Below, one piece after another: positions 1 through 64,000 of a DNA stretch of 64,000 bases. The stretch lies in assembly GCA_026709935.1 (NCBI GenBank), contig JAPOSC010000048.1, positions 1-64,000 of the forward strand. Reading direction: 5' to 3'. The notes under the pieces were generated by a model that did no database searches, was not told the origin of the DNA, and worked only from the letters and a program-made list of their open reading frames with translations. Source of the stretch: Thiotrichales bacterium. GTDB lineage: Bacteria > Pseudomonadota > Gammaproteobacteria > HK1. Numbering within the stretch: position 1 is the stretch's first letter; each line of letters starts with the position of its first letter. Both the position numbers and the translations under genes were made by a program.

Positions 1-389
1 AGCCGTCGCAGCTCCGGGCGCCGGACCTCGCTCTGGCGTGCACGCAGTGAGGCGCATGTGCGTCGATCAGCGCGTTGCGCTCCGACACTGGCAGTCGACT
101 CCTGTTTCAGGGTGGAGATCTGACGATAGCGCTGAAGAAGCTGGACGCGCTCGCGGGCTGCGCTGCCTTGATGTTCGCTCACAACCTGATCGCCTTGAAC
201 CTCCCGCACTTGAAGGCGGCCAACTTCGATCTCCGGCTCTTCGGCTGCGTAACCGTTTGCTTCGCCGGATCCCCGACCAGCGCGAGATCGGATTCTCTCA
301 TTTTGTGATTCAATCCGATGCTGAGGAAGAAGTTGATCGAACAAAGGCGATCATGAAGCCCATGCGCCGCCGGCAGAGGAGGCAACGCC
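1..389. other. No gene called; window edge
   Basis: About 390 bases precede the Uma2 gene. Several frames are open here on both strands, including a minus-strand frame that runs off the window edge. None has a recognisable domain, a good ribosome-binding site with a start, or a family-like composition. The last 15 bases hold the GAGGAGG site of the following gene. A truncated gene entering from the left on the minus strand cannot be excluded. Confidence 0.4.
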
Positions 390-977
390 ATGGAAGGGAC
401 AGACAGCGGAGTCGAGAACCACGTCGCGACGCCCGCGGCCTGCGCTACCTATCAGGACATGCTCGACGCCCCGGAGCACATGGTCGCCGAAATCATCGGA
501 GGCAGGCTCTACATGCATCCCCGCCCGGGGGCACGGCACGCAACTGCGAGCTCCGTCCTCGGCGCAAGGCTCGGCATGGCGTTTCACAGCGGCGACGGCG
601 GTCCGGGTGGATGGCGGATCCTGGATGAGCCGGAGCTGCACCTCGGTGAGGAGATCCTGGTGCCGGACCTGGCCGGATGGCGGCGCGAGCGAATGCCGGA
701 GCTGCTCGATACCGCGTACTTCACTCTTGCCCCGGACTGGGTGTGCGAGGTGCTGTCGCCATCGACGCGCAAAATCGACTTGATGCGCAAGCGCCCCGTC
801 TACGCCCGCGAGGGAATCCCGCACCTGTGGTTGGTCGATCCCGTAGAGCGCATCCTGGAGGCGTTCGAGCTGCACGAGGGGCGCTGGGTTCTGATCGCGA
901 GCGTGGAAGACGACGAGCCGGTGAGCATCGCGCCGTTCGAAGCGATCACATTCGGTCTGGGAGCGCTCTGGGACTGA
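390..977 (+). CDS. Uma2 family endonuclease-like protein (DUF820)
   Basis: This 195-residue protein has the Uma2/DUF820 fold pattern, a PD-(D/E)XK-type nuclease family of unclear cellular role. Family landmarks are a PEHMVAEIIGGRLYM segment near residue 30, an ILVPDLAGWRRERMP segment near residue 90, the WVCEVLSPSTRKIDL strand near residue 115 and GIPHLWLVDPVERILEAF near residue 145. The acidic/Lys positions expected of the nuclease core are present: E in IIGG context, D in VPDLAGW, E-V-L, and K of the DLMRKR turn. The length is normal for the short form that lacks a coiled-coil tail. A GAGGAGG site lies 7 bases before the ATG, which fixes the start. The gene stands alone, and a decayed Uma2-like tail lies just downstream. 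Biological substrate is unknown. Confidence 0.88.
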   Translation: MEGTDSGVENHVATPAACATYQDMLDAPEHMVAEIIGGRLYMHPRPGARHATASSVLGARLGMAFHSGDGGPGGWRILDEPELHLGEEILVPDLAGWRRERMPELLDTAYFTLAPDWVCEVLSPSTRKIDLMRKRPVYAREGIPHLWLVDPVERILEAFELHEGRWVLIASVEDDEPVSIAPFEAITFGLGALWD

Positions 978-1038
978 ACAGCCACTCTGTCGTTCAAGTC
1001 CAGGCTCGAACATGCGCTCGAAGGCGGTCCGCTGACAA

Positions 1039-1271
1039 GAGCGAGGGAGCTATCGCAGGGATTGGAAATGGCTACCCTCTGTTCGGTCGGCGCAGCGACG
1101 GGTGCGGCTGCGCGCCCCGGCGACGGGGGGAAAGCCTGCTCACGCACGAGGAGAGCGAACGGGCGCGGGAGGAGGAGGCCGCTGCCCGCCGGGCGGCAAG
1201 CGCGGGTGGCGGAGCTCGAAGCCCGCCTGCGGGCGCTGGAAGGCGCGTCCGGGTTGCCTGGCTCACCGTAG
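1039..1271 (+). pseudogene. Remnant of a second Uma2 gene (C-terminal tail)
   Basis: The stretch encodes, in one frame, GESLLTHEESERAREEEAA and, after a frame change near base 1205, RVAELEARLRALEG. Together these match the Glu/Ala/Arg-rich coiled-coil tail typical of long Uma2 proteins, but no single frame is open through both and the nuclease core is absent. It therefore looks like the end of a lost neighbouring Uma2 copy rather than a functional gene. The rest of the gap between 978 and 1334 shows nothing else. The identification rests on tail resemblance only. Confidence 0.45.
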
Positions 1272-1334
1272 TCCACGCTGGGTAGTCCACAACTGGCGGC
1301 TCCCCCACCTCGCCGGAGCCGATCCGCCCCGACT

Positions 1335-3857
1335 CTACCCCCGCATCGCCACCCCGTCCGGGTCGCACGGACTGCTCGCGATGATGCGTGCTCCGCGTTC
1401 CACTCCGACTACGTGGACGTGCAGCGCTTCCCCGACCTGCGCGTGTTCGACGTCCACCAGCGCCATGGCGAGGCTCTTGCCGATGTGGTGGCCGTATCCG
1501 CCCGAGGTGACGAACCCGACCCGTCGCCCGGCCTTCCACACCGGCTCGTAGCCGGAGGCGTCCGCATCGAGCGCGTCCACCTCCAGGGTCACCAGCCTTT
1601 GCGGCGCGGTGTTCTTCTCGCGCTCGGCGAGCGCCGCCTCGCGGCCGACGAATTCACCCTTGTTCCACGCGATCCAGCGGTCCATGCCGGTCATCCCCGG
1701 GGTGTAGCCCTGGGTGAACTCGCAGCTCCAGATCCCGAAGCTCTTCTCCAGCCGCAGCGAGTTCATCGCGTAAAACCCCCATTCGCGGATTCCGAGATCG
1801 CAGCCTGCATCGAGCAGCATCTCGCGCAGCCCGATGTGCTCCGCCGCGCCCACGTTGATCTCGTAGCCGAGTTCGCCGGTCACCGACAGGCGGCCGACCT
1901 TCGCGCGCAGGAGCCCGATGTCCAGCGTGGCGCACCCCATGAACGGCAGCGCTTCGTTGGACACATCCTGGTGGGTGAGTGCCGCCAGCACCTCGCGCGA
2001 GCGCGGACCGGCGAGTCCGAAGCCCACCGTCGCGTCGGAGATGTCGCGCACCGAGACATCGTGCGCTCCGAACTCGGCGATGCGGTCGGAGAACCAGCGC
2101 AGGTGCCACTGACGGAGGCAGTACGAGCCCATGATCCACCAGGTGCCGTCGCCCCAGTTGAAGACCGTGAGGTCGCCCTTGAGGCGGCTGTCCGCGGCGA
2201 GCATCGGCGCGAGCTTTGCCTGTCCGGGCGCGGGAAGGCGCGAGGCGAGGACCCGATCGAGCCACGCCTTCGCCCCCGGCCCGCCCACCTCGAAGCGGGA
2301 GAACCCGGAGATGTCGACGAGCCCCACCCGCTCGCGCACCGCCTCGCACTCCTCGGCCACGATGGGGAACGCGTTCGAGCGCTTGAGCGTCGGCGTCTCC
2401 TCGAAACCCGGGGGCGCGAACACGAGCGGCGTTTCCAGCCCCCAGGTGCAACCCCACCGGCAGCCCGCCGCGCGCATCGCGTCGTGGGCGGGAGCCTTGC
2501 GCAGCGGTCGGCCGGCCGGAAGCTGCTCGTTGGGGTAGGTCATCACGAAGCGGCGCGAGTAGAACTGCCCGGTGGTCCGGCGGATGTACTCGCGGTTCGA
2601 GGCGAACGGTCCGTAGCGCGCGATGTCCATCGGCCACACGTCGGCTTCCGCCTCGCCGTGGATCATCCATTCCGCGAGCGACTTGCCGACCCCACCGCCC
2701 TGGAGGAACCCGGCCATCACCCCGCAGGCAAGCCAGTAGTTGCGCATCCCCGGCACTGGCCCGACCAGCGGGTTGCCGTCCGGGGAGAAGGTGAAGGCGC
2801 CGTTCACCCACCGCTTCACCCCGACCCGCTCCAGCACCGGGTACCGGCGCCACGCCATCTCCAGCTCGCCGGCGATGCGGTCGATCTCCTCGGGGATGAG
2901 GTCGAAGCCGTAGTCCCACGGCGCCCCGTCGATGTTCCAGTGCTTGTGGTCGGTCTCGTAGATCCCGACCAGCACCCCCTGCTGGTCCTGCCGGAGGTAG
3001 GTGAACCCTTCGAGGTCCACCGTCATCGGTACCTCGAAGTCGAGCCCTGCGACCTCGGGGATGGTCTCGGTCACGAAGTAGTGATGCTGGAGGGGCGAGA
3101 GCGGCAGGTCGAGCCCCACCATCCGCCCCACCTGCTTGGCCCAGAGTCCGCCCGCGTTGACGATGTGCTCGGCGTGGATGACACCCTTCTCGGTCACTAC
3201 GTTCCACGTACCGTCGGCACGTGGCTCGAGCGCCTCGACCCGGTTGTGCTCGATCACGGTGGCGCCCCGCTTGCGGGCGGCGCCGGCGTAGGCATGCACG
3301 GTGCCGGTGGTGTCGAGGTAGCCCTCGCGGTCCGCCCACAGGCCGCCGATGACCCCGGTGACATCCATGATGGGGCACTTCTCCCGGATCTCCTCCGGGG
3401 TCATGAGGTGGCAGTCCTCGATGCCGATGGTCTGGAAGATCCGGTACGCCGACTGCAGCCACTCCCAGCGGGCCGGCGCCGAGGCCACCGTGATCCCGCC
3501 CGTCATGTGCAACCCGATGTCCTGGCCCGACTCCCGCTCGATCTCGGACAGCAAGTCGATGGTGTACGCCTGGAGTGCGGCCATGTTCGGGTCCGCGTTC
3601 AGCGCGTGCACGCCGCCCGCCGCGTGCCACGACGAGCCCGCCGTCAGCACCGAACGCTCGATCAGCGCGACATCGGTCCAGCCGAGCTTGGCGAGGTGAT
3701 AGAGCACGGATGCGCCGACCACGCCACCGCCGACGATGACGACTCGGTAGTGAGCCGGGTAATGGTCCCGGGTATCGGCCCGAGCACTGGCCTGTGCACC
3801 AGCCTGGACCCCAGCTTGGGCACCGGTTCGGGCACCGGCTTGGAAATCGGAATTCAT
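1335..3857 (-). CDS. FAD-dependent dimethylglycine/sarcosine dehydrogenase-type protein (DAO + GcvT)
   Basis: This is an 840-residue flavoprotein of the dimethylglycine/sarcosine dehydrogenase family. It would oxidatively remove an N-methyl group and pass it to tetrahydrofolate. After a low-complexity Ala/Gly/Gln leader (residues 6-30), the dinucleotide motif VVIVGGGVVGASVLYHLA starts the DAO domain. SSWHAAGGVHA carries the His that binds FAD covalently in relatives. An FAO_M-like linker follows around residue 390, then a folate-binding GcvT domain from about residue 450 and a GcvT C-terminal barrel to the end. The ATG at 3857 is chosen because AAGGAGAC lies 5-12 bases ahead; 16 more codons upstream have no such site. 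The leader is encoded by six 12-bp tandem units. The true substrate (dimethylglycine, sarcosine, another N-methyl amine) cannot be told from sequence. Confidence 0.85.
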   Translation of the reverse strand: MNSDFQAGARTGAQAGVQAGAQASARADTRDHYPAHYRVVIVGGGVVGASVLYHLAKLGWTDVALIERSVLTAGSSWHAAGGVHALNADPNMAALQAYTIDLLSEIERESGQDIGLHMTGGITVASAPARWEWLQSAYRIFQTIGIEDCHLMTPEEIREKCPIMDVTGVIGGLWADREGYLDTTGTVHAYAGAARKRGATVIEHNRVEALEPRADGTWNVVTEKGVIHAEHIVNAGGLWAKQVGRMVGLDLPLSPLQHHYFVTETIPEVAGLDFEVPMTVDLEGFTYLRQDQQGVLVGIYETDHKHWNIDGAPWDYGFDLIPEEIDRIAGELEMAWRRYPVLERVGVKRWVNGAFTFSPDGNPLVGPVPGMRNYWLACGVMAGFLQGGGVGKSLAEWMIHGEAEADVWPMDIARYGPFASNREYIRRTTGQFYSRRFVMTYPNEQLPAGRPLRKAPAHDAMRAAGCRWGCTWGLETPLVFAPPGFEETPTLKRSNAFPIVAEECEAVRERVGLVDISGFSRFEVGGPGAKAWLDRVLASRLPAPGQAKLAPMLAADSRLKGDLTVFNWGDGTWWIMGSYCLRQWHLRWFSDRIAEFGAHDVSVRDISDATVGFGLAGPRSREVLAALTHQDVSNEALPFMGCATLDIGLLRAKVGRLSVTGELGYEINVGAAEHIGLREMLLDAGCDLGIREWGFYAMNSLRLEKSFGIWSCEFTQGYTPGMTGMDRWIAWNKGEFVGREAALAEREKNTAPQRLVTLEVDALDADASGYEPVWKAGRRVGFVTSGGYGHHIGKSLAMALVDVEHAQVGEALHVHVVGVERGARIIASSPCDPDGVAMRG
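3777..3848. repeat. 12-bp tandem repeat, six units, in the 5' end of the flavoprotein gene
   Basis: Six consecutive 12-base units of the pattern GGCYYGGGCACC run from 3777 to 3848 and encode, on the minus strand, the Ala-Gly-x-x leader repeats of the flavoprotein. The units are in frame, so copy changes lengthen or shorten the leader without breaking the gene. Confidence 0.75.
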
Positions 3858-4151
3858 CGGGTGTCTCCTTGGACCTGGCGCCGGGGGATATGGGAGCGGC
3901 GGCATCCCGCGTGTGCCCTGTGGAGTGCGCCGAGCGCATTGTCGCGACTATCCGCGGCGTCCGCTACAGGGCGCCGGGGCTCGTCCTTGTCCGGAGCCTC
4001 ATGGCATTGCGGTCGACAGCATCGAGGGCATCCGCGTCTCGGCCGCCAGCGATCGCTCCCGACAAAAATGGGGCTGTAAGGGGTGTCTCGCCGGTCGGGC
4101 GGTAGTGGGTGAAGTGATACCCTGCCGGCCGGTCCAGGACAGGAATCGAGC

Positions 4152-5096
4152 GTGTACGTACTCAGGGACTTCGGGAGTTTCCACGTGGGCGGTCGGCTCG
4201 CGAGCGTTGCCGGCAAGAAGAAGCGCACGATTCGGCTCACTCCCGACGTGACGCTCGAATACGATCCGAACGGCGACTTCTTGATCGAACAAATCTACGT
4301 CCAGTACTTCATTCCCGCCGAGCAGACGTTCCCGCATCCGCTGGTGCTGCTTCACGGGGGCGGCCTGACCGGCGTGTGCTGGGAGAACACGCCGGATGGT
4401 CGTCCCGGCTGGCTGCACGATTTTCTCCGCCAGGGCTTCGCGGTTTATGTGATCGACGGGGTCGAACGCGGCCGTTCCGGTTTCTGCGCCCTCGAAGGCG
4501 AGTGGGAAGGGGAACCGATCATGCGGACCCCGGCCGAGGCGTGGAACCTGTTCCGTTTCGGGTGGCCCGAGGACTTCGCGACGGGAACCCCGTTCGAAGG
4601 TCAGCGCTTCCCGGTCGGCGCGATGGAAAGCTTCCAGCGCCAGTTCGTGCCCCGCTGGACTTCGACGGCAGAGGCCCAGATCCGAGGGGTTGGCGCCGCG
4701 CTGCGCCGGATCGGCCCCTGCGTGCTGATCTGTCACAGCCAGGGCGGATACCTGGGCAGCCACGCAGCGATCGAGAATCCCGAATGCATCTGCGGCGTGG
4801 TCTGCGCCGAGTCCTCCGGCTGGCCGCCCGTGGAGCGGATTTCCGGCCCGGTGGTCGCGGGCGGCCCCTGGCTCCTGCTGATGGGGGACTTCATCGAGCA
4901 TTCGCCGCACTGGACCGCCGCCCGTGCCGCCACCGCCATCTTCGGCGAGCGCGTGAACGCCGCCGGGGGACGGGCGGAGCTGGTCGATCTCGCGGCGGTC
5001 GGATTCCCCGGATCGAGTCACATGTTCATGATGGACGAACACTCGGCCGAAATCTCGGCGTGGCTCGGGGGCTGGATCCGGGATTCGGTTCGCTGA
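4152..5096 (+). CDS. Alpha/beta-fold hydrolase (esterase-like)
   Basis: This 314-residue protein is an alpha/beta hydrolase. The oxyanion region LVLLHGGGLTGVCWENTPDG is near residue 60. The nucleophile elbow CHSQGGYLGSHAA near residue 195 has Ser as catalytic residue. A late His lies in GFPGSSHMFMMDE near residue 290. There is no signal peptide and no membrane segment, so it is probably cytoplasmic. A GTG start at 4152 follows an AGGAA stretch; other starts inside the N-terminal 40 residues are possible. It is divergent from the flavoprotein gene with a 294-base gap between them. Substrate is unknown; relatives are annotated as esterases or ring-cleavage hydrolases. Confidence 0.8.
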   Translation: MYVLRDFGSFHVGGRLASVAGKKKRTIRLTPDVTLEYDPNGDFLIEQIYVQYFIPAEQTFPHPLVLLHGGGLTGVCWENTPDGRPGWLHDFLRQGFAVYVIDGVERGRSGFCALEGEWEGEPIMRTPAEAWNLFRFGWPEDFATGTPFEGQRFPVGAMESFQRQFVPRWTSTAEAQIRGVGAALRRIGPCVLICHSQGGYLGSHAAIENPECICGVVCAESSGWPPVERISGPVVAGGPWLLLMGDFIEHSPHWTAARAATAIFGERVNAAGGRAELVDLAAVGFPGSSHMFMMDEHSAEISAWLGGWIRDSVR

Positions 5097-5491
5097 TGAT
5101 GACGAAGATGGTGGAACAGAAGGTTGTCGGACTCCGGAGTGCGTCCGGTACCCCGAGAGATCATCGCTCGGCCCGGAGATGGCGCTCGTATGACCGAGCA
5201 CGGGCGGGAAGCCGGGGGACAGGTACCCACCCTCGGATGCCGGCAGTCTCTTCGCTCGACGTCCACAGCCGTCCGGCGGGGGGCCGGTGGACCGGTCGGC
5301 AGCCGATCCAACCGAAGCGGCGGAAGGCGCCGGCCGTCGCTGCCGGCGCCTCCCGTTGCATTTGCAGTCATGCGTTGCCCGTACGGCGACAACTCCCTAT
5401 GCCAAGCTGGTCAACCGCCGCTCGCATTCGATCCGCAACCGTGGGGCTGATTGCTGTTGGCGGGTCGAGAGGGTTGTCCTTGAGACCGCCC
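5097..5491. other. Gene-free stretch with one strong hairpin
   Basis: No convincing gene lies in these 395 bases. The only structure seen is a perfect 9-bp stem (AGGCGCCGG at 5325-5333 with its complement at 5343-5351, 9-base loop). It sits between the end of the plus-strand hydrolase and the end of the minus-strand secreted-protein gene, so it may act as a weak terminator. It has no T tract. Confidence 0.4.
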
Positions 5492-6001
5492 CTAGTCGGC
5501 ATACTTGGGATGCGTATGGGGCCTGAGGAAGTTCCATGCCCTCAGTTGCGCATCGGTGACCGGCTCGCAGCCGGGCTGGACGGTCTTGGGATCGTTTTTG
5601 CATCTCGCCAAATCGAACACCTCCGGGTACGGTACCTTGCCGTTGCGTCTGGCCGTCTGCCACCAATAGGGCCCCACGCATTTGGCGTGGACCCAGCACA
5701 TCGATATCATCATGTGACTGGTTTCTCCGAACACATCTCCGTACCCGAACGGGAGATCGTTCCGGTATGAATCCCAGTGGACGCTGAGCAGTTGACACCC
5801 CTGCCGTTCTACAGCCGGCGAAGCGCGCCACGCTTCATTGCACAGAACATGGCGGCGGTACTTCGTGGGTTCCCCCCTGATATCCCCGCCACTGAATCCC
5901 ACGCCGAACGCAACCGCTGCCTGAGACGAGAACAGAGCCATCGCTCCGATTACCAAGAAGCCTCCGACCAGGGCGGATACTCGGTGGATTGCATGTTTCA
6001 T
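5492..6001 (-). CDS. Secreted hypothetical protein with conserved cysteines
   Basis: The 169-residue product starts with a clear signal peptide: positively charged MKHAIHR, a hydrophobic core, and an AVA-FG cleavage-like site near residue 30. It is probably exported to the periplasm or outside. The mature part has several Cys residues (in VLCNEAW, QGCQLL, SMCWVHAKCVG, ARCKND, PGCEP) and many Trp/Tyr residues, which suggests a small disulfide-bonded domain. I recognise no family. The ATG at 6001 is strongly supported by GAGGAGGCAACC just before it. It stands alone between a gene-poor stretch and the XRE regulator region. Confidence 0.7.
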   Translation of the reverse strand: MKHAIHRVSALVGGFLVIGAMALFSSQAAVAFGVGFSGGDIRGEPTKYRRHVLCNEAWRASPAVERQGCQLLSVHWDSYRNDLPFGYGDVFGETSHMMISMCWVHAKCVGPYWWQTARRNGKVPYPEVFDLARCKNDPKTVQPGCEPVTDAQLRAWNFLRPHTHPKYAD

Positions 6002-6181
6002 GGTTGCCTCCTCTGCGATGGTGCGTCTGTTTGTCTCGGATGACGGCGGTCACTCGCCGTGCTGCCCGGGCCCGAATGTTTCATGTTGCATCCTCTGTCC
6101 GGGTTGCGATTCTGCGTCCCGCACCGTGGACGGTCCGCACGGTAGCGCCGATGCAGCGCGGAGGTCCAAGATCGAATTTGT

Positions 6182-6352
6182 ATGGACCGGATAGGAATTT
6201 CCAATGCATTCCTCCCGAACCGTCACTGCTCGAACATTGGCTCCACCGACGTTCGTCCGATCATGCCTGCGATCATCATGCGTGACGGCACTGTCCTGCG
6301 CATTCTGGACGTGATCAGTCGGGGCAGCGCTTACAAGAGTGGAACACCATGA
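6182..6352 (+). CDS. Possible small protein upstream of the XRE gene (56 aa)
   Basis: An open frame of 56 codons starts at ATG 6182 and ends in TGA at 6350-6352, overlapping the ATG of the XRE gene by 4 bases (ATGA). The product ends in VLRILDVISRGSAYKSGTP. It resembles no family I know, and it is much shorter than usual RelE/HigB toxins. The tight overlap with an antitoxin-like regulator is the only support; it may be chance. No good ribosome-binding site is seen. Otherwise the 6002-6348 gap holds nothing recognisable. Confidence 0.25.
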   Translation: MDRIGISNAFLPNRHCSNIGSTDVRPIMPAIIMRDGTVLRILDVISRGSAYKSGTP

Positions 6353-6693
6353 ACGATACAGTGACGATCCCCAAGGTCGAGTACGAGCGCCTCTGTGCGC
6401 TGGAAGAAGATTTCGCGGATATCAGAGCGGCGCTGGCCGTAGAGGCGAGGGTCGGCAGCGGCGAGGAGGAGCTGATTCCGGCCGACGTTGTAGACCGTCT
6501 GATCGATGGAGAGTCGCCATTGCGCGTTTGGCGAGAGTTCCGAAATCTGACTCAGGCGGATCTCTCCCGCGCGTCCGGCGTCAATCGGGTCCAGATCGTG
6601 GAGATCGAGGCTGGTCGAAGCTCCGGATCGGTTCGCACTTTGTGCAGGCTGACCGATGTCCTGAGCGTTGCCGTGGACGACATCATTCCATGA
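6349..6693 (+). CDS. XRE-family helix-turn-helix regulator (antitoxin-like)
   Basis: This 114-residue DNA-binding protein has an N-terminal Glu-rich helix (TIPKVEYERLCALEEDFAD) and a C-terminal XRE/Cro-type helix-turn-helix at about residues 60-112. The recognition part is LTQADLSRASGVNRVQIVEI, followed by the scaffold LCRLTDVLSVAVDDII. The layout is that of antitoxins of type II systems with a downstream or upstream RelE-like toxin. No such toxin is found; the only close neighbour is a dubious 56-codon frame that overlaps its start. It probably binds its own promoter region. Function as a free-standing regulator is equally possible. Confidence 0.78.
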   Translation: MNDTVTIPKVEYERLCALEEDFADIRAALAVEARVGSGEEELIPADVVDRLIDGESPLRVWREFRNLTQADLSRASGVNRVQIVEIEAGRSSGSVRTLCRLTDVLSVAVDDIIP

Positions 6694-6824
6694 GTGGATG
6701 AGAATGCCCGCAGAAGGACAGACATCGCAGGTGGCCGAATCGGCGGTCTCCGGCAAGGAGAGGCGCATCGCTTTCGGGATAACCTGCGCAATTGGCGAAC
6801 CGGTGGATTGAGGAGGTTGAGGTG

Positions 6825-7454
6825 ATGATCAAAATCGCAACGTTCATCGTCGTGTCCATGCTCTGCGCACTCACGCCGCCCGGCGTATCCGCAGCCACCG
6901 ACCACGGCCTTGCGGTCGCGACGTTCGCGGGCGGATGCTTCTGGTGCGTGGAGTCGGACTTCGACAAGGTGCCCGGAGTGGCGGAGACGATATCGGGGTA
7001 TACGGGCGGGACCGTCGCGAGCCCGGACTACCGGCAGGTTATCAGGGGCGGTACCGGGCACCGCGAAGCGGTGCAGATCCGCTACGACCCGAAGCAGGTC
7101 TCCTACGATCGGCTGTTGCACATCTTCTGGCGCAGTGTCGATCCCACCGATGGCGGCGGGCAGTTCTGCGACCGCGGCGAGAGCTACCAGACCGCGATCT
7201 TCGTCGGGAACGAAGAGCAGCGGCGCCTCGCCGAACTGTCACGGGAGGCGCTGGAGCAGTCGAAGGTGCTCGACGCGCCCGTGGTCACGCCGATCGAGAT
7301 GGCGGGCGAGTTCTATCCGGCCGAGGACTACCACCAGGACTACTACACGAAAAATCCGGTCCGCTACCGGTTCTATCGATTTTCGTGCGGTCGCGATTCG
7401 CGCGTGCAACAGTTGTGGGGCAGGCAGGCCCACGACGGAATCGGAGCTCACTGA
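6825..7454 (+). CDS. msrA: Peptide-methionine (S)-S-oxide reductase, exported form
   Basis: This enzyme reduces methionine-S-sulfoxide in oxidised proteins. The active-site motif [13 protein letters not shown] is near residue 32, followed by the family signature [12 protein letters not shown], the substrate-binding [14 protein letters not shown] and AEDYHQDYY near the end. The first 23 residues ([20 protein letters not shown]) form a signal peptide, so this MsrA should work in the periplasm. The ATG at 6825 follows AGGAGGTTGAGGTG with 8-base spacing, which is better than the upstream alternative at 6792. At 209 residues it is normal for the family. It converges with the leu genes. Confidence 0.92.
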
Positions 7455-7528
7455 CTGATTTTCCGGGCCGCGCATTGGCGGAGCCGCTCCTACAGTATCC
7501 GCCACCAAGGAACGGCGAGGATGCGATC

Positions 7529-7547
7529 CGACATCCACCGGATGTCG
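7529..7547. terminator. Hairpin between convergent msrA and leuC
   Basis: A perfect 8-bp stem CGACATCC with a 3-base loop and its complement GGATGTCG lies in the 145-base gap between the two convergent gene ends. It may end transcription in either direction. There is no T run, so this is tentative. Confidence 0.35.
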
Positions 7548-7599
7548 CTGCCGCAGCTTCGCCGGTACGACGCAAGCTCGACCTCACGGGTTCAGCCGT

Positions 7600-9009
7600 T
7601 CAGTCCAGCAGCTCCCGCACGTCGGCCAGCCGGCCCCGCACCGCAGCGGCCGCCGCCATCGCCGGACTGACGAGGTGCGTGCGCGCGTCCCGGCCCTGGC
7701 GCCCCTCGAAGTTGCGGTTCGACGTGGAGGCGCAACGTTTGCCCGCACCGACGCGGTCGGGGTTCATGCCGAGGCACATCGAGCAGCCGGATTCCCGCCA
7801 CTGGAAGCCCGCCTCGATGAAGATCCGGTGCAGCCCCTCCTCTTCGGCCTGGCGCTTGATGAGGGTCGAGCCGGGGGAGACCATCGCGTCGACGTGCGCG
7901 GCAACCCTGCGGCCCCGCACCACCGCGGCGGCGGCGCGCAGATCCTCGATGCGGCCGTTGGTGCACGAGCCAATGAAGACATTGTCGACCGTGATGTCCG
8001 CCATGCGGGTGCCGGGGACGAGGCCCATGTACCGGAGCGCCCGGGTCATCGCGCCGCGCTTCGCGTCGTTCGGCGCCTCGGCCGGATCGGGCACCACGCC
8101 GGTGATCGGCACCACGTCCTCCGGGCTTGTGCCCCAGGTGACCTGCGGGGCGATGTCCGTCGCCTCGATGCGTACTTCCCGGTCGTAGACCGCGCCTTCG
8201 TCCGAGGCGAGGGTGCGCCAGTACGCCACTGCCGCATCCCACTCGGCCCCCTTCGGCGCCATCGGGCGGCCTTCGAGGTACGCAAAGGTTTTCGCGTCCG
8301 GCGCGACGAGTCCGGCCCGCGCGCCGGCCTCGATGGTCATGTTGCTCACCGTCATGCGGCCCTCCATCGAGAGATCCCGGATCGCGCGTCCGGAGTACTC
8401 GATGATGTGCCCGGTGCCGCCGGCGGTACCGATATGTCCGATGATGGCGAGGATGAGATCCTTGCCGGTGCAGCCGGCGGGGAGCGGTTCGTCCACCGTC
8501 ACCCGCATGCTCTTCGGGCGCGACGTGCGCAGCGTCTGGGTCGCGAGCACGTGCTCGCTTTCCGACGTCCCGATGCCGAAGGCCAGCGCGCCGAACGCGC
8601 CGTGGGTGGCGGTGTGGCTGTCGCAGCACACCACCGTGGCGCCCGGCAGGGTGAAGCCCTGCTCGGGGCCGATGACGTGGACGATGCCCTGGCGCGGGTC
8701 GTGCATGTCGAAGACCTCGACCCCGAACGCCTCGCAGTTCGCGCTCAGGGTCTCGACCTGGAGCCGCGACTCCGGATCCTCGATACCGAGGCTGCGATCG
8801 GTGGTCGGCACGTTGTGATCGGCGACCGCAAGCGTCGCGTCGGTGCGGCGCACCCGCCGCCCGGCGAGCCGCAGCCCCTCGAACGCCTGGGGCGAGAGCA
8901 CCTCGTGCAGCAGGTGCCGGTCGATGTAGAGGAGATGAATCCCGTCGTCCTGAACGTCGACGAGATGGTGGTTCCAGATTTTCTCGAAGAGGGTCTGCGG
9001 TTGGGTCAT
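7600..9009 (-). CDS. leuC: 3-isopropylmalate dehydratase large subunit, copy 1
   Basis: This 469-residue protein isomerises 2-isopropylmalate to 3-isopropylmalate in leucine synthesis, together with LeuD. The aconitase-type 4Fe-4S ligands are all visible: Cys in FIGSCTNGR near residue 350 and two in [12 protein letters not shown] near residue 410. [19 protein letters not shown] and the [10 protein letters not shown] tail are also present. Compared with canonical LeuC it reads CCDSHT where GDSHT is usual, and PGSTLIK where PGSGLVK is usual, so it is the more diverged of the two copies here. The ATG at 9009 lies 25 bases after leuD on the same strand, so it is the last gene of a leuC-leuD-leuC run. 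It could serve a related hydro-lyase reaction rather than leucine synthesis. Confidence 0.9.
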
Positions 9010-9034
9010 GCCGATGTTCCGGAAGTGTCCGTGG

Positions 9035-9646
9035 TCAGCGGTAAAGCCACGGCTGCCGTTCGCGCTGGGTCTTCTCGAAGGCGTCGATGAGCGCCGCCTT
9101 CTGCATGGTGAGGCCGATGTCGTCGAGGCCGTCGAGCAGGCACTCGCGCCGGAACGCATCGATCTCGAAGCGCACGATCGCCCCGTTCGGTCGCGTGATC
9201 TCCTGCGGGTGGAGATCCACGGTGAGCACCGGGTTCTCGCGGTCCTCCGCGTCCGCCATCAGCGCCTGAAGTTCATCGGGGGAGACGGTGATGGGCAGGA
9301 TGCCGTTCTTGAAGCAGTTGTTGTAGAAGATGTCGGCGAAGCTCGTGGAGATGATGCAGCGGATGCCGAAGTCGAGCAGCGCCCAGGGAGCGTGCTCGCG
9401 CGACGACCCGCACCCGAAGTTGTCCCCGGCCACGAGGATCTCGGCGTCGCGGTAGGGCGCCCGGTTCAGGACGAACTCGGGCTTCTCGGTGCCGTCCGGG
9501 TTGAACCGCAGCTCGTCGAACAGCACCTTGCCGAGCCCGGTGCGCTTGATGGTGCGCAGGTGCAGCTTGGGGATGATCTGGTCGGTATCGATGTTGATGG
9601 CGTCCATCGGCGCCGCAACGCCGGTCAGCTTCGTGAATTTCTGCAT
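9035..9646 (-). CDS. leuD: 3-isopropylmalate dehydratase small subunit
   Basis: This 203-residue swivel subunit pairs with LeuC. Landmarks are [14 protein letters not shown] near residue 15, the substrate-loop [19 protein letters not shown] near residue 75, [17 protein letters not shown] near residue 100 and [19 protein letters not shown] near the end. The start at 9646 is fixed by GGGAGGACC seven bases ahead; a 13-residue extension upstream lacks such a site. It lies between two leuC copies on the same strand, 243 bases after the first and 25 bases before the second, so it may serve both large subunits. Confidence 0.95.
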
Positions 9647-9889
9647 CGGGTCCTCCCCGCTGTGCCGACTCGTTTCCGAACCCATCCGTCACGCAAGTTC
9701 CATGGCCATGACGAATTGGCCGCGACGAAAACGGCAACCCTCGACTTCGCTCCGACCTGAACTCCGAACTGCATGCCTCTGGTTCCGCCGATGATCGTAC
9801 ACCACCACGACACTGCGCATTCGGGGTGCCGAGTGATTGCCGGCAGGTCTCGTTCCAGAAAGCTGGTCACGTATGCCTTGCGCCACCGG

Positions 9890-11329
9890 TTACCCCACCA
9901 ACTCCCGCACGTCGGCGAGCCGGCCGGTGACCGCGGCGGCGGCCGCCATCGCCGGGCTCACCAGATGGGTGCGGCCGTCGCGTCCCTGGCGGCCGACGAA
10001 ATTGCGGTTGGTGGTCGATGCGCAGCGCTCGCCCGGCTCCAGCCGGTCGGTGTTCATCGCCAGACACATCGAGCAGCCCGGTTCGCGCCATTCGAATCCC
10101 GCCGCCAGCAGGATGTTCGCGATCCCTTCGTCCTCGGCCTGGCGTTTCACGAGACCCGATCCGGGGACGATCATTGCCCGCACTCCGGCGGCGACCCGGC
10201 GGCCTTTCGCTACCGCCGCGACCTCGCGGAGATCCTCGATCCGGCCGTTGGTGCACGAGCCGACGAACACCCGGTCGATGGCGACATCGGTCATGCGCGT
10301 ACCGGGGGCGAGCCCCATGTAGTCGAGAGCGCGTTGCATGCTCGCGCGCTTCTCCTCGGTGGGGGCACTGTCCGGGTCCGGGACCGCGCCGGTGATCGGC
10401 ACCACATCTTCGGGACTCGTGCCCCACGTGGTCAGGGGGACGATCTCGGAGACATCCAGCGTGACCTCCTTCGCGTACCGGGCCCCGGGGTCCGAGGGCA
10501 GGGTGCGCCAGTGCTCGACCGCCCGCCGCCACAGATCGCCCTTCGGCGCCATCGGCCGACCCTCCAGATAGGCGAAGGTCTTGTCGTCGGGCGCGATGAG
10601 TCCCGCCCGCGCCCCGGCCTCGATGGTCATGTTGCTCACCGTCATGCGGCCTTCCATCGAGAGCGCCTCGACCGCGGGACCGGCGTACTCGATGACGTGG
10701 CCGGTGCCGCCCGCGGTGCCGATCTTGCCGATGATCGCAAGGATGAGGTCCTTGGCGGTGCACCCGAACGGAAGATCGCCGCTGACCGTGACCCGCATCG
10801 CCTTCGCCGGCGCCTGGATCAGGGTCTGGGTCGCGAGCACGTGTTCGACCTCCGACGTCCCGATGCCGAAGGCCAGCGCGCCGAACGCGCCGTGAGTGGC
10901 GGTGTGGCTGTCGCCGCACACGATGGTGGTGCCCGGCAGGGTGAAGCCCTGCTCGGGTCCGATGATGTGGACGATGCCGTTGCGCGGATCATCGAAGTGG
11001 AACAGATCCACCCCGAACTCCTCGCAGTTGCGGATCAGGGTGTCGATCTGGAGTCTGGAGTCTTCGCTGACCGCTTCGTTGCGGTCAGTGGCGATGTTGT
11101 GGTCGATGACCGCGATGGTGGCGTCGGGGCGTCGCACCCCGCGCCCGACCTGGCGCAGCCCCTCGTAGGGTTGCGGTGTCGTAACCTCGTGGGTGAGGTG
11201 GCGGTCGATGTAGAGCAGACAGGTGCCGTCATCCTCGGCCGCGACGACATGGTCATCCCAGATCTTCTCGAACAGAGTCCGTGGCTCGAACAGGGTCCGT
11301 GGCTCGAACAGGGTCCGTGGCTTGGCCAT
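9890..11329 (-). CDS. leuC: 3-isopropylmalate dehydratase large subunit, copy 2 (canonical)
   Basis: At 479 residues this is the more canonical LeuC of the pair. It keeps [34 protein letters not shown], the three cluster Cys residues (GSCTNGR and GCSMCLAMN) and the end [16 protein letters not shown]. It is first in the run leuC-leuD-leuC. The N-terminus is odd: after MAK the hexapeptide PRTLFE occurs three times before KIWDDH, where family members have one TLF-KIW. The extra 12 residues come from an in-frame 18-bp triplication at 11267-11320. The ATG at 11329 precedes the repeats, so they are probably translated. A start inside the repeats is not available because no Met codon is present there. 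Confidence 0.93.
11267..11320. repeat. 18-bp tandem repeat, three units, in leuC copy 2
   Basis: Three consecutive 18-base units, differing at one position in the first unit, encode Pro-Arg-Thr-Leu-Phe-Glu three times near the LeuC N-terminus. Near-identity of the units points to a recent expansion. Confidence 0.85.
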
Positions 11330-11496
11330 CCGCAGGCTCCGGGCACGGCCGCGGGGTGTCGTGCCTGCTCGTTCGGTTGCCGCGGCCCCCGTGGACGACG
11401 CCCGGCCAACGCCGTGGCGGCATCGCCGCGGGCGGAATTATAGACGCGGCCGTCGGCGGCTTGCTCCACCATGGCCGCGAACGGCGATTCCGGCAT

Positions 11497-11534
11497 GATT
11501 TCGATCTCCGGAGCGTCCAGGCGGAGCGATTTCG
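11497..11534 (+). repeat. Dispersed 38-bp repeat, copy A
   Basis: These 38 bases match 32 of 38 positions, without gaps, to the minus strand of 60701-60738. The shared part begins GATTTCGAYCTCCGGAGCG and ends CGATTTCG. Both copies lie outside genes. In one frame both would read DFDLRSV...RFR, but no gene around either copy is evident. Confidence 0.5.
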
Positions 11535-11582
11535 TCGGGGCGATTTCGGGCCCCCGGTCCCGACCCGACGTGAATCGCCGGC

Positions 11583-11972
<390 letters not shown>

Positions 11973-12011
11973 TCATGTCGGAGCCGGATGACCGAAGCGG
12001 TTTGGTGAACC

Positions 12012-12069
12012 GGCCTGAAAATTTCATCGATTCACGCCTGCAAGCGCGATTCGGTGAAATTTTCGGGCC
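12012..12069. repeat. Inverted-repeat element, compact form (26-bp arms)
   Basis: Two 26-base arms (12012-12037 and 12044-12069) are inverted copies with 4 mismatches around a 6-base loop. The arm core GAAAATTTCAYCGA is shared with the arms of the element at 54782-54907. Some mismatches become G-U pairs in RNA, so a transcript would fold strongly. It lies about 90 bases upstream of the P-II gene start. Confidence 0.7.
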
Positions 12070-12236
12070 AAGAGTACGAGGCTGCTGCCCTCGCCGCACA
12101 CCGGAGTGCGAGAGACATGGGGTGACTTCGAACATGTCTCATCGTACCGAAGTGAAGCCTCGCCATGGGTTCCGAGCACGTATCATGCCATGCTCGGGCG
12201 GGACGGCACCTCGACCGGCCGCATTCGACCCCGGGC

Positions 12237-12302
12237 TCGGCTCAGGGTCGGATCGGGCTCGGATCAGGTTCCAATCGGGTTCGGATCGGGCTCGGCCCGG
12301 TT
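12237..12302. repeat. 11-bp tandem repeat, six units, intergenic
   Basis: Six units of 11 bases with consensus TCGGATCGGGY run without gaps in the 609-base gap between the P-II gene and lhr. Neither flanking gene includes them. An 11-base period is close to one DNA helical turn, so any protein contacts would fall on one face; that is speculation. The rest of the gap 11922-12530 holds the inverted repeat above and nothing else I can name. Confidence 0.7.
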
Positions 12303-12530
12303 TCGACGCAAGGGTGGAGGCTCCGGCGGCAGCGCCTCCGCGCGCTGAATCGGGGCGCGGGCGCCGATCGGTGCACCAATGGTGAGCGCGAGCGGCCATG
12401 AACATGCCCCCCGATTCCTCACCATCTCCTCCCGGCACGGTGTCTTCGCCGTATTGCGAGATCGAACATCCCCATGACGAGATCTTGGTCCATTGCGGCC
12501 GGGCCGCAGATTCGGGGCGGGAGAATCCCC

Positions 12531-15500
12531 TCAAGCGCGCAGACCGTGCCGCGGAGAAAGCCGGGGAATGCGTCTGCGCAGCAGCGCGTTGCGTGCGCTC
12601 CATTCCTGCTCCGGCGTCTGCGGCTCGATCCAGTCGATGTTCCGTCTGCCGGTCAGGGTTCCGATCGGCACACCGTCGCGAAACGCGATCCGGGTGGATG
12701 CGGTGGTGGGGATGCGGTCGCCGAGGCAGATGATGCCGGTGAGGTTCAGCGGGTCCGCAGCACTCAGTGTCACCACGAGCCCGTCCGCCGGCGCGCGCCG
12801 GACCCTTCGAAGGGCCTCCACCGCTTCCGGCCGCGCGTACTGCTCGCCGGTGAAGCCGGCGACGAACCGCCCCCCGCGGATCTCGCCGCGCGCTTCGAGG
12901 CGGCGGAACTCGCGCAGCAGATCGCGCCACGGGACGGCGAACGATTCGCGCACGAGGAGGGACTTGAACACGACGCCGTAGCGGCGCAGCAGGGTGCGCG
13001 CGATCGCTTCCGCGCCGTTCTCGCCGGTGTTGCCCTCTTCCGCCGCGCGGCGCGTCACGCACGACCATCGCCCGGCCTCGGTGACCGCACGGAGCCGGCG
13101 GGCGGAAGCGCCGATGAACGCCCGAAGCCCCGCGAATCCGTCGGCATTCACGACTCCGTGCGCGATCAGCTCTCCGAGGGCGGCGGCGGCATCCGGGGCG
13201 CGGGCGCCGGTCTCGGCCACGATGTCGTCGAAGAACGACGCTCCGCGAGCGTCGAGATACGCAAGGACGGCCCGCACCCCGGGTGAGAGCGGCACGGTGG
13301 TGACGTCCTCATCCCCGCAGACGAATCGTCCGCCCTCGGGGCCGGAGCTCTCGGCTTCGCGAGCGGCGGCTTCGCCATCGGTATCGGTGATGCCGATGGC
13401 GCTGGAATCGGGACCGGTTGCAATCCCCGCCGGAGCGGCGCTTCCCGTCGAGCCGGTGTTCTCCGCCGGAGCGGCGTCCTCCGTCGAGCCGACGTTTCTC
13501 GCACTGCCGCCGCCGGTCGATTCGAAGGTCCTTCCGGGCCCGGCCGCTGAGTCGTCCGCCGGAACGGCGCCCGGGAAGATCCGGGGGATCGCTGCCTCTT
13601 CCGCGGGCGTCGAAGCCGGCGCGAGCCACAGCGGCGCCTGCCGGCGCCCCGGGCGGGAGAAGAGAGCGATCGGAGTCGATCGAATCGGTCCGAACGAGCG
13701 TCGCGCCGTCTCCCGCGCCGGCGGCGTCGGACGGGCCCACGAGGCGCGGCCGGCGAGGCAGAGCCGGTCGAGCATGTCGGACGTGAAGCCGGCAACCCTG
13801 GCCGGGAGGATCTCCTCCTCCCAGGCCGCGGCGGGCGCCGCGAACCCTTCGAGCTCGGCCACGACCGCCGCGAGTGCCTCGTCGCCCTCGCGCCGGTCGT
13901 CGGGGAGGACGCGCTGCCATTCGAACAGGAAACGGATGAACACGGCTCGGGACACGGGCTCGATCTCGCGCCGCAGGCGTCCGAGGGTGTAGCGGTGGAT
14001 GCGGGCGAGCAGGCGGCGCTCGCACCATTCGATCGATGCGTTGCCCGACGTGGCGCCGGAGGTGAACCGCCCGCGCAGCACCGAACCTTCGGCTTCCAGT
14101 GCGACGAGGGCGACCTCGATGTCGACCGGGGTGAGCCCGAGGTCGGAGGCAAGGCGCGCGGTGGTCACCGGCCCCAGACCGCCGAGCCGGGCGCGCAGCA
14201 GCTCGGCCAGCGCCGCGTCGCGGCCGGGGGCGGTTCGCAGCTCCGCGGGCAATGCAAGCGGCGGGTCGGCGTGTCCGCCCCCGAGGGCGGCTTCCATCTC
14301 GGCCAGACGCTCCGCCGCGCACCACAGCACGGGACCGCCGCCCGGGGTGCGGAACCGGGTGGCGCGTCCGTCCGCTACCAGGGCGTCAAGGTGATCGCTC
14401 CAGCCCGGACGCGCGCCGCCCGCAAGCCGGCGGGCCACCTCCGCAGGATCGGCGGCCGGCCCCGCCATCGCTTCCTGCGAGGTCGCGAAGCCGAGCACCA
14501 CCAGCGCATCGTGCACCTCGTCGGCGGTGGTGGCGCCGGGCCATGCCTCCTCCCTGACTTGCTCGATGGCGTCCGCATCGAGCCGTCCGATGTCGGCGGC
14601 GGAGGCCGGGTCGAGCCCACGGCGCATGGTCACCGCCCGCGTGCGGCGTTCCTCGAGCGGCGCATCGTCCAGGAATGCATACGGGCGGGCGTCGAGCACC
14701 TCGGCCGCGAGGGGAGAGGGCTCGGTGAGGTCGCGGGCGACGACCCGGATGGCACCGTCCTTCAGTCGCGCCACCAGTAATTCGAGTGCCTCGATGTCCA
14801 TGGCCTCGGTCAGGGTGTCGGCGATGGTCTGCTCCACCAGAGGGTGGTCGGGGATGGCGCGGGGGCCCGCGAGGTTTTCCGCGCATGCGATCTGGTCCGG
14901 GAACACCGCCGCGATCAGGTCCTCGGCCTGCATGCGCTGGATGTTCGGCGGGACCCTGGCACCGCGGCGGAAGCGCGGGAGAGCGAGCGAGATGTTGGCG
15001 TTCCACCGCCAGCGCACCTCGAACATCGGTGCGTCGAGGAGCGCCTGGGTCAGGACATCGCGCACCGTCTCCGGTGCGAGGTAGCGGGCGACTTCCTCGA
15101 GCGTGAAGCTGTGGGACTCGCTGAGCGAAAGCACGATCGCGTCCTCGGTCGCCGCCGCCTGCAACTCGAAGTTGAACTTGCGGCAGAAGCGCTTGCGCAG
15201 CGCCAGACCCCAGGCCCGGTTGAGACGGCTGCCGAACCGGGAGTGGATGACGAGCTGCATCCCGCCGCTTTCGTCGAAGAACCGCTCGAACACCACTGTG
15301 TCGCGGTCGGGCAGGGCGCCGAGGGCGGCGTACGCGGCGCAGAGGTAGTCGACGATTTGTGCGGCGGCGGCGGTGTCAATCCCGGTACGTTCGACGAGTT
15401 GCCGCGTGCACCGGGCGCGGGCCTCCGGGTCGGTGGCGACGGCGCCGGCCACTTCGAACCGCCGCGCGAGCCACCCCAGCAGGTCGCATACGCCTTCGGA

Positions 15501-17219
15501 CAGCTCATCGGTGCGTCCCGGCGCCTCGCCGAGCCAGAAGGGCAGGTTGGGTGGCTGGCCGTGCGCGTCCTCCACTCGGACCGCGCTTCGCTCGACGCGC
15601 AGGATGCGCCACGAGGTGTTGCCGAGCTGGAAGATGTCGCCGGGCACGCTCTCGACCGCGAAGTCCTCGTTGACCGAGCCGAGGCGGGTTCCGTGCGGCT
15701 CCAGCACCACGTCGTAGTCGGCGTTGTCCGGGATCGCGCCGCCCGAGGTCATCGCGGTGAGGCGGGCGCCGCGCCGAGCGCGCAGTGCGCCGTTGACGAT
15801 GTCGCGGTGCAGGTACGCGCCCCGGCGCCCGCGTCGGGTCGCGAATCCTCCGGCGAGCATCGCGAGGAGCGCCCGCCAGCGGTCGCGGGAGAGATTGCGG
15901 TACGGCCAGGCGCGGCGCACGGCGGCGAGCAGGGCGTCCTCGTTCCAGTCTTCGGCCGCCACCATGGCCACCGCCTGCTGCGCAAGGACATCGAGCGGCG
16001 CCTCGGGCACATGCAGGGTGTCCAGCGCGCCGCGCCGAATCGCGTCCAGGATGGCGGCGCACTCCACCAGCTCGTCGCGGCTGAGGGGGAACAGCCGGCC
16101 CTTCGGAGTGCCGCGCACGGCGTGACCGGAGCGCCCCGCCCGTTGCAGGAAGGTCGAGATGGACCGCGTCGAGCCGATCTGGCAGACCAGATCGATGTCC
16201 CCGATGTCGATTCCCAGCTCCAGCGAGGCGGTGGCCACCAGCGCCTTCAGCTCGCCGGCCTTGAGCCGCTGCTCGGCCGCGAGGCGACGTTCGCGCGCGA
16301 GACTGCCGTGATGGGAGGTGACATGTTCCTCGCCGAACGACTCGGTCAGCGCCCGCGCCACCCGCTCCGCCATGCGGCGCGTATTGACGAACACGAGCGT
16401 GGTGCGGTGCGCCTCGATGAGGACGCGGAGCCGCTGGTAGACCTCGGCCCAGACCTCGCCGGACATTACCGCTCCGAGCGGCGACTCCGGCAGCTCCAGC
16501 CCGAGGTCGCGCTCGCGCTGATGGCCGATATCGACGACGGTGCATTCGTGCGGCCCGTCGTCGTCGCCGCCGGTGAGGAAGCGGGCCACAGTCTCGATCG
16601 GGCGCTGGGTTGCGGACAACCCGATGCGGGTGACGGGTCTTCCGGTGAGTGCATCCAGGCGTTCGAGAGAGAGCGCAAGATGGGCGCCGCGCTTGTTGCC
16701 GGCCACCGCGTGAATCTCGTCGACGATGGCGGTGTCGACGCTCGCGAGCATGGCGCGCCCGCCCTCGCTGGTGAGCAGGATGTAGAGCGACTCCGGCGTC
16801 GTCACCAGGATGTGCGGCGGGTGCCGGCGCATGGCTTCGCGCGCCGCGCTCGGGGTATCGCCGGTGCGCACCATGGCGCGGATGCCCGAACCGGGCTCAC
16901 CGGATTCGGCGAGCGCCCGGTCGATGCCTTCGAGCGGTACCTCCAGGTTCCGGTGCACGTCGTTGCCGAGCGCCTTGAGGGGCGAGACGTAGAGCACGCG
17001 GGTGGCGTCCGGCAGCGGCACCCGGCGGCTGTCCCGCACCAGGGCGTCGATGGCGCCGAGGAACCCGGCCAGCGTCTTGCCGGAGCCGGTGGGGGCCGCG
17101 ATGAGCGTATGCCGGCCCGCCGCCACCGCCTCCCATGCCTGCGCCTGGCACGCGGTGGGTTCGCCCAGGTGCGCGGCGAACCAGGACGCGACGGCGGGGT
17201 GGAAGCGGTCGAGGGTCAT
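12531..17219 (-). CDS. lhr: Lhr-type ATP-dependent helicase (long form)
   Basis: This 1562-residue superfamily 2 helicase is a bacterial Lhr, linked to DNA repair. Walker A is [20 protein letters not shown] near residue 40; motif II is [22 protein letters not shown] near residue 165; SATQRP follows; motif VI is [16 protein letters not shown] near residue 360. A Lhr winged-helix/beta-barrel core follows to about residue 870, and then the long C-terminal region typical of the full form. A low-complexity linker rich in Ser/Thr/Gly/Ala/Pro lies around residues 1220-1290 and contains a tandem 36-bp duplication (13427-13498). The ATG at 17219 has a GAGGTGACGAGG stretch just ahead. It stands alone on its strand; the bases upstream hold a nucleotidyltransferase fragment. 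Confidence 0.9.
13427..13498. repeat. 36-bp tandem duplication inside the lhr linker
   Basis: Two 36-base units beginning CCGCCGGAGCGGCG follow each other directly and differ at a few positions. They are in frame and encode repeated [20 protein letters not shown]-like linker segments of the helicase, in a part that is probably disordered. Confidence 0.7.
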
Positions 17220-17279
17220 GCCTCGTCACCTCTTCTGTCGAGTCGATGGCCAGCTTAAACTATCGGCCCAATATGGACG

Positions 17280-17537
17280 GTGATGCACACCTCAGATCTC
17301 GTCATACTCAAGGCGTTCGCTGATCGTTTCCGCGACTGGGCCGATATCGAAGGGGTGTTGATTCGCAGCGGTCACCGGCTGGAGTGGAGGACGGTGGAAG
17401 CCGAGCTCGAACCGTTCTGCGGACGGCACATCTTGCTGCGATTTCGTCGGTGCGCTCATCAGTCGAACAGTCCTCCTTGGCGTTCGGCGAGGTCGGGTGC
17501 CGCGATAAATCCCGATTTCGTATTCTTCCGAGTTTAA
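17280..17537 (+). pseudogene. C-terminal fragment of a nucleotidyltransferase-type protein
   Basis: The frame begins TSDLVILKAFADRFRDWADI, then EGVLIRSGHRLEWRTVEAEL. This is the typical C-terminal helical part of small AbiEii/DUF1814-like or MNT-type nucleotidyltransferases. The catalytic GS-x-D part that should precede it is missing, because the upstream 60 bases lead straight into lhr on the other strand. After about 45 residues the similarity ends in a low-complexity tail. It is probably a truncated relic. The assignment rests on pattern memory of the LVVLKAFA-RDWxDIEG motif. Confidence 0.5.
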
Positions 17538-17542
17538 CAAGA

Positions 17543-17571
17543 TTGACAGAATTAACGCGCTTCCCGTTAAC
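17543..17571 (+). promoter_or_regulatory. Candidate promoter and TTAAC-rich operator of the AAA ATPase gene
   Basis: TTGACA at 17543-17548 is a perfect -35 box, with GTTAAC 17 bases later as a weak -10. Around it are repeated TTAAC/GTTAA half-sites at 17552, 17566, 17574 and 17586, including the inverted pair TTAACG...CGTTAA. This AT-rich patch stands out in GC-rich surroundings and ends 10 bases before the ATPase ATG. Confidence 0.45.
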
Positions 17572-17599
17572 GGCGTTAAATCTGTGTTAATTTCCGAGC

Positions 17600-18823
17600 A
17601 TGGATCGCCGTCGCAACCCGTACGTCCCTGGAGCCGGTCTTCAGCCGCCGGAGTTGGCCGGCCGTGACCGCCTCCTCGAAAATGCCGCCATCGACATGGA
17701 CCGAGTGCTGGCCGGACGGCCGGCCAAGGGACTGATTCTTCTCGGGTTGCGAGGGGTCGGCAAGACGGTCCTGCTGAATCGACTCTGCAAGCTGGCGCAG
17801 GACAAGGGTGTCCGTACGGCAAGGATCGAAGCGCCCGAAGGCAGCTCGCTGCCGGAATTGCTGACGCCGGAACTGCGACGCGTCGTCCATGCTCTCGACC
17901 TTCGTCGGGCAGCGGGTCATCGCCTGCACCGGGCCGCGGGTGCGCTGGCAAATTTCGCCAGGGCGTTCAAGGTGAGCGTCGGTGACCTCGAGTTCGGCAT
18001 GGACCTTGCCGCCGGCGAGGCCGACACCGGTTATCTGGAGCAGGATCTGCCGCGGCTCCTGGTCGCGATGGCGGAAGCGGCGGCGGATCGCCGCACCGCG
18101 GTCGGACTGTTCATCGATGAAGTGCAGTATCTCTCGTCCCTGGAGTTGGCCGCCGTCATCGTCGCATGCCACGAAATCGCGCAGCGGAATCTTCCGTTAC
18201 TGTTCATCGGGGCGGGATTGCCCCAGGTCGCCGCGCTGGCCGGCAAGGCGAAATCCTATGCGGAGCGGTTGTTCGACTACCCACAGGTGGGGTCGCTCGA
18301 ACATTTCGATGCGCGACTGGCTCTGGTGAAGCCAGCTCGGGCCGAGGGCGTCTCGTTCGATGACGACGCGGCGGACGAGATTCTGGCTGCCGCGCAGAAC
18401 TTCCCCTACTTCATCCAGGAATGGGGGTATCAGGTCTGGAACGCGGCGCCCGCCAGTCCGGTCACCCGCGGCATGGTGCTCGACGCAACGCCGGAGGTGG
18501 TGGCGCATCTGGACAACAACTTCTTCCGGGTCCGCTTCGACCGGCTGACGCCGCTGGAGCAGAAGTACCTGCGGGCCATGGCCGAACTGGGACCCGGGCC
18601 TTGCGCCACCGGCCGAATCGCCGAGACCCTGGGGGTGCGAGCCGCGTCCGTCGCCACCGTGCGCCAGCGTCTCATCAACAAGGGCATGGTGTGGAGCCGG
18701 CGCCACGGAGAGACGGCGTTCACGGTGCCGATGTTCGACGCGTTCATGAAACGCCAGATGCCGGAGCTGGTCGCGCACGTGCCGCAAGCCCGGCGCACCG
18801 GAGACTCTGGAGCGTTTCCATGA
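17600..18823 (+). CDS. AAA family ATP-binding protein
   Basis: This 407-residue P-loop ATPase has Walker A GLRGVGKTVLLNRL near residue 50 and Walker B AVGLFIDEVQYLS near residue 172. The beginning NPYVPGAGLQPPELAGRD is characteristic of a bacterial AAA ATPase family related to archaeal/Orc-like ATPases (COG1672 style). The C-terminal third carries a winged-helix-like segment (GRIAETLGVRAASVATVRQRL near residue 335), so it may bind DNA. No partner gene is adjacent on either side. Cellular role is unknown; mobile or defence association is possible but not shown. The ATG at 17600 is 10 bases after the last TTAA site. Confidence 0.75.
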   Translation: MDRRRNPYVPGAGLQPPELAGRDRLLENAAIDMDRVLAGRPAKGLILLGLRGVGKTVLLNRLCKLAQDKGVRTARIEAPEGSSLPELLTPELRRVVHALDLRRAAGHRLHRAAGALANFARAFKVSVGDLEFGMDLAAGEADTGYLEQDLPRLLVAMAEAAADRRTAVGLFIDEVQYLSSLELAAVIVACHEIAQRNLPLLFIGAGLPQVAALAGKAKSYAERLFDYPQVGSLEHFDARLALVKPARAEGVSFDDDAADEILAAAQNFPYFIQEWGYQVWNAAPASPVTRGMVLDATPEVVAHLDNNFFRVRFDRLTPLEQKYLRAMAELGPGPCATGRIAETLGVRAASVATVRQRLINKGMVWSRRHGETAFTVPMFDAFMKRQMPELVAHVPQARRTGDSGAFP

Positions 18824-18863
18824 ACCATCGGCGGGGACGCGAGTTGCCGAATCGGATGCATGG

Positions 18864-18880
18864 CCCGATGATTCATCGGG
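18864..18880. terminator. Hairpin after the AAA ATPase gene
   Basis: CCCGATGA and TCATCGGG pair perfectly around a single T. It lies 41 bases past the ATPase stop. A related direct copy of the surrounding 25 bases (TTGGCCTGATCATTCAACG) follows at about 18884, so this may be part of a small repeat rather than a terminator. No T run is present. Confidence 0.3.
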
Positions 18881-18934
18881 TGCTTGGCCTGATCATTCAA
18901 CGATGGATTCGCCCACCACACGGGAGATGACCCA

Positions 18935-19348
18935 ATGACCGTGAACGCGAAGGTTTCGGTCTTCGACCTCGTCGAAGAGGCGAACCGGCGGATCGAGACC
19001 ATTCCGGTCGGCGAGGCGATCGCCATGCACAGTGACCCGGAGGTGATCTTCGTGGATCTCCGCGACGTGCGCGAGCTGGAGCGCGAGGGTCGCATCCCCG
19101 GGGCGCTTCACATGCCGCGCGGCATGGTGGAGTTCTGGGTCGATCCTGCAAGCCCGTACTTCAGGTCCGACATCTTTGGCCCGGACCGCCGCTTCGCCTT
19201 CTACTGCAACCGGGACTGGCGCTCGGCCCTCGCCACCGAGGTCGCGCAGCGCATCGGACTCGAACGGGTGTGCCACATCGAAGGCGGGTACACAGCCTGG
19301 AAGGCGGCGGGCGGTCCCACCGAGGCGTACGAGCGCCGGTCGAAGTAG
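18935..19348 (+). CDS. Rhodanese-like domain protein
   Basis: A single-domain rhodanese of 137 residues, a sulfur-transfer fold. VIFVDLRDVRELEREGRIPG near residue 37 is the entry motif. The active-site loop is FYCNRDWRSALA near residue 90, with Cys as the persulfide-forming residue, and IEGGYTAWKAAGGP closes the domain. The loop reads CNRDWRS instead of the CAGGWRS-type loop often seen. GGGAGATGACCC precedes the ATG. It stands alone and its sulfur acceptor is unknown. Confidence 0.85.
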   Translation: MTVNAKVSVFDLVEEANRRIETIPVGEAIAMHSDPEVIFVDLRDVRELEREGRIPGALHMPRGMVEFWVDPASPYFRSDIFGPDRRFAFYCNRDWRSALATEVAQRIGLERVCHIEGGYTAWKAAGGPTEAYERRSK

Positions 19349-19453
19349 CCGGGGGCGCCGCCGGTTGTTTCTTGCCCGACAGCGGGGACAGTTGCCCTGG
19401 CCATGGACGGCTTCCGCGCGACGGGAGGTGTGTCCACCGCGCAAGGCGCACGT

Positions 19454-20326
19454 TCATTGCCGCGCTTCGCGGTGGAGAATGTAGAGTCCACTGCCCACCA
19501 CCAGTCCCGCCCCCGCGAGCATTGCCGGCGACGGCCAGTCGCCGAATGCGACCACGCCGATGAGCGCGGCCCACAGGACGCTCGAGTAGCGGAACGGGGC
19601 CACGAGCGACGCCTCCGCGTGCCGGAATGCCTCGGTCATGAGGAGGAACGCGACGCTCACGCAGCATCCCGCCATCGCCAGCAGGCCGATGTCTCCGGCG
19701 TTCATCGGTCGCCAGCCGTGCCCAGCCGTGGCGAGCGCGCACAGGGTGACGAACCCGAGCGAGAAGGCGGTCAGCGAAAGGCTGGACTCGGTCGCGACGA
19801 GCCGTCGCGTCACGATGTCTCTCGCGGCTTCGAAGAAGGCCGTGGCGAGCGCCAGAAGGGCGGCCCACCGCAGGCCTTCCTCTCCCGGTGCGAGCATGAC
19901 CAGCACGCCGACGAAGCCCACTCCCACCGCGCACCGCCGTCGCCAGCCGACCCGTTCCCCGAGCGCCCACGGAGCGATCGCGGTCACGATGAGGGGGCCG
20001 GCGAAGGTGAGCGCGATGGCGTCGGCCAAGGGCAGGAACCGCAGGCTGGTGATGAACAGGAACATCGACCCGGCGAGCAGTGCCGCCCGCAGCAACTGTC
20101 CGCGAAGATTCGTCACCCGCAGCGTCTGCAGGCCGCCGCCCCGACGGACGAGCAGGGCGATGGGGATGGCGACGAACAGCCCGCGGACGAAGATCGTCTG
20201 GCCCGTCGGATAGTCGGCGGTGAGCGATTTCATGATCGAATCGTTCACCGTGAGCAGGGCGCAGCCGGCGGTCATCAGAACGACGGCGCGTGACACGCCG
20301 GAACTTCCGGGCCGAGGGTTGCTCAT
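19454..20326 (-). CDS. EamA-family (DMT) transporter
   Basis: This 290-residue inner-membrane protein has about ten hydrophobic segments in two EamA repeats, as in drug/metabolite exporters such as RhaT/YdcZ relatives. The first repeat contains the typical FVRGLFVAIPIALLVRRGGG and LRFLPLADAIALTFAGPLIV; the second ends with APFRYSSVLWAALIGVVAFGD. The ATG at 20326 has GGAGGGCCC directly upstream; the longer frame lacks a site. Substrate is unknown. It converges with the rhodanese gene. Confidence 0.85.
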   Translation of the reverse strand: MSNPRPGSSGVSRAVVLMTAGCALLTVNDSIMKSLTADYPTGQTIFVRGLFVAIPIALLVRRGGGLQTLRVTNLRGQLLRAALLAGSMFLFITSLRFLPLADAIALTFAGPLIVTAIAPWALGERVGWRRRCAVGVGFVGVLVMLAPGEEGLRWAALLALATAFFEAARDIVTRRLVATESSLSLTAFSLGFVTLCALATAGHGWRPMNAGDIGLLAMAGCCVSVAFLLMTEAFRHAEASLVAPFRYSSVLWAALIGVVAFGDWPSPAMLAGAGLVVGSGLYILHREARQ

Positions 20327-20470
20327 GGGCCCTCCGAGCGGGTCGCGGAGGCGGGACGGGTGCTCCGCCGGCGGCTGACGCTTTCGCAACTATCTGGCAT
20401 TGCGTCCCGTCTCCCCTGTCTCCCTCATCTGCTCCGTTCCGCCCGCTGTCCGACTGCGACCCACCCGTTC

Positions 20471-21462
20471 TCAGCCACCGACCTGCCGCAGCGCCTCGCG
20501 GATGACTCCGGCGTCGTCGCGGCGCGCGGCCTCGGTGCTCAGGTGCCGGCGCCAGCGTCGCGCGCCGCTCGTGGCGTGGAACAGGCCGAGCATGTGGCGG
20601 GTGACGTGGTGGAGCCGCGTGCCGCGCTCGATCTCCCGGCGGGCGTAGGCGAGCATGCGCTCCGCGACTCCCGGGCGGTCCGGCGGGGTTGCCGCGGTTG
20701 CGCCGAACACGCGGCGGTCGGCCTGGGCGAGTGCGAAGGGGTTGCGGTACGCCTCGCGGCCCATCATGGTGCCGTCGACCCGCTCATTGTGCGTTAGAGC
20801 TTCGTCGAGCGAGACGATGCCGCCGTTGATGACCACCTCCAGCGCGGGAAAGTCCTCCTTCAGCCGGTACACGACATCGGGGCGGAGCGGCGGGATTTCG
20901 CGGTTCTCCTTCGGGCTCAGGCCGGAGAGCCACGCCTTGCGGGCGTGGACGATGACGGTGCGGCACCCGGCGCCGGCAATCTTCTCCACGAACTCGGCCA
21001 GGTGCTCGTAGCGGTCGCGGTCGTCGATGCCGATGCGGGTCTTCACCGTCACCGGGAGGCGGCTCGACGCCCGCATGGCGGCCACGCAGCGGGCCACCAC
21101 GTCGGGCTCGGCCATCAGACACGCCCCGAACCGGCCGCGGCGCACGCGGCGGCTCGGGCAGCCCACGTTCAGGTTGATCTCGTCGTATCCGCGCTCGGCC
21201 GCGAAGCGGGCGCAGCGGGCCAGCTCCGCCGGGTCGCTCCCCCCGAGCTGGAGGGCGACGGGATGCTCGGCTTCCGAGAATTCCAGCAGATGTTCGCGGT
21301 CGCCGTGCACGAGCGCCGCGCTCGTCACCATCTCGGTGTAGAGCAGGGTATGCCGGGTGAGGAGTCGGATCAGGTACCTGAAGTGCCGGTCCGTGCAGTC
21401 CATCATCGGCGCCACGCTCAGCCGGCGATCAATCGGACCGTCCGGCGGGGCCGGCCGTTTCA

Positions 21463-21466
<4 letters not shown>
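20471..21466 (-). CDS. dusA: tRNA-dihydrouridine(20/20a) synthase
   Basis: This FMN enzyme of 331 residues reduces uridines in the tRNA D-loop. LSVAPMMDCTDRHFRYLIR near residue 16 and INLNVGCPSRRVRRGRFGAC near residue 95, which holds the catalytic Cys in GCPS, are DusA-type. ITVHARKAWLSGLSPKENR-like sequence and the D-loop contacts around residue 180 also agree with DusA rather than DusB/C. The start overlaps the typA stop by 4 bases (ATGATGA), so the two are translationally coupled. The protein ends at VGG near the edge of a 144-base gap before the transporter gene. Confidence 0.93.
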
Positions 21467-23259
<1,793 letters not shown>

Positions 23260-23482
23260 GGAGCAGGGCCAAACGAATGGGGTGGGCGAATGAGGTGGGC
23301 CGGGGTGCGGCGGCGGCGCGAGTCTACCCGGTTTCGTCCCTCGCAAGTGCCCCGCCCCGCGGGCGAGTCGGTGGCTGGGCGCCGAAGTTCAGGTGGCGCA
23401 CCGCCCCCTGCTCGCAAGCTCCTCGCCCTGCTGTTTCCCTCTGTTACTCTGACTCACTGTCGCAAAGAGGGAGGTCGAATGG

Positions 23483-24823
23483 TTGCCGGAGCCGAGTACA
23501 TCGGGATGGGCGTCCGGGTTGGTCCGCCGCGACGCATTGCCCGGGCTGATGATCGCCGTGATGCTGGTCGCGTCGATTGCCCACGGACTCGTGCCCGCGT
23601 TTCCGGGGGTGATCGGGGTGCTGGCGGCCTGGGTCGCGGGGGTTGCGGTCTGGCGCCGGCTGCCGGCTCGCGCGCGGATTCAGGTGGGCGCGATGCTGGG
23701 GGTCGGCCTCGCCTGCCTCGGGATGGTCGCGGCCGGCGGCGGCGCGGTCGAGTGGAGCGATGCGCTGGGTCGCTCGCTGCCGATCCTCACCCTCCTTGCC
23801 GGCGTCGCGTTTCTGCGCCTCATCTATCGCGCCGAGGGTGGGGGCGGGGAGGACTCCGCCGCCCCGCGCGGGTTCGGCGCGTATCTCCGCACGATGTTCG
23901 GTGCGCACCTGTTCGGCGCGGTCATCAACATGTCCGCCCTGGTGGTGTTCGCGGACCGGCTCGCCCGGGCGGCCCCGCTTGCGCGTCGCGAAGTGGTCCT
24001 GCTCGGTCGTTCGTACTCGATGGTGGCCTTCTACTCGCCGTTCATCGGCGGGGTCGCCCTCGCGCTCGGGCTGGTGCCGGAGGTGCGTTTCCCGGTGCTG
24101 GTGCTGGTCGGCGTCGGGCTGGCGGGCATCGGCTTCGTGGTCATCGCGGTCCTCGGTCGTCTCGAAGAGGGCGCCTCGATCGCGGAATTTCGCGGCTATC
24201 CCTTCCGCCCCGAAAGTCTGTGGCTGCCGCTCGCCCTCGCCGGCGCGGTCGCGGCCGTGCACTGGATATGGCCGGCGCTGCCGGTGCTGCTTGTGGTGGC
24301 GCTGCTCGCGCCGCTGCTCGCGGCGGGGGCGCTGGCGGTACGGCTCGGGCCGGCCGGCGCGGCGCGGACTGTGGGCCGGTTCGCCCTGACCGAGCTCCCG
24401 GGCATGAGCGGGGAGCTGACGCTGTTCCTTGCCGCGGGGGTGCTGGGGGGCGGGCTCACCGCGGTGGTCGCCGCCTGGCCCTCGCTGGTGCCTGCCTTCC
24501 CGCTCACCCCGGGCGTCGCGCTCGTCGCTCTCGCCGGTATCGTCGTCCCGGCCATCGCGGGCGTGCATCCGCTGGTCTCGGTCACCGCGCTTATTGCGGT
24601 GGCCCTCCCGGCGTCCCCCGACCCCACCCTGCTCGCCGCGGTGTGCATCATCGGCTGGGGGCTCGGGGCGACCGTGAGTCCGTATTCCGGAATCAGTCTG
24701 GTGCTCGCCGCTCGCTGCGGAATCTCGAGCTGGGTGTTCGTGCGCTGGAACGCCGTTTTCTGCGCCGTCATGTTCCTCGCGGCCGGCGCGGTGTTCGCGG
24801 GCTACGGGGCGCTGGCCCGGTAA
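23483..24823 (+). CDS. Polytopic membrane protein, probable permease
   Basis: This 446-residue protein has around 11-12 hydrophobic segments and no large soluble domain. Loops such as NMSALVVFADRLARAAPL, RSYSMVAFYSPFIGG, GVHPLVSVTALIAVALPASP and GWGLGATVSPYSGISLVLAA resemble the hairpin regions of ion-transporter (IT) superfamily permeases. I cannot name a substrate. The start is TTG at 23483 after GGGAGG; an ATG four bases earlier is in another frame. It is divergent from typA and stands alone. Confidence 0.65.
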   Translation: MPEPSTSGWASGLVRRDALPGLMIAVMLVASIAHGLVPAFPGVIGVLAAWVAGVAVWRRLPARARIQVGAMLGVGLACLGMVAAGGGAVEWSDALGRSLPILTLLAGVAFLRLIYRAEGGGGEDSAAPRGFGAYLRTMFGAHLFGAVINMSALVVFADRLARAAPLARREVVLLGRSYSMVAFYSPFIGGVALALGLVPEVRFPVLVLVGVGLAGIGFVVIAVLGRLEEGASIAEFRGYPFRPESLWLPLALAGAVAAVHWIWPALPVLLVVALLAPLLAAGALAVRLGPAGAARTVGRFALTELPGMSGELTLFLAAGVLGGGLTAVVAAWPSLVPAFPLTPGVALVALAGIVVPAIAGVHPLVSVTALIAVALPASPDPTLLAAVCIIGWGLGATVSPYSGISLVLAARCGISSWVFVRWNAVFCAVMFLAAGAVFAGYGALAR

Positions 24824-24835
24824 GTCCGAACCATG

Positions 24836-24869
24836 GCGTCGCTCGGCATGGGGCATCGCTCGGCATGGG
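24836..24869. repeat. 17-bp tandem repeat, two units
   Basis: GCRTCGCTCGGCATGGG occurs twice in succession just after the membrane protein stop. It is one more of the short tandem repeats scattered in this window. Confidence 0.6.
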
Positions 24870-25003
24870 ATGGACGTTCGGGCTTCAGACGGGTTCAACG
24901 CGTCCACGTCCAATCCCACCACATCCGCCACACTGCGGGTTGCAGGCGTCGAACCTTTGGCCCCGGCCGTCGCGCGAATGTCGTCGCGCGAATTGATCGT
25001 GGT

Positions 25004-25032
25004 ATGACTGCGTGATACTGTCATTTCATGAC
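25004..25032 (+). promoter_or_regulatory. Candidate operator of the parDE pair
   Basis: ATGAC (25004), GTCAT (25020) and ATGAC (25028) form two overlapping inverted pairs, the second a palindrome GTCATTTCATGAC that includes the antitoxin start codon. Such sites are where ParD-type antitoxins bind to repress their own operon. Inference from position and symmetry only. Confidence 0.4.
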
Positions 25033-25312
25033 TGTCAAATCCGCCGTATCCTTCATTGACGTGCACCACGCCTTCGCCAGAGAGAAGGTGGAGCGCGGGG
25101 AGTTCGCGTCGGTGAGCGCCGTGGTCGCCGCAGGCATCCAGAGGCTTCGGGACGAAGAAGCTGAGCGCAAGGCGATGCTGGAGGTCATGGCCGACGAAAT
25201 CCGCCGCCGAGCCGAGGCGCCGGACGAAGAGTTCGTGGAACACATGCCGGGAGATTTCTCGCGAATTCTCGAACGACTCCTGGCAGTGCGCCGCGATGTC
25301 GATGCGGTATAG
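25028..25312 (+). CDS. ParD-like antitoxin
   Basis: This 94-residue protein precedes and overlaps a ParE-type toxin gene. Its N-terminal half (AVSFIDVHHAFAREKVERGE then FASVSAVVAAGIQRLRDEEAE) matches the ribbon-helix-helix and first helices of ParD/CC2985 antitoxins, which bind DNA as dimers. The C-terminal half is acidic and likely wraps the toxin. It should neutralise the downstream toxin and repress the operon through the ATGAC sites at its start. The start codon has no clear ribosome-binding site. Confidence 0.8.
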   Translation: MTVKSAVSFIDVHHAFAREKVERGEFASVSAVVAAGIQRLRDEEAERKAMLEVMADEIRRRAEAPDEEFVEHMPGDFSRILERLLAVRRDVDAV

Positions 25313-25625
25313 GGTCATCCGACATCCGCTCGTGGATCGAGACATCGCCCGCATCGCAGCCTTTCTCCTCAAGTACACGACGCCCCGGTCCGTCGCCGAC
25401 AAGATCGCCCGGCTCGATTCGGATGTGAGCGCCCTGAGGCAGTATCCTCACCGGGGCACGAGACGAGACGACATCGCGCCTGGTCTTCGAGCCATTCCCA
25501 GTGCGGGCAAAGGTGTCATTGCCTTCGAGATCCACGAAGAAGCCCGGGTGGTGCGGATTCTCTCGGTCACCTGGGCCGGTGCCGACTGGATGGGCAGAGT
25601 CGTCCTGAGAGCCGAAACGCAATGA
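25296..25625 (+). CDS. ParE/RelE-superfamily toxin
   Basis: This 109-residue protein has the ParE toxin pattern: YRVIRHPLVDRDIARIAAFL at the N-terminus, a middle LRQYPHRGTRRDDIAPGLRA, and the end strand VVRILSVTWAGADWMG. ParE toxins poison DNA gyrase; RelE relatives cut mRNA, and this one groups by eye with ParE. It overlaps the antitoxin gene by 17 bases (or 11 if the second Met is used), as usual for such pairs. It appears intact. Confidence 0.8.
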   Translation: MSMRYRVIRHPLVDRDIARIAAFLLKYTTPRSVADKIARLDSDVSALRQYPHRGTRRDDIAPGLRAIPSAGKGVIAFEIHEEARVVRILSVTWAGADWMGRVVLRAETQ

Positions 25626-25927
25626 CGGGGCCTTCACTCTCGCCCCCCAGAACCTCCCAAGTGGCCAACACCGCCATGGAGGTCGCACAGGCAGGCGTGG
25701 TCAACGACCCACACGACCTCCGCTGGGAGATCGGAGAAGATCCTTACGTCCTGGGAGAAGCACTGGAAGTCGGCGCCCACTGGGTCGCCAGTGACAACTT
25801 CAAGACCCTCGACCGAGACGCGATGGAAGCGTGGCTCGACGACGCGCAGCGCGAGGGACGATACACCCAAGTCCCACGCCCGTTTATCCCGTCGGCCGAA
25901 AGCGCCGTGGACACCCTGTTGAAACAG
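25622..25927 (+). pseudogene. PIN-domain-like C-terminal fragment fused to the next relic
   Basis: The first ~100 codons of the frame opening at 25622 include GVVNDPHDLRWEIGEDPYVL, then GEALEVGAHWVASDNFKTLD and PRPFIPSAESAVDTLL. This resembles the C-terminal part of PIN-type proteins that carry a D...N motif. The N-terminal catalytic part is missing. The frame runs without a stop into a DUF4276 relic, so a deletion probably joined two accessory genes. Four bases overlap the toxin gene stop. Exact junction is uncertain. Confidence 0.45.
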
Positions 25928-26400
25928 CACGAGTACACGTTCCAGTGCATCCCGCACGAGGGCAAGCGGGATCTGGTGAGGAGTATCCCGAGAAAGCTCC
26001 GGGCGTGGCGTGAACCGGATGTGCGCTTCGTCGTGATGCGGGATCAGGACGGCGAGGGTTGCCACGAAGTGAAGAGTCGACTCGTCGCTATCTGCCGGAA
26101 TGCCGGTCGAAGTGACGTGCTCGTCCGGGTGGTCTGCCGAGAACTCGAAGCGTGGTACCTCGGTGAGCCCGAGGCGCTCGCGCGCGTTCCCGAATTCGGG
26201 CGCGCGTTATTGAGCGCGAATTGCGAAAGCGGAGATTTCGGGATCCGGATGCGGTGGTCAAACCGTTCGCAACCGTCGCCAGTCTGGCCCCCGAGTTCCA
26301 GAAGCGACGGGGTGCGCAAAGCATCGCAGCCCGCATGTCACGAAGGAACCGGTCACGTAGTTTTCAGATCTTCATCTTGAAAATTCAGGCGCCGGAGACG
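25928..26400 (+). pseudogene. Frameshifted DUF4276 family gene
   Basis: TFQCIPHEGKRDLVRSIPRK, RFVVMRDQDGEGCHEVKSRL and VCRELEAWYLGEPEALARVP follow the usual order of DUF4276 proteins, which often sit beside ATPases in accessory islands. Near base 26219 the reading frame changes. The continuation DPDAVVKPFATVASLAPEFQ with RNRSRSFQIFI, also family-typical, is in the next frame. The usual N-terminus is absent, replaced by the PIN-like fragment, and the original stop is lost into the antisense of the Ldh-family gene. The gene is therefore broken. Sequencing error is an alternative for the frameshift but would not explain the missing ends. Confidence 0.6.
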
Positions 26401-27482
26401 AGGGCTTGCGCTTCGCTTCTCGGCAGGCCGACCCGCTCGCCGGCGTCGAGGATGCCCTCCCAGGTCACCGGGTCGACCGGAATGCCCTCCGCCAGCCGCT
26501 TCTCCATCGTCATCCGCTCGGGGGCGCCCGCCACCAGGACCGGTTCGTCCGGGTTTGCCGGTGGGGAGGAGGTCACGTAGTCGACGATGATGTCGAGCTC
26601 GCGCTCCATCCCCTCGGGGTCGGTGAGCGACGCCGGGTCGATGACCACGCTCAGCATGCCGTTGCAGATGGTATCGCGCCCCGCGGTGCCCGGATGCGAG
26701 GTCTCGCCGCCGCCGACCACGCCGGCCAGGAGTTCGGCAGCGAAGAGCAGGCCGTAGCCCTTGTGCAGGCCGAGCGGCAGGAGCGCGCCGCGCAACGCCT
26801 CGTCGTCGGGGAACATGACCTTCGGGTCGGTGGTCGGTTGACCATCGGCGTCCACCAGAATGCCGGGTTCGACCCGTTCGCCCTTGTTGAGGGCGACGCG
26901 CACCTTGCCCAGCGCGATGCGGCTGGTCGCCATGTCCAGCAGGAACGGTGCGTGCCGCGAGGTGCCGGGCACTCCGATGGCGATGGGGTTGGTGCCGAAC
27001 CGCGCCTGGCTTCCACGATGGGGGGCGACCAGCGGCGGATGGCCGATGACGTTCACGAAGTGGATGGAGACGAGTCCCGCCGCCACCGCCATCTCGGCGT
27101 AGGCGCCGATGCGGCCGAGGTGATGGACGTTGCGCAGCGACGCCACCACTGCGCCCAGCTCCCGGGCCCGCGGGATCAAGTGTTCCATCATCTCCGCCCC
27201 GACCCGCTGGCCGAACCCCATGCCGCCGTCGAACCCCATCACCGCGCCGCCGTCCCGGACCACGGACAGCCCGGTGTTGGGGCGCATGGTCTTGCCGGTG
27301 ATGTTGTGGACGTAGTGGGGAATCATCCCCACGCCGTGGCTGTCGTGGCCGCGGAGATTGGCGTCGACCAGGTGGTCGGCCACCTGAGCCGCTTCCGCCG
27401 GCTCGCTGCCGGCCCGTTCGAGCAGGGTGCGGACAACGCGCCGCAACCGGGTGTCGGTGAAGTGGTGCATGGTAGTGAGCAT
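26385..27482 (-). CDS. Ldh family malate/L-lactate-type dehydrogenase
   Basis: This NAD(P)-dependent 2-hydroxyacid dehydrogenase of the Ldh/YlbC family has 365 residues. DANLRGHDSHGVGMIPHYVH near residue 43 holds the family His. VASLRNVHHLGRIGAYAEMA, FGTNPIAIGVP, LLDMATSRIALGKV and LGLHKGYGLLFAAELLAGV follow in family order. Substrate could be malate, lactate, ureidoglycolate or a sugar acid; the sequence does not decide. Start is uncertain: ATG at 27482 or 27470, neither with a good ribosome-binding site. It is divergent from hyuA, and the gap contains 13-bp repeats. Confidence 0.88.
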   Translation of the reverse strand: MLTTMHHFTDTRLRRVVRTLLERAGSEPAEAAQVADHLVDANLRGHDSHGVGMIPHYVHNITGKTMRPNTGLSVVRDGGAVMGFDGGMGFGQRVGAEMMEHLIPRARELGAVVASLRNVHHLGRIGAYAEMAVAAGLVSIHFVNVIGHPPLVAPHRGSQARFGTNPIAIGVPGTSRHAPFLLDMATSRIALGKVRVALNKGERVEPGILVDADGQPTTDPKVMFPDDEALRGALLPLGLHKGYGLLFAAELLAGVVGGGETSHPGTAGRDTICNGMLSVVIDPASLTDPEGMERELDIIVDYVTSSPPANPDEPVLVAGAPERMTMEKRLAEGIPVDPVTWEGILDAGERVGLPRSEAQALVSGA

Positions 27483-27501
27483 TTTGCCAGGATTGCGGGC
27501 C

Positions 27502-27553
27502 TGAATCGTGGGCCCGAATTGTGGATTTGAATCGCGGCTCGAATCTATGGACG
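27502..27553. repeat. 13-bp tandem repeat, four degenerate units
   Basis: GAAT recurs at 27503, 27516, 27529 and 27541 within units like TGAATCGTGGGCC. The units lie in the divergent gap between the Ldh-family gene and hyuA, where promoters of both are expected. Confidence 0.5.
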
Positions 27554-27654
27554 CGGGAAAACCGATCTTGAACCGTCCCCAGCCTGGAAAGTACGCTGGA
27601 ATGCGCAAATCGGCGAGACCGGAGACGGTGATGTGTGATCGTCATGTGTGAGGA

Positions 27655-29709
27655 ATGACCGGCATGTCGGGTGGATGGCGGGTCGGGGTCGATGTGGGCG
27701 GGACGTTCACGGATGTGGTCGCCGTGCACGGCGCGCACCGCGACGCGCGGGTCGCGAAGGTGCCCTCGCGTTCCGACGATCGCGTGGCCGGTCTGCTTGC
27801 AGCGCTCCGGGCCGTCGGTCTCGACTGGACGGACGTGGAGGACCTGGTGCACGGGACCACCCTCGTGACCAACGCCATCGTCGAGGATGATCTGGCCGAT
27901 GTCGCCCTGATCGCCACCCGCGGTTTCTCCGACACCCTGGACATCGGGCGCCAGAACCGCCGTCATCTCTACCGGCTCGACCTTCCGCCCAAGCCTGCCC
28001 CCCAGGTGCCGGCCGGACGCCGGTTCGAGGTGAGTGAGCGGCTCGATCACGACGGGCGGGTGCTGGCCGCGATGGACCCGCGCTTGGTCGAGGATACGCT
28101 CCGGCAGGTCGAGGACAGCGGCGCCGAGGCGGTCGCGGTGTCGCTGCTGCATTCCTACGCCAACCCGGCGCACGAGGAGGCGCTCGGTGAGCGGCTGCGG
28201 GCGCGCTGTCCCTTCGTCGCACTTTCCAACCGCATCAACCCGGAGGCCCGGGAGTACGAGCGCACCGCCACCACGGCACTGAGCGCGGGCGTCATGCCGC
28301 TGGCCGCGAGCTATCTCGATCGGCTCGAAGCCGCGAAGCCGGCCGGGTCGCGGTTGCACCTCTTCCACTCCGCCGGCGGCATGGCCTCGCCGGAGGCGCT
28401 GCGCGAGCTACCGCTCGGGCTTGCCGCCTCCGGGCCCGCGGCCGGAGTGGCCGCCGCCGGCCGCGTCGCCGCGGATCTCGGTATCGGGCATGCCATCAGC
28501 TTCGACATGGGCGGTACCACCACCGACGTCTGCCTCGTGTTCGACGGCGAGGCGCAGATTTCGAGCGACCGCTCGCTGGGAGACCGACCCCTGCGCCAGC
28601 CCATGGTCGCGGTGGAGTCCATCGGGGCGGGCGGCGGCTCCGTCGCCCGGCTCGACCACGGTGCCCTCGCGGTCGGGCCGGAGAGCGCCGGCGCCGACCC
28701 CGGGCCCGCCTGCTATGCCCGCGGGGGCGATCGGCCCACGGTGAGCGACGCCAATCTGGTGCTGGGCTACATGGATTCGGAGCGGGTCATCGGTGGCGAT
28801 ATCCGGCTCGATCCGGGTGCGGCCCGGGCCGTCGTCGCGCCGCTCGCGTCGGCCATGGACATGACCGTGGAGGAGGCTGCGTTCGGCATCGTGCGGGTGG
28901 CCAACGCGACCATGCTGCGCGCGCTGCGTCGGGTCACGGTGGAGCGGGGCATCGACGGGCGCCGGTGCACGCTGCTGGCCTTCGGGGGTGCGGGGCCGAT
29001 GCATGCGGTGGAACTGGCCCGCGCCTTCTCGATCGCCACCGTGGTCATCCCCGCCCACTCCAGCGTGTTTTCCGCTCTGGGATGCGCCGGTGCCGGCATG
29101 AGCTACTCGCAGCAGCGCACGTTGCGCATGGCGGTGGACGCGTGGGACGCGGCGCGCCTCGATCGGGTGCGCCGCGCGCTGAAGTCCCGCCTCGCCGCGC
29201 CCCTGGTCGCGGCCGGATGCCGCGAAGGAGAGGTCGAAGTCGAGGAGGTGGCCGCGATCCGCTACTGCGGACAGAGCTACGCCATCGAGATCGCGGACGC
29301 TCCCTTCGACGATCCGCACCGCCTGACCCGGGCGTTTCTGGACCGACATCGCGCCCTGTACGGTTTCGCGACCGAGGAGCCCTGGGAACTCGTCTCGATC
29401 CGACTGCGAGTCTCGGCCCCGTCGACCGATGGCCCGCGACCGCCGGCGAGCCGCGGCTCGACCGAATCGCCCGAATCCACCGGATCGGCCGGCGAAGCGA
29501 GCGCGGTCCGGACCCTGCCCTGCACCTTCGGCACGGGCGGTCCGGTCCCGACGCCGCGCCATGCCCGCGCCCACCTCGTCGCCGGCCGCGCGCTCGCTGG
29601 TCCCGTCGTGGTCGAGGACGAGTGGTCGACGGTAGTGGTGCCGCCGGGCGCGACCCTCGTCGCGGACAAGGCCGGGCACCTGCACATCGCCACCGGTGTC
29701 AACGCATGA
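27655..29709 (+). CDS. hyuA: Hydantoinase/oxoprolinase subunit A (HyuA)
   Basis: This 684-residue ATP-dependent subunit pairs with HyuB to open hydantoin-type or 5-oxoproline-type rings. The ATP-binding fold starts with VGVDVGGTFTDVVAVHG near residue 10. VHGTTLVTNAIVEDDLADVA near residue 68 and the phosphate-2 region ISFDMGGTTTDVCLVFDGE near residue 280 are family signatures, as is LLAFGGAGPMHAVELA near residue 440. Near the C-terminus a Pro/Ser/Thr-rich stretch interrupts the last domain. The context, with sarcosine oxidase operons 10 kb away, fits N-methylhydantoin as substrate (inference). The gene order hyuA-hyuB-SDR is co-directional with short gaps. Confidence 0.93.
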   Translation: MTGMSGGWRVGVDVGGTFTDVVAVHGAHRDARVAKVPSRSDDRVAGLLAALRAVGLDWTDVEDLVHGTTLVTNAIVEDDLADVALIATRGFSDTLDIGRQNRRHLYRLDLPPKPAPQVPAGRRFEVSERLDHDGRVLAAMDPRLVEDTLRQVEDSGAEAVAVSLLHSYANPAHEEALGERLRARCPFVALSNRINPEAREYERTATTALSAGVMPLAASYLDRLEAAKPAGSRLHLFHSAGGMASPEALRELPLGLAASGPAAGVAAAGRVAADLGIGHAISFDMGGTTTDVCLVFDGEAQISSDRSLGDRPLRQPMVAVESIGAGGGSVARLDHGALAVGPESAGADPGPACYARGGDRPTVSDANLVLGYMDSERVIGGDIRLDPGAARAVVAPLASAMDMTVEEAAFGIVRVANATMLRALRRVTVERGIDGRRCTLLAFGGAGPMHAVELARAFSIATVVIPAHSSVFSALGCAGAGMSYSQQRTLRMAVDAWDAARLDRVRRALKSRLAAPLVAAGCREGEVEVEEVAAIRYCGQSYAIEIADAPFDDPHRLTRAFLDRHRALYGFATEEPWELVSIRLRVSAPSTDGPRPPASRGSTESPESTGSAGEASAVRTLPCTFGTGGPVPTPRHARAHLVAGRALAGPVVVEDEWSTVVVPPGATLVADKAGHLHIATGVNA

Positions 29710-29815
29710 CTGCGGTCATCGATGCTGCGGTGCCGGAGGTCGGTGACGGCCGGATCGGCCGAAAGCGTCATTCGACACCAAACCGGGCCCCATCCTCGAG
29801 AGCGAATCCGCAGCC

Positions 29816-31489
29816 ATGAATCCGACCGGAAACACGAGCGCTGCTGTGGATCCCGTGACCCTGGAGGTCATCCGCAACGCGTTGAGCGCGACGGCGGAGG
29901 AGATGTCGCTCGTGGTCATGCGTTCGGCCCGGTCGCCGCTGCTGCGCGAGGCCGGCGACCTCTCCTCGGCGCTGACCGACGCGGATGGTCACCTCATCGC
30001 TCAGGGCCGCGACATCCCCATGCACCTGGGGGTCATGAGTTTCACGGTGCGGGAGTTCCTCAAGCGCGTGCCGAAGGCCCGCCTTGCTCCCGGCGACGTG
30101 TGGTTCCTCAATCTGCCCGAGGTGGGCGGCAACCACCTGCCCGACGTGAAGGCCATTCGGCCGGTGTTCGTCGATGGGACGGTTGTCGCGTTCGCGGTCA
30201 ACCTCGCGCACTGGGCCGACATCGGCGGCGCGGTGCCCGGCAGCTACGTCGCCGGGGCCGTCGATGCGTGGCAGGAGGGGTTGCGCATCCCGCCGTTTCG
30301 CCTCTTCGACGCCGTTGGCCCCGTGCGCGAAAATCTCGACATGGTGCTCGCCAACGTGCGCGGGGCGCAGGAACGCGAGGGCGACATCCTCGCGCAGATG
30401 GCGGCGACCCGAGGGGCGGAGGAGCAGTTGCAGCGCATCTTCGCCGAGCACGGCGCGGACACCGTGCTGGCCGCCATCGCCGCCATTCACGACCGGGCCG
30501 AGGCGCAGATGCGCGAGGCTCTCGCCGCCATCCCCGACGGCGTCTACGCCGGCGAGGACTGGCTCGACGACGACGCCGCGCAGGGCGGGCCGGTGGCGGT
30601 GCGGGTGCGGGTGACCGTCGCGGGCGACCGCGCCACCTTCGACTTCTCGGATACCGCGGACGCGGCCCGGGGGCCGGTGAACACCACCCCGTTCATCGCC
30701 GCCGCTTCCGTCTTCTACGTGGTCAAGGCCCTGTTCGGGCCGGACATCCAGCCGAGCGGCGGGTGCTATCGTCCGCTCGAGATTGTCACCCGTCCCGGCT
30801 CGCTGCTCGACCCCGGCCCGGAGCGGCCGGTGGTGGGTGGCAATCACGAGACCTCGCAGCGCGTCGCGGACGCCGTGTTCCGGGCGCTGGAGCCGACCGG
30901 GCCGGAACGGCTCTCCGCCGGGGGGCCGACCACCTCCGGGCTGGTGCTGTTCGGCGGACGCCGCGCGGACGGGGCCTGGACCACGTTCTACGAGACCCAC
31001 GGAGGCGGGGAGGGTGCCCGGCATGACCGCGACGGCGCTCCGGTAGTGCGGGTCCACATGTCCAACGTAATGAACACCCCGGCCGAGGTGGTGGAGGCGG
31101 AGTACCCGATCCGGGTCGAACGCCAGCGCCTGCGGTCCGGTTCGGGTGGCGCGGGGCGGCATCGCGGCGGCGCGGGGTTGCACCGGGCGTACCGCGTGCT
31201 CTGCGACGACATGTCGGTCACGACGATGTTCGAGCGCCGCGTGGTACCGCCCTACGGGCTGCAGGGAGGAGAGCCGGGGGCGCCGTTCCGGGTGACCGTC
31301 GTTCGCGCGGACGACAGCCGCCTCGATCTGCCGGGCAAGGCCAACATCCGGCTCGACCGCGACGACGTGGTGATCGTGGAGAGCTGCGGCGGTGGCGGGT
31401 ACGGGTCGCCGGAGGCGGCCGGCTCGGAACGCCGCCCGGCCGGCGACTCTTCCGCCGGCGATTCCATGACGACAGGGGGAACGATGTGA
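29816..31489 (+). CDS. hyuB: Hydantoinase/oxoprolinase subunit B (HyuB)
   Basis: This 557-residue partner of HyuA begins with VDPVTLEVIRNALSATAEEM near residue 10, then SPLLREAGDLSSALTDADG and GRDIPMHLGVM, all typical of N-methylhydantoinase B. NGGNxxSQR-like GGNHETSQRVADAVF near residue 340 and ETHGGGEGARHDRDG near residue 395 follow. The protein is full length. Its stop overlaps the SDR start (ATGTGATG), so the next gene is translationally coupled. Confidence 0.92.
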   Translation: MNPTGNTSAAVDPVTLEVIRNALSATAEEMSLVVMRSARSPLLREAGDLSSALTDADGHLIAQGRDIPMHLGVMSFTVREFLKRVPKARLAPGDVWFLNLPEVGGNHLPDVKAIRPVFVDGTVVAFAVNLAHWADIGGAVPGSYVAGAVDAWQEGLRIPPFRLFDAVGPVRENLDMVLANVRGAQEREGDILAQMAATRGAEEQLQRIFAEHGADTVLAAIAAIHDRAEAQMREALAAIPDGVYAGEDWLDDDAAQGGPVAVRVRVTVAGDRATFDFSDTADAARGPVNTTPFIAAASVFYVVKALFGPDIQPSGGCYRPLEIVTRPGSLLDPGPERPVVGGNHETSQRVADAVFRALEPTGPERLSAGGPTTSGLVLFGGRRADGAWTTFYETHGGGEGARHDRDGAPVVRVHMSNVMNTPAEVVEAEYPIRVERQRLRSGSGGAGRHRGGAGLHRAYRVLCDDMSVTTMFERRVVPPYGLQGGEPGAPFRVTVVRADDSRLDLPGKANIRLDRDDVVIVESCGGGGYGSPEAAGSERRPAGDSSAGDSMTTGGTM

Positions 31490-32271
31490 TGAAGCTCGAA
31501 GGCAGGAAGGCAATCGTCACCGGCGCCGCGAAGGGCATGGGCGCGGCGATCACGAGGACCCTCGCGCGCGAAGGCGCCGACATCGTGCTGACCGCGCGCG
31601 ACATCGCGCCGCTGGTGGAGGTCGCGGCGGAGGTTCGCGCGATGGGGCGGGAGTCGTGGGTGGTCGGCTGCGACGTGACCGATGGCCAGGAGGTCAGGGA
31701 AATGGTCGCCAAGGCGATCGAGGTCTTTGAAGGGCGCATCGACATCCTGGTCAACGTCGCCGGGGTCACCGGCCCCATCGAGACCCCGGTGCAGGACATC
31801 GACGTCGACGATTTCGACTACGTCGTCACCGCCAACGAGCGCGGGACCTTCCTTCCGATCAAGTACGTGGTTCCGACCATGATCGCCCAGAAGGAGGGGA
31901 AGATCGTGAACATCGGTGGCACCTCGGGACTGCGCGGCTATGCCATGCGCACCGCCTACAGCGCGTCGAAGTGGGCGGTGCGCGGCATCACCCGCACCGT
32001 GGCACTGGAACTGGGCCCGCACAACATCAACGTCAACGCGGTATGCCCGGGCATCGTGGACGGGCCGCGGATGCAGAAGCTCTGCGAGGAGAAGGCGCGG
32101 GTGCGGGGCTGGACGACCGAGGAAGTCTACGACGAGTACGTTCAGGACATGGCGCTGAAGCGCGTGACCGTCGCGCAGGACATCGCCAACGCGGTGCTGT
32201 TCCTGGCGAGCGAGGACAGCCGGCAGATCACCGGCCAGCACATCGCCGTCGATGGCGGCTGGGACGTGTGA
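31489..32271 (+). CDS. SDR family NAD(P)-dependent oxidoreductase
   Basis: This classical short-chain dehydrogenase of 260 residues has the cofactor motif IVTGAAKGMGAAI at residue 9, NVAGVTGP for the NNAG position, catalytic Ser in IGGTSGLRG, and YSASKWAVRGITR with the Tyr-Lys pair near residue 155. It ends GQHIAVDGGWDV. The ATG at 31489 overlaps the hyuB stop and follows AGGGGGAACG. Located between hyuAB and the molybdenum hydroxylase genes, it likely handles a ketone or alcohol intermediate of the same pathway; the substrate is unknown. Confidence 0.9.
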   Translation: MKLEGRKAIVTGAAKGMGAAITRTLAREGADIVLTARDIAPLVEVAAEVRAMGRESWVVGCDVTDGQEVREMVAKAIEVFEGRIDILVNVAGVTGPIETPVQDIDVDDFDYVVTANERGTFLPIKYVVPTMIAQKEGKIVNIGGTSGLRGYAMRTAYSASKWAVRGITRTVALELGPHNINVNAVCPGIVDGPRMQKLCEEKARVRGWTTEEVYDEYVQDMALKRVTVAQDIANAVLFLASEDSRQITGQHIAVDGGWDV

Positions 32272-32319
32272 GCGGGCCGGCGCACCCGGAGAGATGACAG
32301 CGCCCCGAGGAGCATGACG

Positions 32320-33204
32320 ATGTATGTACCGTTCGAACTGGAGATGCCGGGCGATCTCGCCGGTGCCCTCGGCGCCCTCGCCGCCGGCACCGGTGCGAAG
32401 ACCATGGCCATGGCCGGCGGCACCAATCTGATCGTCGACATGCGCGCGAAGCGCGAGCGGCCCGATCGGGTGGTGGGGCTCGGCCGGGTCGGCGCGCTGC
32501 GGGGCATGGAGTGCGGGGAAGAGTGGATCTCCATCGGCGGCGGGACCACGGTGACCGACCTGCTGCAATCGAAGGAGATCGCCGAGGCGGCGCCCTCCCT
32601 CGTCGAGTCCTCGCGTCTGTTCGCGGGCCTGATGGTGCGCAACACCGCCACCGTAGCCGGCAACATCGCCTGCGGCTCGCCGGCCGCGGACCTGGTGCCG
32701 CCCCTGCTTGCGCTCGACGCCGACGTGACGCTCGCGAGTGTGGCCGGGACCCGGACGCTGCCGCTCGACGAGTACTTCCTGGGCTACAAGCGCGACGTGC
32801 GCCGGCCCGACGAACTGATCACCCGCGTCTCCTGGCCCCGTCTCCCGCAATCATCCGACCAGTCTTTCATCAACGCCTTCTACAAGCTCGCGCGGCGCAA
32901 GGGCGACGCGATCACGGTCACCGGGGTGGCAGTGACGCTGGTTGTCGCCGGCGGGGTGTGCACAAAGGCGCGGGTTGCGCTCGGGGCGGTCGCCCCCGTC
33001 GTGTTCCGGGCGCGGGACGCCGAATCCGTGCTGGAGGGCCGGGCGCTGACCCCGGCGCGGATCGATGAAGCGGCGCGGGCGGCTGCCGCCTCTTCCTGCC
33101 CCATCGACGATGTACGGGCCTCCGCCGCGTACCGCCTCCACACCGTCGAGGCCCTGACCCGGCGCCTGATCGCGCAGGCCTGGCGCCGGTCGACCGACCA
33201 GTGA
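32320..33204 (+). CDS. FAD-binding medium subunit of a molybdenum hydroxylase
   Basis: This 294-residue CoxM/CutM-type subunit carries FAD in the electron path of xanthine-oxidase-family enzymes. MAMAGGTNLIVDMRAKRERP near residue 30 and ISIGGGTTVTDLLQS near residue 70 bind the cofactor; LFAGLMVRNTATVAGNIACG near residue 105 is the second FAD signature. The ATG at 32320 is preferred over 32314 because AGGAG then has 7-base spacing. It is first of the medium-small-large trio, 48 bases after the SDR gene. Confidence 0.9.
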   Translation: MYVPFELEMPGDLAGALGALAAGTGAKTMAMAGGTNLIVDMRAKRERPDRVVGLGRVGALRGMECGEEWISIGGGTTVTDLLQSKEIAEAAPSLVESSRLFAGLMVRNTATVAGNIACGSPAADLVPPLLALDADVTLASVAGTRTLPLDEYFLGYKRDVRRPDELITRVSWPRLPQSSDQSFINAFYKLARRKGDAITVTGVAVTLVVAGGVCTKARVALGAVAPVVFRARDAESVLEGRALTPARIDEAARAAAASSCPIDDVRASAAYRLHTVEALTRRLIAQAWRRSTDQ

Positions 33205-33353
33205 GATTGGGCCCCGCACCGACGAAATCTGACCGGACCAGCGCCCGGAGAGCGTCTCCCGGCGCGAACGTCCTGCCCGTGCCCGGACGCGCCTCGCGCG
33301 AGGCCCGATCGCGAAGAGGATGCCGCATCGTGAATTTCAGGAGGAAGTGAACC

Positions 33354-33842
33354 ATGTCCACCGAACGCACCATCATGCTCCGCGTCAACGGACGCGACGA
33401 GCCCGGGCGCTTCCCCGCCCATCGCACGCTGCTGGAGGCGCTGCGCCAGATCGGCCACACCGAGGTCAAGAGCGGCTGCGAGAAGGGCGATTGCGGCGCC
33501 TGCGCAGTCCTCGTCGACGGGATGGCAGTGGACAGTTGCCTCACCCTCGCCTGGACGGCGGAGGGGGCCGAGATCACGACCGTCTCCGGCCTGGGTGACC
33601 TCGATGCGCTGCACCCGGTCCAGCAGGCGTTCTCCGACGGCGGCGCCGCCCAGTGCGGTTACTGCACCCCGGGGATCATCATCGCCGCGAAGGCGATCAT
33701 CGACCGGCACCCGGACCCGACCGAGGAGGACATCCGCATCGGCCTGAGTGGCAACCTGTGCCGCTGCACCGGCTACACCAAGGTGTTCGAGGCGGTGAGC
33801 GAGGCGGCCGCGATCATGCGGGCCGGGAGCGACGGGCGATGA
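33354..33842 (+). CDS. 2Fe-2S small subunit of the molybdenum hydroxylase
   Basis: This 162-residue CoxS-type protein has two 2Fe-2S clusters. The plant-type cluster ligands are in KSGCEKGDCGACAVLVDG plus the later SCLTLAW Cys near residue 60. The second cluster is held by QCGYCTPGII and NLCRCTGYTK near residues 100-140. It passes electrons from the Mo centre to FAD. GGAGGAAGTGAACC lies before the ATG. Its TGA overlaps the large-subunit ATG by 4 bases. Confidence 0.94.
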   Translation: MSTERTIMLRVNGRDEPGRFPAHRTLLEALRQIGHTEVKSGCEKGDCGACAVLVDGMAVDSCLTLAWTAEGAEITTVSGLGDLDALHPVQQAFSDGGAAQCGYCTPGIIIAAKAIIDRHPDPTEEDIRIGLSGNLCRCTGYTKVFEAVSEAAAIMRAGSDGR

Positions 33843-36157
33843 ACCGGCCCAACATCCGGTTCCGGCAGGTGGGGCGGCCGCTCACCCGCACCGATGCGCC
33901 CGGCAAGGTCACCGGCCGCACCCCCTACGCCGGCGATTACGTGATGCCGGGCATGCTGCACATGGGGGTGGTGCGGGCGGACATCGCGAGTGCCCGACTT
34001 GTGCGGCTCGACGTCTCGAAGGCGCGGGCGCTCGCAGGGGTGGCCTGCGTCCTCACCGCCGCGGACCTCCCCGAGCGCACCGCGTCCACCGACATTCCGG
34101 GGCAGGTCGGGCAGAAGCGGCTGGACACCGGCCAGCAGATCCTGGTCAGGGAGCGGGTCCGGTATTTCGGCGAGCCGCTCGCGCTCATCGCCGCGGAGAC
34201 CCGCGACATCGCGGATCACGCCATGGAGCTGGTGGAGATCGAGCTCGAACCGATCCCCGGCGTCTACGACCCGCTGGAGGCGATGAAGCCCGGCGCGCCC
34301 GTGGTCACCGCGCCCGACAACATCGTGGCCGAGCGCAGGATCCGGAAGGGGGATGTCGAGGCCGGCTTCGCCGCGGCCGACCTCGTAGTCGAGAACACCT
34401 TCCGCACCCCGTTTCAGGAGCACGCATTCCTGGAGCCCGAGGTGGGGCTCGCGTGGGTGGACGAGAACGATGTGGTCAACATCCGCGTCTCCACCCAGGT
34501 GATCGAGCACTTCCGGCCCATCGCCGACGCCATCGGGGTGCCGCACAACAAGGTGCGCATCCGCGGCGCCCTGGTCGGCGGCGGTTTCGGGGGCAAGGAG
34601 GACCTCACCGTCGAGGTGTACCTGGCTCTGCTCACGAAGCGCACCGGCCGTCCGGTGCGGCTGGAGTACACGCGCGAGGACTCGTTCGTGGGCCACGGCA
34701 AGCGCCACCCCTTCATCCTGACCTACCGCACCGGGGTCACGAAGGAGGGCAAGATCACCGCGCTCGACGTGACCATGGTGGCCGACTCCGGGGCTTACGT
34801 GTTCCTGAGTCCCTACGTCCTGCTCTACGCTCTGGTGGCCGCTCCCGGCCCCTACCGGGTGGACAACCTCAATGTCTTCGCCCGCGCGGTGGCGACCAAC
34901 AACATGTTCACCAGCGCCTTCCGGGGGTTCGGCGCGCTCCAGGCCTGCGCCGCCTACGAGCAGCAGATGGACGAGGTGGCGCAGGCGGTCGGCCTCGACC
35001 GCCTGGAACTCCGCCGACGGAACTTCCTGAAGACCGGCGAGCCGATGTCCACGGGTTTCGTGCCGCCGAGCGCGATCTGGACCGACCAGTGCGCCGAACG
35101 GGCCTGGGCCGCGCTCGGCGAGCCCGCTCCGGCCGAGGGTCCGCGCTGCGTCGGCCGCGGCATCGCCTGCTACCAGCAGAGCTACGGCCGGCTCACCTTC
35201 CTGCACGATACCTCGGAGGCGTGGGTCGGGGTCGAGATGGACGGCACCGTGGTGGTGCGATCCGGGGTCACCGACATCGGCGCCGGCCAGGTCTCGGCCC
35301 TCGGCCAGATCGCGGTCGAGGTCCTCGGCGTCACCCTCGACAACGTCGTCGTCTACAACAGCGATTCCGCGGTGACCCCGCTTGCCGGCACCACCACCGC
35401 GACCCGCGCCCTGTACATGACCGGCAACGCGGTGAAGCAGGCGGCGGAGGGGGTGCGGGCGCGGCTCGTGGACCGGGCCGCGAGGGCCTTCGGGGTCGAG
35501 CCGGATGCGGTGGATCTGGGCGACAACCTCGCCTTCGTGGTGGACGACCCGGAAAAATCGATGCCCCTCGTCGAGCTGGTACGGACCTGCGGCGCGGAAG
35601 GCATCCACCGCTCCGAGCTTGCGATGTTCCGTGCGCCGTTCACCGACTTCCTGGACCCGGAGACCGGTCAGGGCCAGGCCCATCCCGACTACGCCTACGG
35701 GGCGCACGCGGTCGAGGTTGCGGTGGACGTGGACACCGGCGAGGTCGAGGTGCTGAAGAGCGTGGCCGCGCACGATGTCGGCCAGTGCATCAACCCCGCC
35801 GCGGTGGAGGGTCAGATCCAGGGCGGCGCCCAGAACGGTCAGGGGTACGCGCTGAGCGAGGAAATGCTCTACGAGGAGGGGCGGCTGATCACGCCGTCGT
35901 TCAGCGAGTACCTGATGCCGACCGCCATGGACATGCCGAAGGTGGAGTGCATCATCCTGGAATCCCGCAGCGGCGTCGGTCCCTACGGGGCGAAGGGTAT
36001 CGGCGAGCCGGCCATGACCCCGGTGGCGCCGGCCATCGCCAACGCGGTCGCGGACGCGATCGGGGTGCGCGTGTTCGAGATGCCGATCACGCCGGAACGG
36101 GTGGTCAGGGCGCTGAAGCGGCGCGACGAGGCCGCACGGAGCGGGCCGGTGGCATGA
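33839..36157 (+). CDS. Molybdopterin-binding large subunit (xanthine dehydrogenase family)
   Basis: This 772-residue catalytic subunit hydroxylates a carbon of an aromatic, purine-like or N-heterocyclic substrate. GRPLTRTDAPGKVTGRTPYA opens the first domain. GALVGGGFGGKEDLTVEVYL near residue 245 and SAFRGFGALQACAAYEQQMD near residue 360 are Mo-cofactor contacts. AHDVGQCINPAAVEGQIQGG near residue 645 and GPYGAKGIGEPAMTP near residue 715, with the catalytic Glu in GIGEP, close the active site. The AFRGFG motif argues against form I CO dehydrogenase, which has AYRCSFR. No coxD/E/F/G maturation genes are present. With hyuAB and the SDR it may form one ring-degrading pathway. Confidence 0.92.
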   Translation: MNRPNIRFRQVGRPLTRTDAPGKVTGRTPYAGDYVMPGMLHMGVVRADIASARLVRLDVSKARALAGVACVLTAADLPERTASTDIPGQVGQKRLDTGQQILVRERVRYFGEPLALIAAETRDIADHAMELVEIELEPIPGVYDPLEAMKPGAPVVTAPDNIVAERRIRKGDVEAGFAAADLVVENTFRTPFQEHAFLEPEVGLAWVDENDVVNIRVSTQVIEHFRPIADAIGVPHNKVRIRGALVGGGFGGKEDLTVEVYLALLTKRTGRPVRLEYTREDSFVGHGKRHPFILTYRTGVTKEGKITALDVTMVADSGAYVFLSPYVLLYALVAAPGPYRVDNLNVFARAVATNNMFTSAFRGFGALQACAAYEQQMDEVAQAVGLDRLELRRRNFLKTGEPMSTGFVPPSAIWTDQCAERAWAALGEPAPAEGPRCVGRGIACYQQSYGRLTFLHDTSEAWVGVEMDGTVVVRSGVTDIGAGQVSALGQIAVEVLGVTLDNVVVYNSDSAVTPLAGTTTATRALYMTGNAVKQAAEGVRARLVDRAARAFGVEPDAVDLGDNLAFVVDDPEKSMPLVELVRTCGAEGIHRSELAMFRAPFTDFLDPETGQGQAHPDYAYGAHAVEVAVDVDTGEVEVLKSVAAHDVGQCINPAAVEGQIQGGAQNGQGYALSEEMLYEEGRLITPSFSEYLMPTAMDMPKVECIILESRSGVGPYGAKGIGEPAMTPVAPAIANAVADAIGVRVFEMPITPERVVRALKRRDEAARSGPVA

Positions 36158-36352
36158 CGGGCGTCGGCTGATCGACGTTGATCGCCATCGGGCACCAACG
36201 ATGAGCCATTTCGCTCGGGGTGCCCGGATCTTGTACAGGCGCACGCTTGGTATCCGGATGACACGTTTGGCGCGTGAGCTTCTTCGTCGATATTTCGGCG
36301 ATTCTCGCGTTCTTCGACTCGGATGGCACTCGACAATTGCCGGAGGCTGGTA

Positions 36353-38449
36353 ATGCCCGACCACCCGCGACGCGACCCACGTTGCGACATCCTGTTCGAG
36401 CCGGTCGCCATCGGTCCGGTGACCACGCGAAACCGCTTCTACCAGGTCCCGCACTGCAACGGGATGGGCTATCGCGACCCCACCGCGCTGGCGTGGATGC
36501 GCGGCGTGAAGGCGGAAGGCGGTTGGGGGGTGGTGTGCACCGAACAAGTCGAGTTCCACCATACCTCCGACATCACCCCGTTCATCGAGTTGCGGCTGTG
36601 GGACGACCGCGACATCCCGATGCTGGCCCGCATGGCGGACCGGATCCACGAGTTCGGGTCGCTCGCCGGGATCGAGCTGGCCTACAACGGCCTCAACGCC
36701 CCGAACCTCTACGGCCGTGAGGTCCCGATGGGGCCGTCTGCCCTGCCGGTCATGACCTTCACTTACGATCCGGTGCAGGCGCGCGCAATGACCCGGCGCG
36801 ACATCCGCGATCTCCGCCGCTGGCACCGGACGGCGGCGCTGCGCGCCCGACGGGCCGGGTTCGACCTGGTCTACGTCTACGCCGGCCATGCGCTCACCTT
36901 CCTGCATCACTTCCTGTCTCGCCGCTACAACCAGCGCACGGACGAGTACGGCGGCTCGCTCGAGAACCGCGTCCGGCTCCTGAAGGAGACGCTCATCGAC
37001 ACCCGCGAGGCGGTGGGCGACACCTGTGCGGTTCCGTGCCGGATCTCCATGGACGAGCTGCTCGGGCCGGACGGGCTCGAGAAGGCCGAGGCGGAAGACG
37101 CGATCGGACTCCTCGCGGAGCTTCCCGATCTCTGGGATCTCGCGCTGGCGGGCTGGGAGAACGACTCGGTGACTTCGCGTTTCGGGCCCGAAGGCGGGCA
37201 CGAGCCCTTCATCGAGGGGGTGAAGGAGTTGACCACCAAGCCGGTGGTCGCGGTCGGAAGGTATACGTCTCCCGATCGGATGGTGTCGGTGATCCGCAAG
37301 GGCCTGGTGGACCTCATCGGCGCCGCGCGTCCTTCGATTGCCGATCCATTCCTGCCGAGGAAGATCGAGGAAGGGCGCCCGGAGGACATCCGCGAGTGCA
37401 TCGGCTGCAATATCTGCGTCTCCGGCGACTTCACCATGTCGCCGATCCGCTGCACCCAGAACCCGACGATGGGCGAGGAGTGGCGCAAGGGCTGGCACCC
37501 GGAGCGCATCCGCCCGAAGGCGTCGGATCGGCCCGTCCTCGTCGTCGGCGCCGGGCCGGCGGGGCTCGAGGCGGCGCAGGCGCTCGGCAAGCGCGGCTAC
37601 GAGGTGACGCTGGCGGAGAGGGGCACCGAGCTCGGGGGCCGGGTGAACCGGGAGAGCCGCCTGCCGGGGCTCTCCGCCTGGAGCCGGGTGCGGGATTACC
37701 GCGAGCAGCAGCTTCATCAGCTCGCGAGCGTGCGGATCTACTTCGACTCGGCGCTGGATGCGGAGTCGGTCCTGGAATTCGGTGCCCCGCGGGTGGTCGT
37801 CGCCACCGGCGCGCGGTGGCGACGCGACGGGGTGGGGCACCACTGGACACGGCCCATGCCGATCGAGGACGACGCCCGCGTGCTGTCTCCGGACGACCTG
37901 ATGGAGGGAACGACCTTGCCGCGCGGGGCGCGGGTGGTGGTGTGGGACGACGACCACTACTACATGGGCGGCCTGATGGCGGAGGTGCTCGCGGACATGG
38001 GCTGCGAGACGCACTACCTGACCCCGGCCTGCGAGGTGTCCACATGGACCCGTGCGACCATGGAGCAGCACTTCATCCAGAAGCGGCTGCTGGAGAAGGG
38101 GGTGAAGATCCATCCCTTCGCCAATCTGGACGCGGTGGGGGAGAGCGGCGTCACCGCGTCGTGCGCATTCACGGGTCATACCCAGGAGGTCGAGACGGAC
38201 GCGGTGGTGCTGGTCACATCACGGGTGTCGGAGGATCGCCTTTTCCGGGATCTCGAAGCCCGCGCCGCCGACTGGCCGGAGGCGGGAATCGAGTCCGTGG
38301 ACGCCATCGGAGACGCTCTTGCTCCCGCCACCATCGCCCACGCGGTGTACGCGGGGCGCCGCTACGCCGAGGCGCTCGATGGTGAGGGGGACGCGGGCGA
38401 CACGGTGCCGTTCAGGCGGGAGATCGCGGAGCTGGCTCCGCTGGATTGA
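36353..38449 (+). CDS. Trimethylamine/dimethylamine dehydrogenase-family flavoprotein
   Basis: This 698-residue protein is homologous along its whole length to bacterial trimethylamine dehydrogenase (old-yellow-enzyme barrel, 4Fe-4S, then ADP/FAD-like domains). FYQVPHCNGMG near residue 28 keeps the Cys that binds FMN covalently in that family. The cluster ligands are CIGCNICVSG with a fourth Cys in IRCTQN near residue 350. VLVVGAGPAGLEAAQALGKR starts the second half. In trimethylamine dehydrogenase the aromatic bowl includes Tyr60; here the sequence GVVCTEQVEFHHTSD has Gln there, as described for dimethylamine dehydrogenase. Substrate is therefore likely a secondary amine or other N-methyl compound. 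CGGAGGCTGG sets the ATG at 36353. It stands 195 bases after the Mo-hydroxylase. Confidence 0.85.
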   Translation: MPDHPRRDPRCDILFEPVAIGPVTTRNRFYQVPHCNGMGYRDPTALAWMRGVKAEGGWGVVCTEQVEFHHTSDITPFIELRLWDDRDIPMLARMADRIHEFGSLAGIELAYNGLNAPNLYGREVPMGPSALPVMTFTYDPVQARAMTRRDIRDLRRWHRTAALRARRAGFDLVYVYAGHALTFLHHFLSRRYNQRTDEYGGSLENRVRLLKETLIDTREAVGDTCAVPCRISMDELLGPDGLEKAEAEDAIGLLAELPDLWDLALAGWENDSVTSRFGPEGGHEPFIEGVKELTTKPVVAVGRYTSPDRMVSVIRKGLVDLIGAARPSIADPFLPRKIEEGRPEDIRECIGCNICVSGDFTMSPIRCTQNPTMGEEWRKGWHPERIRPKASDRPVLVVGAGPAGLEAAQALGKRGYEVTLAERGTELGGRVNRESRLPGLSAWSRVRDYREQQLHQLASVRIYFDSALDAESVLEFGAPRVVVATGARWRRDGVGHHWTRPMPIEDDARVLSPDDLMEGTTLPRGARVVVWDDDHYYMGGLMAEVLADMGCETHYLTPACEVSTWTRATMEQHFIQKRLLEKGVKIHPFANLDAVGESGVTASCAFTGHTQEVETDAVVLVTSRVSEDRLFRDLEARAADWPEAGIESVDAIGDALAPATIAHAVYAGRRYAEALDGEGDAGDTVPFRREIAELAPLD

Positions 38450-38595
38450 GGTTCCGTCGTCTGCTGCGTTCGGCCGGGACGCGGTCGGTCGTGTTTCGGC
38501 TTCGGGACGACGCGACGGCCTGGCCCGCATCACCGCGACCCGCCATCACCTCATGTGGCGGTTGTCGAACTCCTTTGAGCCAACCACCTTGTGTG

Positions 38596-38639
38596 AAGAA
38601 TTATATAAACTGTTTAATTTATTGTTTTTATTTATTTTT
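38596..38639. other. Very AT-rich patch beside tRNA-Ser
   Basis: Forty-four bases are almost only A and T (for example TTTAATTTATTGTTTTTATT) and adjoin the 3' end of tRNA-Ser. The surrounding genome is strongly GC-rich. Together with the gap 38450-38595, which shows no gene, it may be the scar of an integration at the tRNA gene. Confidence 0.4.
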
Positions 38640-38730
<91 letters not shown>

Positions 38731-38740
38731 GGGAGCGGCA

Positions 38741-38769
38741 AGAGTAAGGGAGACGCGGCGGGTCCGCAA
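38741..38769 (-). promoter_or_regulatory. Candidate promoter of tRNA-Ser
   Basis: On the minus strand TTGCGG (38769-38764) and TACTCT (38746-38741) are spaced by 17 bases, and the tRNA begins 10 bases after the -10 box. Confidence 0.5.
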
Positions 38770-39028
38770 TTCGGCCCGTCGATCATTCGAGCCGTCGATC
38801 GATCAGTTGCTCTGGCCGATCGGGGTGCGTACTCCCCGATGGTCGCGTCTGCTGGTGTCCCGGGCTCGGGAAATCCGGCTCGGCCGGTGCCGAGCGCACG
38901 CGGATGGTGCGGACGGCCAGGCTCCCGGGAGTTGCTGCGCATGGCGAGGCGGACGTGATGACTCCGCTTCGGCCCGTGATATCCTCGCGCGCCTTCGTGA
39001 CGAAGTGCGCAGTCGATGGCAGGTCGAT

Positions 39029-39140
39029 GGTGGTCCGCGTCAGTCCCCCCGCATCGCCAGGTCGTGAACCCCGTCAGGCCCGGAAGGGAGCAGCGGCAGC
39101 GGCGGACGCGAGTGCCGGGGTGCGGCTGGTGCGGGCCGCC
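39029..39140 (+). ncRNA. ffs: Signal recognition particle RNA, small (4.5S) type
   Basis: The universal SRP core is visible at 39071-39095: CCGTCAGGCCCGGAAGGGAG followed by CAGCGG. Its GGAA tetraloop is closed by CCC/GGG and the asymmetric loop binds Ffh. The ends pair as a perfect 10-bp stem, GGTGGTCCGC (39029-39038) with GCGGGCCGCC (39131-39140), allowing G-U. The RNA is about 112 bases, as expected for alphaproteobacteria. A TATCCT box at 38980-38985 may be its -10 element; the true 5' end could lie somewhat upstream. It is in the gap ahead of the first sox operon. Confidence 0.88.
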
Positions 39141-39159
39141 TCCATCCTCGAAGCACCAT

Positions 39160-39185
39160 GACCGATTTTGCGGTGAGAATCGGTC
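39160..39185 (+). terminator. Hairpin after the SRP RNA
   Basis: GACCGATT (39160-39167) pairs with AATCGGTC (39178-39185). It lies 19 bases after the SRP RNA and before soxB. A weak pyrimidine tract, not a T run, follows, so its function as terminator is tentative. Confidence 0.4.
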
Positions 39186-39231
39186 GGTCTCTGTGTATAT
39201 TCGCCCCGACTCGAATCCGTGGATGCCGGAT

Positions 39232-40485
39232 GTGCGCTACTCCATCTTCAGCCTCGCCCGAAACGCGCTCAGCCACCATCAGGGGTGGCCGCTGGCTTGG
39301 CGCAGTCCGCAACCGAAGCGCGAGTACGACGTGGTCATCGTCGGGGGCGGTGGGCACGGTCTGGCCGCGGCGTACTACCTCGCGAAGCTGCACGGCATCA
39401 GCAACGTCGCGGTGGTGGAGAAGGGCTGGCTTGGCGGTGGCAACACCGGACGCAACACCACCATCGTCCGCTCGAACTACCTGCTGGAGGCGAATGCGCA
39501 CTTCTACGAGCATTCGCTGAAGCTCTGGGAGGGGCTGACCCGCGACCTGAACTACAACGTCATGTTCAGCCAGCGCGGCGTGGTGAACCTCACCCACAAC
39601 GACGCCCAGATCGACGCCGCCCGACGCCGCGGGAACGCCATGCGGCTGAACGGCATCGATGCGGAGTGGCTCTCGGTCGGTGAGGTTCGGTCGATGGTGC
39701 CGCTTCTGAACTGCTCCCCGGGCGCGCGCTTCCCCATCAACGGTGCGCTCGTGCAGCGCCGCGGCGGGACCGTACGGCACGATGCGGTAGCGTGGGGATA
39801 CGCGCGCGCGGCCGATGCGTGCGGCGTGGACATCATCCAGAACTGCGAAGTCACCGGCCTGCGCATCGACGGGGGGCGCGTCGCCGGCGTCGAGACCACG
39901 CGCGGCGACATCGCGGCGAAGAAGGTCGGTCTCGCGGTGGCGGGCAACAGCTCGCGCCTGGCGGCGATGGCCGGGCTGCGGCTGCCCATCGAATCCCATG
40001 TGCTGCAGGCGATGGTCACCGAGCCGCTCAAGCCCGTACTCGACACAGTGGTGACCTCGGGCGCCGCGCATGTCTACATCAGCCAGACCGACAAGGGCGA
40101 GATCCTCATGGGCGGCGATCTCGACTTCTACAATTCCTATGCGCAGCGCGGGAACCTGCCGACGCTGGAGCACGTCATTCAGGGGGCGATCTCGCTCTTC
40201 CCCTTCCTGAGCCGGCTGCGCCTCATGCGCACTTGGGGCGGGGTGATGGACATGACCATGGACGGCAGCCCCATCCTCGGCAAGCTGCCGGTCGAGGGGC
40301 TCTACATGGACGGCGGCTGGTGCTATGGGGGGTTCAAGGCCACGCCGGGAGCGGGCTGGTGCCACGCCTGGACCATCGCCAACGACGCGCCGCATCCGCT
40401 CAATGCGGCGTTCCGGCTCGATCGCTTCCACCGCGGCGCGCTCCTCGACGAGAAGGGCGTGGGTGCGAGCCCGCAGGCGCACTGA
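39232..40485 (+). CDS. soxB: Sarcosine oxidase subunit beta, operon 1
   Basis: This is the catalytic FAD/FMN subunit (417 residues) of heterotetrameric sarcosine oxidase, which demethylates sarcosine to glycine and hands the methyl group to tetrahydrofolate. [20 protein letters not shown] near residue 32 is the FAD motif. [17 protein letters not shown] follows. [18 protein letters not shown] near residue 180 contains the His that carries covalent FMN in relatives. The GTG at 39232 is chosen because the second soxB and family members start MRYSI. An ATG nine bases earlier would add three residues. First gene of soxBDAG. Confidence 0.93.
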   Translation: MRYSIFSLARNALSHHQGWPLAWRSPQPKREYDVVIVGGGGHGLAAAYYLAKLHGISNVAVVEKGWLGGGNTGRNTTIVRSNYLLEANAHFYEHSLKLWEGLTRDLNYNVMFSQRGVVNLTHNDAQIDAARRRGNAMRLNGIDAEWLSVGEVRSMVPLLNCSPGARFPINGALVQRRGGTVRHDAVAWGYARAADACGVDIIQNCEVTGLRIDGGRVAGVETTRGDIAAKKVGLAVAGNSSRLAAMAGLRLPIESHVLQAMVTEPLKPVLDTVVTSGAAHVYISQTDKGEILMGGDLDFYNSYAQRGNLPTLEHVIQGAISLFPFLSRLRLMRTWGGVMDMTMDGSPILGKLPVEGLYMDGGWCYGGFKATPGAGWCHAWTIANDAPHPLNAAFRLDRFHRGALLDEKGVGASPQAH

Positions 40486-40557
40486 CGCGATGGTTCGGCC
40501 CGACGCACGGATCCGACCGTATCGACACCGCGTCGATGCTCGCAGGGAGCGACCGAC

Positions 40558-40842
40558 ATGCTGCTGATCACGTGCCCGTGGTGCGGGCCGCGCGCTCACA
40601 TCGAGTTTACCTACGGTGGCGACGCCACCGTGGACCGGCCCGCGGACCCGGATGCCGTCTCCGCCGAGGAGTGGCTCGACCACATCTACCTCCGCGACAA
40701 CCCCCGGGGGCCGCACGTCGAATGGTGGCAGCACGGTGCCGGCTGCCGGGGCTGGTTCAAGGTCAGGCGCGATACCTGGACCCACCGCATACACCGAAGC
40801 GGCCCACCCGGCGCCGACCTCGGCGAGGACGAGCCCCGATGA
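40558..40842 (+). CDS. soxD: Sarcosine oxidase subunit delta, operon 1
   Basis: This small zinc subunit (94 residues) stabilises the alpha-beta interface. The Zn ligands are seen as CPWCG near residue 6 and HGAGCRGWF near residue 60 (Cys-x2-Cys and His-x3-Cys). PRGPHVEWWQH and KVRRDTWTHRI are family-typical. It lies 72 bases after soxB and 160 bases before soxA, a looser spacing than in operon 2. Confidence 0.93.
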   Translation: MLLITCPWCGPRAHIEFTYGGDATVDRPADPDAVSAEEWLDHIYLRDNPRGPHVEWWQHGAGCRGWFKVRRDTWTHRIHRSGPPGADLGEDEPR

Positions 40843-41002
40843 TCCCGCCCCTGGCCGTGACGAAGGTTCGCGTCGAACCGGTGGATTCGGGGTTCGGGGC
40901 GCGCGGACGCGCGGCGACGACGATGCGGCAGTCGTCGGCCTCAAGTCCGATGCTCAAGGCGCTCGGACGCATGGTCACGGCCCCGAGCCGGGAAGGATTC
41001 CG

Positions 41003-44002
41003 ATGACCCGCCAGACCCACCGCACCGAGCGGGGAGGGCGCATCGACCGCGATACGCCCCTCGTGTTCACCTTCGACGGCAAGCGCTACACGGGGTATCG
41101 GGGCGACACCCTGGCCTCCGCGCTGCTCGCGAACGGGGTCCGGCTCGTCGGACGCAGCTTCAAGTACCACCGTCGGCGCGGCATCTTCGGGGCCGGGGCG
41201 GAGGAGCCCAACGCGCTGGTCCGCGTCGGCACCGGATCACGGGCCGAGCCGAACCTGAAGGCGACCCGGGTCGCGCTGCACGACGGGCTGCAAGCGCAGA
41301 GCCAGAACCGCTGGCCGTCGCTCGGGCTCGACGCCGGAGCGCTGATCAACGCGGCCTCGAAGCTCTTTCCCGCCGGGTTCTACTACAAGACGTTCATGTG
41401 GCCGGGATCGTGGTGGATGCTCTACGAGCGCTTCATCCGCCGGGCCGCGGGGCTCGGGCGCGCCCCGCTCGATCCGGATCCGGACCATTACGACCGCCGC
41501 TATGCCTTCTGCGACGTGCTCGTGGTGGGGGCGGGACCGGCCGGCCTCATGGCGGCGCTCACCGCGGCCCGCTCGGGCGCGCGCGTGATGCTCGTCGACG
41601 ATGCACTCGCCCCCGGTGGCAGCCTCGCCGCCTCTACCGCCACCATCGAGGATGCCGACCCGATAGCGTTTGCCACCCGGGTCCGAGAGGAGCTTGCATC
41701 CAACGCGAAAGTCCGCGTGCTCGACCGCACCACCGCGTTCGGCTACTACGACGATAATATGGTGGTGGCGGTGGAGCGCCGTGCCGACGGCGCCCCGGCC
41801 CCGCACTGCGCGCGGCAGCGGGTGTGGTGGATTCGGGCCGGGGAAGTCGTGATCGCCACCGGTGCCATCGAGCGCCCCCTCCCGTTCGAGAACAACGATC
41901 TGCCCGGCGTCATGCTCGCCTCCGCCGCCCGCACCTACGTGTTCCAGCACGGCGTCCGTCTCGGCGAACGTGCGGTGCTGTTCACCAACAACGACTCGGC
42001 CTACGAGGCACTGGAGCCGATGCTGGACGCGGGAACGAACGTCGTCGCGGTGGTGGATGCGCGCGACGGCGGACCGGGGGACGACGCCCTTGCCGTGGTC
42101 CGGCGCCTCGGACTGGAACTCGTGTCCGGCAGCGTGGTGATGCGCGCGATCGGGCGCACCGGCGTCGGCGGGGTGGAGGTGCGCTCGCTCTCGGCGGACG
42201 GCGAGGCGGTCGGGGACGATTCCCGGCGTATTCCGTGCGATCTGGTCTGCGTCTCCGGCGGCTGGAGCCCGACCGTCCATCTCTTCTCGCAATCGCAGGG
42301 CCGGCTGCGCTTCGACGCCGCCCGCGCCGCGTTCGTCCCGGGCGAGAGTGCGCAGCGCGAACGTTCGGCCGGGGCCGCGCGCGGCCTCCTCGGCCTGTCC
42401 GAATGCCTCGCCGATGGTGCCGCGGCCGGGGCCGACGCCGCCCGCGCCGCGGGCTTCGACGCCGGATCGGAGCCGGTCTGCCCGGAGGTTCGGGAATGGG
42501 CCGAGGGCGTTCCGGTGCGTCCACTCTGGGCGGTGCCGTTGCCGTCGTGGCGCCACGGCAAGCGCTTTGTCGACTTCCAGAACGACGTGACGGTGGCCGA
42601 CATCGAGCTGGCGGCGCGCGAAGGATACCGCTCGGTCGAGCACCTCAAGCGCTACACCACCCTCGGCATGGGCACTGATCAGGGCCGCACCAGCAACGTC
42701 AACGGACTCGCGGTGCTCGCGGCGACGCTCGGCACCGAGATCCCCGCGGTCGGCACCACCACGTTCCGGCCGCCGTACTCGCCGGTCGCCCTCGGAGCGA
42801 TCGCGGGCCGAGAGGTCGGCATCCACCAGGCGCCGGTGCGCCGCACGCCCATGCACGACTGGCACGTCGAGCACGGGGCGACCTTCGTCACCGTCGGGCC
42901 ATGGCTGCGGGCCCAGTACTACCTCCGCCCCGGCGAGTCCATGATGGACGCCATCAACCGCGAGGCGCGTCACGTGCGCCGGGCGGTGGGGATGGTCGAC
43001 GTGTCCACCCTCGGGAAGATCGAGGTCCGCGGCCGCGACGCGGGGGAGTTCCTGCACCGCGTGTACATCAACCGTATCCGCAACCTTCGGGTGGGACGGT
43101 GCCGCTATGCGTTCATGCTGCGCGAAGACGGCTTCGTCCTCGACGACGGCACCTGCTCCCGGATCCGGGATGACATGTACTACCTCACTACCGGCACCGG
43201 CCATGCCGCGACGGTGATGGCGCATCTGGAGCGTTACGCGCAGACGGTATGGCCGGATCTCGATGTGCATCTCACCTCCGTCACCGATCAGTGGGCGGGG
43301 GCCGCGGTGGCCGGACCCCGTTCGAGGGATCTGCTTGCCGCCGCCTGCGACGGCGCCGGCGTCTCCGACGAGGCGCTGCCCTTCATGGGCTGCATCGAGG
43401 CGACGGTGGCGGGTGCGCCGGTGCGCATCATCCGCATGACTTTCTCCGGCGAACGGGCCTACGAGGTGCACTGTCCGGCCGACTACGGCATCCACGTGTG
43501 GGAGGCACTGCTCGCGGCGGGCGAGTCCTTCGAGGTCATGCCCTACGGCACCGAGGCGCTCGGCGTGCTCCGCATCGAGAAGGGGCACGTGGTCCCGAAT
43601 GAACTCGACGGGCGGACCATCCCCGCCGACTTCGGCTTCGACCGGATGGAGAAGGACGAGGACTTCATCGGCCGCCGTTCGCTGGAGCGGTTCCGGGAAG
43701 GTGGACGGAGGCGCAAGACGTTCGTGGGGCTCATTTCGGAGAACGGCAAGGGGATTCCGCGCGGCGGGCACCTGGTGTGGAACCCGACCGCGCCGCGGCC
43801 GGTGACGATGCTTGGCCACGTCACTTCCGGTTGCTACAGCCCCACTCTGGAGCGCCATATCGCGCTGGCGCTGATGGACGACGGGGAGGACTGGAAGGGT
43901 CGGACGCTCTACGCTGCCTCGCCGCTCACGGCGGACTTCGCCCCGGTGCGGATCACCGACCATGTGTTCATCGACCCCGAGAACCGGCGTCCGAAGGGGT
44001 GA
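41003..44002 (+). CDS. soxA: Sarcosine oxidase subunit alpha, operon 1
   Basis: This 999-residue alpha subunit binds NAD and tetrahydrofolate. An N-terminal 2Fe-2S-like fold without ligands (FDGKRYTGYRGDTLASALLA near residue 25) is followed by the dinucleotide motif VLVVGAGPAGLMAALTAARS near residue 170, a second nucleotide-binding part, the SoxA A3 region VTVADIELAAREGYRSVEHL near residue 530, and GcvT folate-binding domains from about residue 610 to the end. GGAAGGATTCC precedes the ATG. Length is normal. Compared with copy 2, the TMG-DQGRTSN and FRPPYSPV segments are conserved. Confidence 0.94.
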   Translation: MTRQTHRTERGGRIDRDTPLVFTFDGKRYTGYRGDTLASALLANGVRLVGRSFKYHRRRGIFGAGAEEPNALVRVGTGSRAEPNLKATRVALHDGLQAQSQNRWPSLGLDAGALINAASKLFPAGFYYKTFMWPGSWWMLYERFIRRAAGLGRAPLDPDPDHYDRRYAFCDVLVVGAGPAGLMAALTAARSGARVMLVDDALAPGGSLAASTATIEDADPIAFATRVREELASNAKVRVLDRTTAFGYYDDNMVVAVERRADGAPAPHCARQRVWWIRAGEVVIATGAIERPLPFENNDLPGVMLASAARTYVFQHGVRLGERAVLFTNNDSAYEALEPMLDAGTNVVAVVDARDGGPGDDALAVVRRLGLELVSGSVVMRAIGRTGVGGVEVRSLSADGEAVGDDSRRIPCDLVCVSGGWSPTVHLFSQSQGRLRFDAARAAFVPGESAQRERSAGAARGLLGLSECLADGAAAGADAARAAGFDAGSEPVCPEVREWAEGVPVRPLWAVPLPSWRHGKRFVDFQNDVTVADIELAAREGYRSVEHLKRYTTLGMGTDQGRTSNVNGLAVLAATLGTEIPAVGTTTFRPPYSPVALGAIAGREVGIHQAPVRRTPMHDWHVEHGATFVTVGPWLRAQYYLRPGESMMDAINREARHVRRAVGMVDVSTLGKIEVRGRDAGEFLHRVYINRIRNLRVGRCRYAFMLREDGFVLDDGTCSRIRDDMYYLTTGTGHAATVMAHLERYAQTVWPDLDVHLTSVTDQWAGAAVAGPRSRDLLAAACDGAGVSDEALPFMGCIEATVAGAPVRIIRMTFSGERAYEVHCPADYGIHVWEALLAAGESFEVMPYGTEALGVLRIEKGHVVPNELDGRTIPADFGFDRMEKDEDFIGRRSLERFREGGRRRKTFVGLISENGKGIPRGGHLVWNPTAPRPVTMLGHVTSGCYSPTLERHIALALMDDGEDWKGRTLYAASPLTADFAPVRITDHVFIDPENRRPKG

Positions 44003-44012
44003 GGGAGGCGAC

Positions 44013-44609
44013 ATGAGCGAACCGGCGAGACGCAGCGCGCTGGCGGGCCATGCCCGGGCTGGACGATTCGGCGCCTGTCCGGACGATCTCCCCGGCGTCG
44101 TGCTCGCCGAATGCCGCCCGCGATCGATGGTTCAGGTGAGCGGCGCCCCGCAGCCCGAGGTGCTCGCGGAAGCGCTCGGCGTGCCCCGGGCGGACGTGAA
44201 TCCCAACCGGATATTCGACGCCGGCGCCGTGCACTACGCGTGGAATGGACCGGGCCGGTGGCTCGCCGAGAGCACCGAGCACGCTCCGGGAGCGCTGGTC
44301 GGGCACATCGAGGCCGCGCTCCGCCCCCACGGGGCGAGCACCACCGACCTGAGTCATGCCCGGACCGTTGTGCGCGTATCGGGTCCGGCCGCGACGGACC
44401 TGCTCGCCAAGCTCTGTCCCGTCGACATCGAGGCCCTGCGCACCGGCGACAGCGCCGTGACCCTGGCCGGTCCCTTCAACGTCCAGATCGTGAAGAGTGG
44501 GGACGAGGCATTCCGCCTCTACGTCTTTCGCAGCTTCGGTCTCGCGATGTGGGAGATGCTCCGGGACGAGGCGGCGGAGTTCGGCGGGGAGATCGTGCTC
44601 CCGGAGTAA
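44013..44609 (+). CDS. soxG: Sarcosine oxidase subunit gamma, operon 1
   Basis: The 198-residue gamma subunit has a GcvT-like fold. WNGPGRWLAESTEHAPGAL near residue 72, TDLSHARTVVRVSGPAATDL near residue 110 and the end YVFRSFGLAMWEMLRDEAAE match the family. GGGAGGCGAC precedes the ATG, 11 bases after soxA. It completes soxBDAG 1 and converges with the nitrile-hydratase-like operon. Confidence 0.9.
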   Translation: MSEPARRSALAGHARAGRFGACPDDLPGVVLAECRPRSMVQVSGAPQPEVLAEALGVPRADVNPNRIFDAGAVHYAWNGPGRWLAESTEHAPGALVGHIEAALRPHGASTTDLSHARTVVRVSGPAATDLLAKLCPVDIEALRTGDSAVTLAGPFNVQIVKSGDEAFRLYVFRSFGLAMWEMLRDEAAEFGGEIVLPE

Positions 44610-44785
44610 CCGCCGATCGGGGTTGCAGCCTGCACCCTCGTCTCCACCGGTCGATGCCCGCGCGGGGGTCGGCTCCAGTCGCTGGAGAAGCGAGTCGCAA
44701 GATCCTTGTTCGCGGTCTCTTGCTCTCCCGAGGACGAAAACTCTGGTTCGACATGCCCGGCGTGCGCGGCGTCGGGAGTGCGCGG

Positions 44786-45478
44786 TCAGCCTGCGTGCGG
44801 CTCCGTGACTCCGATGAGGCTGTCCCGGGTCACGAGATCCGCCAGCGCCTCCTCGCTCATGCCCTCGGTGCCGGAAGGGCGCATCGGCAGAACCATGTAC
44901 CGCATGTCTGCGGTGCTGTCGTGGACCCGGATCCGGCGTTCGGAGTCGATCTCGGTGCCGAACTCCGTCAGCACCCGACGCGGCTCGCGCACCGCGCGGC
45001 TGCGGTAGCTGCGCGACTTGTACCAGTCCGGGGGGATGCCGAGCAGGAAGCGCGGATAGCACGAGCACAGGGTGCACACCACGAGGTTGTGGGTGTCGGG
45101 GGTGTTCTCCATGACGAGGATCGGAACGGGGCCGATGTCCATGCCGAGCTCCGTCGCGGCGGCCTTCGAATCCGCCAGCAGCCGCCGCCGGAAGCCGTCG
45201 TCGGACCAGGCGCGGGCCACGAGCCGCGCTCCCCGGGCCGGGGTGAGTGCGTCCATGCGCTCGATCTGCGCGCGCATGTCGTCCGCGCTGAAGATCCCTT
45301 TCTCGATCAGCAGCGAGGTCACTGCCATCTGCATCACCTGATGGTGGGCGAGGGGAGCGTCTTCCAGGTCCGGTCCGGGCGGATGGTGACGGGTCGGGTC
45401 AGCCTCGTACCCATCCGGTCCGCGCGGGGGTGGGTGGTGGGGGTGTGCCGGCGCGCCTGCGTGCTCGTGTCCGCTCAT
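44786..45478 (-). CDS. Nitrile hydratase alpha / thiocyanate hydrolase gamma-type subunit
   Basis: This metal-binding catalytic subunit of 230 residues belongs to the nitrile hydratase alpha family. The metal claw VVCTLCSCYPRFLLGIPPDW near residue 118 has the Cys-Thr-Leu-Cys-Ser-Cys sequence of the cobalt type. [18 protein letters not shown] follows as in the family. The N-terminus has a His/Pro-rich leader of about 40 residues. It is third in an operon after two half-length beta-type genes, each overlapping the next by 4 bases, the arrangement known for thiocyanate hydrolase (scnB-scnA-scnC) and toyocamycin nitrile hydratase. Substrate (nitrile or thiocyanate) cannot be decided here. No Co chaperone gene is adjacent apart from the beta-like parts. 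Confidence 0.87.
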   Translation of the reverse strand: MSGHEHAGAPAHPHHPPPRGPDGYEADPTRHHPPGPDLEDAPLAHHQVMQMAVTSLLIEKGIFSADDMRAQIERMDALTPARGARLVARAWSDDGFRRRLLADSKAAATELGMDIGPVPILVMENTPDTHNLVVCTLCSCYPRFLLGIPPDWYKSRSYRSRAVREPRRVLTEFGTEIDSERRIRVHDSTADMRYMVLPMRPSGTEGMSEEALADLVTRDSLIGVTEPHAG

Positions 45479-45783
45479 GTCGCGTCTCCCGGCATCGGTT
45501 CCAGCCAGTGTTCGTAGATCTCGATCTCCACCCGGTCGTGTTTGCCGCCCTTGTGGTCCGGCCAGAGCGCACGGCTTGCGAACCCGACGCGGTACAGCAC
45601 CTCGCGGTCTGCGTCCCGGTGGCCGTACGCGAGCTGCTCGGGGTTGCGGAACCGCCCGCAGATACGCTCGATCTCGCCGGTCCGCCCGCGACAGTACCAG
45701 GGGGTGCGGATGTGGCCGGGCGGGAAGTGTGCGAGCACCCGGACCCGGTCGCCGGGGGCGAACTTCGCGGCCGCGCCGGTCAT
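45475..45783 (-). CDS. Nitrile hydratase beta C-terminal-half-type subunit
   Basis: This 102-residue SH3-like domain protein matches the C-terminal half of nitrile hydratase beta. FAPGDRVRVLAHFPPGHIRT leads, then WYCRGRTGEIERICG, and the end EIEIYEHWLEPMPG. In thiocyanate hydrolase this half is the separate alpha subunit. ATG overlaps the upstream stop by 4 bases and its own stop overlaps the alpha-type gene by 4 bases. It is complete, not a fragment of a fused gene, because both ends are clean start/stop overlaps. Confidence 0.85.
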   Translation of the reverse strand: MTGAAAKFAPGDRVRVLAHFPPGHIRTPWYCRGRTGEIERICGRFRNPEQLAYGHRDADREVLYRVGFASRALWPDHKGGKHDRVEIEIYEHWLEPMPGDAT

Positions 45784-46103
45784 GGCAGCGTGCGCCTCCG
45801 GCCGGCCTCGATCTCCGCCATGCGCGCGCCGAGCTCACTCACGCCGATGATCTTCTTCTCGAGCAGGAGGTTGGTCATGGACGCCATCCAGCGCTCGTAG
45901 TAGCCGTAGCGGTCGTAGGCGTCGGAGCCAAGCTCCTCGATGCCCCGTCGCAGCTCGTCCACGCCGATGATTCTCCGTTGCCCGAGCAGCACCATGAGCG
46001 CGTCCACGCGCTTCTCCCAGGGCGCCTTGTCGTGCTCGTCGTCCCGCTCGACCGGGCCGGCCTCCAGCCCGCCCATGTCGTGGTGGCGGCGTGCTTCGAT
46101 CAT
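45780..46103 (-). CDS. Nitrile hydratase beta N-terminal-half-type subunit
   Basis: This 107-residue protein matches the N-terminal half of nitrile hydratase beta: HDMGGLEAGPVERDDEHDK then APWEKRVDALMVLLG near residue 27, and YGYYERWMASMTNLLLEKK near residue 65. In thiocyanate hydrolase the equivalent is the beta subunit. It is the first gene of the three-gene operon; GAGGATCTCACC precedes the ATG. The next upstream gene on the same strand is ahcY, whose stop is 103 bases away. Confidence 0.83.
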   Translation of the reverse strand: MIEARRHHDMGGLEAGPVERDDEHDKAPWEKRVDALMVLLGQRRIIGVDELRRGIEELGSDAYDRYGYYERWMASMTNLLLEKKIIGVSELGARMAEIEAGRRRTLP

Positions 46104-46206
46104 GGTGAGATCCTCACTGGTCCGGCCCCGCGTCGCTCACGGTTGCGTGCCATGCCGACATGGCAATGACCGACATGGTAAGGGAACCGCGGCGTCTCCA
46201 TGTCGC

Positions 46207-47502
<1,296 letters not shown>

Positions 47503-47721
47503 GGCTCACACTTTGTTGATGGTTCGGGTTCGGTGATGAGGGCGGCGGGTGTATTGGCGTTCGTTGAACGCAGCTCCGCAAGTCTATCGTGTCCCGAATC
47601 GGGCGATGGCCACGATCCGGTTTCATTCACTGGTTCCAGAAAATTCCCCACCAATCGGTCATCGGTGCCGGCCGGCGTCGCCTCGGGCGCAGGCCGACGA
47701 CCGCTCCGGGCCGGTCGACGC

Positions 47722-48888
47722 TCAAGCTCCGAACGCGCTCCTCAGATCGGACACCAGATCGGTGCGTTCCCAGGAGAATCCGCCGTCGGCCTCGGGCTCG
47801 CGCCCGAAGTGCCCGTACGCGGACGTGCGGCTGTAGATCGGCCGGCTGAGGCCGAGCCGCTCGCGGATGCCGCGGGGCGAGAGGTCGACGATCTCCTGCA
47901 GGACCCGCGAGAGCTTCGACTCGTCGACCTCGCCGGTGCCGGCGGTGTCGACGTAGACCGACAGCGGTTTGGACACCCCGATCGCGTAGGCAAGCTGAAT
48001 GGTGCAGCGCTCGGCGAGGTCGGCCGCGACGACGTTCTTGGCGACCCAGCGCGCGGCGTACGCGGCGGAGCGATCCACCTTGGAAGGATCCTTGCCGGAG
48101 AATGCGCCCCCGCCGTGAAGCGCCGCCCCGCCGTAGGTGTCGACGATGATCTTCCGCCCGGTGAGCCCGCAGTCGCCGTCGGGTCCGCCGATGACGAACC
48201 GGCCGGTGGGATTGACGTAGAACTCCTCCTCCGGGCACATCCAGCCCTCGGGCAGCACCTCCTCGACGAACGGACGCACGATTTCGCGCACTTCCTCCTG
48301 TCCGAGCGCTTCGTCGTGCTGGGTGGAGACCACCACGGAGGTCGCCGCGATGGGCGTGCCGTCTTCGTAACGCAGGGTCACCTGGCTCTTCGAGTCCGGC
48401 CCCAGACCAGGGGTCGAACCCGCGTGCCGGGCATCGGCCATCCGCTTCAGGATCCGGTGCGAGAAGTGAATGGCCGCGGGCATCAGCACGGGGGTCTCCC
48501 GGCACGCGTATCCGAACATCAGGCCCTGATCGCCCGCGCCCTCGTCCTTGTTGCCGGCCGCGTCCACCCCCTGCGCGATATCGGTGGACTGCTTGTGCAG
48601 GCGCACCTGCACCTCCGCATGCTTCCAGTGGAAGCCCGCCTGTTCGTAGCCGATGTCGCGGATCGCGTCGCGCGCCCGCGCCTCGATATCGTCCGCTCCG
48701 ATCGAGTCGGGGCCCCTTACCTCGCCCGCGATGACCACGAGGTTCGTCGTGCACAGCGTCTCGCAACCGACGCGCGCACCGGCGTCGGCGCCGAGGTACA
48801 GGTCGACCACCGTATCGGAGATCCGATCGCAGACCTTGTCCGGATGACCTTCCGAGACCGATTCGCTCGTGAACAGATGACTTGCCAT
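47722..48888 (-). CDS. metK: S-adenosylmethionine synthetase
   Basis: This 388-residue enzyme makes SAM from ATP and methionine. [20 protein letters not shown] at residue 8 contains the ATP-binding His. [19 protein letters not shown] near residue 112 is signature 1, and [20 protein letters not shown] near residue 255 is the P-loop-like signature 2. It ends [21 protein letters not shown] perfect TATAAT box is found upstream. CACAGGAAGCGAC precedes the ATG. Confidence 0.96.
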
Positions 48889-48947
48889 GTGTCGCTTCCT
48901 GTGGGCTTCGGGTCGAGGCGCCGACGCTTCGCCGGCCGGCGCCGCGC

Positions 48948-48953
48948 ATTATA
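48948..48953 (-). promoter_or_regulatory. TATAAT -10 box upstream of metK
   Basis: On the minus strand TATAAT occupies 48953-48948, about 60 bases before the metK ATG, with no good -35 at standard spacing (CTGCCT at 17 bases). A GC-rich hairpin (GGCGCC...GGCGCC) lies in the leader between box and gene. No known SAM riboswitch motif is recognised. Confidence 0.45.
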
Positions 48954-49072
48954 GGTGCCTGACCGATGCAAGGCAGAGTCCGGGACGATGTCCTGGGTCG
49001 ATGTGCCGGGACGACCTTGCGGGGCGGCGTCCGGAGTCCGGCGGACGCCGATCGGGGATGGCCTTCCGGCGC

Positions 49073-49945
49073 TCAGCGCACTCCGGCCGCTTCGAGGATC
49101 CCCGGGACCTTGTCCTCCCATCCGATTGCCATGACGTGCACCCCGCGGCACATCGGGCGGATGTCGGCGATGACCGCCGCCGCCATCTCGCTGCTCGTCG
49201 CGGCCCGGTCACTCGACTCCGCGAGTCTGCGGATCAGCGTCTCCGGAACTTCGATGCCCGGCACGTGCTCGTTCATCCAGTTGGCCATCTTCGGGGACTT
49301 CACCGGAATGATCCCCGCCAGCAGGCGCACGCCGAGCGGCTCGACGCGGTTCGCGAACCGCTCGAACGCCACGGCGTCGTAGACCGCCTGGGTCTGGAAG
49401 AATGTCGCGCCGGCATCGCGCTTCTCCACCATGCGCTCGATCTCCTGGTCGAGGTTCTTGGCGCCGGGGTTGACCACCGCGCCGATGCAGAACTCCGGCG
49501 AGCCGCCGAGAGCGTTGCCCGCCATGTCCAGGCCGCCGCGCATGCCCGCAGCGGCACCGATGACATCGGCGGAGACCACATCGAATACTCCCTTCGCATC
49601 GGGATGGTCGCCGTTCTTCGGCGGATCGCCGCCCATGAAGGCGATGTTTCGCACTCCGAGCGCCCACGCTCCGAGCAGGTCCGCCTGGATCGCAATACGG
49701 TTCCGGTCGCGGCTCGTGATCTGCATGATCGGCTCGAATCCCTGGTCGATCAGCAGATGGGAGACCGCGATCGGCGCCATGGCCATGCGCGCGGCATGGG
49801 AGTCGGTGATGTTGAACGCGTCGACATGGCGGCGCAGAGAATGTGCGCGAGCGAGCAGCGAATCCAGCGACGTGCCCTTGGGCGGCGTCAGCTCGCTCGT
49901 GACGACGAATCCGCCGCCGTCGAGTACGGTGCTCAGATGACTCAC
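49073..49945 (-). CDS. metF: Methylenetetrahydrofolate reductase family protein
   Basis: This flavin enzyme (290 residues) interconverts methylene- and methyl-tetrahydrofolate. [19 protein letters not shown] near residue 14 holds the family Glu. [20 protein letters not shown] near residue 70, [19 protein letters not shown] near residue 100 and [17 protein letters not shown] near residue 180 follow. It is the compact type lacking a regulatory domain, often found with corrinoid methyltransferase genes. A GTG start at 49945 after GGGAGCC is best; the longer frame is Pro/Arg-rich. In this locus it could run in the oxidative direction, feeding methyl groups to FolD (inference). Confidence 0.88.
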
Positions 49946-50180
49946 GGCATGGCTCCCCGGAGCGGTCCCGCCCGGCGCCGTCGGTGGGTGCGTCGATGCC
50001 GGTTCGAGAACCGGCCCCCGGGGCCGGCGGCGCAAAACAACGGCGCGCGAGCATACGGCATCATTCGCACGGGTGCCAAACGCTGCGGACGGTGCCCCCG
50101 TGGCGCTCGGATATGGGTACGCTTACACTGCGACGCCCCGTCGTGGACGGTGGCCGCGGACCGCTGAATCAACCCGCAAG

Positions 50181-51428
50181 ATGCGATACTCGATACTCTC
50201 CCTGGCGCGCAACGCACTCACCCGCCACGAACACTGGCCGGCGGCATGGCGCAGCCCCGAGCCCAAACAGTCCTACGACGTGATCATCGTCGGCGGCGGC
50301 GGGCACGGACTCGCAACCGCGTACTACCTTGCGGCGCGGCACGGAGTGCGCAACGTCGCGGTGCTCGAGAAGGGCTGGCTGGGAGGTGGCAACACCGGTC
50401 GCAACACCACCATCATCCGGTCGAACTATCTGTGGGACGAAAGCGCCCACCTCTACGAGCACTCGCTGAAGCTCTACGAGGGTCTGAGCCGGGAGCTCAA
50501 CTTCAACATCATGCTGAGCCAGCGCGGGGTGCTCAACCTCGCTCACAACCTCCACGACATGCGCGAACTCGCGCGGCGGGTGAGCGCCAACCGGCTGAAC
50601 GGCATCGATTCCGAAGTGCTCACGCCGGCTCGGATCAAGGCGATGGTGCCCATCCTCAATACTTCGCCGAAGGTCCGCTACCCGGTTCTGGGGGCGTCGC
50701 TCCAGCGCCGGGGCGGGGTCGCGCGGCACGACGCCGTCGCCTGGGGGTTCGCCCGTGGTGCGGACGCCCGCGGCGTGGACATCATCCAGAACTGCGAGGT
50801 CACCGGCATTCGGCAGCGCGACGGCGTGGTCGAAGGGGTGGAGACCTCCCGGGGCTACATCCAGGCGAGGAAGGTCGGGGTCGTGGTGGCCGGGCACGCG
50901 AGCGTCCTCGCGGCCATGGCCGGATTCAGGCTCCCCATCGACAGCCATCCCCTGCAGGCGTTGGTGTCCGAGCCGATCAAGCCCATCCACCACTCGGTGG
51001 TGATGTCGAACGCGGTGCACGTCTACGTCAGCCAGTCCGACAAGGGTGAACTGGTGATCGGGGCCGGCATCGACGGCTACAACTCCTATGCGCAACATGG
51101 CAGCTTCCCGGTCATCGAGGACCAGATGGGCGCTCTGGTGGAGCTGTTCCCCATCTTCTCGCGCCTGAAGATGCTGCGGCACTGGGCGGGGATCGTCGAC
51201 ACCTGCCCGGACGCGAGCCCGATCATCTCGAAGACTCCGGTCAAGCACCTCTATTTCAACTGCGGCTGGGGGACCGGCGGGTTCAAGGCGACGCCGGGCT
51301 CGGGATGGGTCTTCGCGCATACCATCGCCCACGATGCGCCGCACGCGCTGAACGCGGCGTTCACTCTGGACCGGTTCACGAGCGGCGCCCTCGTCGACGA
51401 GCACGGCGCCGCCGCGGTGGCGCACTGA
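50181..51428 (+). CDS. soxB: Sarcosine oxidase subunit beta, operon 2
   Basis: This second SoxB (415 residues) has the same architecture as copy 1: [20 protein letters not shown] for [23 protein letters not shown], and [19 protein letters not shown] with the FMN-binding His. It differs from copy 1 in many positions, for example the substrate-side [18 protein letters not shown]. The two operons are therefore old paralogues rather than a fresh duplication. It is divergent from metF across 235 bases. First gene of a compact soxBDAG. Confidence 0.93.
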
Positions 51429-51455
51429 ACCGATGAGCGAGAGAGGGCAGTCGCG

Positions 51456-51755
51456 ATGCTGCTGATCGAGTGCCCCTGGTGCGGTTTCCGCGAGGAGAGC
51501 GAGTTCCGCTGCGGGGGCGAGGCGCACATCGTCCGTCCGCTCGATTCCGAGTCGTTGTCCGACGCCGAGTGGGCGGATTACCTGTTCATGCGCACCAATC
51601 CGAAGGGTCGGCATCGGGAGCGGTGGGTGCACGAACACGGCTGCCGGCGGTGGTTCAACGTCGAGCGCGATACTGTCACCCACGAGATCCTCGCGGTGTA
51701 CCGCATGGGTGAACACCCTCCGGCCGAGCCCGCGACCGGTGGAAGAAGGCGATGA
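51456..51755 (+). CDS. soxD: Sarcosine oxidase subunit delta, operon 2
   Basis: This 99-residue zinc subunit has ligands CPWCGFR near residue 6 and HEHGCRRWF near residue 60. It reads EFRCGGEAHIVRP after the first pair, as in the family, and ends in a short basic tail. Its TGA overlaps the soxA ATG by 4 bases, unlike copy 1, where 160 bases intervene. Confidence 0.92.
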   Translation: MLLIECPWCGFREESEFRCGGEAHIVRPLDSESLSDAEWADYLFMRTNPKGRHRERWVHEHGCRRWFNVERDTVTHEILAVYRMGEHPPAEPATGGRRR

Positions 51756-54700
51756 CCAGAGCGGATTTCCGGCTGTCCGTCGGGGGGCGCATCGATCGCG
51801 ACCGCCTCGTCGGTTTCTCGTTCGACGGGGAGCGGTATTCCGGGTTCGCGGGCGACACGCTGGCATCGGCACTGCTGGCCAACGGCGTGCGTCTGGTGGG
51901 GCGAAGTTTCAAATACCACCGCCCGCGGGGAGTGGTCACCGACGGAGTGGAGGAGCCGAACGCGCTGGTCCAGCTCGGCGCCGGCGCGATCGGCGAGCCC
52001 AACGCCCGCGCCACGCAGGTCGAGATCCATGACGGTCTGACCGCCGCCAGCCAGAACCGCTGGCCGAACGTGCGGTTCGACGTCGGCGCCGTCAACGGAC
52101 ACCTGAGTGCGCTGCTTCCCGCCGGCTTCTACTACAAGACCTTCATGTGGCCCGGGAAGTGGTGGATGAAGTACGAGTACTTCATTCGCCGTGCGGCCGG
52201 GCTCGGGCGCGCGCCGACCGGACCGGACCCGGAGATCTACGACAAGTCCTGGGCGCACTGCGACGTGCTGGTGGTCGGCGCCGGTCCGACCGGCCTGACG
52301 GCGGCGCATGCCGCCGGCCGCACCGGCGCCCGGGTGCTCGTCGTCGACGAGCGGCCCGAGCCGGGCGGCCACCTGCTCGGCACCCGCCGGACCATCAACG
52401 ACGCTCCCGCCGGGGAGTGGGTCTCCGCGATGGTGTCCGAACTGGCGGACATGGACGAGGTGCGCATCCTGTCGCGGGCGACCGCGCTCGGATACTACGA
52501 CCACAACTCCCTCACGGTGCTGGAGCGTCGCACCGACCATCTGCCGTACGGAGAGCGCGGCGGCCGGGTCCGCCAGCGTCTTTGGAAGGTGCGCGCGAAG
52601 CAGGTGGTGCTCGCCACCGGGGCGCACGAGCGTCCGCTCGTGTTCCGCAACAACGACCGTCCGGGCGTGATGCTCGCCTCCGCGGCTCAGAGCTACGTCA
52701 ACCGCTACGCGGTGCGTCCCGGTACCGCGGCGGTGGTGTTCACCAACAACGACTCCGCCTACGACCCGGCCCTCGACCTCGCCGACGCCGGCCTGCGGGT
52801 GACAGTGGTCGATGTGCGTACGGAGCTGTCGGATCTCCGGCGTGCACAACTCCGGCGTCGTGGCATCGAGCTGCTGGCCGGGCACGCGATCATCAGCGTG
52901 CGGGGTGCGAAAGCGGTGACCGGGGTTTCGGTCGCGTCACTGACCGCGGCCGCGACCGGGTACACGGGGACGAGCCGGAGGATCCGCTGCGATCTGGTGT
53001 GCATGTCCGGTGGCTGGAACCCGGCCATCCATCTGTTCTCCCAGTCGGGCGGCCGGCTCGCCTTCGACGAGGCCCGGGGGGTGTTCGTTCCCGGCGAGGT
53101 GCGCCAGGCCCAGTTCTCCGTGGGCGGCTGCAACGGGACCGGAGTGCTTGCGTTCGCCCTGTCCGAGGGACGCGAGGCCGGCAAGTCCGCCGCCGCCGCG
53201 TGCGGGTTCCGGATGCGGGGCGGCACTGCGCTGCCCAGAGTCGATGTGGTCGAGGAGGTGCCGATCCGGTTGTTCTGGACGGTTCCGCCGCGCCATCCCG
53301 ACCGCCGGCTGGACAAGCACTTCGTCGATTTCCAGAACGACGTGACCGCGGCCGATATCGCACTCGCGGCCCGGGAGGGCTATCGCTCGGTCGAGCATCT
53401 GAAGCGCTACACGACGACCGGCATGGGCACGGACCAGGGCAAGACGAGCAACGTGAACGCCCTGGCGATCCTGTCCGAAACCCTCGGCGCCGACATCGCC
53501 GCCACCGGCACCACCACCTTCCGTCCTCCGTATACCCCCGTGACGTTCGGCGCCCTGGCCGGTCGGGACGTGGGCGAGCTTTCCGATCCCGTCCGCACCA
53601 CCCCGATGCATCGGTGGCACGTGCAGCAGGGCGCGACATTCGAGGATGTCGGACAGTGGAAGCGGCCCTGGTACTACCCCCGCGACGGCGAGTCGATGCG
53701 CGAGGCTGTCGATCGGGAGTGTCTCGCGGCGCGCAACGCGGTCGGCATCCTTGATGCGTCGACGCTGGGCAAGATCGACGTGCAGGGACCGGACGCGGCG
53801 GAGTTCCTCGATCGGATCTACACGAACGGGTGGAAACGGCTCGAGGTGGGACGGTGCCGGTACGGCCTGATGTGCACCGAGGACGGCATGGTGTTCGACG
53901 ACGGGGTCACCCTGCGGCTCGGAGACCACCACTACCTCGTGCACACCACCAGCGGCAACGCGGCGCGGGTGCTCGGGTGGATGGAGGAGTGGCTGCAGAC
54001 GGAATGGCCGGAACTCCGGGTTTACTGCACCTCGGTGACCGAGCAGACCGCGACTGCATCCATCTCGGGGCCGTTCGCGCGCCGGCTCCTCGCCGCGCTG
54101 ACCACCGACATCGATCTCGATCGGGACGCGTTTCCCTTCATGCACTGGCGGGACGGGCACGTGGCGGGGTTGCCGGCCCGCGTGGCCCGGGTGTCGTTCA
54201 CCGGAGAGTCGTCGTTCGAGGTAAGCGTGCCCGCAGGCTACGGACTCTCGCTGTGGACGGCGCTGATGCACGCCGGCCAGCGCTACGGGATCACTCCCTA
54301 CGGCACGGAGGCGATGCACGTGCTGCGGGCCGAGCGAGGGTTCATCATCGCCGGGCAGGACACCGACGGTACCGTGACCCCGATCGATCTGGGCATGGAG
54401 TGGATCGTCAGCCGTCGCAAGGATTTCATCGGCCGGCGGTCGCTCGACCGCGCCGATACCGTACGTGACGACCGCAAGCAGCTCGTCGGACTGCTGACCG
54501 AGCGCTCCGAGGACGTGCTGCCCGAGGGGGGGCAGATCGTGGAGAGAGTGACCGCGCTGCCAATGCGCATGATCGGCCACGTCACGTCGAGCTACTACAG
54601 TGCCAACCTCGGCCATTCCATCGCACTCGCGCTGGTGCGGGGCGGGCGCAGCCGCCACGGCGAACAGGTCATGGTTCCGCTGGAGCGCTCGGTGATGTCC

Positions 54701-54757
54701 GCGCGCATCACCGAGCCCGGATTCTTCGACCCCGAGGGAGCACGTGCGCATGATTGA
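51752..54757 (+). CDS. soxA: Sarcosine oxidase subunit alpha, operon 2
   Basis: This 1001-residue alpha subunit has the full domain set of copy 1: FDGERYSGFAGDTLASALLA, the dinucleotide motif VLVVGAGPTGLTAAHAAGRT, SYVNRYAVRPGTAAVVFTNN, the A3 region DVTAADIALAAREGYRSVEH, and GcvT domains to the end. The C-terminal residues GARAHD are encoded by a segment that is repeated, with changes, 185 bases downstream at the start of soxG. The gene is otherwise intact. Confidence 0.94.
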   Translation: MTRADFRLSVGGRIDRDRLVGFSFDGERYSGFAGDTLASALLANGVRLVGRSFKYHRPRGVVTDGVEEPNALVQLGAGAIGEPNARATQVEIHDGLTAASQNRWPNVRFDVGAVNGHLSALLPAGFYYKTFMWPGKWWMKYEYFIRRAAGLGRAPTGPDPEIYDKSWAHCDVLVVGAGPTGLTAAHAAGRTGARVLVVDERPEPGGHLLGTRRTINDAPAGEWVSAMVSELADMDEVRILSRATALGYYDHNSLTVLERRTDHLPYGERGGRVRQRLWKVRAKQVVLATGAHERPLVFRNNDRPGVMLASAAQSYVNRYAVRPGTAAVVFTNNDSAYDPALDLADAGLRVTVVDVRTELSDLRRAQLRRRGIELLAGHAIISVRGAKAVTGVSVASLTAAATGYTGTSRRIRCDLVCMSGGWNPAIHLFSQSGGRLAFDEARGVFVPGEVRQAQFSVGGCNGTGVLAFALSEGREAGKSAAAACGFRMRGGTALPRVDVVEEVPIRLFWTVPPRHPDRRLDKHFVDFQNDVTAADIALAAREGYRSVEHLKRYTTTGMGTDQGKTSNVNALAILSETLGADIAATGTTTFRPPYTPVTFGALAGRDVGELSDPVRTTPMHRWHVQQGATFEDVGQWKRPWYYPRDGESMREAVDRECLAARNAVGILDASTLGKIDVQGPDAAEFLDRIYTNGWKRLEVGRCRYGLMCTEDGMVFDDGVTLRLGDHHYLVHTTSGNAARVLGWMEEWLQTEWPELRVYCTSVTEQTATASISGPFARRLLAALTTDIDLDRDAFPFMHWRDGHVAGLPARVARVSFTGESSFEVSVPAGYGLSLWTALMHAGQRYGITPYGTEAMHVLRAERGFIIAGQDTDGTVTPIDLGMEWIVSRRKDFIGRRSLDRADTVRDDRKQLVGLLTERSEDVLPEGGQIVERVTALPMRMIGHVTSSYYSANLGHSIALALVRGGRSRHGEQVMVPLERSVMSARITEPGFFDPEGARAHD

Positions 54758-54950
54758 GCGGGCCTTCGGTGCAGGAACGGTCCGGAAATTTCACCGATTC
54801 CCGGCTGCGGGCACGGATCTGACTGTTTACGCTGCGTTAAACACAGCCAGGGTGTCGATGCCTGACCATCTCCGTACCCTCGCTTCGCGAATCGGTGAAA
54901 TTTCCGGGCTAGCGAGCGATGAGCGCGCAGGAGCACCCGCGCATGACTGA
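54738..54950. mobile_element. Inverted-repeat (MITE-like) insertion between soxA and soxG of operon 2
   Basis: Between the two genes lie 19-bp perfect inverted repeats: CCGGAAATTTCACCGATTC at 54782-54800 and its complement at 54889-54907, enclosing 88 bases. Outside them a ~27-bp imperfect direct repeat (GGAGCACGTGCGCATGATTGAGCGG-like, 54738-54764 and 54923-54950) flanks the unit. No transposase frame fits inside. The arm sequence is related to the inverted repeat at 12012-12069. The likely history is an insertion at the original soxA/soxG overlap, with duplication of the target. Confidence 0.55.
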
Positions 54951-55557
54951 GCGGTATCAACGCCGTAGCGCCCTCGCGCACCTGGGGCTCGAGGCGCGAG
55001 CGTCCGTCGTCGCCGGGGAAGGGGGGGTGACGCTCCGCGAGGCCCCCATGCGTGGCCTTCTGGTGCTGCGCGGAGATGGCGGCGGCAAGGCGTTCCGCAG
55101 CGAGGTGACGGCGGTACTCGGGATCGAGCCCGTGGTTGAACCGTTGACCGCGGCGCGCCGGCGCGATCTGTCCATTCTCTGGCTCGGACCGGACGAGTGG
55201 CTCGTGATCACCCCCGATCGCCGACGGGCACGCATCGAGCGGATGTTGCGCGACGCGCTGGTCGGGCAGCACGCGGCGGTGACCGACGTGTCGCACGGTC
55301 GCACTGTCCTCGTCCTCTCCGGCCCGGATGTCCTTGCGGTCCTGGCGAAAGGATGCTCTCTCGATCTCCATCCCCGCATGTTCGGCCCCGGGCGCTGCGC
55401 GCAGTCGAGGCTTGCCAAGTGCCAGGCCCTGATCCACCAGACGACCGATGCACCGGAGTTCGAAATCCACGTGCCGCGCAGCTTCGCGCAGTACGCATGG
55501 ATGTGGTTGGAGGACGCGGGACAGGAGTTCGATCTCCGCATCGCGCCGGCGGAGTAG
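54943..55557 (+). CDS. soxG: Sarcosine oxidase subunit gamma, operon 2
   Basis: This gamma subunit (204 residues from the chosen start) has the GcvT-like pattern: ILWLGPDEWLVITPDRRR near residue 75, AAVTDVSHGRTVLVLSGPDV near residue 105, and IHVPRSFAQYAWMWLEDAGQ near the end. The ATG at 54943 follows GGAGCACCCGC; an upstream ATG at 54919 lies in the repeat segment and lacks a good site. The stop codon is inside an 18-bp tandem repeat. An inserted repeat element separates it from soxA. Confidence 0.88.
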   Translation: MTERYQRRSALAHLGLEARASVVAGEGGVTLREAPMRGLLVLRGDGGGKAFRSEVTAVLGIEPVVEPLTAARRRDLSILWLGPDEWLVITPDRRRARIERMLRDALVGQHAAVTDVSHGRTVLVLSGPDVLAVLAKGCSLDLHPRMFGPGRCAQSRLAKCQALIHQTTDAPEFEIHVPRSFAQYAWMWLEDAGQEFDLRIAPAE

Positions 55558-55589
55558 GGCACGCCGGCGGAGTAGGGCGCGCCAGCGGG
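55543..55589. repeat. 18-bp tandem repeat over the soxG stop codon
   Basis: GCGCCGGCGGAGTAGGGC is repeated once almost exactly, with a partial third unit. The first unit encodes the last residues APAE and the TAG stop; the second lies after the stop, so a spare stop codon in the same frame is present. Confidence 0.7.
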
Positions 55590-55691
55590 TTGCGGCCGAC
55601 CGGGTGTCCTTCGCGTCGCAAGGCACCCGGTATCCCGTTGGAGATGGTACAGGAACCGCTGCATATCCTCGAAAATACTCTTAATAAGATC

Positions 55692-55715
55692 TCTAATTAA
55701 TTGATATTAAATAGA
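55692..55715. terminator. AT-rich hairpin between convergent soxG and folC
   Basis: TCTAATTAAT pairs with ATTAAATAGA (one mismatch) around TGAT, within a ~60-base AT-rich patch (55676-55735) that separates two convergent genes. It may end transcription from both sides. It differs strongly in base composition from all flanking DNA. Confidence 0.4.
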
Positions 55716-55739
55716 TCATCAATAAAGATCGATGACGGA

Positions 55740-57350
55740 TCAGGTGTCTGCGCATTCCGGTCGCTGCCGCTTGCGTCCGAGGAGGCGCCGCGCCGCGCCC
55801 GCCATGTACATCGAGCCGGTCGCACAGACAATTCCGTTGCGCCCGGCGAGGCGTATCGCCGTTTGCAGTGCGTCGGTCGGGGTGCCGATGGCCTCGATCG
55901 TGGCGTCCGGCGTCGCGTCCTGCAGGGTGCGCGCAAGCGTCTCCGCGGCCAGTGAGCGGGAGGGTTCGGCCGCGGTGGCGATCACGACTTCCGCTCGTCG
56001 CACCAGCGAAGCGAGTATGTCCGGCGCGTCCTTGCCGCGCGTGATCGAGGCCACCGCCACGAGCGTGGCGGGCCGCCCGGCGTCGAGTATCCGCACCAGG
56101 GCCTCGATCGACCCCCGGGTATGTGCGCCGTCCGCGATGACAAGCGGCGCTTCGCGCAGCACCTCCACCCGGCCCGGTAGGTCGGTCGCTTCCAGCGCGG
56201 TGCTTGCCGCCGCATCGTCGAGGAGGCGCAGTGCTCCGACCTCGTGCGCGAGGGCGAGCGCGAGCGCCGCATTCTCGATCATGTGTCGTCCCGGCTGCCG
56301 GAGGCCGATCCGGATGGTGCGGCCCGCGAGGAGCACTTCGGCTTCTTCGGCGCCGGTGAGTGTGTCCGCGCTCTGACGGGGCCCGTCGAACGCCGCCCGG
56401 CCGAGGACATCGGCTTCTCCGGCACCGGTGAGTGCGCCGGCACGCACGGCGTCGTGTCGTTGTGCCGCGCGATGCCCGGGCTCGCTCGCCGGGGCACCGG
56501 CGGCCGGACCGCGTTCGGGAGCGCCCGCCGGGGCGACGGCGGTCGGATGCGCACCACGCCAGCGTACTCCGATATCGCGACCCAAGCGTCGGAGAGAGGC
56601 GCCGATGCGTGCGGACTCGCGCTCCACGACCGCTGAGGCCGGCTCCGGCATCGAGCCGATCACCAGGGGAACGCCGGCGCGCGCGATGGCCGCCTTCTCG
56701 CGCGCGATGTCGGTGAGCGCGGGTCCGAGCCGGTCCGCGTGCTCCAGTTCGACCGATGTCACGCAGGTGGCCACCGCCCGGCACGTACGGGTGGGATCGA
56801 GCCGCGCACCGATGCCGGCTTCGATCACGGCGATGTCCACGTCGGCGTCGGCGAGAGCGTGAAACGCGGCGGCGACCAGCGCGTCGAAGAAGGCGGGCGC
56901 GGTGTCCGCTTCGGCCCGATGCAGATCCGCGATGGCGGGCCGGACCCGCTCCATCGCCTCGACGAATGGGCCGCGACCGATCGGAGCGCCGGCGATCCTG
57001 ATGCGCTCGTTCCAGTCCTCGAGATGGGGAGAGGTGAACGTGCCGGGGCGGAAGCCGGCCGCGGCGAGGAGCGCCTCCAGGTAGAGCGCAGTCGAGCCCT
57101 TGCCCTTCGACCCGGTGATGTGGACGGCGGCAAGCCTGCGATGCGGGTTGCCGATTCGATCGAGCAGCGACTCGATCGGGGCGAGCCCGAGCCTCTCGCT
57201 TTCCTCGCGCGTGCGGGGCGGGGTGCGGACGAGGGATTCGAGGAAGGTCGTCGCGTCGCGGTACGTCCGCAACCGGCGGTGACCGTTTGGAGTGCCCGGA
57301 GTGCCTGGACTGCCCGGAGCGCGCAGATCGCGTGGACCGCCCGGATTCAT
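55740..57350 (-). CDS. folC: Folylpolyglutamate synthase / dihydrofolate synthase
   Basis: This ligase (536 residues from 57350) adds glutamates to folates. AAVHITGSKGKGSTALYLEA near residue 80 is the P-loop. GTFTSPHLEDWNERIRIAG near residue 105, EAGIGARLDPTRT near residue 180 and VIADGAHTRGSIEAL near residue 395 are family motifs. It is about 100 residues longer than usual. An N-terminal Pro/Gly-rich extension comes from a 9-bp repeat, and an Ala/Gly-rich insert near residue 290-340 contains a repeated TLTGAEEAEVL / ALTGAGEADVL segment 72 bases apart. The start is uncertain; a shorter form beginning nearer LRTYRDATTF is possible. Next to folD. Confidence 0.87.
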   Translation of the reverse strand: MNPGGPRDLRAPGSPGTPGTPNGHRRLRTYRDATTFLESLVRTPPRTREESERLGLAPIESLLDRIGNPHRRLAAVHITGSKGKGSTALYLEALLAAAGFRPGTFTSPHLEDWNERIRIAGAPIGRGPFVEAMERVRPAIADLHRAEADTAPAFFDALVAAAFHALADADVDIAVIEAGIGARLDPTRTCRAVATCVTSVELEHADRLGPALTDIAREKAAIARAGVPLVIGSMPEPASAVVERESARIGASLRRLGRDIGVRWRGAHPTAVAPAGAPERGPAAGAPASEPGHRAAQRHDAVRAGALTGAGEADVLGRAAFDGPRQSADTLTGAEEAEVLLAGRTIRIGLRQPGRHMIENAALALALAHEVGALRLLDDAAASTALEATDLPGRVEVLREAPLVIADGAHTRGSIEALVRILDAGRPATLVAVASITRGKDAPDILASLVRRAEVVIATAAEPSRSLAAETLARTLQDATPDATIEAIGTPTDALQTAIRLAGRNGIVCATGSMYMAGAARRLLGRKRQRPECADT

Positions 57351-57385
57351 GAGATCTGCGGCCGGACGTGGCGCGTACTGCCTCT

Positions 57386-58285
57386 CTACGCCACCGGCAC
57401 CTCCACCCCATGCTGTCGGCAGGCGGCGAGCACGGTGTTGTGCAGGAGACAGGCGATGGTCATCGGTCCCACACCGCCGGGTACCGGCGTGATGCCCGCC
57501 ACGATCGGAAGCGCGCTCTCGAAGTCGACGTCGCCCACGAGCCTGGTCTTCCCGTTGCCCGCGTCGATCCGGTTGATGCCGACGTCGATGACCGTCGCCC
57601 CCGGCCGGATCCAATCTCCGGGGACCATGTGGGGTCGACCGACCGCGGCGACGAGGATGTCCGCCCGCCGGCACTCATCCGCCAGGTCGCGGGTCCGCGA
57701 GTGGGCGATGGTCACCGTGCAGCTCTCGCGCACCAGCAGATGCGCCATGGGCTTGCCCACGATGTTGGACCGGCCGAGCACGAGCGCCCGCGCGCCCGAG
57801 AGGTCGCCGAGTCGGTCCTTCAGCAGCATCAGGCAGCCGAGGGGTGTGCATGGAACCAGCCCGTCGCCGCCCACCGCGAGCAGGCCCGCATTGGTGGTGT
57901 GGAAGCCGTCGACATCCTTCGCCGGATCGATGGTCGCAATGATCGCGTCGGCTCCGATCTGCGCCGGCAGCGGAAGCTGCACCAGAATTCCGCTCACATC
58001 CGGGTCGTCGTTGAGCTGTCGCACCATCGCCAGGAGCGCTTCCTGCGAGGTGGTCGGGGGCAGCCGATGCTCGAACGAGCGCATGCCAGCCGCTCGGGTC
58101 TGTTTCGCCTTGTTGCGCACGTAGACCTCGCTGGCCGGATTCTCGCCGACGAGCACTACCGCAAGTCCCGGCTCGATACCGTGGCGCTCCTTCAGCGCGC
58201 CGACCTGCGTCCCGACGCGCGCCCGCAGCCCGGCCGCGAATGCCTTTCCGTCAATGATCCTCATGTCCGAAGCGCGGTCGCTCAT
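57386..58285 (-). CDS. folD: Methylenetetrahydrofolate dehydrogenase / cyclohydrolase
   Basis: This bifunctional enzyme (299 residues) converts methylene-THF to formyl-THF. [20 protein letters not shown] near residue 40 contains the catalytic Tyr and Lys. [20 protein letters not shown] near residue 95, [12 protein letters not shown], and the Rossmann motif [19 protein letters not shown] near residue 170 follow. The ATG at 58285 has GGGGGAAG upstream; the second ATG at 58264 would also give a normal protein. It is 35 bases before folC and likely shares a transcript. Confidence 0.95.
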
Positions 58286-58793
58286 GTGACTTCCCCCATG
58301 GCCGATGCATCGTGCCCGTCGCGGCGGCGGGAGGCTAGCAGGTTCACCGCCTTGCTCCAACGACACCGGTGGAGGCCGGAGCGGTGACATCCGCAGTCGA
58401 GCCGGTGTGCGCACTTTCCGGCGCTCGATGCCCCGGCCGATATCCAGGGCGATATCCAGGACGATATCCGGGTCGATGTCCGGGTCGATCTTGGGGACGC
58501 GAAACGATACCGATACAGGGGGAGAACACCGGGAGGGAATGGATGTGCATGGCTCCGGCCCGCTGTCGCATTTCGGTAATCCTGCGTCGCAATCGCGTCA
58601 GATTGGAGGTCCGGGGCTGATAGTCTGCGCGCCACGTACCGCGCTGGGCGCGGTCCGGGGACGACGTGCGTTTGGAGTGTGCGCGCCGCTCGTCCGGGGG
58701 CGGCACGCCACTCGCGATTCGTGCGTGTGCGCCCGCGCATGAGAAGCGTTCCGCTCTTGTTACCGGGGCCGATGTCGCCGAGGAGCCGCCGCC
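58286..58793. other. 508-base divergent gap with 12-bp tandem repeats
   Basis: No gene is seen between folD and the corrinoid protein. The main structure is the tandem repeat at 58423-58494. The rest must hold the promoters of both directions, but no clear boxes or B12-riboswitch motif were found by eye. Confidence 0.4.
58423..58494. repeat. 12-bp tandem repeat, six units, intergenic
   Basis: Six units of consensus GGNCGATATCCR run without gaps. The same period is used inside the flavoprotein gene at 3777-3848, but with another sequence. Confidence 0.75.
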
Positions 58794-59537
58794 ATGCAGG
58801 GTGACGAATTCGATCGTGAAGACGATGCCGGCGAAGAGGAAGAACTCGATCTGCGCACGCTGCCCGACGACGAGCTCGTCCGGCAGATGCACGACGATCT
58901 CTACGATGGCCTGAAGGACGAGATCGAGGAAGGCACGCACATCCTGCTGGAGCGCGGGTGGACGGCGAAGCAAGTCCTGGACGATGCGCTCGTCGAGGGC
59001 ATGCGCATCGTCGGGATCGACTTCCGGGACGGCATTCTCTTCGTGCCCGAGGTGCTCCTCGCCGCCAACGCGATGAAGGGCGGGATGACGATCCTCCGCC
59101 CGCTGCTCGCCGAGACCGGTGCGACCACGATCGGCAAGGTGGTCATCGGCACCGTCAAGGGCGACATCCACGACATTGGCAAGAACCTGGTGGGGATGAT
59201 GCTCGAAGGCGCCGGCTTCGAGGTCATCGACCTCGGCATCAACACCGACGCGGACGAGTTCCTGGCCGCACTGGACGAGCACCAGCCGGACATTCTGGGC
59301 ATGTCGGCCCTGCTCACCACCACCATGCCGTACATGAAGGTGGTCATCGACACCCTGAAGGAGCGTGGGCTGCGCGACGACTACACCGTGCTGGTCGGTG
59401 GGGCACCACTCAACGAGCAGTTCGCGGAGGCGGTGGGCGCGGACGCGTACTGTCGCGACGCGGCGGTTGCGGTCGAGACCGCCAAGGACTTCGTGATGCG
59501 CCGCCACAATGTCCGAGGGGCCGCGCTCTCCGCCTGA
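58794..59537 (+). CDS. Corrinoid (B12)-binding methyl-carrier protein
   Basis: This 247-residue protein has an N-terminal four-helix cap (DELVRQMHDDLYDGLKDEIE region, residues 27-100) and a Rossmann-like B12 domain with the cobalt-ligand motif GDIHDIGKNLVGMMLEGAGF near residue 123. MSALLTTTMPYMKVVID and VLVGGAPLNEQFAEAVGAD follow, as in MtbC/MttC/MtgC-type proteins. It would carry a methyl group on cobalt between a first methyltransferase and the downstream pterin methyltransferase. The extra acidic leader of about 20 residues is unusual. GAGGAGCCGCCGCC precedes the ATG. Confidence 0.92.
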   Translation: MQGDEFDREDDAGEEEELDLRTLPDDELVRQMHDDLYDGLKDEIEEGTHILLERGWTAKQVLDDALVEGMRIVGIDFRDGILFVPEVLLAANAMKGGMTILRPLLAETGATTIGKVVIGTVKGDIHDIGKNLVGMMLEGAGFEVIDLGINTDADEFLAALDEHQPDILGMSALLTTTMPYMKVVIDTLKERGLRDDYTVLVGGAPLNEQFAEAVGADAYCRDAAVAVETAKDFVMRRHNVRGAALSA

Positions 59538-59670
59538 CCCGCATTTCTCACTTGTTCTCGGCAAGGACCGGAAAACCGCTCAGGCCTGGATGGGCTCCGG
59601 TTCGAGGGTCTGTGAGAAATGCGTCCGAATGCTCGTCTCCCTCATACACGCCGTGACACGCATTTCTCAT
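59536..59670. repeat. CGCATTTCTCA repeats (one inverted, two direct)
   Basis: CGCATTTCTCAC (59540-59551) and its complement GTGAGAAATGCG (59612-59623) form a 12-bp inverted pair; a third direct copy, ACGCATTTCTCAT, lies at 59658-59670. They fill the gap between the corrinoid protein and the methyltransferase genes. The pair could make a stem around a ~60-base loop. Confidence 0.55.
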
Positions 59671-59747
59671 CAGGTTGCGAGTGAGGGTGCCGCCCACTCG
59701 AGGCGCTGCGGCCCGACTCGATCCGCTCTGCCTGCGAGGAGCCCCCA

Positions 59748-60656
59748 TTGACGGAGACCGTGCTCAGCTCGGCCCGCCGCGAGGTCGTCATCGGATTCGA
59801 ACGTCCGTTCGTCATCATCGGCGAACGCATCAACCCCACCGGCCGCAAGGTGCTGGCGGCGGAGATGGCGGCGGACGATTTCTCCCGCGTCGAGACCGAT
59901 GCGATGGCGCAGGTGCAGGCCGGCGCCCACATGCTTGACGTCAACGCCGGGATTCCACTTGCCGACGAGCCCGCGCTGCTGGCGCGCGCGGTGAAGCTCG
60001 TGCAGTCGGTGACCGACGCCCCCCTGTCCATCGACTCCTCCATCGTTGCCGCGCTGGAGGCGGGACTCGCCGTCTATGAGGGCAAGGCGCTGGTGAACTC
60101 GGTCACCGGCGAGGAGGAGCGACTGGAATCGGTTCTTCCTCTGGTGAGGAAGCACGGCGCGGCGGTGGTCGCGATCTCCAACGACGAGACCGGGATCTCG
60201 GAGGATCCCGACGTCCGGTTCGAGGTCGCGAAGCGAATCGTGGAACGGGCCGCGGACCACGGTATTCCGCGCTCCGACATCGTCGTGGATCCGCTGGTGA
60301 TGCCGATTGGCGCCATCAACCAGGCTGGGCGGCAGGTCATGCACATTCTCAGGAGGTTGCGGGAAGAGCTTAAGGTCAATTCGACCTGTGGCGCCTCGAA
60401 CATCAGCTTCGGGCTGCCGAACCGGAACGGGATCAACGGCACGTTCCTGTCGATGGCGATCACCGCCGGCATGACGTCCGCGATCACCAATCCTCTGCAC
60501 GGCGACATCGTCCAGACCTGCCTTGCCGCCGATGTCATGATGGGGCATGACCCGGACTGCCGGAGGTGGATCGCGAAGTATCGGGAGCCGCCCGCGCCCG
60601 GGAGCGAAGGGGAACGCGGCCGGCGTGCCGGCGGCCGGCGCCGTCGCCGCGGTTGA
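59748..60656 (+). CDS. Methyltetrahydrofolate:corrinoid methyltransferase (pterin-binding)
   Basis: This 302-residue protein has the dihydropteroate-synthase-like barrel of MtgA/AcsE/MetH pterin domains. IIGERINPTGRKVLAAEM near residue 23, GAHMLDVNAGIPLADE near residue 60, SIDSSIVAALEAGL near residue 95, LVNSVTGEEERLESVLPLV near residue 113 and NSTCGASNISFGLPNRNGIN near residue 210 are pterin-binding motifs. It would transfer methyl between the corrinoid protein and tetrahydrofolate. The start is TTG at 59748 after GAGGAGCCCCC. The C-terminus has an Arg/Gly-rich tail of about 25 residues. Confidence 0.9.
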   Translation: MTETVLSSARREVVIGFERPFVIIGERINPTGRKVLAAEMAADDFSRVETDAMAQVQAGAHMLDVNAGIPLADEPALLARAVKLVQSVTDAPLSIDSSIVAALEAGLAVYEGKALVNSVTGEEERLESVLPLVRKHGAAVVAISNDETGISEDPDVRFEVAKRIVERAADHGIPRSDIVVDPLVMPIGAINQAGRQVMHILRRLREELKVNSTCGASNISFGLPNRNGINGTFLSMAITAGMTSAITNPLHGDIVQTCLAADVMMGHDPDCRRWIAKYREPPAPGSEGERGRRAGGRRRRRG

Positions 60657-60957
60657 CGGCACGGCCGGTCAGCCATTGCCGCCGAGCCGGAACATGCGCT
60701 CGAAATCGTCCCGATCGGACGCTCCGGAGGTCGAAATCCTGGCGATATCGCACCGCGTGGCGGTCTCTCGGGCCACCGGCGGGTGTCGCTGACGGCTGGG
60801 CTGGCCGACCCGTTGCCATGTCTCGTCCGTCACCGCACGATTCACGCGGTCCTCGTCGCCGTCACCGACCGGCCGGTGCAGGACCCGGGGCCGTGCCTGA
60901 TCTGTCACCATGTGATTCGCCCCGATCGCGCCCCGCCGTGCCAGGCCCTGCTGCGCC
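60657..60957. other. 301-base gap without a clear gene
   Basis: Nothing is confidently coded here. A short minus-strand frame ending in DFERMFRLGGNG is present. The stretch contains copy B of the 38-bp dispersed repeat. The activator gene start at 60958 has no strong ribosome-binding site, so its true start could lie elsewhere. Confidence 0.35.
60701..60738 (-). repeat. Dispersed 38-bp repeat, copy B
   Basis: The minus strand matches 11497-11534 at 32 of 38 positions without gaps. It lies in the gap between the methyltransferase and the activator genes. Confidence 0.5.
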
Positions 60958-63009
60958 ATGACGTCTCGCCCGGAGAGTGATCCGAAGACCGATGGCCAAG
61001 GCGGGGACGCGCTCGTTGTTTTCACTCCGTCCGGGCGGCGGGGGCGGTTTCCGACCGGGACCCGGATTCTCGATGCGGCCCGCGCCCTCGGGGTGGACCT
61101 CGATTCCGTGTGCGGAGGGCGGGGGATCTGTGGCCGCTGCCAGGTGGTACAGAGCGTCGGGGAGTTCGCCAAGCACGGGGTGAGTTCCCGGGCCGAGCAC
61201 CTCTCTGAATTCGGTCCGATCGAGCGCCGCTACCACGAGAAGCGGGCGCCGCTTGCCCCGGGACGCCGCCTGGGCTGCTCGACCACGGTATTCGGCGACG
61301 TCGTCATCGACGTGCCCCCCGACAGCCAGGTCCACCGGCAGGTGGTGCGCAAGCGCGCCGAGGTGCACGCCATCAAGGTCGATCCGGTGGTGCGCCTGCG
61401 CTATGTCGAGGTCGCTCCCCCCGACATGCACGAACCCTCCGGCGATCTCCGCCGGCTCGAGGTGGCGCTCGGCGAGGAATGGGATCTTTCGGACCTGCGG
61501 TGCGACCTCCAGGTGCTGGAGACCCTGCAGGCAGCCCTGCGCGCCGGCAACTGGCGCGTCACCGTCGCAGTGCACGGCGACCGCGACATCATCGCGGTGT
61601 GGCCGGATCTCGGGGATCGGGTGTACGGGGCGGCGGTCGATATCGGTTCGACCACCATCGCGGCGCATGTCTGCGATCTCGTATCCGGCGACGTCATCGC
61701 CTCGGCCGGCGCCATGAACCCTCAGATCCGGTTCGGTGAGGACCTCATGAGCCGGGTCTCGTACGTGATGATGAACCCGGGCGGAGAGCGGGAGATGACC
61801 GCCGCAGTGCGCGCCGCGATCCGGGACCTGCTCCGCGAAGCGGCGGCGCAGGGCGGTATCGCGCCGGATGAGATCCTGGACGTGACCCTGGTCGGCAACC
61901 CCATCATGCACCACCTCCTGCTCGGCCTGAATCCGGTGGAGCTCGGCCAGGCGCCGTTTGCGCTCACCGTCGATCGCGCGGTCGATCTGCCGGCCGGTGC
62001 GCTCGACCTCGGGCTTCACCCGGGCGCGCGCGCCTACGTGCTGCCGTGCGTGGCGGGGCATGTGGGCGCCGACACCGCCGGGGTCATCCTCTCCGAAGCG
62101 CCGTACCTGCGCGACGAGGTGAGCCTGGTGGTGGATGTCGGCACCAACGCCGAGATCGTGCTCGGCAACCGGGACCGGATGCTCGCGGCGTCGAGCCCGA
62201 CCGGTCCTGCGTTCGAGGGCGCCCAGATCAGCGGCGGACAACGGGCCGCGCCCGGCGCCATCGAGCGGGTGCGCATCGATCCGGCGACTCTGGAACCGCG
62301 GCTCCGGATCATCGGCAGCGACGCCTGGTCGGACGAACCGGGCTTCGATGCGGCTGCGGTCACCGGGATCTGTGGCTCGGGCATCATCGAGGTGGTGGCG
62401 GAGATGTACCTCGCCGGGATCCTCGACGAGGACGGAGTGATTCGCGCGGATGCCGCCCGGCACAGTGACCGCGTGGTCCAGGACGGGCGCACGTACGCCT
62501 ATGTCCTGCATCGGAGTGGTATCGAGGTGCGGGTGACGCAGAACGACGTGCGGGCCATCCAGCTCGCGAAGGCGGCACTGTACGCCGGAGTACGGCTGCT
62601 GATGGATCGCCTCGGGGTGGATCGGGTCGACCGTATCCGCCTCGCGGGGGCGTTCGGGAGCCACATCGACGTCAAGTACGCGATGGTGCTCGGGCTGGTG
62701 CCGGACTGCGCCCTGCCGCACGTGACCTCGGCCGGCAACGCGGCCGGTACCGGCGCCCGTATCGCACTGCTCGACCGGAGCGCACGCTCGGAGATCGAGC
62801 GCACGGTACGCCGCATCGAGAAAATCGAGACCGCCGTCGAGCCCCGCTTCCAGGCGCACTTCGTCGAGGCGATGGCCATCCCCCACAAGACCGCCGCCTA
62901 TCCGGAGCTTGCGAAAGCGGTCACGCTGCCGGCCCGCAAACCCTCGGGTGCGCGCGGAGAAGGCGAGGGCGGAGACCGCCGGCGCCGGCGGCGGGCGAGG
63001 GCGCGCTGA
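60958..63009 (+). CDS. Corrinoid-protein reductive activator (2Fe-2S + ASKHA, RACo/RamA-like)
   Basis: This 683-residue protein should reduce inactive Co(II) corrinoid back to Co(I) with ATP. The N-terminal ferredoxin domain has ligands in DSVCGGRGICGRCQVV near residue 45 plus a later Cys in RRLGCSTTVFG near residue 105. A linker domain follows. The ATP-binding ASKHA domain starts at YGAAVDIGSTTIAAHVCDLV near residue 223, with VDVGTNAEIVLGNRDRMLAA near residue 395, GICGSGIIEVVAEMYLAG near residue 470 and LAGAFGSHIDVKYAM near residue 560. The C-terminal DUF4445-type region is complete, ending in a basic tail. It acts on the corrinoid protein encoded upstream (inference from order). Confidence 0.92.
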   Translation: MTSRPESDPKTDGQGGDALVVFTPSGRRGRFPTGTRILDAARALGVDLDSVCGGRGICGRCQVVQSVGEFAKHGVSSRAEHLSEFGPIERRYHEKRAPLAPGRRLGCSTTVFGDVVIDVPPDSQVHRQVVRKRAEVHAIKVDPVVRLRYVEVAPPDMHEPSGDLRRLEVALGEEWDLSDLRCDLQVLETLQAALRAGNWRVTVAVHGDRDIIAVWPDLGDRVYGAAVDIGSTTIAAHVCDLVSGDVIASAGAMNPQIRFGEDLMSRVSYVMMNPGGEREMTAAVRAAIRDLLREAAAQGGIAPDEILDVTLVGNPIMHHLLLGLNPVELGQAPFALTVDRAVDLPAGALDLGLHPGARAYVLPCVAGHVGADTAGVILSEAPYLRDEVSLVVDVGTNAEIVLGNRDRMLAASSPTGPAFEGAQISGGQRAAPGAIERVRIDPATLEPRLRIIGSDAWSDEPGFDAAAVTGICGSGIIEVVAEMYLAGILDEDGVIRADAARHSDRVVQDGRTYAYVLHRSGIEVRVTQNDVRAIQLAKAALYAGVRLLMDRLGVDRVDRIRLAGAFGSHIDVKYAMVLGLVPDCALPHVTSAGNAAGTGARIALLDRSARSEIERTVRRIEKIETAVEPRFQAHFVEAMAIPHKTAAYPELAKAVTLPARKPSGARGEGEGGDRRRRRRARAR

Positions 63010-63681
63010 ACGTCGGTCACCTCGGTCTTGTGAAGAGGTCATCGAGGAGAACAGACGCGGCCGTGATGAGCAGATGGCCTCTCTGCGGTTCTACGATCTG
63101 ACTGCCGATTGTCCGACGAACGCGGGTGTCCTGTTGTTCGCCAAGGATCCCTTGCACTGGATACCCGGGGCCTGGGTGCAGTTCGTCCGCTGGGCGGGAA
63201 CAACGAACGCGGACGACCCGATCGCCACCAAACGATTCAGTGGCGATTTGCTTCGGTCCTGCGAGACGTCAGTGCGTTCGTCTCGCTCCCTACGCAATCC
63301 CACCCGGTTGCCGAATCGGTGCTCCGGGAATGGACCGAGACCGACTATCCTCCGGTAGCGATTCGCGAGTTGCTGTTGAACGCGATCATGCACCGCTCGT
63401 ACGAATCGAACGCTCCGGTACGTTTCTACTGGTACGATGACCGCATCGAAATTCAGAACCCGGGCGGTCTGTACGGGATGGCCTCGCCCGAGAATTTCCC
63501 CGGGCAGACGGACTACCGCAACCCTGTCATCGCCGGGGCGATGGCGGCGATCGGTTACGTCAACGCGTTCGGGCGTGGTGTGATTCGTGCGCAGGAAGCG
63601 TTGCGCAGGAACGGGAACCCTGCTGCAGAGTTCGCGTGCGAGCCTTCGCACGTGCTTGCGACCATCCGGAGAAAGTCGTGA
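63010..63681 (+). pseudogene. Frameshifted ATP-binding (AlbA_2/RecG-like) protein relic
   Basis: Two frames give one protein. The first, around 63074-63250, reads LTADCPTNAGVLLFAKDPLH and NADDPIATKRFSGDLL. After a shift near 63255 the second reads VLRDVSAFVSLP, then YPPVAIRELLLNAIMHRSYE, RIEIQNPGGLYGMASPENFP and NPVIAGAMAAIGYVNAFGRG. These are typical of the C-terminal ATPase-like half of AlbA_2/Schlafen-type helicase-annotated proteins. The N-terminal AlbA_2 domain is missing. The final TGA overlaps the GTG of the ParA-like gene. It is a remnant or a gene with a sequencing error; the missing N-terminus favours the former. Confidence 0.6.
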
Positions 63682-64000
63682 TCACCATCGCTTTCTTCAA
63701 CAACAAGGGTGGTGTCGGCAAGACGAGTCTGGTGTACCACCTTGCATGGATGTACGCGGACCTCGGCCTTTCCGCGGTCGCGGCAGACATCGACCCCCAG
63801 GCGAATCTGAGCACGATGTTCCTGGAGGAGGATCGGCTGGAGGAACTCTGGCCCGATGGTGATCATCCGCAAAGCATCATGGGAGCCGTGTCGCCGATCC
63901 TCCGAGGCACGGGCGATATTTCCGAACCCCATGTCGAGCTGATCGCAAGCAATCTGGGGTTGGTCGTCGGTGATCTCGGCCTGTCCCGTTTCGAAGCGAG
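63678..64000 (+). CDS. ParA-family ATPase, partial at window end
   Basis: A GTG start at 63678 overlaps the previous stop (GTGA). The product begins MITIAFFNNKGGVGKTSLVY, the deviant Walker A of ParA/MinD ATPases with the signature Lys, and continues AVAADIDPQANLSTMFLEED, the Walker A' region. At least 107 residues are present and the frame is open at the window edge. Such genes sit on plasmids, integrative elements and in defence-like pairs; with the ATP-binding relic ahead it was probably one accessory operon. It cannot be assigned to chromosome partition. Confidence 0.85.
   Translation, partial: MITIAFFNNKGGVGKTSLVYHLAWMYADLGLSAVAADIDPQANLSTMFLEEDRLEELWPDGDHPQSIMGAVSPILRGTGDISEPHVELIASNLGLVVGDLGLSRFEA

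What the first reader, a model, noticed from the sequence alone, without database searches (positions are those of the whole stretch)
27655..63009. N-methyl ring to sarcosine to C1 locus: a possible complete N-methylhydantoin/creatinine-type route
HyuA/HyuB, a molybdenum hydroxylase trio, an SDR, a TMA-dehydrogenase-like enzyme, two complete soxBDAG operons, metF, folD, folC and a corrinoid methyl-transfer set all lie within 36 kb. Known biochemistry: N-methylhydantoinase gives N-carbamoylsarcosine, then sarcosine, which sarcosine oxidase demethylates to THF. The sequence shows the genes. That they form one pathway, and that the Mo hydroxylase acts on the same N-heterocycle, is inference. A carbamoylsarcosine amidohydrolase, needed for the route, is not in the window.
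Basis: partly seen in the sequence, partly recalled or inferred. Interest (0 to 1): 0.7.

Follow-up and report, generated by a model that had tools for sequence, protein, structure and literature searches.

The report
Predicted histamine-ring degradation cluster beside methyl-cycle genes
The stretch holds two separate gene sets side by side: one that probably breaks down histamine or a related ring compound by an unstudied route, and one that recycles methyl groups, so the proposed single creatinine-type pathway is not supported.

Summary
Unit A (27655-38449, all + strand): HyuA, HyuB, SDR, a three-subunit Mo hydroxylase, and a flavoenzyme that is histamine-dehydrogenase-like (917 bits to a solved histamine dehydrogenase, 550 to trimethylamine dehydrogenase; 10 of 11 proposed site residues kept). 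A tRNA-Ser and the SRP RNA lie between. HyuAB-SDR stands beside the Mo hydroxylase in 22 of 59 orthologous loci, none with SoxBDAG in its flank; sox1 also occurs in relatives lacking that Mo hydroxylase. The genome shows no credible carbamoylsarcosine amidase. Beside the same Mo hydroxylase, HyuB+SDR (23) and a D-hydantoinase-family enzyme (11) never co-occur (0 of 59), so I read HyuAB as the ring opener after ring oxidation. Best guess: an oxygen-independent imidazole-4-acetate (histamine) route, analogous to Pseudomonas Hin but built from other enzyme families. Substrate unproven; diamine-derived lactams are the main rival. A hydantoinase, carbon-nitrogen hydrolase and SoxBDAG run does exist in two other genomes.

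The parts
27655..29709 (+). HyuA: ATP-binding subunit of a hydantoinase/lactamase-type enzyme (unit A)
   Evidence: Pfam Hydant_A_N/Hydantoinase_A; DVGGTFTD at 13, DMGGT at 284, GADPGP at 346; best solved relative 7hk5 N-methylhydantoinase 375 bits, 6yra (CapAB) 326
29816..31489 (+). HyuB: metal-binding hydrolase subunit (unit A)
   Evidence: Pfam Hydantoinase_B 597 bits; CapB metal ligands D41/H99/D102/H124 kept as D48/H107/D110/H132; 216 bits to 7hk5, 213 to 6yra
31486..32271 (+). SDR oxidoreductase, role unknown (unit A)
   Evidence: Pfam adh_short_C2; beside each HyuB of 74% identity or more in the 23 loci
32314..33204 (+). Mo hydroxylase FAD subunit (unit A)
   Evidence: Pfam FAD_binding_5, CO_deh_flav_C
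33354..33842 (+). Mo hydroxylase [2Fe-2S] subunit (unit A)
   Evidence: Pfam Fer2, Fer2_2
33839..36157 (+). Mo hydroxylase molybdopterin subunit (unit A)
   Evidence: Pfam MoCoBD_1/2, Ald_Xan_dh_C; 72-92% orthologs in 7 of 37 relatives
36323..38449 (+). Histamine-dehydrogenase-like FMN/4Fe-4S enzyme, HADH (unit A)
   Evidence: 917 bits to 3k30, 910 to 6de6, 708 to 6l6j, 550 to TMADH; 10 of 11 site residues kept
38640..38730 (-). tRNA-Ser(GGA), between units A and B
39038..39134 (+). Bacterial small SRP RNA
   Evidence: Rfam RF00169 66.9 bits
39229..40485 (+). soxB1 (unit B)
   Evidence: TIGR01373 712 bits, over cut-off
40558..40842 (+). soxD1
   Evidence: Pfam SoxD
41003..44002 (+). soxA1
   Evidence: TIGR01372 1346 bits, over cut-off
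43962..44609 (+). soxG1, divergent
   Evidence: TIGR01375 83 of 144 bits
44786..45340 (-). nitrile hydratase alpha (VCTLCSC)
   Evidence: Pfam NHase_alpha 257 bits
45475..45783 (-). nitrile hydratase beta, C-terminal half as own gene
   Evidence: Pfam NHase_beta_C
45780..46103 (-). nitrile hydratase beta, N-terminal half as own gene
   Evidence: Pfam NHase_beta_N
46207..47502 (-). ahcY, adenosylhomocysteinase
   Evidence: TIGR00936 626 bits, over cut-off
47722..48888 (-). metK, methionine adenosyltransferase
   Evidence: TIGR01034 494 bits, over cut-off
49073..50035 (-). MetF-family methylene-THF reductase, divergent
   Evidence: Pfam MTHFR 117 bits; TIGR00676 68 of 294 bits
50178..51428 (+). 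soxB2
   Evidence: Pfam DAO; 63% identical to SoxB1
51456..51755 (+). soxD2
   Evidence: TIGR01374 over cut-off
51752..54757 (+). soxA2
   Evidence: TIGR01372 1472 bits, over cut-off
54919..55557 (+). soxG2
   Evidence: Pfam SoxG 104 bits; TIGR01375 125 of 144 bits
55740..57407 (-). folC-type Mur-ligase-family protein; start not fixed
   Evidence: Pfam Mur_ligase_C/M
57386..58414 (-). folD
   Evidence: Pfam THF_DHG_CYH and _C
58794..59537 (+). MtgC-type corrinoid protein
   Evidence: Pfam B12-binding, B12-binding_2; NF047996 211 of 370 bits
59748..60656 (+). MtgD-type methyl-THF:corrinoid methyltransferase
   Evidence: PRK07535 365 bits, over cut-off 259
60958..63009 (+). RamA/RACo-like corrinoid activator
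   Evidence: Pfam RACo_C_ter, Raco_middle, RACo_linker

Best explanation
Two neighbouring but separate modules. Unit A (27655-38449) is a catabolic cluster for an imidazole amine, most likely histamine: the histamine-dehydrogenase-like enzyme deaminates the amine to an aldehyde, which is oxidised to the imidazole-4-acetate-type acid (enzyme not identified here); the Mo hydroxylase puts a water-derived oxygen on a ring carbon, making a cyclic amide or ureide; HyuAB then activates that carbonyl with ATP and opens the ring. The SDR has no assigned step. Shown: gene content, conserved linkage, catalytic motifs, histamine-site residues, mutual exclusion of HyuAB with a D-hydantoinase-family enzyme. 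Inferred: substrate, step order, products. Unit B (39229-63009) is a methyl-group module: sarcosine oxidases, folate C1 enzymes, a MetF-family enzyme, split methionine synthase/betaine methyltransferase core (MtgCD plus RamA-like), MetK and AhcY.
For: HADH identity: 917/910 bits to the two solved histamine dehydrogenases against 550 for TMADH; 67% identity to 3k30 over the N-terminal 412 columns and 10 of 11 site residues kept; the residue pattern holds in the orthologs of five other Mo-linked loci (L079, L081, L082, L094, L107) with F/Y and N/H variation, while 6l6j and TMADH differ at the four sites compared. Linkage: HyuA+HyuB+SDR beside the Mo ortholog in 22 of 59 loci; HyuAB in 6 of 7 relatives. 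Ring-opener swap: HyuB+SDR 23, D-hydantoinase family (c8) 11, both 0, neither 25 of 59 (Fisher p 0.004; loci share ancestry); a second Mo hydroxylase in 7 of 11 c8 loci against 2 of 23 HyuB loci. A carbon-nitrogen hydrolase (possible N-carbamoylase) lies directly beside c8 in three genomes. Different feeders lead to an R-CH2-COOH-type acid: HADH (6 of 59 plus window), class III aminotransferase plus ALDH (5), TPP 2-oxo-acid decarboxylase (4 at 53% identity or more), indolepyruvate-oxidoreductase-like (5). Unit B: same gene order in G004 and the sox2-folC-folD-mtgC-mtgD-RACo part in three other genera; the MtgD search finds no MetH-length frame in G000; five full MttB-family genes elsewhere in the genome, as expected for the published MtgBCD system (PMC12478193, sections 4 and 9 read).
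Against: HADH is not always beside the Mo hydroxylase: in G002 and G004 it lies by sox1 and far from it, and it is seen in only 6 of 59 loci. Solved histamine dehydrogenases also take agmatine and diamines (PMC10180351, passages), and Tyr181 is Leu here. The best solved relative of the aminotransferase is 6g4b, which I recall as belonging to caprolactam work and which would fit a lactam route. 25 of 59 loci have neither ring opener, 12 of 39 if at least 3 kb are held on both sides. The c8 matches range from 30 to 100% identity, so some may be other enzymes of that family. No imidazole-acetaldehyde dehydrogenase is visible in unit A, and the SDR is unexplained. The carbon-nitrogen hydrolase has no ortholog in the genome (best 31%).
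Confidence: 0.5

Rival explanations
1. Diamine/lactam route: the amine dehydrogenase turns putrescine or a similar amine into an aminoaldehyde that cyclises to an imine; the Mo hydroxylase oxidises the imine to a lactam; HyuAB opens the lactam with ATP; an aminotransferase and an aldehyde dehydrogenase finish the omega-amino acid.
For: HyuAB resembles caprolactamase (NCBIfam CapA 425 bits; 6yra 326 bits). Five HyuAB loci carry a class III aminotransferase and an ALDH. ABC transporters of a kind that includes polyamine importers (my reading of the Pfam matches) lie beside HyuAB in several loci. Solved histamine dehydrogenases also oxidise agmatine, and one of them putrescine (PMC10180351, passages).
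Against: Does not explain why orthologous Mo hydroxylases sit with a D-hydantoinase-family enzyme, a second Mo hydroxylase and a carbon-nitrogen hydrolase, which suggests ureide chemistry. HyuA scores higher against a solved N-methylhydantoinase than against 6yra (375 and 326 bits), though HyuB is a near tie (216 and 213).
Confidence: 0.2
2. One reading: an N-methylated ring is opened by HyuAB to a carbamoyl N-methyl amino acid, then sarcosine, which the adjacent sarcosine oxidases demethylate into the folate pool.
For: HADH lies next to sox1 in the window, G002 and G004. G038 and G040 carry second Mo hydroxylase, hydantoinase family, carbon-nitrogen hydrolase and SoxBDAG in one run, with the Mo ortholog on the same contig. 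HyuA's best solved relative is called N-methylhydantoinase.
Against: No SoxBDAG in the flanks of any of the 23 HyuB+SDR loci; tRNA-Ser and SRP RNA lie between; sox1 occurs in relatives without the Mo ortholog; G038/G040 SoxB is no closer to SoxB1 (66-67%) than the best-ranked plasmid SoxB is (67.8%); no credible carbamoylsarcosine amidase; no ortholog of the carbon-nitrogen hydrolase in the genome.
Confidence: 0.1
3. Another nitrogen ring, such as indoleacetate: a Mo dehydrogenase forms an oxindole-type lactam and a HyuAB-type lactamase opens it, as in anaerobic indoleacetate degradation.
For: A gamma-lactamase of the HyuAB family in indoleacetate metabolism is described in PMC5214803 (passages); the Mo dehydrogenase step is recalled. 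IorA-like genes lie in five more distant loci.
Against: The hydantoinase-family and carbon-nitrogen-hydrolase partners fit a ureide better than an indole lactam; the amine enzyme is histamine-type. No Iaa reference sequence was compared.
Confidence: 0.1

Closest known systems
Histamine (Hin) pathway of Pseudomonas putida U (PMC8231116 and PMC6467879, passages read)
   Same: Amine to imidazole acetaldehyde to imidazole-4-acetate, ring oxidation, hydrolytic ring opening are the proposed steps
   Different: Hin uses an aminotransferase, an ALDH, the FAD monooxygenase HinF and amidases; here a histamine-dehydrogenase-like enzyme, a Mo hydroxylase and ATP-dependent HyuAB. No Hin sequence was compared directly.
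ATP-dependent caprolactamase CapAB / N-methylhydantoinase / 5-oxoprolinase family
   Same: Two subunits in order HyuA-HyuB, ATP motifs and all four CapB metal ligands kept
   Different: Only moderate scores (CapA 425 of a 1000-bit equivalog cut-off); genetically tied to a Mo hydroxylase
Histamine dehydrogenase of Nocardioides simplex and Rhizobium sp.
   Same: 910-917 bits, 10 of 11 site residues
   Different: Tyr181 (Phe in the Rhizobium enzyme by the alignment) is Leu
MtgCD/split methionine synthase and glycine betaine methyltransferase (PMC12478193 sections 4 and 9; PMC5764234 passages)
   Same: Separate corrinoid protein, pterin methyltransferase and RamA-like activator near sarcosine-demethylation genes; no MetH-length frame found; MttB-family genes in the genome
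   Different: Here directly clustered with metK, ahcY, two sox operons and a nitrile hydratase

Membership tests
Histamine dehydrogenase | Closer in sequence to solved histamine dehydrogenases than to TMADH | tested here: met
   917 and 910 against 550 bits
Histamine dehydrogenase | Proposed histamine-site and catalytic residues (Gln65, Ile74, Phe77, Glu79, Asn115, Tyr176, His179, Tyr181, Trp267, Asp270, Asp358 in 3k30 numbering; from PMC10180351 passages, His179 by analogy with its Rhizobium counterpart) | tested here: met
   10 of 11 identical, Tyr181 to Leu
Histamine dehydrogenase | Activity on histamine | not testable with these tools
   needs an assay
ATP-dependent hydantoinase/lactamase (HyuAB, CapAB) | ATP motifs in A and Asp-His-Asp-His metal site in B | tested here: met
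N-methylhydantoin (creatinine) route | N-carbamoylsarcosine amidase in the genome | tested here: not met
   one isochorismatase-family gene, 42 bits to 1nba and 31.5 to 26st, best 73 bits to a putative isochorismatase; genome 95.9% complete
N-methylhydantoin (creatinine) route | Conserved hyuAB-sox neighbourhood | tested here: not met
   0 of 23 HyuB+SDR loci; 1 of 7 relatives, about 27-31 kb apart
N-methylhydantoin (creatinine) route | Creatinine deaminase | not tested
   not searched; two creatininase-family genes found but that is another enzyme
Hin histamine pathway | HinF/HinC/HinH homologs | not tested
   no Hin sequences were at hand and the genome was not searched for them; the Pfam matches of unit A include no aminotransferase, FAD monooxygenase or amidase
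MtgCD split methionine synthase/betaine methyltransferase | Separate corrinoid protein and pterin methyltransferase, RamA-like activator, no full-length MetH | tested here: met
   (MetE and DUF1638 were not searched)
MtgCD split methionine synthase/betaine methyltransferase | MttB/MtgB and homocysteine-binding subunit in the genome | tested here: inconclusive
   five full MttB-family and three S-methyltransferase genes; which one partners MtgC is unknown; NCBIfam MtgC cut-off not reached (211 of 370)

The most novel reading that the evidence does not exclude
A widespread, undescribed, monooxygenase-free route for imidazole compounds (histamine, histidine-derived acids, perhaps N-methylated ones): a Mo hydroxylase oxidises the ring, and evolution swaps the ring opener between ATP-dependent HyuAB (mostly with one Mo hydroxylase) and a D-hydantoinase-type enzyme (mostly with two Mo hydroxylases, in three genomes with a carbon-nitrogen hydrolase and in two of these with SoxBDAG). 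If so, some 'N-methylhydantoinase' genes in symbiont metagenomes are not creatinine genes.
Probability: 0.4. Interest if true: 0.65.

Novelty: new variant of a known kind. Interest (0 to 1): 0.5.

Why it matters
Published work on sponge microbiomes reads N-methylhydantoinase gene counts as creatinine degradation (PMC6742649, passages). Here such a gene pair lies in a conserved cluster with a Mo hydroxylase and, in several genomes, a histamine-dehydrogenase-like enzyme, so that reading may be wrong in part. The cluster also offers a testable oxygen-independent way to open imidazole rings, and a natural experiment in which two unrelated ring hydrolases replace each other beside one oxidase.

Tried and rejected
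One pathway over the whole 36 kb: rejected on neighbourhood, non-coding RNAs between the units, sox distribution and the missing amidase. TMADH identity: rejected. A special link of sox1 to unit A through HADH adjacency: weakened, because sox1 occurs in G001, G005 and G012 without the Mo ortholog (G005 does have an HADH ortholog, 78%) and because the SoxB of G038/G040 is no closer to it than the best plasmid SoxB. Search of plasmids for the Mo subunit: 1165 records matched, none at 60% identity or more, best-ranked row 42.5%. MttB-family genes beside the ring clusters: none in L075-L153; one 43% hit in a G014 stretch. Paper searches for the combination: the listings seen (15 of 61, 15 of 349, 0 of 0, 12 of 22, 3 of 3 papers) showed no title or abstract opening that describes a Mo hydroxylase plus HyuAB histamine cluster; unlisted papers and subscription literature were not seen. 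Creatine/sarcosine and ergothioneine searches gave no matching cluster in the rows listed. tRNA-Ser next to sox1: present in G002, G003 and G004; of 7 short loci with about 1.5 kb flanks, in G005 only.

Limits of the counts. The 79 loci are the best 80 of 92 confirmed stretches, found with peptides of the window's own Mo subunit. 20 of the 79 were left out of the 59 because their Mo subunit is under 55% identical. The c31 and c14 hits of 27-38% are generic family members and were not counted as feeders. L102 and L115 have HyuA/HyuB of 36-41% without SDR and were not counted as HyuAB. L080 and L127 carry a distant second Mo-subunit hit at the locus edge and were counted as having two. L132 was counted as 'neither' although its wider contig holds a c8 enzyme (39%) and a second Mo hydroxylase; moving it would give 12 c8, still 0 both. 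The Mo tree (quick method) shows HyuAB loci clustered (9 label changes against 18.3 shuffled) and c8 hardly so (9 against 10.3), and warns of long branches among distant rows; the Fisher values therefore overstate independence.

Full report
What the window is. The window is bases 1-64000 of contig C8 of a 3.78 Mb draft genome, 88 contigs, 95.9% complete. The genome holds 11 HyuB matches and 16 matches to the Mo subunit, so finding HyuAB near some other catabolic gene is weak evidence by itself.

The observation. Three things change the picture. First, the 'TMA-dehydrogenase-like' protein at 36323-38449 scores 917 and 910 bits against the two solved histamine dehydrogenases, 708 against 6l6j (which I take to be a nicotine-pathway amine oxidase; recalled) and 550 against trimethylamine dehydrogenase. 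Of 11 residues of the proposed histamine site and catalytic triad, 10 are identical; Tyr181 is Leu (residue list from PMC10180351, passages read). Orthologs beside the same Mo hydroxylase in L079, L081, L082, L094 and L107 keep the pattern with F/Y and N/H variation, and relatives of 60% identity or less depart from it at two or more sites. Second, 44786-48888 is coding on the minus strand: a nitrile hydratase in three genes, ahcY and metK. Third, a tRNA-Ser and the SRP RNA separate the hyu/Mo/HADH run from the first sox operon. Within 27655-38449 all genes point the same way with gaps from -4 to 165 bases.

Is unit A a unit, and is sox part of it? A scan of genome contigs with the Mo subunit returned 79 loci. 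Of these, 59 have a Mo subunit at 55% identity or more; 22 of 59 carry HyuA, HyuB and SDR, 23 HyuB and SDR. None of the 23 has a SoxBDAG operon in its flank; the flanks are at most 10 kb and often shorter. Two other loci do have one: L101 and L132. Among 37 relatives searched, 7 have the Mo ortholog at 72-92%. In stretches of 28-60 kb around it, HyuAB is near it in 6 of 7 (G002 lacks it; in G004 about 4 kb separate HyuB from SDR), and sox is present in G003 only, with HADH about 27 kb and the Mo subunit about 31 kb from sox1. Conversely, SoxB1 is found at 70-90% in G001-G005, G009, G011, G012, G014 and G015, including G001, G005 and G012, whose best full-length Mo matches are 34-36%. So unit A and sox are inherited independently. 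One fact speaks the other way: HADH sits 0.8-2.7 kb from sox1 in the window, G002 and G004, while the Mo genes of G002 and G004 are elsewhere. The simplest reading is that unit A arrived next to sox1 in this genus and was later broken up; that is inference.

What unit A does. HyuA keeps both phosphate motifs and the adenosine motif, and HyuB keeps the four metal ligands shown to be essential in caprolactamase (PMC8453981, passages), so it should be an active ATP-dependent hydrolase of a cyclic amide. The informative comparison is across loci. Beside orthologous Mo hydroxylases there is either HyuB+SDR (23), or a D-hydantoinase-family enzyme (11), never both, and neither in 25 of 59; with at least 3 kb on both sides the numbers are 18, 9, 0 and 12 of 39. 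The D-hydantoinase-family loci have a second, distant Mo hydroxylase in 7 of 11, the HyuB loci in 2 of 23. In G038, G039 and G040 the order is second Mo hydroxylase, hydantoinase family, carbon-nitrogen hydrolase; the last is called a possible N-carbamoylase here only by family (148 of a 410-bit cut-off for the nearest named model). This looks like two alternative ways to open the product of ring oxidation: one oxidation followed by ATP-driven opening, or two oxidations giving a hydantoin that opens without ATP. On the Mo tree the ring-opener labels change several times, so replacement rather than one split is likely, with the caveats in Tried and rejected.

Which ring? Genes beside the oxidase differ but lead to the same kind of acid: HADH in the window and 6 loci; a class III aminotransferase with an ALDH in 5; a TPP-dependent 2-oxo-acid decarboxylase at 53% identity or more in 4; an indolepyruvate-oxidoreductase-like enzyme, four times with an ADP-forming CoA ligase, in 5. 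Together with a hydantoinase-family enzyme and a possible N-carbamoylase this points to an imidazole acid such as imidazole-4-acetate, the known intermediate of bacterial histamine use (PMC8231116, passages). In Pseudomonas the ring is oxidised by the FAD monooxygenase HinF and opened by amidases (PMC6467879, passages); here a Mo hydroxylase and HyuAB would do the two jobs without molecular oxygen. The chief rival is a diamine route through a cyclic imine and a lactam, which fits caprolactamase-like HyuAB, the aminotransferase and polyamine-type transporters, but not the hydantoinase-family and carbon-nitrogen-hydrolase partners. The SDR has no assigned step in any version.

Unit B. The order sox1, nitrile hydratase alpha, ahcY, metK, metF, sox2, folC, folD, mtgC, mtgD, RACo is the same in G004; G002 has it in two blocks; sox2, folC, folD, mtgC, mtgD, RACo is kept in G006, G009 and G011, with an extra metF-like gene. 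The MtgD search finds no MetH-length frame in G000, while several relatives have both. Separate corrinoid, pterin and RamA-like proteins are the split methionine synthase of Phaeobacter (PMC5764234, passages) and the shared core of methionine synthesis and glycine betaine demethylation in Ruegeria (PMC12478193, sections 4 and 9). The genome has five full MttB-family genes and three S-methyltransferase genes elsewhere. Unit B is thus best read as handling methyl groups from betaine-type compounds, with sarcosine oxidases at the end and MetK/AhcY closing the SAM cycle (inference); the nitrile hydratase's place is unexplained.

G038 (record titled Burkholderiaceae) and G040 (record titled Pseudomonadota; in the same clade of the Mo tree) carry the Mo ortholog, a decarboxylase, a second Mo hydroxylase, a hydantoinase-family enzyme, a carbon-nitrogen hydrolase and SoxBDAG, in G040 with an ALDH of 39% identity as well. 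If their substrate were an N-methylated imidazole, the product would be an N-methyl amino acid suited to a sarcosine-oxidase-type enzyme. That is a real candidate for a ring-to-N-methyl-amino-acid-to-C1 route, but it looks rare: the carbon-nitrogen hydrolase was found in 1 of 74 genomes of the G038 family at E 1e-60, namely G038 itself, and its best match in the window's genome is 31%.

Noticed in passing
44786-46103: Nitrile hydratase split into three genes (beta-N, beta-C, alpha with VCTLCSC), the architecture I recall from thiocyanate hydrolase, between sox1 and ahcY; alpha kept at 82-86% in three congeners.
   Followed up: partly
L228 (G038:C4:25001-41719), L229 (G040:C43:15001-25618): Run of second Mo hydroxylase, hydantoinase family, carbon-nitrogen hydrolase and SoxBDAG in two genomes.
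   Followed up: partly
L111, L112, L114, L117, L118: Chloroflexota and Bipolaricaulota loci pair the Mo ortholog with an indolepyruvate-oxidoreductase-like enzyme; four of the five have an ADP-forming CoA ligase and four an MtgC-like corrinoid protein nearby.
   Followed up: no
7600-11329: Two aconitase-family proteins on the minus strand with a separate aconitase C-terminal domain gene between them.
   Followed up: no
G000:C5:50709-53208 and G000:C72:3695-8125: An S-methyltransferase match directly before an MttB-family match, and a HyuB match about 1.4 kb before another MttB-family match.
   Followed up: no
1335-3905: DAO-GcvT fusion of the dimethylglycine-dehydrogenase kind on the minus strand.
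   Followed up: no

Follow-up and report, generated by a model that had tools for sequence, protein, structure and literature searches.

A three-subunit, activator-free operon for a probable cobalt nitrile hydratase beside sarcosine oxidase-type genes in a sponge-type marine bacterium

The three genes and their products

The window, by which we mean the whole stretch of 64,000 nucleotides that was analysed, derives from a sponge-type marine bacterium and carries on its minus strand three genes for the separate N- and C-halves of a nitrile hydratase (NHase) beta subunit, betaN and betaC, and for an alpha subunit. The original prediction of three tightly overlapping genes with split beta halves is borne out by their coordinates, by the 4-base ATGA overlap at each of the betaN-betaC and betaC-alpha junctions and by three Pfam matches, and the cobalt type proposed for alpha is likewise upheld by the CTLCSC motif. 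The features are listed below.

45780..46103, minus strand: betaN subunit gene, 107 aa (Pfam PF21006 NHase_beta_N, E 3.9e-19)
45475..45783, minus strand: betaC subunit gene, 102 aa (Pfam PF02211 NHase_beta_C, E 1.7e-21)
44786..45478, minus strand: alpha subunit gene, 230 aa (Pfam PF02979 NHase_alpha, E 2.3e-77)
45059..45076, minus strand: CTLCSC cobalt-binding motif, alpha residues 135-140, read from the sequence
45050..45052, minus strand: codon of alpha Arg143, at the position of gammaArg136 of thiocyanate hydrolase (SCNase) and of Trp in two-gene NHases
46207..47502, minus strand: ahcY (Pfam AdoHcyase), upstream of betaN; local context and not part of the enzyme

All three are real, functional genes under purifying selection, given their codon-position composition, with a third-position GC of 0.87-0.92, and dN/dS ratios of about 0.17-0.28 against orthologues, obtained from computed dN and dS values.

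The combination of NHase_alpha, beta_N and beta_C domains with CTLCSC, which is invariant among 60 diverse alpha relatives, places the products in the nitrile hydratase superfamily, cobalt type. The alpha subunit, which has a His-rich N-terminus, scores 244.2 with the NCBIfam NHase-alpha model, slightly below the cut-off of 249.85. Its AlphaFold model was poor when built from 12 close sequences (pLDDT 57.6) and reached a pLDDT of 89.3 with 60 diverse sequences in the alignment. All PDB chains matched by the latter model are NHase alpha or SCNase gamma, the best being 3vyh_A (E 2.5e-23). Arg143, the residue following CSCYP, corresponds to SCNase gammaArg136. The residues at this position, Trp in two-gene NHases, are presumably those that steer substrate choice. 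Crystal structures exist for exchanges in both directions, 3vyg showing SCNase with R136W and 3vyh an NHase with the opposite replacement, alphaW116R.

The PDB match of betaN is to residues 5-94 of the Pseudomonas putida beta subunit and, in P. putida numbering, betaN retains R52, E56, Y68, Y69 and W72, with L51 also present. BetaC is the SH3-like C-half of NHase beta, and its R26 is the equivalent of betaArg141 in the Fe-type enzyme, an assignment made from alignment to the segment GHIRMPAYCRG of 1ahj_B. The two catalytic beta arginines, together with Tyr68 and Trp72, are therefore all retained and, with R52 on betaN and R26 on betaC, both cysteine-holding arginines come from two different chains.

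Neither a second NHase alpha nor another beta-N-type protein was found in the genome, which is 95.9% complete and, with only one beta-N-type protein present, yielded no activator gene, leaving a small chance that one was missed; nor was such a gene found in several relatives. Elsewhere the genome encodes a single Ni/Co transporter and about a dozen members of the amidase family. Within the window, genes for a B12-binding protein, a pterin-binding methyltransferase and a RACo-type reactivase constitute a corrinoid methyl-transfer cluster (58794-63009, plus strand), so that the cell has a need for cobalt in any case.

Lineage and distribution of the alpha subunit

The comparison drew on 194 NHase-alpha loci, whose gene orders were classified; they come from genomes within the order, the class and the phylum of the window bacterium, from genomes of G419's class, and from named MAGs and plasmids. 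In the alpha tree, activator-free three-subunit operons and SCNase lie on one side of a branch and two-gene NHases on the other, and support for the branch excluding the two-gene enzymes was high in both the quick tree (SH-aLRT 99) and the careful tree (100/99). SCNase stands as a clade by itself on a long stem (100/100), and a tree that places it outside the activator-free group is not rejected (AU p 0.625).

The window alpha belongs to a clade (100/99) of Immundisolibacterales and marine or sponge Alphaproteobacteria that is nested among alphaproteobacterial sequences. This argues for horizontal transfer of the operon, probably in both directions between alpha- and gammaproteobacteria, several of which are sponge symbionts. 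The named relatives are Gammaproteobacteria MAGs, one of them labelled Immundisolibacterales, and MAGs of the jk18x series derive from Ircinia sponges (PMC9531527). Activator-free three-subunit operons occur in about 60 distinct genomes of the 386 sampled from the class of G419, a lower bound because only part of the hits entered the count. This class appears to be the Alphaproteobacteria, to judge by the named organisms to which its sequences are related and by a published finding that NHases are enriched in that group (PMC7329996 and related literature aside).

Position 143 differs between the three-subunit members and the two-gene NHases. Leaving aside alpha-only and alpha-fused loci, Arg, Lys or Val occurs in all 104 split loci of the window lineage, SCNase included, and in one of the 86 others, the remaining 85 carrying Trp, Phe, His or Thr. 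The sole exception, an operon resembling that of SCNase and carried by a Roseomonas plasmid (L043:3056-4705), encodes SCNase beta and alpha joined in one protein of 283 aa. This signature goes back for the most part to a single evolutionary event or a few, and not to 104 independent ones.

Several further observations were made among these loci. In marine Alphaproteobacteria (L055-L060, L062) a lipoprotein-like gene of 196-201 aa (CYxPxxFxAD) lies directly 3' of alpha. Genes for an aquaporin and for cobalt transporters (NixA or CbtAB) accompany operons of the same lineage from Streptomyces and from Rhizobiaceae plasmids (L041, L042, L270, L271), a hint that the substrate or the product is small and neutral. 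One divergent alpha-like ORF (L016/L038, at G003:C222:1932-2405), 34% identical, lacks CxLCSC and has no nearby beta genes. In three relatives of the window genome, G004 (C1, ~2939195-2945046; L017, L023, L024), G005 (L018, L022, L025) and G012 (L019, L021), ORFs of 110-122 aa with NHase-like leader sequences occur in clusters and probably encode RiPP (NHLP) precursor peptides.

Proposed function and its alternatives

We estimate at about 80% the probability that the operon encodes a stand-alone, three-subunit, activator-free cobalt NHase of the kind exemplified by AnhD-AnhE-AnhA of Streptomyces canus. The genes, motif, lineage, context and lack of a detectable activator are direct observations; the metal, the cysteine oxidation, a chaperone role and the reaction are inferred as follows. 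The alpha CTLCSC motif would hold a low-spin Co(III), with its second and third cysteines oxidised to sulfinate and sulfenate, and betaN and betaC would jointly make up the beta half, R52 and R26 each holding the oxidised cysteines. Water would then be added to a C-N triple bond at the Co(III), yielding an amide. Since an activator gene is absent, maturation would probably occur by direct cobalt insertion plus betaN-assisted swapping, and the odds seem about even that betaN doubles as a cobalt and swap chaperone, by analogy with AnhD (PMC7329996).

As to substrate, the basic Arg143, which is present in SCNase and not in two-gene NHases, would favour a polar or anionic cyano compound, and our confidence in any one named substrate is low. 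We consider it rather doubtful that the three-subunit, activator-free lineage, with its basic pocket residue in common with SCNase, constitutes a functionally distinct class whose natural substrates are cyano compounds of anionic or zwitterionic character, used as a nitrogen source or detoxified, and of which SCNase would be a specialised offshoot.

The sponge connection invites a more specific reading, namely that the enzymes of the sponge and marine clade hydrate nitriles of host origin, such as aeroplysinin-1, or beta-cyanoalanine, but we regard it as unlikely. Several of the MAGs that carry the operon come from Ircinia sponges, an NHase activity whose origin is unknown has been reported in Aplysina sponges (PMC3766881), and a basic pocket residue could pair with a carboxylate. 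On the other hand, close relatives also occur in planktonic bacteria, judged by MAG names, and the Aplysina enzymes prefer manganese and yielded peptides without homology to known NHases (PMC3766881), so that the aeroplysinin-1 NHase was set aside as a counterpart and serves as a lead only.

It is improbable that the enzyme is wholly or mainly a thiocyanate hydrolase, releasing ammonia and COS from thiocyanate. The SCNase of Thiobacillus thioparus (2dd4, 2dd5) resembles it in having the same split of beta, in the cobalt motif, in the Arg at gamma136/alpha143, the site altered by crystallographers, and in the common lineage (100/99). SCNase nevertheless stands apart as a separate long-stemmed clade, and several of its attributes are missing. 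With the TIGR03887 gamma equivalog the window alpha scores 208.3 against a cut-off of 291.45. The gamma insertion of about 10 residues is lacking, the number of residues from Trp to the motif being mostly 45-47 in three-subunit loci and 55-57 in SCNase, as is the beta N-terminal extension of about 40 residues, with a median of 7 residues before HDxGG versus 47 in SCNase. Of the two pocket arginines of SCNase, gammaArg136 has its counterpart in Arg143, while Leu51 takes the place of betaArg90. SCNase loci have the order N-C-A-N with the activator gene after alpha, and no such gene was found here. Membership of the SCNase family was rejected on these grounds; moreover, hydration of neutral nitriles has been reported for three-subunit relatives. 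The original view that the arrangement is that of SCNase and toyocamycin NHase, and not that of two-gene enzymes, thus stands as regards the split beta and the position outside the two-gene NHases. It does not stand as regards exclusivity, because the arrangement is also that of the S. canus NHase (PMC7329996) and is common in Alphaproteobacteria, while SCNase has its extra activator gene.

The location between sox operon 1 and ahcY, considered unexpected at the outset, is confirmed, and three of four genus-mates likewise have ahcY-betaN-betaC-alpha in this order, facing sox operon 1. The metF-metK-ahcY-NHase block lies between two complete heterotetrameric sarcosine-oxidase-type operons (39223-44609, for which Pfam was run, and 50181-55557, plus strand). 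Just upstream of soxB1 are genes for a bacterial small SRP RNA (39038-39134, plus strand) and a tRNA (38643-38730, minus strand).

The wider lineage lends no support to a part in sarcosine, N-methyl or C1 metabolism, as had been suggested. We judge it very unlikely that the enzyme serves sarcosine/N-methyl or SAM-cycle metabolism, for example by hydrating a nitrile formed there and being co-expressed with ahcY. In its favour, metF-metK-ahcY precede the NHase operon co-directionally in three genus-mates, and the ahcY-betaN gap, 103 bp in the window, is 3-21 bp in the two genus-mates measured. The closest operons outside the genus, however, adjoin unrelated genes. In three genomes of the same family (G010-G012) the operon lies elsewhere, with a CoA-transferase and a transporter nearby in two of them, and alphaproteobacterial neighbours include genes for a quinoprotein dehydrogenase, sulfatase, lipoprotein, enolase, HU, ribosomal protein S2, ClpB and others, relatives' neighbours being named by reading their sequences and Pfam being used for the window neighbours only. 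When 36 loci were clustered by their neighbours, the three subunits alone recurred across the lineage, and no neighbour recurred widely outside close relatives. At the locus itself, no SAM/SAH riboswitch was found, and no promoter-like site and no terminator-like site above chance. Sarcosine/N-methyl and SAM-cycle pathways are not known to have a nitrile intermediate. Since neighbours vary and only the three subunits are shared, the sarcosine setting gives no functional clue, and a function read from neighbours was rejected; the position beside the sarcosine genes is a local accident of the genus. For a three-subunit NHase operon that moves horizontally, as we propose, the site between sox and ahcY would be a matter of local history, and the case cautions against inferring function from such a neighbourhood.

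Finally, an ordinary two-gene NHase with a recently split beta gene is scarcely credible: there is precedent in the alpha-betaN-betaC-activator operons of G001, G006 and G007, nested among fused-beta enzymes, where beta was split independently within the two-gene clade, but the window alpha lies outside that clade (100/99) in the phylogeny called for by the original prediction and shares its lineage with SCNase, its pocket position is Arg and not Trp, and a fused beta and adjacent activator are absent, so that a recent split is rejected and the original evolutionary interpretation is upheld.

Comparison with known systems

The kind of enzyme proposed here has already been described; the additions are the pocket signature and the finding that it is broadly distributed. 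The activator-free plan with three subunits, known mainly through reports on individual enzymes, proves to be common in Alphaproteobacteria and forms, with SCNase, a deep branch that is widespread yet little-studied. It offers a compact test bed both for cobalt NHase maturation without an activator and for the influence of a single pocket residue in shifting the choice between nitrile and thiocyanate.

The NHase of Streptomyces canus CGMCC 13662 (AnhD-AnhE-AnhA) is encoded in the order betaN-betaC-alpha and lacks an activator gene, its betaN chain AnhD acts as a metal and self-subunit-swapping chaperone, and it hydrates acetamiprid, thiacloprid and BN, read here as benzonitrile (PMC7329996). 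The window operon has the same order, with no activator found in the genome, the cobalt motif CxLCSC and beta halves as separate subunits. The organisms belong to different phyla; the proposed membership of this kind is based on gene order, the missing activator and related Streptomyces and Microvirga operons, the Streptomyces N-C-A operon L041 falling within the window lineage of the alpha tree.

A plasmid-encoded NHase of Microvirga flocculans also has three subunits, with the alpha gene in the middle (PMC11573777). Plasmid operons of the order C-A-N from Microvirga terrae, Agrobacterium and Rhizobium share the three-subunit plan and encode a CSCYPR alpha of the window lineage, but they differ in having betaC-alpha-betaN order, linked cobalt transporters, often an aquaporin, and Lys at beta position 51. 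The toyocamycin nitrile hydratase ToyJKL of Streptomyces rimosus is likewise described in the literature as composed of three subunits and is encoded in a nucleoside antibiotic cluster. The two-gene cobalt NHases of Pseudonocardia thermophila and Pseudomonas putida share with the window enzyme the fold, the metal motif and the catalytic beta residues, and differ from it in their fused beta subunit, their activator gene and the Trp at the pocket position.
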